Translations under genes and position numbers: made by a program
Shown: piece after piece, positions 1 through 64,000 of the stretch
Position numbering within the stretch: the stretch's first letter is position 1
How the letters are laid out: every line of letters starts with the position of its first letter
Assembly (NCBI GenBank): GCA_002224055.1
Contig: AZLU01000038.1
Span: 62,001 to 126,000, forward strand
Reading direction: 5' to 3'
From: Pezizomycotina sp. ARF18
Lineage: Eukaryota; Ascomycota
Length of the DNA: 64,000 bases
Notes under the pieces: generated by a model
The model's input: the letters and a program-made list of their open reading frames with translations, nothing else
Databases searched by the model: none
What the model was told of the DNA's origin: nothing

Positions 1-2010
1 CCGTCACCCGTACTATCCTCCCCGCCATCTGGCGTATTTGTACTCGAAGAACCGTAACTGCTCGACGTAGAAGTACTACTAGACGACGAACCCGAACCCG
101 AATCATCCCCGCTACCATCAGAAGCTCCGACGCAGTAATTGTACCCAAGCCAGAAGAATGCCGAGCATCCGTCACCCTGCAGAATGGTGTTATACTGCTG
201 CAGCTGCTCCAGCGTAATTCCGTGCTCTGTCGCGAAGGTAGAACAACTATCGCCGCTTACCGCCATCCCCCAGGTATCGCAGTTTGCGTCGAAACCCGCG
301 TTGCCCTGCGTCGGAGACGGAACGCTGGGGCTAGAAGGTGTAGAAGTTGATGTAGAAGTGGAAGCAGACGTGCTAGCCGAGGAAGTCGAGCCGGAATTGT
401 CCGAAACGCCAATGCAGTAGTTATATCCCAGCCAAAAAGAACTCGAGCACCCGTCGCCTTGGAGGATCGTGTTCCACCCTTCGAGCTGATCTAGCGTAAT
501 TTCATTCCTCGTCGCGAAAGCGTAGCAAGAGTCGCCTTTTACAACCATGTCCCAAGCATTACAATTCGCAGCGAAACCGGCATTAGCTTGCGTGGGAGAC
601 GGCGCGCCAGTGCTAGATGTACCGGTAGCCGAAGAAGTCGAGGTAGAACTAGACGCCAGACCAACGCAGATCCACGTATTGGCCATAGGCCGGAACAGTC
701 ACCCGAGGCTTCTTGATTCCAGGTTTGAAGGTCGGATAGCGTTAAGATGCCGTTGGACTTGGTGACGATGGTGGCGCAGGTATCGCCAGATACAATTTCG
801 TACCACAGTCCGCAGCCATCTACGACGCTCTGGTGCGTTTGGCCGGGCGCGGCGGTAGCAGAGACGCCGAAGGTGCTAGTACCCGTAGGGCTGGAGGTTG
901 TGGTTGTCGGGTTGTCGTCCGGATCGACATGTCCGTTCAAGTTATCCCTCACGCGGGTAATATAGTCCTGGCCTTCTAGATTAACGTTCAGTGACGCGGC
1001 AGTCGCCTCCCACAGCATAATGCCGCCGAAGTTGGAACTCGGCATCACAATTGGCAAAATCTTGGACAGGTCGGTTTGGTTGACGTTGTCGGGCGCCGTA
1101 GGATCCGCGATCAGTCCCAAAAACCACTGCGTATTGCCGCCGGGGTTCGAAGCAGCGACGCTGTTCCAGTTATTGAAATTCGTATACTCGGCGTTCGAAA
1201 CCTGGTAATCGGTGCTGAGCGAGTTCGTGGCCCGGCAAATGGGGTTGTTGTAGTACTGCACGAAAATGTAATCCAGCGCGACGTTAGCGACGACGGAGCC
1301 GAGGGTGGCGTCGGGGTACGGACACTGAGGCGCCGCGGAAAGGTAGTAAGGTTTAGAGCTATCGCTGCTGAACTTTGCCCGTAGCAGCTTGGCGAAGGTC
1401 TCGTAGTTCAAGCCGTTGTCGCTCTTGGAAGCGCCGGTTTCCAGGTCGAGGTCGAAGCCGTCGATGACGGCATCACCGAACGGTCGGCCGTAGCTCCAGG
1501 TTGGATCCGCGGGGCCGAATGCGCTCCAGATTTGTTCGACGGCTTCTTGGGCCTCGGCCGCTGAAGCAAGGTAGACCTCGCTCGACCCGCCAATACTCAG
1601 GAGGACTTTTTTACCAGCTTGCTGGCAGGTAACGATATCCGCCGCAAGATCAGGACAGTTGTAGACAAAGTTCGTGCCTAGGTACGCTGGGGAGAAACAT
1701 TGATTCGCGAAGTTTGTCTGGCAAAAAGCGTTCATAAAGCATAGCTACCGTATCCCTCGCTCAGAAACCAAGCGATTAGTTTACACACCTCTATGACCCC
1801 ACCTTTACCAGCATTTGGAAACTTGGTGACGAAACCAATCGGGATGACATCGATTTCCGACCTCGAGCAAAATTCAGATAGCCTCGGTTGGTCCGCACCC
1901 TGCCCGTAGTAAACAGCCATCGTCGTAGTCGCAACCGCGCGTGTCGCAAGAAAAAGAGTGAATGCTAAGGACTTGAAGGCTCCTCGCAAGCCTGAAAGAC
2001 TGGACGGCAT
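1..2010 (-). CDS. Class III GH18 chitinase with at least three LysM modules (3' end outside window)
   Basis: Predicted secreted endochitinase that hydrolyses beta-1,4-GlcNAc chains and binds chitin through LysM modules. Start chosen at 2010 (MPSSL...), giving a signal peptide that ends near ATRAVA; the mature start is followed by AVYYGQ, typical of class III GH18. Exon 1 is 2010-1789; a 71-base intron (1788-1718, GTGTGT to CAG) joins in phase to TNFANQC. The catalytic motif DGFDLDLE (DxxDxDxE) lies near residues 160-167 and is preceded by the LLSIGG strand. A Thr/Ser-rich linker leads to LysM1 (about 665-812), then LysM2 (413-574) and LysM3 (131-290), the last two closely alike (FWLGYNYC endings). 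The frame changes near 685 inside LysM1, where one extra C in CC restores the usual LWPNTWICVG reading; the new frame then stays open to base 1. The GH18 assignment is firm; the full number of modules is unknown. Confidence 0.93.
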
Positions 2011-4650
2011 TTTCGAAAAAAAAGCCAAAGAATAAAACAAACTAAACGAAGAAAGATGAACAAAAGAGCGTAGTCGTCGAAGCTCCCGATAAAAGAGTGA
2101 ATCGAGAGCTCAAACGAGTTTTTAAAGCAAAAAAAGAATGACGGAAGAAAATTCCTCGCAGACCGACAAACCGTCTAAACGAGGGGGGAGTACGAGCAGC
2201 GATGTGGATCATTTAGTCATATATACCGTGAAGAATTTTTGTAATATAGGGTTCGTATTTTGTTTACAGATCCATCCACAAGGGTTCAAAGATTGGAAAG
2301 GGGCTGTCCCGGGAGAATCGGCAAGAGCGCTCAATCTGGGTAAAATAGGCTTTGTTTGAATTACATGCAGCTAAAACCGGGATATAGCCAGGGACAAGGC
2401 GAGCTTACGGCCAATAACAGCTGCCTAGACTTTCGAGATAGCGGAAATTTGGTCGGCGCTCTTTTTGTTCACCAAAAAGTCTGCAAGGGAATCGCTCGCC
2501 AGGTTGCCACGCATTATTACGAGACAGACCTCGAAGCGACTTTTCCGTATTCCGGTACTCGGACATTTTGGTGCCTTTTGTCGGCGCTCTATATGAGCTC
2601 CTTTATGAGCCTGTTGAATTATAGGGTTCCAGGTATATAATACCGCCGATAACGCCAGGCACCGTGAATATGATGACTGCTTATCGAGGGATTTCAAATT
2701 CACGATATCAATGACTCCACATGTATGGTTAGTTTACATGGTCTGTATCTAAGAAATAGCTCAAGTCAAGGATGCTTAAGCTGACGATAGAACCTTCGTC
2801 GGCTCTGGACATAGACAACTTCCATATACTATCGTGAGCGAAGCTCGCAGGACGAATTTGCTTAGAAACCAAAACTTAGATGACATTTGAACGATCGCAG
2901 TGCCTCGGAGACCCGAAAACAATTTCCAATAAAGCCAATTTCAAACTCTGTCAGTTCACCTTACAAGACGCCAGGAATTCTCGTTATTTAAATTCTATAT
3001 GGCATCCAGGATCATTGTAGAGATCTGCGGATCTTCGTGCCACGCAAATCAGAAATATTTTAAGTTCCGGTGCCCTGAATCCGGCGCGGGATAATTTAAA
3101 ACTCCCTATTTGCATTACGGTATGGCTTTAGGTTCTAAATTGCGTAAGTCGCATGAATAATGCGAAGAACCGTGAATATATTATTGTTTTTATTCTCTTA
3201 GTGAAGCCATTATCCAAGCTCATATTAGCGAAGAGCGAAATATATTTCTAAGTTCTTCATGACCATCTTGTTCTGAGTATGTTCTTCAAAAGCCATACCC
3301 TAATTCTCCATTGTACCGGTCTTTGGCCTTGAGGTCGTGTTTAAGTTCGATCAACTCATGCTTGTCGCACCTACTTGTATCACCAGTTATATTACGCAAA
3401 CTTCTAACGATTACAGCCATCTCAGAACCTTTTAGGGTGATGGCTGCTATGCAATAAATAAAAAAAACGAATGCAGTAAGCCTTACAAAAGGGTAGAAGA
3501 CATAGTTGAAGTCACCTGACAACGTCAAGCCCAGGCGTATTAGACTTGTCAGACTAGTCCTCCCTCAACATGGATGTTTGTGATTGGCTTGCTTCGGATG
3601 CTCAAGTTCGCTCTAGGAGAAGTATGAAGGATGTATCAACCGGTTGTCCGTCGAGTTACATATACGAACAAATCCTCAGCTCTCGCTCAAGGGGAAACCT
3701 AATCCTCGCACAACTATATCACCTATCTCCTTCAATGAATATTCACATTATTCAGAATGACGTTATGCCTCCAGTTAACAGAAGTATCTCTTTTACACTA
3801 ATTGGGAAGATTTGGGTGAGTTACTTGTGATACTTGGCAATGTCAGAAGACGGAATATCCAAAGCCGTATTATGCCATGGTTCTTGGGCTACAGTCACTC
3901 ATTCGCTGCTATCCTTCTATAAATTCGTTATTCAATTTATTAAAACAGATATACTGGTGTATCTGTTCAGAAATCATTCTAACCGTGTTCTAGCCCCTTC
4001 TATACTAGATTAGATGGTCACAGAAACGTTCCAGACGCGTCTTGGAGTGTCCATCAAAAACGATTGGCTTGCTCATGCTCTCGCCCAAGGATTCGTTTTA
4101 ATTCCTCTCCTTCTGATTGTGGCACCTTCTCCGAGGAAACGAATATCATTATAAAACATCTAATAGATCGTGAAGAACGGTTTTAAATTGAGCTCGGGCC
4201 ACCGTTTATTCGAACCGGAGAGCTATAAATACAATTAGACTAAGGACTTTCTATGCCAGTTTTAAAATTCCTCCTAGGCGAGATCCTTCGGGAGGGCTGT
4301 GCAGCATCCTGAGCGAACGGGAAAATTGTTGTTACTAGTAACCGTTGACCATTCATAGATGTTATCATGTCACCGGGCAGCTATTCGCGGCATCATCCAG
4401 CAAATGAGAGGAAGGAGTATTATGCATTTATAGATTTACTGTTTGCGAGTAAGTGTTGCTACATGTGTATTTGTTATAGTAGGTTGAGTTGTATATATAA
4501 AGAGGAAATTAACCCTTGAGCTTAACTCGAATGCTGGGCCAGAGAACGACAGCCGCTAAAGTTTAACCTTAATCTATACCGTCAGTGCCGCATCTAATCT
4601 TATTTCCTGAAGTATATAATATCGAGGTCCCATACGTCTACTAGTTCCGC
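2011..4650. other. Intergenic, no supported gene
   Basis: About 2.6 kb between the chitinase and the next locus. It includes the chitinase promoter side (2011-2140, A-rich). Short open frames at 2138-2640 (+), 3286-3528 (-) and 3570-3830 (+) show no family resemblance, no signal peptide and no splice logic, and I do not treat them as genes. Confidence 0.6.
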
Positions 4651-5090
4651 AATGCGTGCCAACATCTCGACCGTCCTCCTCCCTCTGGCCCTCTGTCTCT
4701 TCTAATCCCGCCGAGGCGGGTGGCTGCACCTAGGTTTCTGCGGTACCGTCGTCAACAACTCGCCGTGGACAATGTGGGCTGCCGACTCGGCGGTGGTCCC
4801 AAGAACTCGTTCTGCGAATGTTTGGAACTGGATGGAGGCAACAACCCCAGCTGGCAGCATAAGCACTGCGTACAGACGGCGGTAGCGCCCCAACGGTGGC
4901 CACCGGGGCGGCCACGTGTCGACGTCGATGCATCTGACTTCGCCGAAGGAAGTACAAGGTAAGTGGTTCACGGCGCGTATAGACGTACGAGAAGGGCGTC
5001 TGGACGGAAGATTGCTACCGTGAATAAGGCGACGTGCATTATAGCGCGATGGAACCGACGTGTCATATTCAAAACTCGACGCCTTAGAAA
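4651..5090 (+). pseudogene. Remnant of a small secreted cysteine-rich protein
   Basis: An ATG at 4651 opens a 17-residue hydrophobic leader (MRANISTVLLPLALCLF) of signal-peptide type. The following 350 bases read in more than one frame as pieces of a small cysteine-containing secreted protein: CGTVVNNSPWTMW, then GGGPKNSFCECLELDGG, then NPSWQHKHCVQTAV, then VDVDASDF. The order and spacing look like one protein of roughly 130 residues (effector-like size). No single frame carries it. I do not recognise a named family and infer no function. Minus-strand frames over the same bases (4702-5094) are shadows. Confidence 0.5.
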
Positions 5091-5480
5091 GCAAGGAAGC
5101 ATCCTGGGGAACTTAACATCATGTTAGAAAAAGACAGATTGCAAAAGATTGGTAGACAGATGGGAATATGATAAACATTTGTCGGCACCCGTATACACAC
5201 ACACATAACCATGCATGAATAGGGTTGGATTCCAACCCAAAGCTGGTTTCGCCACTCGCACTTTGCTTGATATTACCTTGTATCGCTTTTTTACGCTCGT
5301 GGTGTTGATTTTCATGGCTGTCCCCAAGCACTTTATGCTTGAAAACGACTGCTGTACTGAGTTTAAGACTGTATATAATATCCCAGAAACGCTTGACATT
5401 CAGCATTTTTGTACGTCAACTTAAGCACACTTATTTACAAACAAACCCTCGGTGAAAAAATAGCTTGTGCACAAGATAGT
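5091..5480. other. Intergenic, no supported gene
   Basis: Overlapping open frames on both strands (5119-5424) have no coding features; I see only a short CA-rich stretch near 5198. Confidence 0.6.
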
Positions 5481-6453
5481 TTATGTTCTGGTTCGAAAGA
5501 AGCCGGTGGATACACCGCTGTTACCGACCCCGGCAGCTCCTGCGGCGTATTTGTCCGGTAGCTCACCCACCCCACCGCCCTGGGTTCCAAATTTTTGCTG
5601 CATCCATGGCGACGACTGTGGAGACCCATAAGGGTATCCCTGCTGGCCAGGTCCTGCAGGCGAATATCTCATCGGAGGAGAACCACCCGTCGAAACCATT
5701 GCATCCAGTTGATTCTGCAACCTCTTCCTTTGTCTCCTCTCAAATAACCACATCCCAACGCGGCGAGACACGCTATCCCAGCGGAGCCCCGACACCTGCG
5801 CCGACCGCGACCGTTTTGCTATTATCGTTATCGGGTGTAGCGGACGCTGTTGCGGTTGCGGTAGTGGTGACTGTGATGATGGAACTGCCGGAGGCGGAGG
5901 CCATGGCTTTGATAACGTTGACAGAAACGTTCGCGTAGGATGTGATCTCAGGTGGATCGATAGGGTAAAATTGCCTTGGGCGCATTGGTATGCGTGGGAG
6001 AGACTCGTTGTAGCAGGCCCACAGCTGGAAGGAGTCGCAAGATACCATGTTGACATAACTTCCTTTGTCTTTGGGTCCGACTCTGTTAGGTACGTGTTAG
6101 AATTCGACATTGAGTATGGGTTTTGAGATGAATTAGAGGGTCTAGGAACTGAGAAAGCTTACTATCAACGCAGACTCGAGGGCACGCGCTATCCGCCCAG
6201 GTCGGATCCGTACATGCGTGTCGGACTACGTGGCCGAATGTTGAGAGGCATAGCCGCCGTTGAGGCACGTATTGATGTCGTTGTTGTTACCGCAGCATGC
6301 TGAATGGCCCGAACCATCTCCACACGGAAAATGCTGAGTCGCAAGGGAGCCGTCTGGCCAGTAACAGGCTTGATCCGATGCTGCTCGTGCGAATGTTGAC
6401 GCTAATAATAGGATTAGGAGGCGTGTATGGAAGGAAAGGTGAGAGTGCCGCAT
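5481..6453 (-). CDS. Secreted cysteine-rich ectodomain, single-pass membrane protein
   Basis: Start at 6453 (MRHSHLS) gives a signal peptide ending near TFARA, then CYWPDGS, CGDGSGHSACCG, CLNGG and CTDPTWADSACPRVC, a cysteine pattern I associate with a widespread uncharacterised fungal surface family. Exon 1 ends at 6163 (donor GTAAGC at 6162); exon 2 starts at 6080 after CAGAG, giving in-phase VCVDIGPKDKG, then VSCDSFQLWACYNE. A Thr/Ala stalk (ITVTTTATATASA) precedes a Gly/Ala-rich helix (VGAGVGAPLG, then IACLAALG) and a basic stop-transfer FERRQRKR. The cytoplasmic tail is rich in Pro, Gly and Gln and ends FFRTRT. The frame breaks near 6254, 5777 and 5755; at each, one more G (minus strand) restores the reading (NGGLC, PLGIAC, LGMWLF). 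Role: probably a cell-wall or plasma-membrane sensor-like protein (inference). Confidence 0.75.
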
Positions 6454-7499
6454 CTTGTCTGTACCCAAATACAGATGTTACGAACGCGTACCGAAGATCA
6501 AGTCGCTTGATACCGCGTTCTTCGTTCTTGGATCACTCCTTACGTTATCGATTTTTGAACTTCATGGACCAGAGTGGAAAACATTTTAGTGGGGTAATTT
6601 GGGCATATATAGGATACCCGAAATCCCTCGTGTCCTTCAACGGCTGTTCGGTCCGTTATCTCTTTTAGTTTGAAATTAAGGATGACAATTACTTCCTTGT
6701 TGGTCGTAGTAGTAGAAATACTTAGCTTGAATGGTTGAACGGAAAACCCGATGTCCGATTGTGCAAATTCAGATAGCGAAACGCCTCGTTCCTTGCAGTC
6801 GGAGTCTGTGCGCATGCACAGCCAATCCCGTTATATTCAAGATCGCTGTTCTTCGAGGCATCTGGCTAATAGCGCTCCTTTATCTCTCGATAGGCCCTTG
6901 TCTATGATAATCGTCGCACAAGCGCGACGGATACTCATTCCGCTCTTACTTATAGAATATAGAACACAGATAAACCTCCGAAGAGACATCCATGCTAGGG
7001 TAGACTCGGTTTGGTAGTAAGCGACTGCTCAGATGAAACCCAAGACCGCTTTCCTCGAAACCCAAAAGATTCCTCGGCGGTTTGAGGTCACGTCCACGTT
7101 CCCATTACCACGTTTCGCAGGCCTGGTCTTTTGGGGGTCGGGTATAAAGTCGTGAGTGATTCCCTGAGACCAAAAAAATGCTTTAATAATTTGCTTTTAA
7201 AGCCCGTATTACCGTCATGGATGTTTGGTATTTAGCATTTCGCAAATTTTGTTCGTATTAAGACCTCATTTTAGTGCTGCAACTTCAGTAGTAACCACCG
7301 GTCCTCAACGCCTACTTGTAGATTATCTAACGCACGGAAGCTGATATTCAATTATAACATTATATTGCATCACTTAAATTACATTATCTGCTTATAGGGG
7401 TATAATTTACATGTATGTACGGTGTAACGAACCCATTCGCGCCATGGTAATTAACAAATATACTGTTGACAATCCGAATATAATATTAAATGACTAAGT
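6454..7499. other. Intergenic, no supported gene
   Basis: About 1 kb. Open frames at 6540-6815 (-) and 6751-7017 (+) resemble nothing known. The right half (7180-7490) becomes AT-rich. Confidence 0.6.
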
Positions 7500-9112
7500 T
7501 CAAGATTTCGAGTGGAATCTAGGCCTGTCATGCTCGCTATCGTCGCTTGTCACCCTATCAATGGATATGGTACCGAGAACGCTACTAAAATTAGTATCCT
7601 TCGTATCTTTGGTAGACAAGCTGACGTCCAGCGGGTGCTTCTTGCTGCCCTTCCCCTGCTTGTCGCCAGAATCACCCATAGGCGACACTTGCTGTAGATC
7701 CACAATCTGACTATGCGATTTCTGGCCCAGCAAGCTAGGAGCGCAGCGTACGACGAGAGCTTTAAGGGCCAGGACACAGGATATCATGATCGCTAGATCG
7801 ATCTCGATGATGCCCCAGATTCCAGGTAGGGATTCCTTGTAGGTGTGTCCGGGCCGTTGACGAAACTGTTCGTCGCAACGACGCGGTTTACGGATGCTAT
7901 GCAAACGCTATCCATGAACCTTAGGTTAGCATCGCCGGGGCGCGAAGGAACAACATACTCGACCCTGGGAAAACATGGTAAACGTACAACGCGCCAATTG
8001 CAAACATGCCATAACGATAATTTTCTCGCGCATCTTCATCTTAAGATGCCAGATTACAGGCATCGGAATAATCAGCAGTGCCCAGTCTGTGATGATATGG
8101 CATATACCCCAGGCCGTCCACACTCGTTTCCGGTTGATGCACTTGGCGGCAAGCGGATCTCGCCAGTACGGGATCGGGTCACACTGGAACGCTACGATAC
8201 ACATTCCGAAAACCGTGACGAGCATCACCACAAAGAAACAGATAGTAGGAATGCGGTGAAAGGGCTTGTGCGGTATCAGACCCCAGTAGAATATTATGAT
8301 CGAGGTCTTTATAAAGGCTAGAGTCGGGCAAAGAATATTTCGGAGAAGAAAAGCCACTAGGTTTTTTCAGAAGGGGTGTTAGTGTTCAACATTTTCAAGT
8401 AATCGCGATTACACGGATTAACGAAATAAAAGTTGAGAGCATACTAATAAGTTGGATTTGACCATGTGCCAGGAGAGATCCCATATGTGTCGGCCGCTGA
8501 AGCCCAAACTTTCGTCTTTAAAGCGAAGAAATCGTCGTATTGGCGAGATATACAAAAAGTTTAAAAACATAGTTGCATGATAAATAGTGGCTTACTCAGG
8601 GACATAATGATCGCATAAAACACGCTCGCGCACTATGTAGATTGGCTCTAGTAAGTTTTTGTTTTCTCAGGGCGTTAAATCCAAGGAAAGTTCAAGAAAG
8701 CGCGTCCCAACTTACAGATGCAGCAACAATTGCCCAATCCTCTTTCCGGATCTTGCCGGTGACGAATCGCCTTACATACAACCGAAGTAGGATTACGGGA
8801 AGCGTAATAAGTGACATAACTCCGTAGAACCTTATCGTTGACGGTGCCTTGTTCACGTGTGCGGCGTAGTTTCAAGGAAGGCTGCGAGTTCCATGAGCGT
8901 GAGCGTTGCGTTGGCCGTCGAGCCTGTCATTCTGAGAGCCGGAGTGATGGCTTTTTCTATGAGGAGATTGTGCTCCTCTGATCCGTCCAGTAATGATGGG
9001 ACGACGTGTTTCATTGTCATATTCTGGTATGGTGTCACACCACAGACCAGGAGGCCAAGTTCAGCAACTCCTCGATCACGGAGTATGGAAGCTTGCTGAC
9101 GTCCATCTCGGC
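7500..9112 (-). CDS. Fungal rhodopsin-domain (seven-helix) integral membrane protein
   Basis: Member of the fungal rhodopsin-domain family (Pth11-related membrane proteins without visible CFEM domain). Readable pieces in order: first helix and loop RLYVRRFV...RKEDWAIVAA (exon ending 8716, donor GTAAGT at 8715); LGFSGRHIWDLSWHMVKSNLL (8515-8445, the family's GLGxHIWD box); an exon from 8356 beginning WLFF, with LAFIKTSIIIFYWGLIP, FQCDPIPYWRDP, WTAWGICHIITDWALLIIP and MPVIWHLKMKMREKI. A later frame supplies PGIWGIIEIDLAIM and a cytoplasmic tail ending at 7500. The frame breaks near 8323 (one more C gives FFAPTLAF) and again near 7905-7960. The N-terminal 9112-8853 part is the least certain, and the second helix is not clearly visible. 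Function: unknown; some relatives act in surface sensing. Confidence 0.8.
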
Positions 9113-9954
9113 AGCGGCTATGGTAGACCGGTGTGATTCGACCTAGAATATCCCCTTCTTAGTTCGTTCGCCAGCGAAAAAGAGGGGAATAACTATATTT
9201 AGAGGGAGATTGTGGGAGGTAGAGAAACTCAAAATGGTGGATCTAGTTGAAGACAAGGAAGCGACCAGGGGGTCATTTTATATAACTTTGGGATAATGGA
9301 CAGGTGCACGCGAGGGGAAGATGAATTTTCACTATTTTGTTACCACGTAGAAGGCAAAAAGCTCATGATAGTCGGCTTCAGTTTCCTCAATCTCAGGCTA
9401 ACGGTATCAAACGGAGAGGTGTTGTGTCCTCTGAGGAGGTGTGGGGAAACGCAGCCTCCAGCGACAGTCGTCTAGATTTCTATACCCACCTATTCCTAAA
9501 AACCTTGTCATGAATACTTTTATAAAATGTCTAACCCTAACTAGGTTTCCGTCTTCCACTTTTGAAGCACGAAGGTGGAGAAAGCTCGTCATTCTCACGA
9601 AGAGAAGCGCTGTAGAAAGCCAATTTACGCCTATAAAACGCTCTTATAACCGGGGGTGGTGCCAGCCAGCCTTCTCCACACCCGTGAATGAGGCGTTTTT
9701 TCTCGCCAGGACTGCCATTTCCGGCATAAGGTAGAGGTTTATTGGGAACCTTTGCGGAGGACCGGTCTAGCTTCTCCACCTTGACATTTCAAGCTTCCAG
9801 TTCTGGCTCTCATACGAACATCGTCGATGTAAAGAATAATTGAATCGTGCATATCGGATAGCTGTTCGCGCTCTTTCGATGGACAGAATGGTGCAAATAC
9901 TTCTTGTAAATATTCAGAGGGCTGGTAAAGTTGACGGCAAATGCTAGAGGGATA
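9113..9954. other. Intergenic, no supported gene
   Basis: Short open frames at 9407-9779 on both strands show no family match. Probably includes the upstream region of the rhodopsin-domain gene. Confidence 0.55.
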
Positions 9955-10500
9955 TACTCGAGCTTATTAGAGAAACATCTTCACACAAAATTATTTATTT
10001 AATTTGTAGGTATACTAAATCAAAATAAATAATATATATATATATATATATAATAAAACATTTATTACCAGCAATAAAACATAGCTATCTCTATTTTTAT
10101 TATCGCTGGCAGTATACCTTCTTTATCATCAAAACACATCTTTCATCAATACTTATTATTTATAAAGCTAACAAACGGCCGGTAAATAATATAGTAATTT
10201 TTATCTATATTATATTATAAAAACTATTTAAACTTGAAGAAAAAAATACAAATTAAGCTATTTTAACGTTTAAAAAAATATAATTTAATAGATTCTCATT
10301 AATATCTTTTTATCTGCCCGGCCATCTACTGGCTTTATATATAACAAATACCAATAAAAGACGTGTCTTAATAATAAGAAAAAGGCGCGTCGGTAATAGA
10401 GATAGAGATAAAGATAAAAATAAGACGCGATAAAGATAAAGATAAAACACAATAGTTTATTTTATTTTTATTTTTATTTTTTTATGATTTTCGGAGTTCT
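9955..10500. other. AT-rich block, probably a worn repeat
   Basis: Composition drops sharply: TA-rich throughout, few CpA or TpG, with purine/A runs (GATAAAGATAAAGATAAA near 10430). It resembles the RIP-altered retroelements later in the window, but I see no ends, no target duplication and no coding trace, so the family cannot be named. Confidence 0.45.
10032..10052. repeat. (AT)n microsatellite
   Basis: About ten perfect AT units inside the AT-rich block. Confidence 0.9.
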
Positions 10501-12680
10501 TGTAATCGCAGGTTTCAGCAGGCGATATTAACCGCAGAAACTTTCTGCATCAACCCCAAGATGCTTTTTTGATTGACAAACGGTACAAGATCTTGATCTC
10601 TTGGAATGCAAGTTACAGGGTCAAGAGGGGGGGGGGGTGTTGCTTTACACGCAACGTGTCCAAGTTATATATCGTCTAAATAATCGACAAAGCTAACGTT
10701 ATTACAGCTCAACACAGGACGTGAAATTTTATAGAATAGTATCGTAAGATATAAACCTCAATCATCTCCTCAACTTTTTTACTCTATCAAGACTTACCGA
10801 CGTTTCATGAGATAGCCCACGTATTTGACCTGGAGTTTATAGGACTCTTTTAGGCTTGAAAACGCAGATCAGTGCCTCTATAGAATTCAGAGATCCTAAC
10901 GTTCTGTAGAGCTCTTCATTAGCTTCAGTAGCGGGCTGCTCATTTAAAGCGATCGTCCGTTTGATATATATCAGGTGCAACGCCTAGAAAGGCTCAGCCC
11001 TTGCTGCCACGAATACTGTGTGCACTCTATTCGCATCCGGCAGCTGAACATGAAGTTTACAAACTTCCACCACTTATCTTATTTGGCAAATCGCCGACTC
11101 CTCATTGGGGAAACATCCAGTTGCACCTTATGCTTATATGTGTAGGGAAGAGGTGACAATTTTAGTTCATAGCCTGCGATCTACTTTATATATCTATTTC
11201 ACCACCAAATAATTAATAGCAGCACAGGCTCAACCTCATCCAGGATTTTATTCGTGTTGAACAATCAGCTCCAAACGCCATTTTTCTAAACCCCCCATTT
11301 AAAGCATCTATTGTATAGCAAAACAAAAGGCAACTTGAAGGCCGTCTAGATTCCAGACCCCACCACCATCCCACCTTAATAGCGTTCTACCTTCGCCGTT
11401 AACCGAAGTCTACAAAATCTATTAAGCGAAAGAGAAAGGGAAAAAAAAAAGCCTTTACAGACAAGTATTTCTGTAGCTATCCTCACGCCATATTCCCACC
11501 AATAGGACATGTTCCTGGCCATCTGCGTCGCAGAATCCCCACAAACGCGTATTAGCGATGACAGCTTTGTCTACCAAGACTGACGCTCGCGAAAGCGTGG
11601 CTTTCGCCACCCCCATCGCCTAAACCTCACGACGATCGTCAAGTGGCTTACCCTTGTGGCACCTTCGGATAGATAATCCGTACCATCTACGATCCCGGCG
11701 TGTGGATTTCGATCCTCGTTTCGTAATGATGTATAATGTGATAATGCTGCTTTTGTATGATGATCTCCCCACACGCCCAAGTGAGATTATGATATACAGT
11801 AGTAATCACTCAGTCACTCAATTTAACTGGAAGCTGCATGGAATACTAATAATGTTATATTGGTTAGCGCGGCTAGATAACAAAGTACGCTGGAATAGTC
11901 GAAGAAAAGCAATACAGTAGTTAGCCAATAGGCGAATATTAACTCTTCCATGCCAATTTTCAAAAGGAAGATCTTGGAGCATTTATACGATCGTGAAGCA
12001 TACAATGAGTAGGTCATAGTGGCAAGTAATCAAGCTGTAAATTGATCAGCCTTCACAACATTTGGTAGGATACCTGGATACTGCAGAAGAAAAGGGGACA
12101 TGGGAAATACCTGGAATTTTTCTAAGTTCCCAGAAGATGACGAACGGGGGAGAAGACATCAATCTAGAAGATTTGCACACATATCAGCCCATTATTATTA
12201 TGGTCTCCATACTTGTCAGGTAGTTAGTCAACCAATAAATAAATAAATACAATATAGAAACAAAGAAGAGGAGCCCACTCAAGAGGTCTTCGGACCAGCT
12301 GATTTTTCGGTATGTTTGATTAAGTAGCTCTTAGTTTAGACTGAACTGTGAACTTGAAGGTATCAAATGGTTTCTATATGCATCGCTGTTCGATACCAGT
12401 AATGAGAAGACTTTTACTCTAACTCAGAAGGAAATAAGGGATAAGGAAAAACTAGTAGATCAAAGGCATCAAGAAACGCCTTGGAAAGTTAATAGGAACG
12501 GTCATGGCAAAGAAACTTGAAATCTATAATGAAACCGCTATGCGCCGCCCATGCTGAACTCCATTAAGTGGAGCTTTTTTTTCTTTTTTCTTTTTTTTTT
12601 TTTTTTTGGTTCTTTTCCCCGTAATTTCTTCCTCGCCATTGAGCATGAAGTGAAGACGTGGTTAAACCCTGTCCGATTCT
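10501..12680. other. Intergenic, no supported gene
   Basis: About 2.2 kb with ordinary composition. Holds an 11-G run at 10627-10637 and a T-rich tract at 12574-12607. Open frames at 11571-12017 are overlapping shadows without recognisable protein. Confidence 0.6.
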
Positions 12681-14153
12681 TCAATTTTTACCCTTAGAGC
12701 TACCGCTTCCGTCGAGCCCTTGTTCCCTGACAACCTTCCTACCCTTCCCTTCCTTCGCTTTGTTGACGGTGATCCTCCCTTTTCCCCACGGACTCGTCGT
12801 ACCATTTAGCTGTTTGATAGCCTCTTCGACCTCTTCTTTATTCTTCATGTCCACGAAGAGGTAGTACCTGTCGCGATCTGAAGCCCAGCTCGGTGGAATC
12901 GGGGAGATAATCTTAGAAACGGCTTCGAGCTGGAACGATGAAAAGAGAGATTGTATAGCGGCGTCGACGGCAGATTGCGGTTCCATACGGGGTAAACCGC
13001 CGACGAAGATCCGCCGTCCCTCCGATACTGGTGTCTGCCAGTGTGATGAAGCGTCAGGCCGCGCCAGCGGTCGAACGTTGGGGTATAGGTTTTGTATCTG
13101 AGATATAGCCGTCAGTGCGAGAGATCAATCTTGAATAAACAAATCTGGAATTTTGTATGTAGGGGGTTAAGAGATTCAGTGGAAACTCGAAAAGGAAGAT
13201 AACATGATTTAAAAAATTGATGGAGTTTTAAGGGAATTTGACAATATTTATGCGACAGGTCAAAGGGAGGAACTGAAATGAATGACATGGGAAGCGTGTC
13301 AAGCCCAAGAATTCGCGATTTTTACCGGGCAAGGCTGGGGAATAATTTGGGACAAAGCCGTTTCACAAAGAATGAACGACTTAAATTACTGTAGCGTCTG
13401 GTGTCAGCCTTCTAATAATTTACCTACCTTCAACACTCTCAACGCTCCACGGCCTCCTACTGCTCTTCGTCTTTAACTTGAGTTTCTCTCCAAAATACTG
13501 CTGCCGCTCCCGCCGCCGCCGCTGCTATGGCTGATGGCACTGACATCGCTGCTGGTACTATCTCTCCTCGGGGGAGCAGCCACGTTGACTTTGACTTTTC
13601 TTCCCATAATGTCCTTGCCGTTGACTTCTTGTATTGCCTTGTTTGCCTCGTCTATGGAACACATCTCGACGAAGCAGAAACTTGGATTCCTTCCGGTCAT
13701 GGGATCAGTAGACATATTGACCCTGAAGTCATCGGAATCGAAGCCGGCCTCCGTGAATACGGTAAAAACATCTGATGGCTGAGCGGCGTAAGGAAGATTG
13801 CCGACGTACAAACGTGTCGTGGAGACCGATGAACATGAAGAAGCAAGTGAGAATGAAGACGTTGAAGAGGAAGGGCCGATGTCAGTATCTGTGGCGGGAG
13901 ACATCGTAAGCTCCGACGAAAACGCTAGAGCCAGAGCCTGCGTTTCTACCGGCCTGAGCTTCGGCGGCCGGACATGCTGGCGCCAGTCTGCCCACGAACG
14001 TGCTGGGGAGGATGAGTTCGACGACTGCATGTGCTTGCCATTGGATTTATTATTAGATGTTAATGTAAGCCGTAAACGCCAATTCGTACACTCGAGGGCG
14101 GAACTCCGTTTGACCTTTGGATATTTAGGGTCCGTTTGGGCGACGACCTCCAT
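12681..14153 (-). CDS. RNA-binding protein with two RRM domains
   Basis: Exon 1 (14153-13438) codes a Ser/Thr-rich leader and RRM1: RNP2 RLYVGNLPY and RNP1-like NPSFCFVEM, ending GKDIMGRKVKVNV. Exon 2 (13097-12681) codes RRM2: RNP2 RIFVGGLPRM, RNP1 RDRYYLFVDM, ending WGKGRITVNKA, with a basic Gly/Ser-rich tail. The intron 13437-13098 (GTAGGT to CTCAG, 340 bases) is long for this window. Just before the exon 1 end the frame stops near 13473; one more G in the run near 13500 continues it as YFGEKLKLKTKSS and makes exon 1 exactly 239 codons, in phase with exon 2. Total about 378 residues. It should bind RNA in nucleus or cytoplasm; the target is unknown. Confidence 0.88.
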
Positions 14154-15901
14154 CTTCCTTTTTAATTAATTTATAGATAAATAAATAAATCTATAAAAAA
14201 TCTCACAAATAATAGATTATGTGAACGAGCGTGACAAAGAAAAGGGATTTAAACTCTCTGGCCGTAAAAAATTGATCTGAGTATCGAGATGATGGCCACC
14301 GCCTCAGTCGTCCGGAGTGCAGGTCCGGGAGCTTTTAAGGGAACCCCGTTGAAGCACAAAGTATAGAAACTCGTTCTAGAATATATGAGAACTTTTGCTG
14401 TAAAAATACAACTGGTTGACTGGTACGGTACCTGTGGTTTGCTCAAGTTCTACTGGTTTGCGAGACAAGGAAGATTGGGGGTAAGATAATGAATTGCGAA
14501 CTGGACTTGGAAATTGATCAGCACGTGTTGCATGTTGACGTACTTTGTCCTCCGCCATGGAAGCGCTGTCGTCATTGCATCACCGCCCTCAGATAGTTGA
14601 CCTAAAACGACCTTAACCAAACGCTCTTAATATCTGAATCTGTGATAAGAAAAATCGCAAAAAATGTGAAATCTATCCTCTTATACTAATATCGTAATCT
14701 AGATGAAAGGTCAACGATGACTATAACGGCCGATAGAGCATTCTGAATTAATTGTAACTGCTTATGTAAAGTGCAAGCTTATCGCGATGCACTACAGCCT
14801 ATAGACCGATGAGAAAGTGAGGCTATTCCATAATATTATGGTGACGAAAAGTCCCTAGTGTTCTAATCATTGCCATGACAGTGGCATCTCGTCATGCTTT
14901 GATATTGTCTTCACGGTTTACCAGGGAGAGATTTGGAGATATTATGAGGGAATTTCTCATCCGGCCTGCAACCATAAAAATAATAAATGGATTAATCACT
15001 CCGTTATCCCTATATTAACCTTAATAAATTAATACTAGGGCTTGCGATTTTCATTCTAAATTTCACTTTTGATAGGTTATTTGGTTTCGAAGGCCTCCTA
15101 GGCGCCGACACGAGGTATTTGACGCAAGTATGTGATAAAACTTGGCTTTTAGATTCACCAGATTCAACAAAAGGCTCCAGCCTTAGGAACACAAATGTAT
15201 CGTTACATAGCTAGTCGCGTAATAATCATTAGAGCCATTGATTCTCTCAAGCGGATACATGTATTACCGCTTGTAGCTAATATTGAGTCCTCCTGAAACC
15301 CATCATTGGCCCTGAGCGTCTAGGTCATCATGACGTTCGCAATCCAATTTACCGAAATGCTAACGATAGTCTCACTTGCTTGTCATAAACATTATAGCTT
15401 GCGATGGTGAGTCCTCAGCTCCATCTTTATGATCGGCCTTTACTCTTTCTTCCTAAGGCCAGGCCTTCAGGGATAACTAACTTGTCGCCTTGCAGAAAAT
15501 TCAACCCAATCATGCCCTTTTATAGACAATGGCGGCGACTTTATCCGCTACAGCGACCAAACAGCGGAAAATCGCAAATGCCTCACGCTTTGAAGTGTTT
15601 GAATTAGGTTAATACAGAGAATTAAGAGAGCTGATCATTGTGTATTTGTGCACTGCGTACAGGAGAATATGCACAATTACAGGCAAAAGCCTTCGACACT
15701 AACGCCTAATTAGGACGGCGGGGGATCCAGAAGGCTGGGAAACGAATGAACAGATTAAAGAATAAGGATAAAAGCAAGAAAGAGCTAGCTAAAAGTACTA
15801 AAAAAGAGAAACACCAACCGCGAAACGCGACATCACCAGAAAAAGAAAGCAAGAAAAAAAAAAGAACCTCCCAGCTTATATTGAACATGAACCTATTATA
15901 A
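14154..15901. other. Intergenic, one doubtful small ORF
   Basis: A minus-strand open frame at 14558-14376 (MAEDKVRQHATRADQ) with possible GTACCG...TACAG splice signals is the only candidate; I cannot support it as a gene. The rest (14600-15900) is AT-leaning with nothing recognisable. Confidence 0.5.
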
Positions 15902-18268
15902 TCACTTGCAACCGTGCTCCTTCCGTCTATGCGCCTTGACGTTATCCTTCCTCTTTTGCCGGTAGCTGCAACCCGGCCACCCGCACTCGAACAGCACTGG
16001 ATTGGGATCGTGCATGACCTTCTTGTGCCTGAGCAGATTACTCTTGCTGCTGCTCGACTTCGAACCGCGGATTACCATGCCGCAGATGTCGCACGTGAGC
16101 TTCTGGCCGACCAGCTTTGGTAGGCCGCTCTTGCGGTTCGTTGGTGGCAGGCTCATCTTAGTAGAAATTATCGACATCCAACCGACGGACGCGGAAGGCG
16201 AAACCGACGCGGAGTGAGCGCTGATCGCCGGAGTTGGAGCGTTGCTGGGAGAACGATAGGAAAGGTAGTGTAAGTGGGCGAGCAAGATGAAGAACCGGAG
16301 TCGTCATTGAAGGCGGAGGGGAGACGGAGACAGATGAAGCGGAGGTGGCGTACCTAGAGAAGGTGATGACCGAGGATGTAGAAGGCGACGTGGCATCCGC
16401 ACCCGACGGTGCGGGAGATTGCTCGACAGGTTGGGTGGCTGGACTGGAGGCGGCGTCGGAACGGGCGGAGGAGCAATGTAAGCAGAGCTATGCCAGATAT
16501 CTTCGTCTGCTACGCGCATGGAGATGTAGGACTCATCGTAGGCGGGATGATTCTCACGCTTGACACGATAAGGAGGTGCAATACGCTCGCAGGAAGCGGT
16601 ACATTGCCAAAGGACTTTAAAGACGAAATCCACGTGCTCACTACTATGTTGGTGAACTAATCGAGAGAGTCCGACGACGTAATTCTCAAAGTCACGGAGC
16701 GTTGAGACCATCCCTCTGTTTACCATATCCATTGCCAGCTCCAGTACGTTCCTAGACTTTTCATCGACAATGTCCTGAGCGAATCGACAACGTGCTCCTT
16801 AACGCCGGCAACGAACTGGCTCGTCGCCAATTCGAAATACTTGCGGAACGGGTTGGTAATAGCGAGATCGCACGATATTTGCTCGCCTAAGCATTTATCT
16901 TGACCGTGACGGCCCGAGAGGTAGGCGAAAAATTCACCGAGGTTGTCTAACGCGCGTAAAAATGCGATGACGATCAAGAATATCGTTCCTTGAACGATGT
17001 TCAGCCACGTTGGTGTGAAATCATCACCGCCGCCGCCACGGTCTCTATCTCGATATCCGTATCCATGGCCCTCGGGAACATCGCCTTCCCACCTTTCTTG
17101 CTCCGCTTGGTAATCGCCTCTGCCTTTCTCCCCGCCTCTATCGTAATTGCTTTCCACGACCCCATCACCGCCCATCTCCACCTCCCCAAGGACCATGGTC
17201 CCCGTTTTCAAACCCTCCCTAGCGAGTTCGATACGCGCCTCGGCGTTTGGCACCAGTCGCTGAACGGCCATCCGTCTGGCGCCCGAACCACGCGATACCG
17301 AAATCGATCTCGTCCCACATGACGCTTACGATCTCATCGAACAATTCCCTTACCGTCTCGGTTTCCTCTGCATCAGCCGGATCGAGACACTCGCGCAGTG
17401 TGTCTAAGCCGGCTTTAAACTCAGCGTGCGTCTTGCACCGTGCGGGGCCTTTCATGCTTGTATTCGACGGTCCGTCATGGACATAGCGTACGCGACGTGG
17501 AGGAAGGAATATACGCTGCGTAGGAATGTATCGAGAAGCCAGACAGTAACCGATCGAGGCTGTCGAAACCGTGCTTGAGAAGATTCGAGTGGCTACCTAA
17601 GCTGCGCACGAACAGTGAGAACAGCTGTGAAGTATTATTTGACCGCGCGGCGCGTAGTATCTTCGAGTGTGCGGCCCGCGAAGCGAGGTGGAACCGCCGC
17701 GTTACCGCGACGACGTGCTTCCGCGATCGTCGCGGCGAGGGGACGTACGTCGGTTCTTCATATTCGTACTCATCGTACTCATCGCCTTCCCCTTCATACT
17801 GCTCGCTGCCTTCACCGGGTTATAATCAAAGTAGTTGCCGAAGTCGGATCTTCTAGCGGGTCGTAATTCTTTCCGCTAAGCTGGAGTGTATATTTGCTGG
17901 GATCGACGGTCGTCGGGTCGAAATCGGCGTCGGGAGAAGCTTGAGGATCCCCTCCTCGCGTTAGAGATGTACTCCTCCAGCGAGTCTATGTCTTCGTTAA
18001 GAGCTAAGAGCCAAGAGATATCGTGCTCCGCTGGGCCAGCGTAGCTGCTGGGCATTGATGGTATATCTAGGTCCATATCGAAGTCTGGTAGCTCAGGTGG
18101 CGAACGGGCTAGTATCTGGTCTGTTGAACAGCGCTCATGTTGGGGAATGTCTGCGGTTCTGGTGTTAGAAATATATGATTGCAAGTAAGGGTTCTTTGAT
18201 CTACAGATGCGTTTGGGCTTTAGGATTTGAAGGAAACAAACATACCGTATATATCCTTCGATCGGCAT
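15902..18268 (-). CDS. Large fungal C2H2 zinc-finger protein
   Basis: Probably one gene of roughly 750 residues. From the N-terminus: acidic MDLDIPSMPSSYAGP and ISWLLALNEDIDSLEE (to 17876); YTLQLSGKNYDPLEDP; an acidic EYDEYEYEEP stretch; FDSLDRLL; a conserved helical block CKTHAEFKAGLDTLREC, RELFDEIVSVMWDEIDFG (17219-17455); ARIELAREGLKTGTMVLGE; a hydrophobic helix IVQGTIFLIVIAFLRALDNLG near 16970; MDMVNRGMVSTLRDFENYV; a proline-rich linker; and two C-terminal C2H2 fingers (CDIC...HKKVMH and CGWPGC...HRRKEH). A 5' intron is likely (GTATGT at about 18244 to CCGCAG). The frame breaks several times; at about 17940, 17820 and 17550 one extra G or C restores the reading. DNA binding is expected from the fingers; the central block is known to me only as a fungal hypothetical region. 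Confidence 0.72.
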
Positions 18269-18513
18269 TCTGGTGAACTCGGTCGTCTTGTTCTGGGGAT
18301 TCGTTCACTGGGGATATCTACATGTAACTCTTATGTTAGAACACCTGCCTGAAGCTATGATTTAATTTTAGGTTTCAAAAAACAGGTAACGGTACGTACC
18401 TAGCTCGTTCTTCAAGAGATGATGCCCCGCCTGAAAACCGCTGGCAGAAGCCCTAAGCGATTCCTTAAGTGCGTCTATACTGGTACCTTTCTGCTCTGCT
18501 TCCCCGCTTACCG

Positions 18514-18804
18514 TCACTGCTGGACTGGAATGTTGGACAGCTGGGCACCGGTACCGTCGTCGTCAGCTGAGTCTGGTGCGAAGCCGTTTACGCAAGATAA
18601 ACATATCCCTTGCCGAACTATTTCTTGTGCGCAAAACTTCGTGTTGCAGTGCCAGGGGAAACGGAGGGGCCCGCCAGCTATGATGTCACAGTCATCGGAG
18701 TTCGATATTTCGGTCATGGTGTTCGCGACGTCGCATTCTCGACGGAAGTCGCCCCAGACGCGGCATTTGCAGCCAGCGTAGACGTCTTGGTCGTAATAGC
18801 ACAT
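18514..18804 (-). CDS. Small cysteine-rich protein, 96 residues
   Basis: Intact single-exon frame beginning MCYYDQDVYAGCKC. Nine cysteines, arranged as Cx9CxCx9C near the start, then C39, CxxxxC (HCNTKFC), and a final CxxC (ICLSCV). No signal peptide, so probably intracellular, perhaps metal-binding (inference from the cysteine pairs only). It is one of very few short host frames here without a break. The opposing plus-strand frames (18419-18852) are shadows. Family not recognised beyond a general likeness to small fungal Cys-rich proteins. Confidence 0.6.
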   Translation of the reverse strand: MCYYDQDVYAGCKCRVWGDFRRECDVANTMTEISNSDDCDIIAGGPLRFPWHCNTKFCAQEIVRQGICLSCVNGFAPDSADDDGTGAQLSNIPVQQ

Positions 18805-20475
18805 CTTTCAGCAAGCTTGACGATTACTAGCGGGAGGCAAAAAAAAGAATGAGGTGTAGATAATGGTGAACACAAGTGTCGTTCGCAGCCCACGACGAAA
18901 AGGTTGTCGTCGAAGTGGTCGTGGGCTGTTTGGTGAACGGAGTTGGGTTTTTGATTTCTAAGCGGCAACAAGAACCAAGAGGAACAGAGAGAAGACGAAT
19001 GGAAGAATCCTGAGATGGACGGCAACGGTCATTTAACCACCGTCTGACAACGGTAAGCGAAGGCCTAGACAGCTCCCGTCGCCACGTCCATCGTGATGGA
19101 AAAAATGTAAACAAACAGAGGGGAAAGAGGGGGTGGATGCAAAAAAATGATGAATCCTAAAAGACCTCGAATCGACTCGAAATCACGGAAATTGAAAAGG
19201 TTAAAAGGCACGGAGTAAATACGGAGTAAAAAATACAATAAGGCACCAAGCTGCGCCATGCTTTAAAAGGGGAAAAGAACGCTTCCAAAGTGGATCCTTG
19301 GCTCATCCGCAGGCAGATTTGGGACATGAATCCTAAAAAAACAAACTACACAGCCAATAGGAAGCCGACTTGGCGCTTGGTGAATATAACAGGGGTATAC
19401 CAGATCCTATACATTGTTTTCTTCTCTGGAACTCAATAATAAATATTATTGTTAGTCTGGTGGTAATCGTGAACAAGTCTGATGATAGACGAATGTTATA
19501 TATCTGCGGAGGAGGATGTATGGCTTAGATGTAGTATAACACATGAACGCAGAGAACATGCGGAGTATATAGTACTGGATTAGCCTAGGACACCTTAGGA
19601 AACAGAAACTGTGAGTCAATCACAACGCTTATCGCTTTGCGTTGCGAAATATCACAAATGCAGCCAACCAGGAGGCGTATGTAAGAAAGAAGCCTTCATC
19701 CTCATTCCCCATTGCTCAAACCGTCTGTTAATATTAGTACACGAGCCGATCGCCGAGCGCAATATTCAACTTGTTTCCTGTTTGATTTTGATGAAATCCC
19801 CGGGGGTTCGCTGTGATATTTGTTAGTGGATGACCTCTACCATACTGTGGAGGGTTTATTAGTGGTATCGAAGCAGAGACGCGTTGATTCAACCGTCTTC
19901 TCGCAGTTCATTTTGGATCATCGATAGTCGAGGCATTAACGAGATCAAGCAAAGAAGTTTACAACTAGTGGTAGTCTTGTTTTTCTTATTTTTTTTTTTT
20001 TTTTTTCATCCCTCTTTGCAGGAGCGACTACAGATTCTCCGGATACTATTAACTCTGTTATTTAGCACAATAATCGATCTAGGTAGCTTACGAATATATC
20101 CCGCTTCAAGTTCCCGATAAGAAAACTAAAGAAAGTACCCTACACTAACCCCCGCTTATATATTTCCGGAAATGGAGAACAGGTCTAAATATCATTTCCT
20201 TGGGAATATTCGAGTTTTAAACCAACTCAGTCATGGTTGGATCATATAGGTAGGCGTTTACTAGCTTTCATCGGACTCATTCAGGCTCGGATGATAACTT
20301 AAATTTCTAAATAAATCTAATGAAAGCTCCGAAAATGTACATATGAACTAATGCCGCCAGCCTTAAAGAACCAGTACAAAAACGCAAGAAACGACAAAAC
20401 ACCGAAACTCCAATCCTCTAATTGAACTCCTCAAGTCTTCTAACATTTCCTACAAACAAGGCGAAGGGTGATCAT
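18805..20475. other. Intergenic, no supported gene
   Basis: About 1.7 kb. Contains a T-rich tract at 19980-20006. Minus-strand frames at 18827-19259 are low-complexity and not convincing. Confidence 0.6.
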
Positions 20476-21624
20476 TTATAAGACATACCAAATGCCTTCG
20501 ATATTCTCTGTTTCCGCAAAGCTTCCTCTTTTGCCGCCTCGCCTAGCGAAAGTCTGACCTCCTCGAACTTCGAGTCTACGTCCATCATAACTTCTCCTGA
20601 CCTCTCCGTAATGGGAGGCCGTCCGTAAGGTACACGGGGGGCGGAATCCTGGGCATTCCAGGCTGGTCAACCGTATCCGCTGACCCCATGTTACCGTTGG
20701 CGCTTCCTCCCTTCGCGACCTAGTCCGAGCCCGTTGTATCAGGGCGAATCCGATAATCGTCATAATAGTGACAAACGCGAGAACGCCGAGGACGCCAGCG
20801 TACCACACATTGCGGAGCAAAGTGGAGCCTGCCTGGTCCTTGTTATCTGCGACCGCTGTAGGGGTTATGTGGATTGTGGTCCCGCTTGCCATGGTCGCGC
20901 TCGTGGTTGTAAAGCTTGCTGTTGTAGAATTTGCCGTAGGGTCGGAAAAGATAACAGGAACGCAGGGATTAAAGAGGTGACGCCGGGGCTGTAGTGAATC
21001 TCCGACCACGTTCCGGCGGCGGTTGCGTAGACCGTAGGCGTAGTGGCGCTCGCCGAAGCGCAAGAGTACGCGGTCGCGTTGACGTTGGGGAAGACCGCAG
21101 ATGCGCACCATGGCTTGCGGATGCGGTACTAATCGTAGCAAAGGTGTTAATAAAAATATGGGAAATCAAGACCAAAATTAATGATGAACTTACCATTTCA
21201 GTGTTCTCGTCGCGCTCTGGCACTCCTCATCGCACTCTCCGTTTTCAAACCCCATGGAGTTGACACACGCCACTTCTGCGGAGAACTTTGGAGGTTTCTT
21301 ACCGTCGGCGCAGCCTAGAAATCCTTTGTCGCCATGGGTTGCGTCGTGAGCGATTATACACGTCTCGTTACGGCGGCATTGGTACGCTGCGGTTTGAGGG
21401 CCGAGGGGGTGCCCGCACACTGTGCCTGGGGCAGCCCAACCGGCGATAGCTTCCTGCGTTGGCGCAGGTGTAATTATAGGCCGGAGCACTGAAGCAAGAG
21501 CATCGTTGAAATTCTCAGTGGACGAGTCTGAGGTAGGAGTGGGCTGTAGGACCGCGGCCCAGGATGGCGTAAGGAAGCTTGCCAGAAGCCCAGCGACGAA
21601 GAAGGCATTCGAAGGCACCATCAT
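20476..21624 (-). CDS. Cysteine-rich single-pass membrane protein (tandem paralogue 1)
   Basis: Start at 21624 or 21621 gives signal peptide MVPSNAFFVAGLLASFLTPS. Ectodomain: GTVCGHPLG, CRRNETC, GFLGCADG, VACVNSMGFENGECDEEC, ending TLK at a GTAAGT donor (21193); the acceptor is at 21129 (64-base intron). Exon 2 reads TASAS, then (with one more C) PWCASAVFPNVNATAYSC, a Ser/Thr stalk, a transmembrane helix GVLGVLAFVTIMTIIGFALI, and a basic RARTRSRR anchor with a short tail to 20476. A second break near 20975 is restored by CC in place of C (TSFNPCVPVIFSDP). Same cysteine plan, intron position and domain order as the neighbour at 22.9-24.0 kb, so a tandem duplication is likely. Function unknown; topology suggests a surface protein. 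Confidence 0.75.
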
Positions 21625-22855
21625 GAATATCTTGAAACGGAAACGTTGTTTTTGAATATCGTAAAAAACCGTGGTGTTGACGTGGGTAATGTCTAGACTA
21701 TTCGACCTCAAAGTTGACCTGCATGATATAGATATTTTTTGTAAAAAGGGCGGGAAGGACAAGGAGTATATAACCATGTCATTTGCCTGTTGTTCCTGAA
21801 CAGTCCGGCAGGCATGCATACTTGTGCAGCCGTTGCCGCAGTGTATGGATAAAGTGCTACTAAGCTGTAGCCTCGTCCCGTGTGTTCAACGGCGATTGGC
21901 AAACTCTTGGAGGGTTCCAAGCTAGCAAGGCTTGGTTAGTTTGGTACATTTGCAAGGAGCCAGCATCGTTCAGGCGGCGGTTAACAGGTGGCATAGTATT
22001 TTCGACAATTCAAGGGAGAGGAGCAAGCGCGAACGCTGCTACACGGATACTTTCACTATGGATTAATGTTATTTGCGAACGTTGAAAATTTAAAACTGGA
22101 ACATATAAGAATGATATACTTTGGCGAGATTGGTTAACCGCCGTCCGCAGTTCCGAATCTATGCTTGTCAGTAGCAACCATGCCATAAACCACATCTCTA
22201 GCGATATAAAATGATATTCTTGTTCAATACATCGTTGTCCTCTGTATCAATTGTAAAACCCAAGTACCGTGGCATATGGTTGTCCCAAAACTCGTTTAGC
22301 TGTAGCCTGCAACAGGTTGCTTGAAGCCATTAGCGACAGAGGGGCTCGAAGGCGCTTACTCAAGATATGGCTCAGTAACTCAACACACCAACGCCTAGAT
22401 AACCACACAACAAAATAGAATAACCGTTTATTCGTAGCCTCATATTATTTCGAATTATCGAACGAAGATTTAGGTAAACCCCGTCTAACTTGAGGCTATC
22501 AATGTTGTGAGAGGTTTTCGCGAAATTTCCATTGTGGGCCGCCGACTTGGGACTCAGAACCCTCAGCGCGACAAGAAGAAGATTTTCGAATGAGAGCTAT
22601 ATATCAAGAGCATCAGTTAAGGCGTTTTTAACCCCCGACCTTCTTAAGTCTTGTGGTATTTGAACGAACATAAGAAATCAAATCCACTCGAAAGCGCTAG
22701 GCTAATGTATCACTATTTTACGAGTATTATACGATGTAAGAGTGATAGTTTTGAAAGACCTAATATCGTGGTTATTTCTACACTCCACGGGAGCGTATAA
22801 TATATAGTCCATCCGTATATGCATAAGGCGACGCTGACTAATGTATCATTTCGTT
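21625..22855. other. Intergenic between the two paralogues
   Basis: No supported gene in 1.2 kb; open frames at 21882-22195 are short and featureless. Confidence 0.6.
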
Positions 22856-24007
22856 TCATGGAAGTTCGTGCCTCCCGTTACTCCCCGTCCATACTCCAGT
22901 GCCACTTAATTCACCAGCATGAGGTCGGCCGCTTTGAGCCCCTTGCACCAAGGTATTCTGCCCCAACTCCGGCGGCAACCCTCCACTAGCATTCTGATGC
23001 ACCGGCGATACAACGACGAATGATTCTGAGAGCTCAGGCTTTGCAGCTTCCCCTGCCCCCGGCGTTACGGGCAGTGATTTCTCTTTATAATTGTCTTCCC
23101 ACTGTTCGCGCCTCCGGTTTCTTCGCTCTCGAAGTACAAGCCACGTTATACCGAACGCACCCGCTACAAGGACCACTAAGCCGCCTATACGCCACCAACG
23201 ATAGCACCGATTGGCGCGCTCGATTTCTTGGAACCGCTGCTGGAATTTCTGTCAGTATTGCCGCTATTCCCCCCTGAACTCCCGCCGGATGATCATTACC
23301 GCCGGTCCCTCCACCGGACGAAGACCCCGAGCCGGCTGTTCCTACGGAGCTCAATGCTGATCCTGTTTGCGATGCTACCGGGTTCCACCGGCTGCACCAC
23401 GCGAAGAGGATTCGTAGATCGTACTCCACGTCCTCCCGTCGTTCTCCGCAAATTTCGTCGTCTGAAATTCGTACGGTGAACCTAAAGGCCGCGAGCGGGA
23501 CGATGCATAGCACTGGTAAAACGTCGCGCCCCAGCTAGGGAAATAATACGAGGCGCACCAACCGCTGTTGGATTCGGTGCTTATATTTCCCTGTAGAATC
23601 AGGCAAACAGCGCTCATACCTTTGTAAAATATGAAGAGACCAACAATGGAAAACTTACCATTTCACCGTAGCAGGATCCGTTTGGCATTTTCCGGTACAC
23701 AGGGAAGCGTAGTCGTTGGAATTAATGCAAGTCGTCTGTAAGACACAAGCTGAAAGGTCGCCTGTACAGCACCCGGCTCGACCAGAAGTAACCGCGCAAC
23801 TCTGCCCGGCATCGCAAGTATGAGGCGGCGCAAGGTCGATTTGAACCCAACCGCAAGTGTTGTCCGGCGCTATATAACCTAAAAGCTTTTGCGCCTGTCG
23901 CAGTTCAAGTCTTGGGGCGGCAGTGATCGTTGGAACGGCGGCGTCATTTGCTTCTAACGGTGTTGCAACGAACAGCAAAAGCAGCAAGGGATCTTGGGAT
24001 TAGACAT
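22856..24007 (-). CDS. Cysteine-rich single-pass membrane protein (tandem paralogue 2)
   Basis: Best start is ATG at 24007 (MSNPKI), which with one more C in the run at about 23991 runs into PLLLLLFVATPLEA, a clear signal peptide. Ectodomain: NTCGWVQIDL, TCDAGQSCAV, AGCCTGDLSAC, TTCINSNDYASLC, CQTDPATVK, then a GTAAGT donor at about 23658. The next exon reads NISTESNSGWCASYYFPSW, YQCYASS, a Ser/Gly-rich stalk (SALSSVGTAGSGSSSGG), a hydrophobic helix VVLVAGAFGITWLVL and the basic anchor RERRNRRREQ; the tail ends at 22856. The phase at the intron and CxxW/WCAS landmarks match the gene at 20.5-21.6 kb. Frames break in the stalk and before the helix. Function unknown. Confidence 0.75.
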
Positions 24008-24583
24008 GAGGCTAAACAGAGCGTACGAAGGCGGTTCCGCCCTGTAAATCTCGACATCTCCAGGGATACTGCGGATTAAGCAATTTTCAAGTCTTGGTCG
24101 ATGGAAATATGGTCCAAGAGAAAAGAATCGGAATGAACATCTTCCCCTAATTTAAAAGGCAGAAGCGCCGGGAAGAGTCTTTTCCCGAGGGCTGAGCCTG
24201 CAGTCCTTTTAAAGTTCACTGCGCCGTGAGGACGAGGTGGCGTCCCAATCGTGAGACGCAGATGTTGCGAAGACCCGTATGGCAAACAATTAAGCTCAAA
24301 CACCCCGCGTTTACACTTGAATTCGGAACGGGCTAAAACAAGCCGGGCATATCATAGAGAATTCTTCATATCCCAGCAGAACAATGAAATACAGAAAGCA
24401 AGGGAAACGGTTTACGGAACGAAAGTTTCAATAATTTGATTTCTAAACTGCATTTTACAAGGAGAATAACGGTCGGTATCTTAGAACAAGACCAAGGATC
24501 GACGAGCTGATTAGGCGAAAAACATATCCTGAGCTTCTCGAAATGATAGCGTTAGTCAGTACAATAAGAGCTTATACCATTTT
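24008..24583. other. Intergenic, no supported gene
   Basis: Upstream region of the paralogue at 22.9-24.0 kb; nothing else recognisable. Confidence 0.55.
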
Positions 24584-24961
24584 CTAGACGTGGCTCACCT
24601 CTTGGGGTTTACGTTTGACCCAGAAATTTTCTTCCTCATCAAAGAACGGCTCGTACCTCAGCAGTTGAATATCGCCAATAAGACGTCCTGTCCCGGGTAT
24701 GTTAGGGTTGCTGACCCTCCTCGCCAGGTTACGCCACTTTCGGAATTCATTACACCTGCAAGGTTGGTAGTACCAACTTTTCTCGTCCTCACCGAAGAGC
24801 GCGCCTAGAAGGTGGACATGGCGCCTATATCTCTGGCAGTTCCTCTCTACTCTGCACCTGTAGTCGATTTTTAAGTACATGTGGACTTGGTGGCGTTCTG
24901 GTTGGCCGTGTTCGCGCAGCCCTCGCGGGCAGGCAAGGTAGATATCCTGGATACGCCACAT
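24584..24961 (-). CDS. Hypothetical protein, 125 residues
   Basis: Single open frame MWRIQDIYLACPRG to EEVSHV-like end, rich in Arg, Tyr and Glu, with four or five cysteines (CPRG, YRCRV, NCQR, PCRC). No signal peptide. It begins about 12 bases after a (ATTTT)n array, so its upstream region is unusual. A GTGAGC donor-like site lies near the stop, so a further exon is possible. No family recognised; moderate doubt that it is expressed. Confidence 0.35.
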   Translation of the reverse strand: MWRIQDIYLACPRGLREHGQPERHQVHMYLKIDYRCRVERNCQRYRRHVHLLGALFGEDEKSWYYQPCRCNEFRKWRNLARRVSNPNIPGTGRLIGDIQLLRYEPFFDEEENFWVKRKPQEVSHV

Positions 24962-24973
24962 CCTTCCAAGTTC

Positions 24974-25034
24974 TTATTTTATTTTATTTTATTTTATTTT
25001 ATTTTATTTATTTTATTTTATTTATTTATTTTGA
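24974..25034. repeat. (ATTTT)n microsatellite
   Basis: About eleven imperfect ATTTT units with two ATTT variants near the right end. Confidence 0.9.
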
Positions 25035-26301
25035 TGCGAAATTTTATGTCCTAGTGTCTAGGTCTTGAATGTAGAAGTGGAAATGGAATGAAGGAGCTTT
25101 TGCGTATTAGCCTTAGAAAACAAGAATCACTCCTCAGTGGAGTAGTTAGTTATACCAAAGCTTTCTGTCATATTCACTTCATACTTCATACTTCATACTT
25201 GTGTTGATTTTGCACTCAAGTTCAGCAGATGTTTTTGACCGTACTAAAGCTCGCTCAGTGAAATCAAGCTTGTGAAGTATGAAAGACATTCGATTTACTT
25301 TCATCAAGTGGTTCATTACTAAATGCATTGGCTCTCGAGTCGAAGAAAGTCAAGCTCGCGATATTTTGAGCTAATCATTTGTCTCATGAAATATTTGGAA
25401 AACTTAAATAACCATAGATTTATCGGACGAACTTAAGCAGAACAATAAAACACGAACTTGCTACCAAAAGGCGGACTCAGGGCTACGGAGTGGTTCAGTG
25501 TCCGATAATATTTTCCATCCGTTATACCATACACTCGAGGCTCTTGACGACCATGCAAAATGTTATATCCGCAGCGACGATTTCAGGTAATTTTTGCTTG
25601 CTGCGTGGATACAAAAGTCCATGAGCGTAGTGACGAAACGTGCGTCTTCGATTCGTCTAGAAATGGATGATTGGGTTGTCAAACAGAGCTTCCCAATGCA
25701 TTTAGTGTAACCCGACCGACTGCATTCGCAACAAGTCTCTCGGGAAGAAATTGCAAAAGAAGGTATTTATCCGTTGCTGCATCACTTCCAACAGGTTAGA
25801 CTCGTCTAGATGCACTCGGAGAGATTGTGTAACGGAAACTACGGACTGTGTTGAGCGGTGAGTGAATTTATAAGAACTTGGAGTATTATATCTTCAAGGT
25901 ATTATGGAATAGGAGCAAACCAGCGAGCTTCTAAAGTACCTAGATAAAGAACATCCCTTCTCGGTATCAGAATGAGACGGGAGAAACTAGGCGGCCTGAA
26001 GAAACGGCTGGCTGCCCCGAGATCCTGGCCATACCGTGTACGTTACAGATTTTTCTTTCTTTTCATCCGTTGACGGTGCATGTATCAGGGAGCTCAGAAC
26101 ATGAATCACGGATAAATCGTTCTACACACTAATATTGTTGAACAAAGAGACGGAAAAGTCCTTTTTGATTGTTGAAAATATGCTGCCCTAATGCTTAATG
26201 AATACTGAATGACCAGGCTAGATGCAGAGAGATAATAATGCTTATAGAGAAATGATAGATGGTGGAAACTCATGAGACGGGATATGTTCGATACAATGAT
26301 C
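25035..26301. other. Intergenic, no supported gene
   Basis: About 1.3 kb; a short tandem run of CATACTT units (about 25176-25200) is the only structured feature. Confidence 0.6.
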
Positions 26302-27306
26302 TTAAATGATGAAAATCAACAGGAAATCGAATAAGGATAAACTCCAGAGAACGTGAAAAGATGCAAAATGCAACAAAAAACAATGGATATCCTGATAAAT
26401 GCGAAGAAACTCATGATAGAAAAAGAATACAATGACGCAAAAAACACAAATACTCCTTAAAAACATAAATAGCGTAAAAAGGGCATAAGCCACAAATTTT
26501 TTCTTGTAACCTCGCACAACAAGCTCAACATGGTCATCATCGTCCAATCTTAGACCACCGTCGCCTTCTTCGACACCGTAGTATTTCACACAGACGACCC
26601 TGCCCAAAGAATTCACGACACTGCTGCTCAGATACAGAACCGACAGCCCCGCACCTTCCCAGCCGACGTTAAACCACCTCGTCCCGTCGCTGAACATACT
26701 GAGAAGGCTCAAACCCGCGACAAAACTCCAAATAGCCGTCATCGCGACCTCGGGCGCATCGACCGCCTCCTCAAATCCGTAACACTCGTACGTGTGATTC
26801 TTACTAACTAGATACCTCTCCGTAAGCGGTACGAATACCGTACTCGCGATAAGAAGGTAACGACGATGTTCATAACGGAATCGTAAGTCTTAGTGATGAA
26901 CAGCGACGCGGCGACGGAGAGCATGCCGAGTATGAACACGACGGCTGAGAAGGTGATCAGCTGGAAATCGAGGATGCATCGTAGGATGAAAACTGCCCGC
27001 AGGAGGTGGCGCTGCGGTGGTTTGGGTGTCGGTTGGATAGTTTGAAGGCTGTTTCGCAGTAGGCTTCGTAGGAAGGGGTCGTGTAGACGGGCGGCGGCGT
27101 TGATGATTCGAGACGCGATAGTATCGTGGTGTCGATTCGAAGAGGAACTGTGAGGTGAGGAGATCGCGGTTGTGGTGTTTGGCGATGTGGAGGAGGAGGG
27201 AGCGAGGAAGTTCGTAGGGGAGGATGGACGAGTGTTGACCGGGGCTGATTGTGATCATCGACTGTAATTGTCGATACATCGGCGGTAGTCGAGGCCATCT
27301 CGATCA
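26302..27306 (-). CDS. Polytopic membrane protein, family not recognised
   Basis: Pieces in three frames read as one protein. N-terminal part: MITISPGQHSSILPYELP and a helical stretch (27258 leftward); then a frame with IINAAARLHDPFLRSLL, CILDFQLITFSAVVFILG and MLSVAASLFITKTYDSVMN, two adjoining hydrophobic helices; then VFVPLTERYLVSKNHTYEC, GFEEAVDAPEVA, MTAIWSFVAGLSLLS and GLSVLYLSSSVVNSL. About four helices. The last 60 codons (26302-26480) are very hydrophobic and AT-rich and may lie past the true end. Start uncertain (27306 MIEMAS or 27258 MITISP). The frame breaks near 27130 and 26850. Function unknown. Confidence 0.55.
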
Positions 27307-30300
27307 AGGGATTTTTGGCGTATCGCGTTGGTGAAGGGTTTGAAAAAAAGGACGACGTTCACGGGCTTGTTTAAAAAAATCTGTCCCGCCCGTCGTCGGT
27401 TAATTCCGGTATTGTAAATCCCCTTGATGTACTGCACCCTAGATCGATCGCGGGAAATTTTATTCGGTATTCAGAATGATCATTTACAATATAGATTTGT
27501 AAAAATCCGTCTGTCTGATAATAACAATAAGAAAATGGATTTCAGCTTTTTCTAAAAATATGATTCGATTCTCTCAAAGGGATCTGTTGTGGTTCTTATA
27601 GAGTAAGACTTCCTAACCCCCTTGTTTATCGGATGACAAGATTTGTCAAGGAGGCTGGGAATAGTAACCTGCGCTGTGGGACCAGACCACGAACAAGGGA
27701 AGGGATTTACACATGCGGGGGAACAAACAACCCAACTTTCGGTACTTCCTTCTTTAAGGCCTACTCCATCCATATATCTCTGGGGGGAAACTGGTTTTGA
27801 CAAATTTTAGCACGCTCATTCCTCCGCCGATGAACCGCATTCAGGATAATCTACGGTATGAATTTTATAGAAAAAGGGTATCTACATGTTACAAAGCCTG
27901 TTTTGGGGCAGACAGCCTTTGCCAACCGGTAGAAAAAAGAATAACTATTTTCTGTCGTGCCGCCAAACGGTTAATACGGGGTTTGTACAGCCCAAAAGAA
28001 TGTAATGGCTGTGTTTGAGAGCATCCAGGGGGATAAGAAAAAATTTTTACAGTATTATTTTCTGAATACTCCCGGCCGCCGAGCTCGCAAACGAGCCTTT
28101 CAGTCAAGCCTTCTTGCATTCTATACGTTCATTCGGATGAGAATAGTGGGACGGCAGTCTACTGGTGCAGAATGATACCGCCGGAGTAATCACTGCGAGA
28201 CGCGGGCGGTGATCCTCCTCCTAGCGTATAGCAAGGCCCAGGGGCGTTCGTAATCAAAGGGTCTCTTGGCGTTTGAGAAACATTAATAACAACGCGCCAG
28301 TAAGGATCAGAGCAGTGAATAGTCTGTGCATCTTAGGAGGCTCTAAAAACGACGACTAGGATTTAATCTCTGTAGCCTTTCCCTAAGTCTTGCATAAGGG
28401 ATGCAGAAGATGTATATATACGGTTAGAGATAGTACCTATACGTTGTTTCTTTCTCTCATTTATGACTGAGTAGAGAAACATTTCAAGATCAGCTATTCG
28501 CGATCATCGGCGAGGAAGAATGCGATGTAACTACAGTCGCAGACCTTCTGGAAGAAATTTCCTGGAATATTTGAAACAACTGATGATGTCTGACTATATC
28601 CGAACACAATATAGTTGCATAACTGTAAACAAACGGTCTATACCGAATCGGAGCCTCTCCGAGAACTGGCGTTGTTTCAACTCCTTCGAAAAGACCGATA
28701 TGAGTATTTTAAAATAGAAAAAAAGTTTTCTTGGAATATCCTTCACTTCGCTAATTCAACTAGTTTTCTGCCAATTTCCCCTCTCCTTCCGCTTCGTCTC
28801 AAAGTCCTGAGCGAAAGAATGATTTTCTCCTGCCATGAGTCACAGACGTCACGGAATTTTTCGCGGTGTAACCTCGCTTTGAGTGCCAAATTTTGCGATT
28901 ATTTCGGGCCCAGTAATCAGTATATATTCCGCATTGAATTCAACGGTGTCCTCATTGATTGCCGAGTCCACTGGCCGGGTTTGACCAGAAGATATTTTTC
29001 CCAATTGTTTTCCCAGTGACTTTCCGGCCATTGACAGATCGTTATCAATTGGAAATTGTACAGTTGCGATGAACAAAATGCAGAGTCCAGACCTTCCTTA
29101 CTCGACCTTTGAGTTGTGTTAAAAGATAAACCTGTCTTTATTCTTGACAAGGTAATAATCACTAGCGTTAACAGCGAAGTCGCTGTCCCGAGCGGCCGAA
29201 GAATCACTATCCTTGTAGCTGAACGTTAGATTTTTTCGTATCGGCAGGGTAACGGTGTCCGAACATAAGGTTGAGGAAGTGAGATTTCTTCAGGAATTTT
29301 CACTGGAGAACGCAAGAACTGGTCTTATTAACCTTCATGGCATTACCAAGTATATATAAGGCATAATGGCCGTTTTTTATCTTATAAGCTTATCTTCTTT
29401 AAACATATCTTCTTATGTTTATAAGAAGTGTTTACTCGTGTAGCATAGGAGATCTTCGGGCGCCAAAGTTCAAGCTACAAATATTAGACAGTTCCGTCAG
29501 TCAAGAGCAATAGAACTTACGGACATGTTAAGATGTAAGTATCCCGGGTATTTAAAGTCGGAAACACGGATCTCGATTTTCTTGCTAATCTTGAACTGCT
29601 TTCTCGAAGTCGAACTTAAACGTTTTTACATATTTTCTGCTAGTCACATTACTGTAAAAGCGAAATACATATAAAAATATAAGGTTCTATGCCCAGGACT
29701 TGAAAAGCAAGTGGTAGTGCTCTCTAGTTTGTAGAGTTATTGGAGAACTGCATACAGTATATCCGCTTGATCTGGGATTACTGACTCGGAAACCGAGACC
29801 CATACAGCTATTTAATATTCTACTAGATTTTTCATTGTCAAAAATGAGGTTTTGCAAGCAGAGGTAAAAATAGCAGCCATTCGGGCCGGTCTTATCACAG
29901 AGATAAAAATAATCCCGAGGATCTGTGTGATCAAATCTAAGACGCGATTGATTATGTTTCAACGAATCTCCGAGAAGCGCAATTCTGAACTATTTGTCTG
30001 GATCATGGAGAAAAAAAAAAGGAGGAAAACATTGATGTTGCTATCGCAATAGCTGACTTAATATTTTATTTTACGCTGCACATGAACCGAACAAGTATTT
30101 TCAGTATTGTCGTTCTTTTTCGGTCGTAACATGTGTCGTCGATACAAGGAGAATAACAAAGAGTGATACAAAACATTACTTGAAAGTATACTGGCGTCAT
30201 ATCTGTGTTTATATTCGTGTCACTGCTGCCGTGACTGCGACCTCTTACTGTACCCCAGCAATGTATCTCGAATTATCAAAGAATAAGAACGATAATAATA

Positions 30301-30550
30301 TGAAGGCATAAAGTCCACAGAGGAAAGGAAACAATCTGCTTCAAGTTCATAGGTATCACTGACGGTGATATGAAAGACCATATGCTGCTTATCACACCTA
30401 ATAAAGCACTGTTCAAGTTTCTCGTGTGACGATGACGATTCAAATCCCTGATTAACTCCAAGGGCACATTCCATTCCAACGTTTTTAATTTCAGATCCTC
30501 CAGCGGCCCAGTTATATATACTTACTAAAGAAGAAAAAGAAAAAAAAGGG
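27307..30550. other. Gene desert, no supported gene
   Basis: About 3.2 kb. Open frames at 28520-29207 on both strands overlap and look like chance frames. I see no repeat ends, RNA gene or coding pattern. Confidence 0.55.
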
Positions 30551-31093
30551 TTAACGCCCTATATCGGCTAATTTTCTCTTGCGGGTACGGTTGTAGGCGC
30601 GGGTGGGAGGATTGGAAGCGTAGGTGCCTTGGCAGCGGTTGGTTCGCCAGGCATCTCCACCGGCTGTGTAAATATGCATCATCCGCGGGCGTAAATTTCC
30701 TGGATTTTTTTCGTCCATTATGCACCCCAGCTCCGGTCTCGGCAGGCCCACTGAGTCGGCTCCTATCTCAGCCTTTTTAGGTGTATTCCCCGCATCGGCA
30801 AATCGTCGCGTACGTCGGAGGTAATGTGCCCAGATTCCGATAACTGCCAGCGCTAGAATGTCCAAAGTTATCCCAAGCGCGATGGCGGTATTTCACGCCT
30901 GTACTCATATTTGTTCCGCCGACTTGTATGGGGACCGATTGGCCTCTGAAATGAGTCGTGTCGGAAGCCTTTTCGCCCGTTGCCGTGGTTCAGGTGCGGC
31001 ATATATAGCCTTTATCGGCCGCGCCGTTACATCGATATCATCGACAACAATATAAACCCTGACGGTAGTTATTTCACGAGTTGGGCTCGACAT
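30551..31093 (-). CDS. Single-pass membrane protein, membrane-anchor end
   Basis: Readable stalk SVPIQVGGTNMSTG, then a hydrophobic helix TAIALGITLDILALAVIG continuing IWAHYLRRTRR (basic anchor), then a tail with KKAEIGADSVGLPRPELG and MDEKNPGNLRPRMM, ending at 30551. The STG-small-residue helix and RR anchor are the usual join of fungal secreted-ectodomain, single-pass proteins, as in the genes at 5.5, 20.5, 22.9 and 33.2 kb. The ectodomain is not clear: 31093-30905 gives an open frame without cysteines. A minus-strand frame at 31725-31435 (CEFTFINDTLTKPSTVFLW) could be its distal ectodomain, but no join is evident. The frame breaks near 30890. Confidence 0.5.
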
Positions 31094-31984
31094 TGGCTCT
31101 CTTAAAGGCCGCTTCGAGAGAGGAGAGAACCTTCCTTGTCGTCGTCATGTATGATTCGCAGAATTCGGTATTATAAGGCGGATAGGATGGTAAACTAGAA
31201 AGTTCTGGTCACAGCCGCTTTAACGGATTGCTGAAGAAAACATACTTAGTCTAGCTTCCCCTTTCGTGAAATAGCTGCCGGAAAAGAAGGATTTATACAG
31301 ATAAAATTTCCATACATCCAACGTTTTCCTAGTTGCCGAGGTGTAGATCTAGAGGGTTGAACCTCCGTCGAACAACAACTCAATAGAGTTGAGTCGCCCC
31401 CAAGAAGAACGAGCTGCCCTGCTTGAGTCCAACCCTAGGGTATTTCATCGGTCCAAGTGCTAGAAAGCGACGTCGTCACTAGATTCACCAATGATCTTTC
31501 TGGGAGGAACATCCCATGTGGTAGTTTTAGGCCAACTATATCCTGGTGGGTAGTACGAGACGTCTTAGTAGTCTCAAAGTCGCGATCTAGCCACAAAAAA
31601 ACGGTGCTCGGTTTTGTTAGCGTGTCGTTGATGAATGTAAACTCGCAGTCTGCCGGGGCCGACACCGACCCGCCGGCCAGGTAGGAAACGTTTTCGTTGT
31701 TGATGTCGACATGGACAGTTGGCATAAATAACGGAGGTGTAATCTAACCATTACTATCTGACAACCCGTGACTGAGAAAAGTTGATTGAATTGTATCAAA
31801 ACGCGTCTTTAGGCGATGTCGCCCCGACCCGACCCGCTAGGGAGGGATGTCCAGTTTTCATATAGGATTGTGAAAAAAATTTCTCATTTCGATACAATTC
31901 GTTTATTCTGATTACATTTTCAAGAAACCGGGCCGGCAATTTTTTTTTTTTTGGAGCCCAATGGGATCTAGAATCATTGTGGCG
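31094..31984. other. Possible ectodomain remnant, otherwise no gene
   Basis: Holds the minus-strand open frame 31725-31435 (MPTVHVDINNENVSYLAGG...). It might belong to the single-pass protein to its left. The rest shows nothing recognisable. Confidence 0.35.
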
Positions 31985-32055
31985 CCCCCCCCCCCCCCCG
32001 GAGTTCCTTGTTCGCTTTGCTTGCGTGACCAATAACCCCCCCCCAGGGGGGGGGG
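31985..32055. repeat. C15 run followed by a C9-A-G10 perfect hairpin
   Basis: C15 at 31985-31999; C9 at 32036-32044, a single A, then G10 at 32046-32055. The two arms can pair almost without a loop. Confidence 0.9.
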
Positions 32056-32133
32056 CGGGCGTACATACAATATTTATCCCTTTTTAAGGAATATCCCGCC
32101 TGCGATCCTGAGACTTAGGGTCCATCCCGCACA

Positions 32134-33096
32134 GGCTCTCACGGAACCGGGATTCGCCGTCTGTAAGAAAAACCTAAAGATAAAGTAGACTCTCGTTTTA
32201 GAGGACATGCTAAGTAAGAAGGAAAAGACTAAGAACCGACGATCTAATAGGTAATGCCCCTCCAACGACCCAGAGCGCGAAGGCGTCTTGGCTCATCTTT
32301 AATATTTATCCTCTGCTGTATGGCGCACTTGGCAGTAGTTCTAATTGGCAATGATAATGCCGGCTAAGAATACGCAGCTGGCTTATCTTTGTGCGATAAA
32401 ACTAGTCGACGTGCGGCTATCCTGCGGGAAGGAGGTTTCTATTAATATAATAATGGAATCGGGTAGATACTTATCCCTTCTGTCTGTCTGGACTTCTAAG
32501 CTGGCACACTCCTCGAATCTACGGATTATTATATATTTCGGATGCATCGTGGCATCATGTGAGGAGCCTTGGTCGTCAGAGACTAAGGAAGATCAGCTCC
32601 TACTGAGTACCCTCCGCTACTAAGGCTCTCACGGAACCCGGATTCGCCGTCTGTAAAGAAAAACCTAAAGATAAAGTAGACTCTCGTTTTAGAGGATATG
32701 CTAAGCAAGAAGGAAAAGACTAAGAACCGACGATCCAATAGGTAGTGCCCCTCCAACGACCCAGAGCGCGAAGGCGGTCTTGGCTCATCTTCAATATTCA
32801 TCCTCTGCTGTATGGCGCACTTGGCAGTAGTTCTGATTGGCAATGATATGCCGGCCAAGAATACGCAGCTGGCTCATCCTTTGTGCGACAAAACCAGTCG
32901 ACGTGCGGCTGTCCTGCGGAAGGAGGTTTCTGTTGATATATAATGGAATCGGGCAGACACTTATCCCCTTCTGTCTGTCTGGACTTCTAAGCTGGCACAC
33001 TCCTCGAATCTACGGATTATTATATATTTTCATAGGAAGCCTTGGTCGTCAAGAGACTAAGGAAGATCAGCTCCTACTGAGTACCCTCCGCTACTA
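32134..33096. repeat. Tandem direct duplication of a 490-base unit with RIP
   Basis: Copy 1 is 32134-32623 and copy 2 is 32624-33096; both begin GGCTCTCACGGAAC and end CCCTCCGCTACTA. They differ by about sixteen transitions, and about fifteen put T or A in copy 1, nearly all at CpA or TpG, the RIP context. Copy 2 lacks about 18 bases near 33030. They also differ in the length of several G/C runs. No terminal inverted repeats or clear coding; the minus-strand frames in both (YLLDRRFLVFSFLLS) are shared, but there is no support for a protein. Confidence 0.9.
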
Positions 33097-33222
33097 GTAC
33101 TTTGATCGCAAGGTTATATCAGTGGCTTACGATCGCGTATTTTTTTTTTTTTTTTTTTCTTGCGTCGCAAAGGGAAAAGTATTTCATTAATTACAGTTTG
33201 AGAATCAAAATCATATCAAAAA

Positions 33223-34719
33223 ATGCCTCCTCAGAGGGTCGCGCCATCTCTAGAAGGAGACGCGGGCCCGCCGTTTTTGCTGACCAACGCCGGATCCACA
33301 TCGACAACCTCCTTTCTGCCACGACAACGGTAGGGATAGGTAGTAGTTATGGGCCGATGAAGTCTCGCTTTCTGCTCCCGGACGACTGTTGGACGCCCAA
33401 GAACAGCGATATAACTTCGATCGTTTCCTCTTTTACAACGACGACCTATGTTTACGTTCCCGTCGGCTGTGATATCGATAGGAAGTCCTGCTGTCCTGAC
33501 GGTTACAACTACACGCTGTCCGGGACTCCGACCTGAAGTATTGGTCTCCTGGATTTGCCCGTCGAAGTTTGGAATAGCCTCCGAGGTCCTGACTACGTAC
33601 ACGGACGCCACCACGACTGGCATCAGCACGATTCAAGCTTGGGGCAATCCGCAGGCATTGGCCGCTGGTAATGGGCCTGGGGCTGCTCTCAACGAAGGCG
33701 GGGCGATTTTGGTTCCCCGGCAATCAGCGGCAACGGCCACCAGTACTGAACCTTTTTATTACAACAGCGGCCAATGCTGTCCAAGGTGAGCTTTACAAAC
33801 TTGCAGCGTCGGCCCTAAAACCATCTCATACGCAATATTATTTTTGAAATAACCCTGAGGGGGGGGTGTACTTGGGACTAACTAGTGTTTTCTTCCCCTT
33901 CGCACAGCTCCTGGGAGCTCTCAACATCTACCATGACGGTTCTGGGAACCTCGGTCTGTATTGCCTAAAGCCAGGGAGCCACTACCAATGACTTCTACGG
34001 GCGACCCTTACCATACCACCATCACCATAACGGTAGCCACGGCGCTGTCGGTACGGTGGAACAACTCGAGGGACGTTTTCCTAACAGCCCCGACCACAAC
34101 GACTACGATATTAGTGTCACCCACGGAGACTAGTGAGCGTGTGTAACCCGTTGACAAAAAGAAAATTCCAGAAAAGAATTCTAACCGTAGTCTGCCATGC
34201 TAAACCCCTTCAACCCTCTTTTTTTTTTTTTTTTACAGACCATAACAATCACGGCCTTAATACTGGTGCAGCGGCCGGCGTGGCGATCGGCGTGCTTTGC
34301 CTCAGCGCCATCCTCGGCTTCCTCGTTTTCTACAAAGTTTGGCACAAACACCACAAAAAGCCTTCCAGGATTCGGCTCATCTCGCCGCTGGGCGATAGCT
34401 TCAAGTTTGCTACCAAGTTTCGAGGATATGGCCTCGAAAGGATGCGCCGGAGCTACCACCGGCGTCTACGGTGAAGAACTACGCGGCTACAGACCCATTC
34501 TCGCCGGGAGAAGAGAAAAGCGAGCATGTCACCGCTCATGAAGCCGTGCACGCTGGCATGGCATCGCCCGTGTCGATCGAGTCCGAGTGGAACGCAAAGA
34601 CAAACGTCGGAGCAGCCTCGCAGGAGCACCAGGAAATGAACAGGACCGATTTCGATATTCATGCGCCGGGCTCCATGCCTTATGCTGAAACTAGCGTACG
34701 CCGGACGCTAATGCGATGA
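33223..34719 (+). CDS. Cysteine-containing single-pass membrane protein
   Basis: ATG at 33223 (MPPQRVAPSLEG) starts without a clear signal peptide. The readable ectodomain has LPDDCWTP, SSFTTTTYVYVPVGCD, DRKSCCPDGYNYTLSG, then RCPGLRPEVLVSW, and after more frame changes TEPFYYNSGQCCP. Intron 1: donor GTGAGC at 33786 to CACAG at 33906. Intron 2: donor GTGAGC at 34132 to a poly-T TTTACAG ending near 34239; the join gives in-phase NHNNHGLNTGAAAGV. The helix AAAGVAIGVLCLSAILGFLV is followed by basic KVWHKHHKK. The tail reads PFSPGEEKSEHVTAHEAVHA and ends at 34719. It is the only plus-strand member of this protein type in the window. Surface protein of unknown function. Confidence 0.65.
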
Positions 34720-37700
34720 AGGTTTTATGGATTGGGCTAGTATACACATGTGAGTCGCATAGGGACCTTTACGGCGGCCCATCACGCTTTTTTTTTTTTT
34801 TTTTTTTTTTTCTTTTGCTATCCTTCTTTTTTGCTTTGATTTCCTTTGAAAATCTCCCCTCTCTAGTTTATTTTGGTAACTTGAAGGCCAAAGTTTGATC
34901 GAGACTGTGACTTTTTTTTCCATTTTATCTATACGTGATTGTTTACGTTCTTTAATTATGCGAAGAAAAAAAAAGAAAGAAATTTAGTCCGATAATATTA
35001 ACAGAACGGCTAAAATGTTCGTCTCATTCGCGGTCGGTAATGATATTTACCATCAAGTAGTGGGGTTTTTACCGTCGCACGCCGAGGTTGTCTGCCTACC
35101 AGCCTTAAGCTTCTACTGGGGCCTTTGAGTATTTACTGGTGGCGAAGAGTGTAAACAGTCTTTTCTGTATTGTACCTGATGGATAATGGGGGAATGTAGT
35201 TATAAAATATGATCTATAAGAATGGCTGTTATTTGATCGCCAAGTCAGATATTTGTTTGCTAAGATACAGCTTTTGTGTTTCTGAATGAAAGGGGAGCAT
35301 TTCGTCTACTAAGCCTCGGCTAAGGAGTCTAATAGACGAGGGGAAGAGGGAAATGCTGATCTTTGTTATCGCAATATTTCACTCACTACGGACGTACACA
35401 TGCACCGAGCGATGGTAATCTGTATGATTAGTTTTCGACTTGTCTAGCAAGACAATGTAAGGGTTCAACTTGAAGAGAAAGGAAAGCCAAACGACCCCCT
35501 TTGGGGCTGTTACCTAGGTCAGCTCCTTTAGCATAGGAAACTGATATCTCCGTATCAGAGACGTCAGCTGTATACATGTATTCAGAATATCTTGGGGTAT
35601 CATTGCCTCTATACACTGGACGTTTGAATAAGAAGGAAGTGCGGGACAGGGAAACGACCACTAAAACACGTTTTTGAGAAAACTGGGGCAGCTATATCCA
35701 TGTTGCGTTTACGTACAACCGGAATCGTCGTGCACAAGAGCTTGTAGTGTGTAAATACGTGAAGCAGCTTGATAGTTTAAGTTAAAGTTATAAGAAATAC
35801 GAAGACCTTATACGCGATGCTTGTGCTCATGATCAGCGCACCAGGTTAAGTTGATCAGCGCGCTGTTCCCGGGCATACACTCGATATCGACCATGTGTAG
35901 ATTACTGCGACATACAAGGTAAAGACCTACGGCAGATCAACCAGAAAAAAGAAAGAAAAAAAAGAAAAAAAGGATGAATATACAACGGACAAAAAGACAA
36001 CCTCGCGGCGCTCTCAGGCAAGATGATTATTGAAAAGTACGTGCGCGCGATTAACAACCTGGCAACTTTTTGCCATGGGTAGAAAAATCATAATACAGAG
36101 AATCCAGAATCTGCAAATACCTGGGTACCGTCGTACGATCATCAGATAAATTCCTGAAAAGATATTTTGAGCTTATAAGGGGAAGGCCGGCTTGATAGTA
36201 CCGAGTTCGATTCGCGGGTAGCCTATGAGATTGCCTTTTATTCTGGCAAAGTATTATTATTATTCTTTAAGTTATTTATCTACTAATTGTTTCTTTGTTC
36301 GGACGTCATGGCTCGATTAGAGCTCACCGAGCTAGATGCTCCTTTTTCTTTCTTTCTTTTCTTTTTTTTTTTTTTTCCGTCTTCGACGAGGTTGTAAGAC
36401 CCGCCGGGGTGAATGGTTTATTTTAGCGATAGTTTCGATAGGGAAAGGTGTAGTCCGTTATTGTCAATCGAGAAGAATTCATATCTTAATACTACATAAT
36501 GGGCCTGTGTTAAAGTAGTATTTCTAGACGCTGGCGGACCTTGCCAACAATACTCACACACCTGAATGTGGTTTCTTCTGCGTACAGTAACAATATTAGC
36601 GTCGAAAAGCATCAAATGCAGGGCTTTCGCGTCGTGCTAAGGATTTTAGAGTAGAGAGCATTTGCATCCGTCCCATTACGGCTGAAGATAAAAAGGCTCC
36701 GCTGGAATATCACGTCCAAGGGGCCGGGAGAACGAAATTCGGGCGGGGATTTATAAAGTCTAATTTCGACGGGTAAACCTAATCAAGGTCTAGCTTATTT
36801 GGCTAACAGCTTGATTAGCTGAACGTGTGCAGCTCCTTTTTTTAGTGGGAAACGAGAGCGTAGCCACCTTGATCATTCATACTTTTTATGATGATCTTCC
36901 GCCTCCCTTACATATTGCTTGCGCTTACGTGATTTAAGATCGGAGAAGCTTTTCGAATGGCTTCCGATTCATAATTCTGAAAGGAAAAAGACTTTCAAAT
37001 ATCCTATCTGTATCGCCTCGTTAGCGGTGTCGAAATTCCGGTCACAACTATCTCACGGTGCAATGCAACTCCCTGGACAGCTAGGACCATGCGTCGGGGT
37101 ATGGTTAAGGGAGAAAAACCCGCAATGTGAATGGTGATCATGGAGAAGAGTATCTGTTGCAGGAAAGCGCCACAAGCCTTTAAAGCACAACTCGATGATC
37201 ACTTTTCGCTTCATGTAAACATGGGGTAGGATAAGTTCGATTCCCGAGACCACTGGCAGTTGAGGGAGGAAGGGATTATGCGCAAGCGTTGAAGGGGAGC
37301 GTGAACGATAGCGGAGTTAAATAACGAGGAGATCAGGAAGCCCGTCATGAGGTGTCTAGGTCTGGGCTTGGAGCTCGCGCGCACGGCAGAATAAACCGAG
37401 TTCCAACATATGGAGTAGCACACCCGCAAGCGCAGGCGCCGGGATACAAGGTAGACGCATCTCAAATTCACGCGAGGAGACTTTGAGGCAATATCCCGAA
37501 ATCGTTGAATATCAATAGTGGCAGCACAGCCAGTATATTAAGCTCAGGCTTCATTATCCATGACTCCACGAGTTATAATCTCTACAGTGTGCAGGTGTAT
37601 AGATCGCCCGGTGTTATCGACATACGTGACGCCCACATCTCTTAGAATATTAGAGGGTTTGTTTTCGATGATGCAGGATGGATTTGCGTCCTTCAATGTA

Positions 37701-38057
37701 TATCAAAAGCTTTGCGTGTGAGGGTTAGGCATACTTTAGAAGAGTGTAAGTGTATAGTACATTCGGTTGGACTTTATAGACGAAAGCGAGATATATCGTA
37801 TGCCTGCGTTTATTGTATATAGATAACGTCAAGCCAACCTGGCCAGTGTAAGTAAGTCCTTTATAAGGTCAAAATTTGGTTGGCATATTTAACTCGTGAT
37901 AAGATGGTTCCTGCCAGTAGTAGTAGCTTGAGCAAGCTGCTAAATACTAATCGGCTAAAACCCTCGATTAGTTTCAATATATGCAAGATTCTATCGAATG
38001 TTTTAAGACCCCCCCTTTCTTCCTTTTCACGCTTCTCCAGCTCTTCGACGCCTCACA
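34720..38057. other. Gene desert, no supported gene
   Basis: About 3.3 kb. T-tracts at 34789-34811 and 36354-36376. Open frames at 35428-35661 (-), 36919-37137 (+) and 37211-37471 (-) match nothing I know. The frame 37880-38074 (+) runs into the retroelement; whether a gene was interrupted is not decidable here. Confidence 0.55.
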
Positions 38058-38062
38058 ATCCT
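38058..38062. repeat. Target-site duplication ATCCT (left)
   Basis: Same five bases at 43006-43010, directly outside the right LTR. Confidence 0.85.
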
Positions 38063-38302
38063 TGTTGGATGTAAGTAGTAAGGAACATCAAACGACACGA
38101 ATACATCGAGAATTGCCCGCAGCGCTATGCATCGACCGACCTCGGCCGAGCTCTATAATGAACGGCATGCATCGATGCGAGGATATTAACATCGTAAAAT
38201 TCGTTTTAATATGAATTCCTTTATATATAAACGGCAGGATACTACCCTCGATAGATAGTTTTATTCTTTATACAATTAACAATTTTAATCTTTTATCCTA
38301 CA
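38063..38302 (+). repeat. 5' LTR of Copia element 1
   Basis: About 240 bases, TG...CA. Its left (outer) half keeps many C/G positions that are T/A in the other LTR. Confidence 0.9.
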
Positions 38303-41300
38303 TAGTGTAATAACTATATTATAAAAAAAAGTAATAGCTATATCCGCGCTATCTTAAAACGATAATCAGATCTTAGACAGTAACGTCGCGAAGCTCATAA
38401 CGTAGTACGTTCTCAAGGAATAACTCTATCCTTATCTCGCCGCCTATCGCGCCATCGCGAGACATTAAAATACGCTCGGCCATAGTAGAGTAAATATCCT
38501 AATATTACGCCCGCTAACCCTAATAAAAGATACCTACTATATAGCGCCGAGTATACTAAGCTATCTAATATCGTATAATAAGCGATTCGCTATAATCTTA
38601 TCTCGTTACTTAAGTAGAGTAGCGACTAGCTACTCTAGAAGAAGCGTATACTTATAGAACTACGTATATTAAAGCTCGCGATACTATCGTAAAATCTAAG
38701 ACCCTAGATAAGAAGCTTAATAAAGACGAATAGGCTTATTATAATATATAATAGTACTATTAACTTCTATAGTAGAAATTAAGTAGATTTATTACTTTAA
38801 ACGCCGATAAACGAAGGGCGTAGGCCGTTTAGATAGCCCTTAATCTACGAACTTATAAATAATAAGATAAATCGGGTAAATATTAGACTTTAGCTAATAA
38901 GTATATATTAGAAAGATAAAATATATATACGTATATTAACCGCGCGAAAGGATAATAGGTAAAACAAAGCTCTCGACTTAAGACTTCCGTAAGCTTATTA
39001 AAAATATTTTAAAAGATTACTTAAGTTATATAATACCGTATTATCCTATTACGTTACTAATAGTAGTAAAGAGGCGTTATAAAATCTTAAGTAAGTAAAA
39101 CCTACTAACTAAAAAAAATACGTTAAAAAATATAGAAGCTTACGTAATCAAATCTAACGCTAAAATAAGCCGCGCTAAAAAAAATAAGAGTAATACGATA
39201 ATAGCCTATATAAAATAAGATAGGCGCTAAGAATAAAAATATAATAAATAATATAAATACTAATATAGTAAAGAAAGTAAAACGTTATTAGATAGCGTAG
39301 ACGCCCTCTAAAGAAATTATAGGTCAGAGAATTTAGTAGCCGCGTAACTAGTAAAGCGCGTTATCGCGAGTATATTAATATAGAAGAATATAATATTATA
39401 TACGTAAATAGCTATATATAATACTACTACTATAAGTATTTAATCTTATAATTAACGCTAGTAATAAAGAAGGATTTTAAACCTGGTTTAATTAAGAAAT
39501 AGCGCTAACTAATAGTTATTTAAATAACGCTAGAAAACGAGATAAACTTCTTTTGCGCTAGCCCGCGCTAATCGCCCGCGCTAACTATAAAGCTAAAGGC
39601 GCCGCTTAGCTATAAACTATAAAGAGAATAAAGACTAATATAGATAGCTATAAAATATAAGCGAAATAACGATACTTTAAAATATATAAGGTTCTATATT
39701 AGCTTATAATAAGTTTAAAATGACGCTAGATATTAATAGTATTATATTATAGAATTAATAAAAGATCTTAAGAGCTATAAGCTTAAATCCGCCTTAACCG
39801 CGTATATATAAGAGACGATCACATCGTTCCTAGCTACTTATATTAAAACGTACCCTTAAAAAAATATTAAGAGTAAATACCGAGTTATTAAATAACCGGC
39901 GTTTATTATTATAAGGAATTTAGATAAGCTAAGCTATTATAAGCGTAATTAGTTAAATTAAGGACTATATTTAATCTCTTAGATTAAGACGTACTAACGT
40001 TTAATACTATAAAACGGGTAAAATTACTCTTTAAGTACCTAAGTAGAGAAAAATATTTCTATTAGCTAATATAGAATAATAATAAACTACTATAAACTAA
40101 TCGATATATAACGCGAATAGGCGCTTATCATAAAATAAAATAAATAACGTAGAAATAGTACTAGGCGCTTAAGTTATTAAATAAAATCGATCTTTTACTA
40201 TTATTATAAGATCTAGATATAACTATTATAGAAATATATATATTTAACGTCCCTATAAAGTATATATATAATAGGTAAGTATATATTATTAAGCGCTTTA
40301 AGCGTTAGCGACTTAAAAACCCGCCCTCTATAAAAGATTTATATAGATATATAGATAGCGCTTATAAATAAGAGAGTTTAAAATAGTAATAGATTAATAA
40401 TATAGTTTAACGATATAACTTAATATAGCTAGATACTTTTATATAGTAATAAAAGAATAAATAATAGATAATAGATAAATAGATTAAGGCGCAAATTACT
40501 AAATACGCTATAAAGCGCTCTAACTCGAGAAACTACGATTTAGTATCGTATACCCTATTTTCGTCGTTTATTATAATAGCGGCGGTAAGTATAATAATTA
40601 GTTAAACGATAGTAAATTTAAAAAATATACTAACCTTATACGATATCGAGTAGTAGCGTACGCGTTAAACGATTATAGCTAGAATAGAGTAGCAGAACGC
40701 TTTCTACTAACTATTATAAATAAAGCGCGCGCGGCGCTTTATAATAAGATCTACTATTTATCTAAAAAGAAGCCGCCCGATATATTTATAAACTAAAAAA
40801 TATATTACCTATAAAGGTACTGTCGCGATAAGACGCCTTATAAAGCGTATTAAAGCTATAAACTAAATATTAATAAACTATACCCGTTTAGTACTAATAT
40901 ATAGGTAAAAATTATATTTTATTATAAACTCGCTATAAGAATAAAAGAAAAATATATAGAATTTAAGGTAACGGAAAAAATTAAAGTATACGATTTAATT
41001 TAACGTAAGATACTATAAACCTCTTTGTTAAATAGCCGCAAATTAAATCTACCGCGATAAATCGAGTATAATAATTTTATACTCGCTACTTAGAATAGCT
41101 TTTTAACTCTTACTAACGCGGTAGCCCTCGCCGTATATTAGGATATCGAAGATCTAGATATTATTACTTATTTAGATAATAATAATCGCTAGAAAAAGTA
41201 AAATAATAGTAATAAAGGAAAAACTACTCTTACTAAAAAATATAACGTATAGAACTAATTTAAATAAATAAAAAGAATTAATAGTAGCGTCTATTACCGA

Positions 41301-42773
41301 AAGTAGTACTTACTATAAATAAATACTTAGAATAGATCGTTCGCTATAAGATAAGACTAGTAGTTCTAGGCTATTTATAAGATTAATAAAATAACGATAT
41401 ATATTTACTAATTATTAATTCTCTACGACCCGCGTTATCTAATAATAGCCGCCGCGTTAGATCTCGAGATACGATATAAGAATATTACCTCTATATTTTT
41501 AGAGGGGATTTAGCGCCTAATTAGTAAGTAAATATATTCGCGCCTAAAAGTATATACTAATATAGAATAATTCTAATAAACTAATACGTAAAGAATAGTA
41601 TACTACTCTACTACTTACTAAATCGATATATAGCCTACTATCTCGCTATTAATCTAAAAGTAAATTTTATAAAGTACTAACTAGTATAGATTATATTAAT
41701 TACCCTATAATATAGTATATAATATTTAAAAGATATTAATATAAGAGCGTCGGTATATATTTATATTTATAACTTAACTATTATTATATATAACGAACTA
41801 ATTAATAAGATAAAAAAACTACTTAAACGGCTTAATATAATAATTAACGACGCGGTATATTCTTAAAAGCTTAAATTAAGAAAAATTACTATAAAAAACG
41901 ATATACTTATCGTAAAAAATATTATCGATAGAATTACTACTTAATATATAATATAGAAACTATATAGTCGCGGCGATACTAATAATTTAATATCCCGCGC
42001 TACGCTATCCCGAGGAAAATTAAATCGTTAGACTAGAGAACTATATAATAAACTTAGAGAAACTAAGTATCTAATAGTTTAACGCGCCTAGAACTAGCCT
42101 TCGCTTAGTTAGAATTAGCTACCTTTACTACCTATAGGGACTTATAATATACTGCGATATAGCGGTTACTACGCTATCTATAAGGGACGCGTAAATATAG
42201 CCTATACTTCGGCCCGAGTAATACTAATAAAGAAATATAGCCTTAGAGATATATAGATAGCGATTTTACTTAGCTAAAGACGCCGCTTAGTTAGTAGCTA
42301 CGCCTTTATATATACGGAAGAGTAGTATCGTTTATATCTTATAAATAAACTACCGTCGCTATTTTAATAATAGAGGTAGATATACGGTATTGCGTTATAA
42401 CTCGGGAGGTAGTAGCTTAGAAGGAACTTTAATTAAGTCTACTTATAAACTAGTAGACCGGAAGCTACTAATAACGAGAAGAATAATTTCTATTAAATTA
42501 AAAATTAATAATATAGGCGCCTACTACCTAGCTAAACGCGGCTCGTAACGTTAATAAACGAACTAATATATCGATATTAAATATTATTTTATTAGGAAGA
42601 AAATTAAAGATTACGAGATCGCGCTAGCGGCGCGTCGATGGCTAATAACGTCGCCGATATATTTACTAAACCGCTAGCTCTACCGGTATTCGTTAACTAA
42701 GTAACGCTAGGAGTACGCCTATCCTAGATATAAAAGAATAGGGAGGCCTCGGCCCGCAGCGGGTAAGGGAGGC

Positions 42774-43005
42774 TATTAGATATAAGTAGTAAAGGAATAT
42801 TAAACGATATAAATAATCGAGAATTACCCGTAGCGCTATATATCGACCGACCTCGGCCGAGCTTTATAATAACGGTAACATCGATGCGAGGATATTAACA
42901 TCGAAGATTCGTTTATATAGAATTCCTTTTATATATAAACGGCAGGATACTGCCTCGATAGATAGTTTTGTTCTTCATGCAATTGACAATTTATCTTCAT
43001 CTACA
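42774..43005 (+). repeat. 3' LTR of Copia element 1
   Basis: About 232 bases. Its right (outer) end is better preserved than its left part. Confidence 0.9.
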
Positions 43006-43010
43006 ATCCT
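43006..43010. repeat. Target-site duplication ATCCT (right)
   Basis: Partner of 38058-38062. Confidence 0.85.
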
Positions 43011-43466
43011 TCCTTTCCTTTTCGATTCCTCAACCTGAGCCCCGTTGGACTCCTTACGCTTCTCCTCCTCCTTCGACCTGCGATCCTGTTCTTCTCCCTC
43101 CTGCTATCATCGTCCCGTTGCACGCAGCCTCCGCTTTCCGACGCTCGCTTTCTTTCTGTCTGGCTCGGTGGGGTGGCTCGGTGACGAGTGGAACAGGGAC
43201 AGGAACTCCTTTGAGGGTTCTATCTTCCGCCCGTTGGACTGCGACGCGTGACCGATCATCCAACAGTCGTCCCAGTCCTTAGCATAACCTGGATCACCAC
43301 TGCTTTCCGAAGGAGAGTTATATGGGAGGGTTGGAGAAGACGGTGGTATTTTTGGCGGAACCTAGGCTCGCCTGTGAGTATTCAGTGTAGGGGACATGAT
43401 GAGTCGTTAATTCTTCCTTTTCATGATGTCGTAACTGAGTGCTAATTTCTCCTTTGGCTTGGGTGT
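43011..43466 (+). other. C-rich coding-like stretch, not assigned
   Basis: Open plus-strand frames (42968-43282 and 43045-43251; readable LRFPTLAFFLSGSVGWLGD) with Pro/Ser/Arg bias start just at the element edge. A donor-like CCTGTGAGT lies near 43372. No family recognised; this may be the downstream part of a locus hit by Copia element 1. Confidence 0.25.
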
Positions 43467-43555
43467 TTATAGGAAAATAAAAAATAAAAAAATAAAAAAA
43501 TAAAAAAGAAAAATATATACAAAAAAATAAAAAAAAATAAAAATAAAAAATAAGA
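43467..43555. repeat. A-rich (AAAAAT)n tract
   Basis: Long imperfect A-rich stretch. It produces the hydrophobic Phe-rich end of a 244-codon minus-strand frame, which I reject as a gene. Confidence 0.8.
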
Positions 43556-44011
43556 ATGAAAAGTAAAATGACTTTCTTTGTCTTAAGTAGTCAACCAGAA
43601 CTCCATCTACCAAGGAACCACCAAACTCACCTACAATCAAAACACCAAACGACAATACACAAGATAACAAGATACACCAACCACATACAAGAATCCCAAA
43701 ACCAATACCGACGTTCAGGGGATTCTCAGGACGCGAGACTACTGCCGAGCCCCGCACCACAAGCCAAAACCCCGCCTCTCCCCTCGTCCTCCACCGGAAC
43801 TCTGCGGTCACTACCAAGTCACGCCTCGCCGCCCCCACCGGATCCGCCACAACACCGAAGCACCCCCCCCCCCCGGCGCAAAGTTCAACCCCCTGGTCAA
43901 CCCGCCGCCACCACCTCCGCATCTCGAGAAACGCCAACTCCTCAAAGAGCAGCGCACAGCTCTCGTATCGAAATCGACATCCCCCCACCGACCTTGCCTT
44001 CTCCCCCGTAA

Positions 44012-44164
44012 ATGCCGCCACGTCGGTTTCCATTAGGGAAGGACTCCAGTTCGTTTCGCGACTACGTCGTGCGTAAACACCAGCGGAAAATGATAAAGAC
44101 GCCACTGGGGCAGGATACCTTCGGCTACTGGGGCAAATTGGCGGGAAAGGTTTTTGCGGTTTGA
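44012..44164 (+). CDS. Small basic orphan protein, 50 residues
   Basis: Reads MPPRRFPLGKDSSSFRDYVV, then KHQRKM, TPLGQDTFGYWGKLAGK and a stop. It follows, in the same frame and after one stop, a Pro/Ser/Thr-rich open frame (43556-44011) that may be the N-terminal part of the same gene, since the window has frequent frame errors. Protein-like composition (balanced, basic, Gly/Trp near the end) is the only support. No family recognised. Confidence 0.35.
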   Translation: MPPRRFPLGKDSSSFRDYVVRKHQRKMIKTPLGQDTFGYWGKLAGKVFAV

Positions 44165-45208
44165 AAAGGAGGGGTTGGTTAACGTGGCAAATGTTTATCA
44201 TATATACGGTATATACATGTGCATCCTTAAAGTTCCGAGGTAAGTAGATGCTAAGTTTTCGCGATGTTATTATGATTTTGAGTTCATGGAACCTTCCAGG
44301 CGTATCTTTTCGCTTTTTGTTTTGATAGTTGTTAGGGCATTATGGCTCTGTGTGTGCCCATAGACTTCGGTGGATAGGTTTCCCCTTCCATCATCCTCAA
44401 TAGACGGCCATGGTCTCACATAGTGCCCCCCCATAATAGATGAACCGCGAATACCCGAGGATCGGATCTTCATGACATTCTCGCGAAGGGGACGAGCGCC
44501 ACCAGGACTGCAACGTCAAAGTCTGTGACTAAACGCCGAGGTTGAAGGCTATCCGACCTCGTGGCTCTAAGGAAAAACCCAAAGCGCCGACCATTGGAGA
44601 GCGTTGAGACCGAAAGGGGCAGGAAGGGGCAGGGAGTGTTGAGGCAGGAGCATTCGGCGGGACGATTAAGCCAAAAGAAGGGAGGGACGGAAGAAGCATT
44701 ATCGCATGAGGGGTAAGAATAAGACTAGAACGTGATAGACGATGGGAGGGCGCTTCTGAGGCGGCACTGTAAAAACAGCGATTGATGCAGAGGACAGCGA
44801 CAGGTTAGAGAGTCGGGATTGTTTTTGGGCGAGTTTAGTAGTCTCTTTCCCATTCCAAACAAGAGAAAACCCTGTTCCATTGTCATTGTATAATGTAGAT
44901 TTCAGGAATTGCAGTTATAAGGGTAACTGTGGTTAGCGGTTGCTGGTTCAATTCTTAATGATGTTAAACAACTGTTATTTTGATTTCAAGAGATCGTGGC
45001 CCGTCATAGAACGCCGACCTCCTTACGCTTGTATTATTTTTTCCTGTATCTCGACATGACAATCTATATCGGAGTCGTGAGATATGGAGAACTAGCATCG
45101 CGATGCATTGGCTAGCACCTAAAGATCAGTCTTGTTATAGTGGTAGAGCAATAGAACGGCGCTGTCTGTATAGCTGTCCACTTGAGTAACCATAAGCAAG
45201 CCGAAAAG
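44165..45208. other. Intergenic, no supported gene
   Basis: About 1 kb; nothing recognisable. Confidence 0.6.
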
Positions 45209-45215
45209 CATTTTA

Positions 45216-45246
<31 letters not shown>

Positions 45247-45302
45247 TTATTTTATTTTATTTTTATTTTTATTTTTATTTTATTTTTTTTTTATTTTATT
45301 TC
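45209..45302. repeat. (ATTTTT)n / (ATTTT)n microsatellite
   Basis: About ninety bases of ATTTTT units with a central ATTTT block. Confidence 0.9.
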
Positions 45303-45438
45303 TCTAAGTTGTTCTTTCTTTCTTTTTTTTTTTCGTTTAATAAACCCAAACTACTAGCAACCCCTACTACCATCAATCCAACACCCCAATCAATTCAAAA
45401 ACAACGCGAAAGCTCCAACCTGCCTCTCAAAAACAACT

Positions 45439-45791
45439 ATGGAATTCAAACAGCGCCGGGGAAAGTATTACAGGATCTTCAGCCGACGCCCCTGGTCGGA
45501 TGAAAACGGAGCATTTGGACAGATTCTACGCGGCGACACGACGGCAACGGTACCTCCTCCTCTCCGTCCTCCGCGCCCTCCCCTTATTTCAGCACCTCCC
45601 CGACCGCGCGAAGAGCCCCGCCGTTGGATGACAGGTTGATGATCAGAGCCGTGCGTATCGAGGTTGGGAGACCTGTGAGGGAATTAGAGACCGTTGATGG
45701 GATCATGGAGGACCTTAAGGATTTAATCCGCTTGACGTACAGTTTTGGGAACACTTGTCAAAGTAGGTCTAGTTTTACAGTAATAATATAA
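45439..45791 (+). CDS. Hypothetical small protein
   Basis: ATG at 45439 opens MEFKQRRGKYYRIFSRRPWS, then a Pro-rich stretch (VPPPLRPPRPPL). The frame then passes to a second one (break near 45610) reading PLDDRLMIRAVRIEVG and ELETVDGIMEDLKDLIRLTY, a charged, helix-prone segment, to a stop at 45791. A donor-like AAGTAGGT occurs near 45762, so it may continue. The start resembles that of the small basic protein at 44.0 kb only in composition. No family recognised. Confidence 0.35.
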
Positions 45792-46565
45792 TCTAGCTAG
45801 ATAATGTTAAACGATAGGATCAACCATATTTAAATCCGTGCCCACCGAGTCAAAAAAAATCGAGTTTTGTTTATTTTTATTCGTGGGATCTCTGGCAGTC
45901 TGGCAGACGGCACTAGTTGTCCAGCAATATTGGGGCCCCTTCTGTGAGCCAGCGCTCACTCAAGCAATCAATGCAGGGCATGCACATTCCACACAAAGAC
46001 TCTATAGTTGGCTTTTGGATAATACACTGAAAAATTCCCTCGCATGTGAATTATAACAATTGAGGTTTCGATTCGTTTCGCATACTCTCTCGCTACCGGC
46101 TGACTCCAACTAACAACTGTGGGGGTAGACAACTTTGACCATTACCAGCCCAACGTCTCGAGAATTACGAATTGATGAGAGATAGGCTTACAGACAGGAT
46201 AGACACTGACGCAAGCTCGAAAGCGGTCATGGAAATCACGTTGCCGAAGCAGGAATTAGGACAAGAAGGAGGGGGAACTTGACGAAATCGACAATTCTAC
46301 GTGGAGAGTCTTACTGCTTCGAGTTCAAGCAACCCGCTGGACTGGAGAACTTGAGACCTTGTAAATTTTATTATAATCTCCTTCCGGAATCTTTCTCTGA
46401 GCCCTTCTTTTGATGTTCTCAAGTATCCTTTTGTTAGTCAAAAGCATAATCACTAGCATCGAAATCTGAAATACCTAAATAACCTATTCTTATTGCCAAC
46501 AAAATAAAAAAAGAAATATCGAAAATGGACGAACGGCCCGGCAGCAGGCAAAGCAGGAGCTTATA
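45792..46565. other. Intergenic, no supported gene
   Basis: Nothing recognisable in about 0.8 kb. Confidence 0.55.
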
Positions 46566-46879
46566 AAAAATATAAACGCCACTTGTTTCAATCGCGCTCT
46601 CCGCGTAGCGCGCAAGTACGTCCACGACCCTCGCCTCGAATCGCTCACACCTACGTAAAGCGGTTTGCTCCCCTACCTCATCAGCCTATCAGCAAAGAAG
46701 GCAAAGGTACGCGAGAAGAGGCTGATGAACCGCTTGACTTGGATATTGTGGCAGTGGCGCATCACGGGTTGGAATTCACAGCCGACGACGTTATCAGCGG
46801 CATATTGGATAAGTATACTTTGAACTGCTACGGAGGCCGAGTTGCCAGACTAATTTGTATGAAGAACCCGGCCTATTGA
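46566..46879 (+). pseudogene. Orphan paralogue copy 1 (partial)
   Basis: One frame reads NATCFNRALRVARKYVHDPR (46575-46635); a second, about 100 bases on, reads ADEPLDLDIVAVAHHGLEFT and DDVISGILDKYTLNCYGG to a stop at 46879. The same two blocks occur in the same order and at about the same distance at 48.5-48.8 kb (CYKRAYALAKKYV, then NEPHVVDIMALEACTERFT), so the two loci are diverged paralogues. The upstream part present at 48.3-48.5 kb is not seen here. Family not recognised. Confidence 0.45.
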
Positions 46880-48299
46880 CAATGACCGAAAGAGTCCTAT
46901 GTACTAGTACGCGGAGTGATCGGTTGAAATATCCTCTGAATGTAAAAAAAAAAAAGAAAAAGAAAGAAAGAGAAAAGCCGATCCATATGGTTTCAAGTAC
47001 AAAATGATAGACCGTTCATATCGTCCACGCGTAAGTAGACTACTTTTGGACGGATTTCATCCACATGCCATGGAAAGTGGGGAGAGCCCACCAGAGGAAC
47101 TGGACAAATCAAGGACGAAGCTTTACACGTCTCGAGGTCATGAGAACAATGGCAGGCGAGAGTATATAGATATTCCAGTGGTGGCCTGGTCGCCTTAGTT
47201 GTTTCTATTCCACTTCGAAGCTATGGGGGATGTCTCATACGTGAATCCCTTTTGGTATTTCTTTTTGTAGGCCGCCTGATTTTTTTTTTTTTTAACGGTT
47301 GATTCAATACCAATATCTTGAAAAGCATCTGTAAATAATGATTACTCTATAATACGGCTCCGTTGCAGCACACGTTGATATAAGTCTGAGGCGATGGTGC
47401 ACCCAAGCTATAGTCCTTAAACGAGAGAGCGGGGTGTGGTTAAGGTGCATAATAACCAACTCATTCAGTACGGAAATCACACCAGACACTACCCGGGGAT
47501 TCAAAAATTGGATACAGGAACAGCGTGCGTCGTGATGAGTGAGAGATATACGGAAGCTCAAGGGTACGCTTGATGCGTCGATAGTGATTCACATATCCGC
47601 CCGGTATACTGATTCATATATTAGAATGATGTACTTCCCGATTCACAAAACCGAAATTCGTTACGGACCAGATGTACATAAAGAGACGGATAGTCACGAT
47701 TTTGGGAAAGCCGTTATTATGTATGCATGTTAAGAGATGCCCCGAGCCGCTGAGGGGGATGTCTCGCTTGGACGCTCAACAAGGTAGATACAGAAGCAAA
47801 TGAAATAATCAGAAACACACATCACTGGAACGGGATCTGGAGTAATATGCATGAGTTTGAAAGGGAACAGAGCGATTGATGGACATGGAAGTTGAACTCG
47901 AAGTGGAAGATACGTTCATGAAAGTAGCCGTAATTCAAATTCAAGTTCAGGCAAGTGAAATGGAAGAGGAACTTTTTGCTTGCATGTCTATATATTCTGT
48001 ATACTCTTCGAAATCACCTCCTCCACAAGTCCATTCTCCATAAATTTTAATTGTCCCAAATACATACCATCCGAATTATAGTTCCCTAGTAGACCGAGAA
48101 ACAAACAGAAAAAATACTCATAGAACCGAGCTTTCTGTTTCTTGACAAAACGTAGGACATGACCGATACACCGTGCTGGTGCAGATCTATGCGATATGGG
48201 ATGGGATCGAACTATTGGATTTGATACAGAATTAACCATCTTCACTGATGAAATATACGATGCTATATATAATGAACTGACGATACTACAATCTCGATA
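46880..48299. other. Intergenic, no supported gene
   Basis: A minus-strand open frame at 48359-47988 (Ser/Arg-rich start, hydrophobic patch) and a plus frame at 47004-47198 have no recognisable features. Confidence 0.5.
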
Positions 48300-48804
48300 A
48301 AATGTATGCAATCTGCCTTGAAGGCGCGCAGCGCCTCGTCGTCGTGATCTTCTCGACATCTCCAGCTCAGAACTTGATACTTCTAGCTGAGGATCCTTCC
48401 TTCTCAGCTATACAAACATTTCTCGATGCCTGTAGATTTGGTGAGCCTCTTGGCTTGCTGGATAGCCGGCACACCGAAAGCAGAGCTACGGTATCCAATT
48501 ACAGACACGGTAGAGGTTTTTCGACACCACTGTTACAAACGAGCCTACGCTCTCGCAAAGAAGTATGTAAAAACAGCACCAGCAGTTAAAATTGGCCAAG
48601 TTTATCAGAACACTTTCCTGTCCGATTTCGTGGGCCTCCACGGGAGGAGGCAATAGCGCTGAAAAGGAAATTAATGAACCGCATGTCGTGGATATTATGG
48701 CACTGGAAGCGTGCACAGAACGTTTCACACCACGCCAGCTCATGGACGCGATGGCGGACGAAGATACTTTCAAGTTGGATAATCTGGCGACCGAGTCGCC
48801 GTAA
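48300..48804 (+). CDS. Orphan paralogue copy 2
   Basis: Longer relative of the 46.6 kb locus. A first frame (48302 on) reads RLVVVIFSTSPAQNLILLAE; a second, from ATG 48426, reads MPVDLVSLLACWIAGTPKAE, LRYPITDTVEVF, HHCYKRAYALAKKYVKTAP, IGQVYQNTFLSDFVGLHG; a third continues INEPHVVDIMALEACTERFT and QLMDAMADEDTFKLDNLATE to a stop at 48804. Frame changes fit the pattern seen in other host genes here. Predicted soluble, mostly helical, about 165 residues. Family not recognised. Minus-strand frame 48486-48773 is a shadow. Confidence 0.5.
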
Positions 48805-50188
48805 TCATTTCTTTTGAGTGATGGCGTGGGGACCGGTTTGTTTGGTAGCTCTTTCTCGCCTCTGAAACGCTATCTCAGTGCCTCGAAAGCAAGGCACACT
48901 TCAACGATAAAATCAAAGCAAAAGAAATGAAAAAACTTGTGTACCTGTCTGTACGCAGGGCAAGAAAAGGTTATAGTGACATCTCGAGGACCAATTCAGT
49001 GGGTGACGGGAGAGTGCTTCAAGGAGTTGCCACGAGATTGCGAAGCGGACTAGTGTTGGAATGACCGACTGTGTAAGTTTGCGGCGTGAAAGAGGAGAAA
49101 CCATCAGGCTTGATTTGATGAAAGGAGAGCTTCTGGCTACAATGAACGGAAACGGCTACAATGAAGGGTAATTTATCAATATTATACGTATTTGATAATA
49201 CGGGGAAAGATGTAGCTTCTGAAGTTGTAAAAAGCCTACCGAATAATATTGTATTTGTAAAGCGTGATACCGGTATACTAATTGTGAACTGAGACAGGAT
49301 AACATCTGCCTATTTCACTTTGCTAGAAGCAAGAAACTACTTTGCCTTCCAGGTAAAAGAAAGACGAATTTACCCGTATACTCCTTTCGAAGGCCTGATT
49401 CCATAACTATCGCTTAAGGCTGACAACTTCACCGTCTTATTCGCACCACATAATACTCTTTTCCTAGCTCAATTTACTCTACAAACAAGTGCGCACAGGA
49501 GTTAGACGTTTCTCGTTACCTTTTAGTTACGCCGGTACCGACCTACAGACTATACCTCCCGAGACAATTGGCCAGGCGGAACACAGGTTCAATTCTTCGT
49601 TCAAGTCGTGAACCTGCCAATGACTACATACCCCTTCCAAAGCTGTAGAAATCAGCAGGAACTTCATGAGAAGCTTTATCCCAGCCCTGAATCAGTAGAT
49701 CGAAAGGTGTGGAAGGGACATTTCGACATGCTAATGTGGTCGATAAGAATCCAGTTCAGGCAGTGGGGGGCGACGGAGAGACGATTAGCCATTCAGCTTT
49801 ATCACGGTTCTTTCGGATAATTGAACCTCTTCTGTAGCATCATGTTTAACCATTTATTTGACATATTCAACTGTATCGGTCATGATACGGACGCAGGTGT
49901 TTTTATGGATCGAAGAATTTAGTAATAACTTAGCATGCTCCAGCTCGATGACCGTTGTATCCTCCATATTTAGAGTGAGGCTAATATCAAGCTCCAAAGA
50001 TTTAGTAATTTCTATTTCTGAGGTTGTGAATCCAAGCCTTTTCATACGCGGTACGTCTAAAGAGTAAGACCGTTTCAGCACACCTAGGGAACTTACTTGT
50101 AGCTTAGGGAAGACGGATAATATAAAACTCACAATGTTGACACACTGACAATTGCGGTGCCGCATTCGCCAAAGGAGAACCTTAGATG
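48805..50188. other. Intergenic, no supported gene
   Basis: About 1.4 kb. Overlapping frames at 49854-50165 on both strands have no recognisable content. Confidence 0.55.
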
Positions 50189-50193
50189 CAAAA
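50189..50193. repeat. Target-site duplication CAAAA (left)
   Basis: Same five bases at 55097-55101. Confidence 0.9.
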
Positions 50194-50507
50194 TGCTAGC
50201 TATTAGGCATGCCAAAGAGGTATGACAAATCTATAGGCATCGAGATAATGCTTGTATAGCTAAGGAACAAGGAACTTTAGCTAGAGATATTAAGATCTCA
50301 GCTATAGATGTTAAGGAGATTACGACGATAAGGCTCTGCGAGCCGTCGAGGTAGACTATATATATTATATTAAGATTATAGTATTATTAGTTTATTATAT
50401 ATAGTATCGTATATTCCCTTAGTTAGTCTAGTTAGTTCTATAGTTAAATCTATAAGTTTAATCCTATCCTATATTATTAGATATTATACTATATATCTAC
50501 GCTAGCA
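50194..50507 (+). repeat. 5' LTR of Copia element 2
   Basis: 314 bases. The left half is C/G-richer than the same half of the 3' LTR; the right half is more T/A-rich. Confidence 0.95.
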
Positions 50508-50519
50508 GGTTATAAGCCC
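50508..50519 (+). other. Primer-binding site of Copia element 2
   Basis: GGTTATAAGCCC, adjoining the 5' LTR; complementary, with one RIP-type transition, to the anticodon arm of tRNA-iMet. Confidence 0.7.
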
Positions 50520-53500
50520 GGTTAGTAATATATTTTAATAACTAACTTACTTCTTAATCTCCCTAAACGATTATATCTTACGATATCTCTCTTACTAAAG
50601 TTTAACGAGGCAAAGCTAAAGGCTAATCTCAAAACTACCTCGATTAGAGTATATATATAATTACGTTCCTCAAGTATAATAAAGTCTAGGATATTACTAG
50701 TAAACCGCTTAAGGCTACGGTAGCCGATGTAGAGCTAAGTACTAAAGATTAAGATAATAACTTAAAGGCGTATACTATTATTAAGCTTATTATAAGGTAA
50801 AGACTCGACGTGCTTATCTACGATCTACTAATAGTAGCGCGAATAAGGTATAGGATACCTTAAGTTCGGCGTATATCGCTGTTACTACTATTAGTAAGCC
50901 TTATATTAGGAAACAACTAAGGTAGATTTAACTTAAAAACGAAGTTAATATTTAAGGATTTATATAGAAGTATCGAGATCTTATTAGAACGTATAATAAG
51001 ATATTAGGCTTAATCTTAACGGAGAATACTAAGGCGGAGAAGGCGAGAAGACGGGCTAGGTATAGGCTTAAAGGATAATATAGCTATAGTAGAGGCTATT
51101 AATCTCGTCTAATAACCTTTAGTAGCGACTAGGAGACGTTATTACGAACTTTTAGTAGATAATAGATTTAATAGCAAAGAAACCGACCCTTAATATGCTC
51201 GAGAAGGCGCTACTCGTCGAAGAGGTAAAGCGTAGATACGATATACCAAAACGTTAACTCTAAGAATAATAAGGCGCTATTTAGAAGGAATAGCCGAGGT
51301 AAAATCTAAAGGAACGATAAAAAAGCTCGTAAGTTTAAAGTAAATACTACTACTACGATAAGGTTAGATATAAAGGGCCGATTATAGAAAACGTATAAAG
51401 GATAAAAAGGATAGCGGTAATAACGGGGTATTAGGCCTTATAGTATAAACCTTAGTACGAGATACCGGCTTTTAGAGAACGATCTAATAGTTTTTTAACT
51501 TAGGCGTATCTTCTTATATAACGATAATAAGAAAATATTTCTACTATAAACCCCTCTTAAAGCTATAGAATATTATAATCGGTAATAGAGAAGTACTATA
51601 GGCTATCGGCACTAGCTTAATATTTATAAGGCTTAATAGGGAGTACGGCGGTAGTCTTATTAAACTTAAAAATACGCTATACGCTCTAAAGATAAAGTAT
51701 AGCCTATTCTTAATCTCTCGCGTAGATAAGATAGGATATATAATAACGATCTAATAAGGTAGATATATAATAACTAGACCGAGACTAAAATTAAAGCTAC
51801 CATAAAAATAGGACTATAGGAGATCTTAGGTAAGATTATAATATTTATAAGGAAAAATTTAGCTCTCGCTACTATATAAGAAGTATATAAATAGCTCGGA
51901 TATATCGGTAAGGATTATATTAAGCGAATAATTAAGTATAGAAACATTACCGGCATTACTAAAGACGGTAAAGATCTATAGGGCTATATTAACTATAAGG
52001 CCTGCGGACTTACTAAATTAAAATAATACTAAACCGCGAGAAACCTTAATTAGGTAAGTATAAGCTAATAGAGATAATCTTCTTAGATTTCTACTAATAG
52101 GCGTATAAAGAGCCTAGGAGATTATATAGGGTTTATTACCTTCTTAAAGGGAATAGTCGGAAGTCTTAAATCTACTTTATAAAAGATAAAAAGGTAGAGA
52201 CGATACTCTCGTGTTTTAATAGTACTCTTAAGATAACTAAACGTTAGTTAAACCTTAAGCTTATTAAGCTATAATATAACGGAGTAAGAATATACCTTAA
52301 TCGATAGACGCTATAACGAAGTAGAGATTATAGTTTATACTTTAGCTATATACGTATCTTAATAGAATAGCGTACCTAAGAAGCTTAATTAGATTCTTAT
52401 TAATAGATTAAAGGTAATATAGCCGTATTGGAATTATCGCCGTAGCTATAGATAGAGGCGGTAAATTATTATAATCTAATTTATAACTATACGCTATTAA
52501 GGCCGCTCGAGGTACTAAAGAATAGTAAATAGACGATACCGTAGGAAAGATAAGAAGGTAGAACTCCTAATATCTTAAACTTTAGATATTTAGTAAACTA
52601 TATTACGTATATATTAATAGTAAACTTTAGAAGAAGCCAGATATACTACTAAGAAAATATATTTTATAGGCCTAGAGGCTTATAATATCTACTAAGTCTA
52701 AAATTCTACTATCTGTAAATATTAATCTATAGAGATATTAGATTTCTAATTAAATTAATCTTTAAGTACGTAACTTTGTAGAAGATAATAAAGATCCTCT
52801 TAAATATATTAAAAATACCTTAGAATAAGTTTAGTCTAAAGATAAAATAGCGATAGCGCTAGATTATAATTAAAACTTAACTTCCGATTATTAATTAGAT
52901 ATCTATAAGACGATTATACTAGAGCAGCCTAATTAGCTAGATTATAAGAATAAGAGCGAAGATCTCGATAACGCTAGTCTATAGCTAAGATCTAAGGATA
53001 CTTACTCTTATAGAGGAAGTTATATAGATACTATAAGATAGATCTACGACGATTAACTAAAGATAATAGATATATTCCCAAAATTATTAAAAATAAGATC
53101 TAGTAATTAAACTATAAATACCCTATAGGCTAGAATATATTAGTAAAAATCTAACGGCTATACGCCTTAGAGAGAAGGCCTATAAAGGATTAATAGTATA
53201 TATCGATAAACTAGAGCCACTTACCTATAAAGAGGCTATAAGCTCTATAAACTATAAGAATAGCGTATATCGATAGATTAAGAACTATCCTTAATTAAAG
53301 AATAAACATATAGAAACCTATAGATTCTCAAAATCTCTTCCTAAAAGATAATATCGTCGACAGTAAATAGATATTTAAGTATAAACGCGTACTACCGATT
53401 AGATTACGATACTTAAATCGAGACTAGTCGCTTAAAGCTTTATATAAAATAAGGGATCGATTATAACGAGATATACGTATTAATAGTTAAGATATTAATA

Positions 53501-54782
53501 GTAAGGCTATTCTTCGTATTAGTAGCTAGCTTAATCTTAATATAAGTAGATAGATATAATAACGGCCTTCTTTATACCTAAACTAAAGTAAAGAATTATC
53601 GTTAGGCCTCTAGAAGAGAGTAGAATCGATAGATTAGTTTAGTTAATAAAACTCTGTATAGCCTTAATAGTTACCTCGAGAATAATACGAAAACTTACTT
53701 TAGTTCTTAAATTACTAAAGTTTAAAGTTTATCGGCTTAATAATAGCTTATTTATTAGTAAGGATCGTTAGCTAATAATAATTATCTATGTTAATAATCT
53801 ATTAATAGCTAAATCTAATAAATATAAAGTTAAAATACTTAAGCGAGATCTTAGTTATACTTTAAAATAAAGGATATAGGGCCGGTAGCCTATTTCTTAG
53901 ATATATAGATAGAATAGACTAGGTCTAAATTAACGTCGCTTAGTACTATATTAGTCCGTATATATATAATCGCTTTTTAAGAGATTTAGGCTCGAGGATA
54001 CCCAGGATTAGTACTTCTATAAAAGAGAGGTATCCCTTAAACGGAGGATTAGATACTATATAGTAGTATAGTATCGATAGATAGTAAGAAGTTTAATCTA
54101 TATTTTATTACTAGGCTAACTAATACCTTTGCTATCTCGACGTTAGGTATATATTAGCGAAGTAAATTAAACTTACGAGAAGGTAGTAAGAAGATACTAC
54201 GATATTAGAAAGAATCCCTCGATCGTACGCTTACGTACTATACCCGTAAGATAGAGGATAAGATACTAGATCTACGTATCTACGTAGACGCTAACTAGGC
54301 CGGATATAAGCTTATTCGTAGATCTATTACCGGCTATGTAATAACGTTTAACGGAATAGCTATCTTATACTATTTGAAGAAGTAACGTACTGTAGCTACT
54401 AGTAGTACTAAGGTAGAATATATAGCTATAAGGGAGGCTTTACGGAAAGCTCTCTAAATACTTTAGATATTAAAGGATATATAGCGAGCCTTTAAGTTTA
54501 AGGCTTCTAATAGTATCGAGATGTATATAGATAATTAAAGTACTATTAGTATTATAAAGGATCTTAAATACTATAGTAGAACTAAGTATATTAATATATA
54601 ATATTACTTTATAAGGAAACTAGTTTAAGAAGGAACTATCGAGCCTCGATATATAAAATTAGAGGATAATATCGCGGATATACTTACTAAACTACTTATA
54701 AAGATATCTTACGATAGCGCTATAAAGGCTATAGGTATAAGAAGATAGGATAAAGATTACTAGTATTATCGATAAGAGGAGG

Positions 54783-55096
54783 TACTAGCTATTAGGTATA
54801 CTAAAGAGGTATAACAAATCTATAGGTATCGAGATAATACTTATATAGCTAAGGAATAAGGAACTTTAGCTAGAGATATTAAGATCTTAGCTGTAGATGT
54901 TAAGAAGATTACGACGATAAGGCTCTATGAGCCGTCGAGGCAGACTACATACATTATATTAAGATTATAGTATTATTAGTTTATTATATATAGCATCGTG
55001 TATTCCCTCAGTTAGTCTAGTTAGTTCTGTAGTCAAATCCACAAGTTCGATCCCATCCTACATTATTAGATATCATACCATACATCTGCGCCAGCA
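54783..55096 (+). repeat. 3' LTR of Copia element 2
   Basis: 314 bases. The opposite polarity: the right, outer half is the better preserved. Confidence 0.95.
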
Positions 55097-55101
55097 CAAA
55101 A
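55097..55101. repeat. Target-site duplication CAAAA (right)
   Basis: Partner of 50189-50193. Confidence 0.9.
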
Positions 55102-55249
55102 GGTTGTGCAATGACTTTGGGTTTCATGGTGGATTCTTGTACGGGCTCATGTTCACAATTAGATAATACGCATGCAGCGAATTCGAAGGATGCAAGTAAG
55201 ATAGCTCAACTTTGAATACTGCAGCCTCTATACCTGCCGTCCTATCTGT

Positions 55250-55600
55250 CTACAAAAGCCGGATTTCAGGAATCATTACGTCTTCTGCAAAAGTCGCCCG
55301 CGTATACCACAGCATATTTCTATCAAGGAACAGAAATCCTAGACCAGCAAGTACCATCGAAAAATCATATAGAAATACAGGATCATTACACCAAACCCGA
55401 AGCCACTCATGTCGAGAAGTGTGCGGCCTGATCAATTGCAAGTCGGCGCTCACGATCACCTCAGCCCGCAAATCCATGCATACGTACGTGCCCTCCGAGT
55501 CGCGCAAGAGCACGTACTTCCACCTCTGGCGCTTGAAATTGCGGAAAACTTTGTGAGGCTGGTTGATGTCAACTATCGGAACAGACGCTACCCTGGTCGT
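55250..55600 (-). CDS. Hypothetical protein fragment
   Basis: Minus-strand frame open from about 55597: SVPIVDINQPHKVFRNF, RQRWKYVLLRDSEGTYVCMD, LRAEVIVSADLQLIRPHTSR, HEWLRVW, then a hydrophobic segment MVLAGLGFLFLD and a stop at 55250. The first two thirds look like a folded soluble domain; a start codon is not obvious (first ATG in frame at 55513), so an upstream exon is likely. Overlapping plus-strand frames (55212-55720) are of similar length and I cannot exclude them. Family not recognised. Confidence 0.35.
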   Translation of the reverse strand, partial: TTRVASVPIVDINQPHKVFRNFKRQRWKYVLLRDSEGTYVCMDLRAEVIVSADLQLIRPHTSRHEWLRVWCNDPVFLYDFSMVLAGLGFLFLDRNMLWYTRATFAEDVMIPEIRLL

Positions 55601-55720
55601 TATTTGAGGAGAATCTTCGAAGCATTGCTGCGTAGCATGGGCGTAATTCTGAGAAGATGGAAAGTAAACGGGAGGAAATCACCACAGCCAGGCTTCTGCA
55701 GAACTTCAGGGCAAGATTAA

Positions 55721-57528
55721 TCGTTCGAGGACGGAATGATTAATAGCGCTTAAATTACCTAATACATGGGATATGTTATGATTATCTATACTTCATAGAT
55801 GTCAGTGTTGGTTCTAAACAAAGAGTCTAGTTTATCGAGCTTTGGGTGGCTCGAGTTTCCCTTATTAGCTATCAGAAATGGATGACGAGAAGTCAAAATC
55901 TCGGATCTTCTATTACAGCGTACCGACCGCTTATAGCAAAAATCTCTATATATATTGCATTGCATTCAAAGAGAGACCTAAGCTTGCTGTAGCATTTTGG
56001 AACGCTTAATGTGAAGTTGATATAGACGTCCTTCGATTAAAGCGCTTGCCAATCTCGATAACAGGCTCTCAGCGCAAGCATTCAAATTCATTCTCGTTTT
56101 ACCGGAACTCATACCATCAGGTAAACTGGTAATTCCCTGGTCAAGCGGTTTCTCATAAAGTTCGAAGTTACATCTGCGACTTTTTTTTTTTTAGGGAAAA
56201 AAAAAAAAAGAGAGAAGAGAGAAAGGAAGACTCAGAGAGAGAAACAAGGCTTTCGCTCAATACTGTGCTAAGGCAACAGTATTCTGAATCTTTTATCTAT
56301 CCCAGGGCCCTGCGACGACGAAATCTGGAATGGGATAGAGATGATTTACGAACGACACTATAGCCACGTCCTGAGGACGGCTGAGAGATTTGTATCCAGA
56401 TCGAAAGCAAGTCATATAGCCTGCGCGGTAATGGACAGGTTTTACCGCAATTTGACCGTCCCTTCGAAAATCTTAAAGATTGGAAGATTACTTCATGTAT
56501 CTGATGAACCGAATGTGGTTATTCATGGAAATATGGACGCGACGAGGCAGGGAGATTAGGAGGGATCATATTCTACATGAACTGCAAAAGTCCGGCTGAG
56601 GCTCTTCGTCTGAAGAATTGAGAGTGGGGGTTCTCTCGCCAGGCTGTCTCTCCAACACCTGAGGCGTAATCGAGGAGGGAGAATATTTCGCCTCGCTGCT
56701 ATTAACCTCGCGCGAGAAGCTTAGAGAGGGAATGCCTAGGAGCGAATCATAGACCGTCTTGTATTCGTCGCTTTTTTCCATCGCATGAAAAATCTTTGTC
56801 TCTTGACCGCTGAGTGAATAATGATGTTAAAATTTGCCACAATCAATGAGCAACTGAAAGCGTAACGGAGCGAAGTTGTTTGTTTACGCTCCTTTTCGGG
56901 GATTCATCATTACCCCGAGCTGGAAATGGAACCCGGAACCACATCGGTTGCGTTGACATCTTCACAGCCGGTGTCCCGATTTAACACTCAAACCCGACGT
57001 TCGGGCTATCAGCTGCAGACGAGAAACACCTCGAAGGCTTAGCTACACGACATCATCTACCTGCTTATTGGGACTTAAAACGAAAGACGAATTCGCACAG
57101 CCTCACGGGAAAATTTCCTGTTGGCTTACTCTCCCGAATACGAGTTGAGGGTTATCATGCCTCGAGGATAGCGCCGCCGGAGTCTCCAAACTGAGGTCCG
57201 CAAATGCAGGCATTGTTCAACATGGTGAAATCTGTATCCTGTACACAGAACGTACGGAATTTCTTAATTTTAGAATATGACTCTTTTCATGGCCCTCACG
57301 CCTCAGCTGGTTCTAAGCGGAGCCCTAGGTACTGGTCGTATAAATGCATCGTTCGCATTCCCCATCGCGGCGAACAAAGGTTTCTCTATATTCGCGATAT
57401 ATTCCCCGATATTTTATCTTCCGCATTGCTAGTCCTCTATCTGGTCCCCCAATATTTTTTTTGAACTGATTGAGTGAACCTTAAATTAATTCATCCCGTA
57501 AGAGAAACACTCTGGGATAATCATCGTC
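55721..57528. other. Intergenic, one doubtful ORF
   Basis: A plus-strand frame 56341-56559 (YERHYSHVLRTAERFVSRSK...) faintly resembles the CYKRAYALAKKYV block of the 48.3 kb orphan, but the likeness is too weak to call. T/A tract at 56181-56208. The 57204-57464 frame has no NLR N-terminal domain that I recognise. Confidence 0.4.
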
Positions 57529-60500
57529 ATGGCCGACACTATAGATATTACCCCGTCTACCGACGACTACGACTTGAATAACCGTTACTATATGACGACC
57601 CGCTGTGCTTACAATATTCATAAGGCTGCATTGAACGACCTAGTTGCAGCCCATCTCGAGCGGAAGGATCATGGGCATGGCTGTCGTGACGATCTCGAGC
57701 ATCGGCCAGACTTATTGGAAGACCCCCGCTACAAATCATGGCGGGACGGCAGGAAACAATTTCTTAATATAGTCGGCAAGGCGGGAACGGGTAAATCTAC
57801 TCTTGTCGCTGCTGCTATTCGAAATTTGTCTTCGCTTTCGGGCATAACTTCCGGGAAGTGCGCCTCGCCTTCTTCATTCGTAGCGACTTCCATCTCGACC
57901 ACGCGGAATTTGTGTTTCTTACCTTGGCCGCGCAAATTGCGCGCACTTCCGAGGCTGCGGGAAAAGCGATTGATAGCGGATGGACCGCCGCTCAAGCAAT
58001 CGATGAAGGTGTCGGATGGACAAACAAGTGGACAAGAAGCACTGGATTGTATATTCTCCGCCGCGGCAAAGGGATTCGAGAAAATTTACATCGTCCTTGA
58101 CGGCTTGGAAGAGAACCCGGATCGATATTGGCTTGGGAAGGAGGCGATGGACGTTTTTGCGGAAGTCGCGAAGAAACATCCTAATTTTCACATTTTGATC
58201 ACCAGCGAACAGAGAATCGAACTATACACGAATGAGGACGCAGATGATAGCTTTGGTACTATCGAGCTTGACGGCAATGATAAAGAAGCATTATCATGGC
58301 GACCGCGTGGATTTAAGTCGGAAGTGATCATGGCAGACGAGAGATTTAAGTCTCTCGACCAAGAGTCTTATGAAAAACTCATCGCCATGACCTCGATTTT
58401 GGGTCGTCTTCTCGCGAAACTCCAATTGATTATCGTGCACAGGCGAATAACCTCGCAGGGTGAAGGAAATATAGCCAGCGCTTTTGTGGAACTTCCGAAA
58501 TCCATTGACGATGCCTGGCGAGACCTCATTGAGACGTACATTGGGGATGACGGTAATTATCTACGTAGGATGCTCATATTCATGGCCTACACGTACGAAC
58601 CACACGGCTTCGACGGCACGGAGCCGCTCGGAACCGGCAGAACAATCAACCTCGCGGAACTCACAGACTACGTTCTTACCGAACCTGACGATATCAAGCA
58701 CGACACCGAGACTCGCTGCCGAGGGATTGATATTCGGCAATGGGAAGACATCTTCCTCAGCATCAGAGATATACCAGTCCACGATTCTCCAGATTCCGAG
58801 ACCGCCAAATTGAAAGTCCGGAAGGAATGGGTGTCTCTTATCCACCTAGTTTAAAGCGATACGTGCGCTCGTGGATCGGAACCGAAGAAGCGCATGCCGA
58901 TATAACGAGGGTGCTCATGGCGTATAACTGCTTCGAAGGATTCAAAGATGACTTCGACGACAATGAAACTGACGAGCAGCAAGAGCAAAGCACCAGCAGG
59001 AAGGTGGGTATCCGGAATACGAGCGTTACCCTTATAGGTTCCGCTGGTACGCCGCGGTGCATCTGACGAAACACGCCAAGGAGTCGAACATGCAGATGGA
59101 GGAGCGGTGGTATGAAGAGTTTTTCTCGCCGCAGGCACTTAAATGGAAGTCCGTGACCAAATTTGCGACCGTCATCTTGAAGGTATCGCCGAAATGGACC
59201 GGATCCTCCACAGCACCCAGCTTGAGATGCTTGTGCGGGACGACGTGGTGGAGTGGATACGGCACGTAGTTCGCGATGGTGTACCGAGGTACATACCTTT
59301 CTTCAATTCGTCTTGCGAGGGCGGTGTCTGTTCCCTTCCGCCCAATATCTCACCGATATCAGACGTTAAAAGCCCAGAGGCGTTCGAAGTCCTCATCAAC
59401 GCACCAGGGATAAAACTCAAAGGGGCTTTGAGCAGTGCCGTCTGGATTGGAGAAGAAGCCGTGCAGAAGCTACTGGAGCTTGGCTGCGACCCTAACGATT
59501 CCGATGGGGAGGCACTCGCGACGGCGTGTCGCAGGGGCGATTTGGCGATGGTCAGGTTTCTCGTACAGCATGGCGCCGACGTAAATTTGATGCCTAGCCC
59601 GAAACCGCCCGGCGTTCCGGTGGAGAGGCGCTCACGAGCGCAGTGTACGGAAATCATCGCGACGTCATCCTATTTCTCCTGGAAAAGGGAGCGGATATGA
59701 ACTCTGGCGCCGGACATCATTGCACACCACTATTCTGTGCTGTGGAGTGGGGATATAAATCCACGATGGAATTATTGCTGGAGAAAGGCGCAGACCCCAA
59801 CGTCGTTACGCCGAGAGGGACAGCGTTACATATAGCCGCTCAGAAAGCCGCCAGTCAGGCGACGCCCGATCGAAGGATATCTTGATGACACTCCTAGCCC
59901 TCGGGGCAGATCCAGGAGTTGTCGGGGTCGCTGGGGTACGGCGTTACAGGCTGCGATACGGAGCGGTGTCCCGATTGCTACCCGCATATGCTAGAGGTCG
60001 TAAGGGCCCTCCTCGGGCATCCCCGTGGCAAACATATGGTCAATACAGTAGCCGGTAAATATCACACAGCTGTAGCAGCGGCAGCTTCGTTGAATGCGGG
60101 CGGTATTGAAAAGGTGCTAGAGTTGCTCAGGGACAACGGTGCGGATTTGGACTTGCCAAGAGGTGTGCCTCTGCTCTATTCAATTCACAAGGGGAGCCTC
60201 GAGGCGGCTATCTTCCTCCTTGAGTCCGGCGTCGATTCTAACGGCGTTGTAGATCCTGAGTTGGCGCCGCAACCGTACTCTGGTCGGTTCAACCCCTTTG
60301 ATATGAACGATGGAGGCGAGATGGTCCAGACCTTGAAGGAATTCGGGACGCCTTTACATTTAGCAGCTGCAAAAGGCAGAAACGATATAGTAGAAGCCCT
60401 TCTGAAACATGAAGCGGACAAGAGCAAGTCAGGCGGGTATTATGGTTCTGCTGTGGATGCCGCGAAGCGGAGAAGAAACAAAGACATCTTGGAACTGCTA

Positions 60501-60578
60501 GGTGTCGACGTCCAAGATTTTGATGATACTATGGAAGTGGAAACAGGGGATAAGGACGAGGAGATGGCAACAAAATGA
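57529..60578 (+). CDS. NACHT-ankyrin STAND (NLR-like) protein
   Basis: ATG at 57529. A short lead (HKAALNDLVAAHLE, YKSWRDGRKQFL) precedes the NACHT P-loop GKAGTGKST at residues 83-91. Helical FHLDHAEFVFLTLAAQIART follows in a second frame (57858 on), then Walker B KIYIVLDGLEEN (186-196) and sensor FHILITSEQR. After the NACHT part: EEAHADITRVLMAYNCFEGF, EERWYEEFFSPQALKW and EMLVRDDVVEWIRHVV. About nine ankyrin-type units follow, for example AVQKLLELGCDPND, LAMVRFLVQHGADVN, TPLFCAVEWGYKSTMELLLE, KVLELLRDNGADLDL and GTPLHLAAAKGRNDIVEALL. The tail is acidic (DDTMEVETGDKDEEMATK). Frames break at several sites; near 57854, 59620 and 59937-59955 an added G restores family reading. No N-terminal effector domain is visible. 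Fungal NACHT proteins can act in allorecognition; the role here is inferred. Confidence 0.9.
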
Positions 60579-60792
60579 GGGCATGGGTGAGCCTGGACCA
60601 GATCACGATCTCGTAGTTGAGAGCGAGCTAGAGGATGCTTTGACGATTATTAAAGGGAAAAGCGTCAGAATTACTATGAGTCCACTTATGATTATGCAGC
60701 TTGGTTTCATGTTATCGTTTATTGCCCTAGATCTAGATTTCAATTACTATGTTACAAAAAAGGTTACGCGCATTTAAAGCGATTTAGTGCTG

Positions 60793-61659
60793 CTACGAAG
60801 CCCTTCTGGCCATCGTGTTGAGCCAAAGAGCGAGCCTGTAGCCTCCCCGTGCGATCTGTCCTTCTACGATCGGAGCCGACCGCTGGAAGTAAGCGCCGCC
60901 CAATTCATGGTCGGTAACACCAGCGACGTCGGGTCTGAAAACGTCTTCGCAATTCACTTATTCGTATCAGCAGCCCATGCCATTGCGCAGGAAGTCGCAC
61001 CCTGCTTGCTGCCGACATCGGCGCAATTCCAGGTACGGTCGTACTTGTTGCCAAATGCACCGAAATGGCCAGAATATAGCTTAGCACAGAGGCGGTTGGA
61101 CCAATCCACAGCGTGAGCCAGAGATGAGTTACCGGCGATTTTCTCGGGGATACTGAAGTCCCAGACTGAGTGCAGATTTGTCTTCACGCCATCGAAGGTA
61201 ACATTAATTTGGTTACCGCCGAGGGCAAGGTTTTCGACGTGTAAAGGCTGGGCGATATCGCCGAGGAAGTGGATAACGAATTTCATCGCGTCGGCGCGCT
61301 GGTCGGCGGGCAAGGTCGTATCCTGTACGCGTGTGGTGTAGTTTGCGATCGCGCTGACGACGCAACCTTCGGGTCCGCAGTCCCGCTGGAGTTTACACCG
61401 CAGGTGTGGGAGGTTCGTCCTTGGCGTCGATGTAGTGCAGAGCGGAAGACCACTCATTGCCGGGCACCTTGCGCCATGTATCTGGCCATGTCGCGGCGTC
61501 TGTCATGGGCACATCGCGAAGGATGGATTTTACCCATGCTTTGGCTTGTGGCGTCATCAAGTGTTCTGCGATCAGGGCTACCGTTTGGTGGCCCATCGGT
61601 CCCCAAGCCATAGTGGCAGGGACGAAAGCAGCGGACAGAGTGATTAACGATGGACGCAT
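60793..61659 (-). CDS. Secreted S1/P1 zinc nuclease
   Basis: Single-strand-specific endonuclease/3'-nucleotidase family, trinuclear zinc. Start 61659: MRPSLITLSAAFVPATMA is a signal peptide whose cleavage exposes the zinc-ligand Trp of WGPMGHQTVA. Further landmarks: DAATWPDTWR, LHYIDAKDEPPT, RDCGPEGCVVSAIANYT, KFVIHFLGDIAQPLH (zinc His/Asp), GGNQINVTFDG, NLHSVWD, CAMAWAADTN, HELGGAYFQRSAPIVEGQIA and GGYRLALWLNTMA. The frame breaks near 61403, 61388 and 60956; CCC for CC, CC for C and GG for G restore PCGVNLQRDCG and TNKVNCEDVF, giving about 290 codons without introns, the usual family length. It lies tail to tail with the NACHT gene, 214 bases apart. Likely extracellular nutrient (phosphate/nucleotide) scavenging. 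Confidence 0.93.
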
Positions 61660-62867
61660 CTTTGTTTCTGTAAAAGAGTGTATTGGTTTCTTTGGAGTTA
61701 CTGGCGCTGATGAGAAAAAGCGAAGATGATGCAAAGGAAGGAGCCGGGTTTATATGGATTTCAAATTCGTATATAGTTACCGCTCGATGGACTAGGCATT
61801 ACCTCCGAGGATATAGACTCGGATTGAACCAACACCCTTGACTCTCATTCGTCAATTGCGATAGATTCGGTGTCGATCGCCCAGTTACAACCTTTCCAGA
61901 ATGTGGAAAGACATTCTTCACTATCACCCCAAACACCTACCCGTTTCTGTGAGTGGCTCTAGGGTGTTTGCGATAAGACCAGCAGAAACTTTCAAGGCGA
62001 CACTTCCGATTCCACAGACTGGAGCTGATTGGGAATGTCAGATCCACAGAAAGGAATCTGGGTATTCAGCAACTCCACATTATCCACATTATCAGCTAAG
62101 AGCGAGATTATGAACGATGTTTTTTATGCCTGAGTTAAGAAGTTGCTATTTGGTGCCAGAGATTGAATCTGAGAAAAACGGAAGGAGGCTTTTTTCGCCT
62201 TCGCCGACCTTCTGAAATAATGCTCCTCCACGCGATAACCACTCCCGCTCGCGGCCTTGTGGATTTCTTGGATCTCCACGAAAATATATCCAATGGCCTT
62301 GGCGAGCCCCTCAGATCGCATACGATCCGGGTTTAAGGGCCTATGGCTCAAGACTGTGCACGTGGGAGCTAAAGTTGAAAAGGCGGAGTCCTGAATCTAG
62401 GAACACCATGCCGACTGTTACTTAACTAAAGGGTTCCTATGGCAGTGGTAACCTATCTCTCGTGATAGATTAGTACCCTAGGCATAGGCTTTATTGTTCA
62501 TCCTGACATGACTATAGCAGAAGTTTAGAGGCACGCTTAAACAGGTGCTGTCGTCGGCGGCCTCATTTCTAAGATCCCTTAAAGTTTCCATGTAAAAGGA
62601 GCGTTTGAGCTTTAAGTTCAAGATCAATAGTAGAAAGTCTGTTTTATACTTTCCCTGCTTTCACACCGTGACTTTTATTATCTTTGCCAATAGTATCACG
62701 ATATAGCGCTATCGTAGAAAAACATACACGTACTAAATTCCGTCGAGGCAATCTAGATCGCAGGCGATGGCTAGCTTCGCCGTATCACGACTATCATCCG
62801 TGATCCGACCTCGCAATAGGCCTCGTACTTGTCTGGTCCTGTCCCTGCTATCAGTTGTAACTTCAAA
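61660..62867. other. Intergenic, no supported gene
   Basis: About 1.2 kb; includes the upstream region of the nuclease. Frames at 61901-62351 are not convincing. Confidence 0.6.
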
Positions 62868-63842
62868 GATGGTCCACATACTCGCATCAATCTGATCAGG
62901 CCATACCAACCTGACATGGCAATGGTTCCTCTACTTTTCCGCATTCTTCATCAAAGATATCACCATTATCATCCTGATAAGTCTAGCACTCTATCCCGCC
63001 GGCATGTTTCGTTTGACTAAATTTATTTACCACTGGGGTTGGCTTGCGCGTTACATTTTGAAATTGGTCTTCACGGTATTTCTCCTGTCGTTCGGCATCT
63101 TGTTGCCATATATTAGCGCCATTGCAGCGTCATGTGAGGTGTGGATATACACATACTCAGGCGCTTTGGTTATCTGGCAAGAGGTCCCTGCGTTGTTCCT
63201 CGACGCAAGGTCATATATACCGCAGATACGCGACCTACGGTATGGCGACCTAGCGGTTCTCTCATTCGTCACATTAATCCTCCTGGCAAGAATAGAGCAG
63301 GAGATCTCCTTATGGTTCGTACGGGAGAGACGAAGCTACCAACATCTTCCAAACTACGCGGAGCAACAAATGAAAATCGCATGTCGCGATAGTATCGTAA
63401 ACGATACAGCACATAAAGATAGAGTGAGCCAACTGATGACCCGTGCGCGAAATCGGTTCTCTGGATCGCAATGGCTGTTCTGATGGTTTTGTCGCTATTG
63501 CGGCCACCACTCGTATACGATTGCGTATCTAACTCCGTTCCTTACATCCTGATGGAAATGATAATGCCTGGCACGATCGAATACCGGAGACACCACGATA
63601 CAAATTTGTTCCAGGCGATAACGACTGGAACATCTCCGGGATGCTCGGATTGCCGTTCTCGTAGCTAGTAGGACCAAGCTCAAACGACAAACATGGCATA
63701 GACTACTTGATAAAACGTTTTCTCGGAGTGGCAGAGCTCCCGATGGGTTCGCGAGGTTCACTAAAGAGATCGATGATTCGTGGAGGAAGGCGAATGCCAC
63801 ACAGAAAACTCCGCAGGATACCACCACGACTACGATCCGCTA
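62868..63842 (+). CDS. Polytopic membrane protein, family not recognised
   Basis: Frame pieces in order: MVHILASI, then WQWFLYFSAFFIKDITIIIL (helix 1), SLALYPAGMFRLTKFIYHWG, ILKLVFTVFLLSFGILLPYI (helix 2), SCEVWIYTYSGALVIWQEVP, YGDLAVLSFVTLILLARIEQ (helix 3), then a soluble loop ERRSYQHLPNYAEQQMKIAC. After a frame change near 63475: MAVLMVLSLLRPPLVYD and YILMEMIMPGTIEYR (possible helix 4), and a basic tail RTKLKRQTWHRLLDKTFSRS, FTKEIDDSWRKANA, ending TTTTIR at 63842. A stop near 62894 is one of several breaks. Start uncertain. Three to four helices with a long basic cytoplasmic tail; function unknown. Confidence 0.55.
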
Positions 63843-64000
63843 AAAATATCTAACCTGGATAACTCCCTCCACACAGAACTGTTCACCCCCCCAACAGAGC
63901 AATTTGGAATGTAAATATCCGAAATATTCTCCATATAATTGTTGAATCAACGCGCGAGGACGTATTCCACTTAAAACCGGATAATCACTTCGGCGAGATC

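What the first reader, a model, noticed from the sequence alone, without database searches (positions are those of the whole stretch)
1..64000. Frame breaks in host genes coincide with a missing base in a G or C run
At the breaks I worked through in the chitinase (685), the Cys-rich protein (6254, 5777, 5755), the rhodopsin-domain gene (8323), the RRM gene (13500), the paralogues (20975, 21113, 23991), the zinc-finger gene, the nuclease (61403, 61388, 60956) and the NACHT gene (57854, 59620, 59940), adding one G or C to an existing run restores the expected family sequence. I found none there needing an added A or T. Independent genes all breaking in this way fits consensus errors better than decay.
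Basis: partly seen in the sequence, partly recalled or inferred. Interest (0 to 1): 0.75.

Follow-up and report, generated by a model that had tools for sequence, protein, structure and literature searches.

The report
Missing bases from genome assembly errors
The broken genes in this fungal DNA are most likely not dying genes: short runs of one base, mostly G or C, have lost a base in the assembled sequence, which is an ordinary sequencing artefact.

Summary
The window lies in a 46.36 Mb, 408-contig fungal assembly. The breaks are not local: 11 of 11 alignments, covering nine HSP70/CCT-family chaperone genes on nine contigs, carry frame events, 60 in 11,766 coding bases. Of these 50 are one missing base, 5 minus-two, 4 plus-one, 1 plus-two, with no in-frame stop. 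A likelihood fit puts essentially all one-base losses in runs of two or more, rising with run length and commoner in G/C runs. Dispersed 5S rRNA genes, which have no reading frame, show it too: 9 deletions in 960 bases, 7 G/C and 2 A/T, all in runs. Clean E. coli dnaK gave 0 events; simulated random deletions gave no G/C-run bias. Decay and programmed frameshifting do not fit.

Corrections: G/C is dominant (about 80-87%), not exclusive, and in 5S the G/C bias at equal run length is unclear. Of 15 named coordinates, 8 agree in frame sense with a missing base (by eye); 7 were not decided. True run lengths and the sequencing platform are inferred; no reads are held.

The parts
200..2110 (-). GH18/LysM chitinase gene with a frame step near 685
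   Evidence: Pfam Glyco_hydro_18 and LysM on pieces in different frames; three-frame reading by eye, missing-base sense. Pieces were looked at apart only.
7926..8800 (-). Fungal rhodopsin-domain gene with a frame step near 8323
   Evidence: Pfam Fung_rhodopsin, profile 59-183, in 7926-8366; the upstream part appears in another frame by eye
57502..60578 (+). NACHT-like (NPHP3_N) gene followed by ankyrin-like repeats (the latter name is by eye); 9 frame steps counted, 8 in the missing-base sense
   Evidence: Pfam NPHP3_N; three-frame reading by eye
60700..61800 (-). S1/P1 nuclease gene with frame steps near 61403, 61388 and 60956
   Evidence: Pfam S1-P1_nuclease E 2.7e-34; PDB 1ak0 match to one frame piece; three-frame reading. 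The frameshift-aware alignment covered only the single-frame middle, 61388-61055, and holds no event.

Best explanation
The frame breaks are residual consensus errors of a long-read assembly that was not, or not adequately, polished; the cell's DNA is most likely intact. The length of a short run is called poorly in single reads, so the consensus loses one base from runs of two to four, mostly G or C, giving about five frame events per kb of coding sequence. Shown: presence on every contig examined, sense, run dependence, G/C excess in coding genes, presence in an untranslated RNA, no in-frame stops. Inferred: that accurate reads carry the longer runs, that the data were long reads, and, weakly, that the platform was PacBio-CLR-like rather than nanopore R9-like because very long runs are present.
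For: 11 of 11 alignments of HSP70 and CCT genes carry frame events: 50 minus-one, 5 minus-two, 4 plus-one, 1 plus-two in 11,766 nt, 0 in-frame stops. Fitted losses per 1000 runs: GC2 22, GC3 63, GC4+ 257; AT2 3, AT3 23, AT4+ 0; single bases 0. G/C share: bootstrap mean 0.85, 0.67-1.00, 150 replicates. 5S rRNA: 9 deletions in 960 nt over 8 pairs, 9 of 9 in runs of two or more, 7 G/C; apart from two pairs of overlapping fetched loci, no two of the 15 loci share a match longer than 280 bases, so they are separate genes. Controls: clean dnaK 0 events; 54 simulated uniform deletions recovered as 50 minus-one and 4 plus-two, no G/C-run bias. Precedent: nanopore-only fungal assemblies with frames broken mainly at homopolymers (PMC7500977, passages).
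Against: No reads were available. The hard-interval test showed no G/C-run enrichment (G/C runs of 3+: 10 of 50 against 7.1 expected) and its own fit gave G/C 23.8, A/T 26.2 of 50. With a flat prior the likelihood model gives G/C 28.1 of 50, and only 14 of 50 events are assigned with over 90% certainty (all G/C). In the control the model assigned 35.9 of 50 to A/T when 25 of 54 were, so its base calls are rough. In 5S, runs of three lose about equally: G/C 5 of 40, A/T 1 of 12. An untallied 5S copy (L078) has one loss in a single base. A published long-read assembly had more deletion errors at A/T than at G/C runs (PMC12007338, passages). Seven of 15 window sites were not decided.
Confidence: 0.95

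Rival explanations
1. Gene decay: the window's genes are pseudogenes, perhaps helped by repeat-induced point mutation near the AT-rich blocks.
For: AT-rich blocks at 38-42 kb and 50-54 kb would fit RIP in this genome.
Against: The same kind of break hits HSP70 and CCT genes on nine other contigs; no in-frame stop codon in 11 of 11 alignments; 5S copies with 0-2 substitutions carry deletions.
Confidence: 0.02
2. Programmed ribosomal frameshifting or RNA editing at runs restores the proteins.
For: The frames together spell conserved proteins and most steps have one sense.
Against: Untranslated 5S rRNA genes carry the same kind of deletion, and near-identical copies differ in which run is short. 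A shared motif was not searched for.
Confidence: 0.005
3. A real mutator lineage (for example mismatch-repair loss) has contracted short runs.
For: Rise with run length and excess of one-base losses fit slippage in kind.
Against: About five frame events per kb in every chaperone gene examined should be lethal (general knowledge); very long runs (T24, C15, G11) are present, although I cannot tell whether they were longer.
Confidence: 0.015

Closest known systems
Homopolymer indels in nanopore-only assemblies of the fungus Drechmeria coniospora (PMC7500977, passages seen)
   Same: Frames of conserved fungal genes broken, mainly at homopolymers; corrected there by short-read polishing.
   Different: Here nearly all frame events are losses, already in runs of two to four, mostly G/C; there long-read polishing introduced more insertions than deletions.
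False deletions described with Kastor in a long-read assembly, Pss508 (PMC12007338, passages seen; platform not seen in them)
   Same: Indels mostly false deletions, associated with runs of two to eight bases.
   Different: There errors at G/C runs were about half as many as at A/T runs; here G/C dominates in coding genes.

Membership tests
Long-read consensus homopolymer error | Mostly one-base indels | tested here: met
   54 of 60 frame events are one-base (50 minus, 4 plus); indels of three bases would not show as frame events
Long-read consensus homopolymer error | Located in runs, rate rising with run length | tested here: met
   lnL gain 19.6 for run length over uniform; 9 of 9 tallied 5S deletions in runs of two or more. 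The cruder interval test did not show it.
Long-read consensus homopolymer error | Spread over the genome, coding and non-coding | tested here: met
   Chaperone genes on nine contigs, 6 of 8 compared 5S copies, this window
Long-read consensus homopolymer error | Accurate reads show the longer run | not testable with these tools
   No reads are held
Pseudogene decay / RIP | In-frame stops and relaxed constraint beside indels | tested here: not met
   0 in-frame stops in 11 of 11 chaperone alignments; not tested on the window genes themselves
Programmed ribosomal frameshifting | Confined to translated genes | tested here: not met
   Deletions of the same kind in 5S rRNA genes
Programmed ribosomal frameshifting | Shared slippery signal at the break | not tested
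   No motif search was run

The most novel reading that the evidence does not exclude
A viable fungal lineage that really has contracted short, mostly G/C, runs genome-wide and lives with it through recoding or through a second, intact nuclear genome.
Probability: 0.005. Interest if true: 0.95.

Novelty: not a real feature. Interest (0 to 1): 0.12.

Why it matters
It is a warning about this assembly: gene models, pseudogene calls, missing protein families, tRNA and 5S counts, and claims of gene loss drawn from it are unreliable until it is polished with accurate reads. No biological novelty follows.

Tried and rejected
Hard-interval test: each of 50 breaks was placed in a median 5-base interval and compared with random intervals. 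No enrichment (G/C runs of 3+: 10 of 50 against 7.1; of 2+: 27 against 29.8), and its fit split the bases evenly. I set it aside because, on looking at the printed stretches, several intervals seemed shifted where the references (species recalled: human, yeast, cattle) differ; it was replaced by the likelihood model with a simulated control. This choice was made after seeing the result.

Repeats in the window: the 491-base tandem copies and the LTR-like pair have too many substitutions and longer gaps to isolate run errors. tRNAs: ARAGORN found a gene in 11 of 20 fetched loci off C50 (20 of the 21 such rows), but rows are chosen by score, so no error rate was drawn. Mitochondrial contig: 13 tRNAs in 10 kb, but introns and few G/C runs make it a weak test; not used. 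The rDNA request did not complete three times. Paper searches for the organism or assembly (listings seen) gave nothing usable; searches for a G/C-biased platform signature (listings seen) named none that I could verify.

Dropped before counts: of 15 5S copies, L069 and L073 were references and 8 were tallied; L078 was printed but not tallied (4 losses, 2 G/C and 2 A/T, one of them in a single base) and L080-L083 were left out as too diverged. 15 is a lower bound: 47 of 1990 candidates were scored. Of about 15 chaperone-family loci, nine were aligned; those on C53 (219 kb), C20, C70 (123 kb), C208, C44 and C10 were not. The 10 frame events other than minus-one were not in the run model.

Full report
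Setting. The window is C38:62001-126000 of a 46,361,250-base, 408-contig genome. Fung_rhodopsin, NPHP3_N, S1-P1_nuclease, Glyco_hydro_18 and LysM matches and short GT-AG introns in the chaperone genes point to a filamentous fungus; the species is not known to me.

Is the observation there? Read by eye in three frames, 8 of 15 named coordinates (685, 8323, 61403, 61388, 60956, 57854, 59620, 59940) step frame in the sense of one missing base. Seven were not decided for want of a family reference; at the paralogues a TGGTAAGT stretch in both copies looks like an intron donor. One of nine steps that I count in the NACHT gene has the opposite sense. The one frameshift-aware alignment of a window gene covered only a single-frame stretch of the nuclease and tests nothing.

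Is it local? No. Whole-genome searches with Cpn60_TCP1 and HSP70 show chaperone genes split over frames with abutting profile positions. With an aligner that I wrote, which allows frame events and introns, and PDB relatives as references, 11 alignments covering nine genes on nine contigs (C3, C24, C49, C53, C54, C70, C99, C139, C303; C54 and C99 in two pieces each) gave 60 frame events in 11,766 coding bases, 5.1 per kb: 50 minus-one, 5 minus-two, 4 plus-one, 1 plus-two; 19 introns; no in-frame stop. In the aligner a stop (-9) costs less than a frame event (-13 or more), so stops were not priced out. All 11 had at least one event (1.8 to 12.3 per kb). Six further family loci were not aligned.

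Which runs? The likelihood model over the 50 minus-one events gives about zero losses in single bases and 22, 63 and 257 per 1000 runs for G/C runs of two, three and four or more, against 3, 23 and 0 for A/T. Fitted counts are G/C 43.5, A/T 6.6 of 50; bootstrap G/C share 0.85 (0.67-1.00). An earlier form of the fit gave 39.9 of 50, a flat prior 28.1 of 50, and 14 events were G/C and none A/T with over 90% certainty. Run length improves lnL by 19.6 over uniform, base class given run length by a further 6.9, base class alone by 0.2. So run dependence is the firm result and G/C excess the weaker one. A cruder interval test showed neither.

Controls. Clean E. coli dnaK gave no frame event. Of 54 simulated uniform deletions in it, 50 were called minus-one and 4 plus-two; the fit gave 35.9 of 50 to A/T although 25 of 54 were A/T, and 3.8 to G/C runs of two or more where 6 of 54 were. 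The method thus does not create a G/C-run preference, but its base calls are rough, and this is one gene.

No reading frame needed. Fifteen 5S rRNA matches were found (47 of 1990 candidates scored). In 8 pairs of closely similar copies (960 bases, 5 substitutions) there are 9 deletions in 6 of the 8 copies, 7 G/C and 2 A/T, all in runs of two to four, and one inserted A. Per run: GC2 2 of 52, GC3 5 of 40, AT2 0 of 46, AT3 1 of 12, AT4 1 of 6, single bases 0 of 584. At equal length the G/C bias is not clear here. Except for two pairs of overlapping fetched loci, no two of the 15 loci share a match over 280 bases, so they are separate genes. Untranslated RNA speaks against ribosomal frameshifting; near-identical copies speak against old decay.

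Cause. Very long runs are present (T24, T19, C15, C12, G11 in the window; one 80-base A or T run elsewhere). This speaks, weakly, against a basecaller that shortens long runs and suggests low-depth or unpolished PacBio-CLR-like data; that is inference from recall of platform habits, not a result. In print: homopolymer frame breaks in nanopore-only fungal assemblies (PMC7500977, passages); false deletions at runs of two to eight bases, more at A/T (PMC12007338, passages); [quoted passage not shown]

Verdict. Consensus error, 0.95. On checking I lowered this by 0.01, because the G/C bias rests on one model and is not clear in 5S at equal run length. The finding is right in substance, overstated in 'no A or T', and ordinary.

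Noticed in passing
G000 contig C50 (231,088 bases), sampled as L085: A very large, evidently mitochondrial contig: 33 of 54 tRNA rows, 8 of 8 Proton_antipo_M rows and 5 of 5 COX1 rows lie on it.
   Followed up: partly
window 38001-42000 and 50001-54000: AT-rich blocks (GC 0.25-0.33; most of the window 0.41-0.55), as repeat-induced point mutation would leave.
   Followed up: no
window 50196-50495 and 54785-55084; inverted copy 48225-48420: LTR-like direct repeat pair, 90% alike, around an AT-rich block, with a more distant inverted copy (77%).
   Followed up: partly
window 32165-33029: Tandem duplication with 491-492 base spacing; the stretches listed are 96-100% alike.
   Followed up: partly
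L069-L083: 5S rRNA genes lie on many contigs and are of at least two sequence types, differing by about 11 substitutions.
   Followed up: partly
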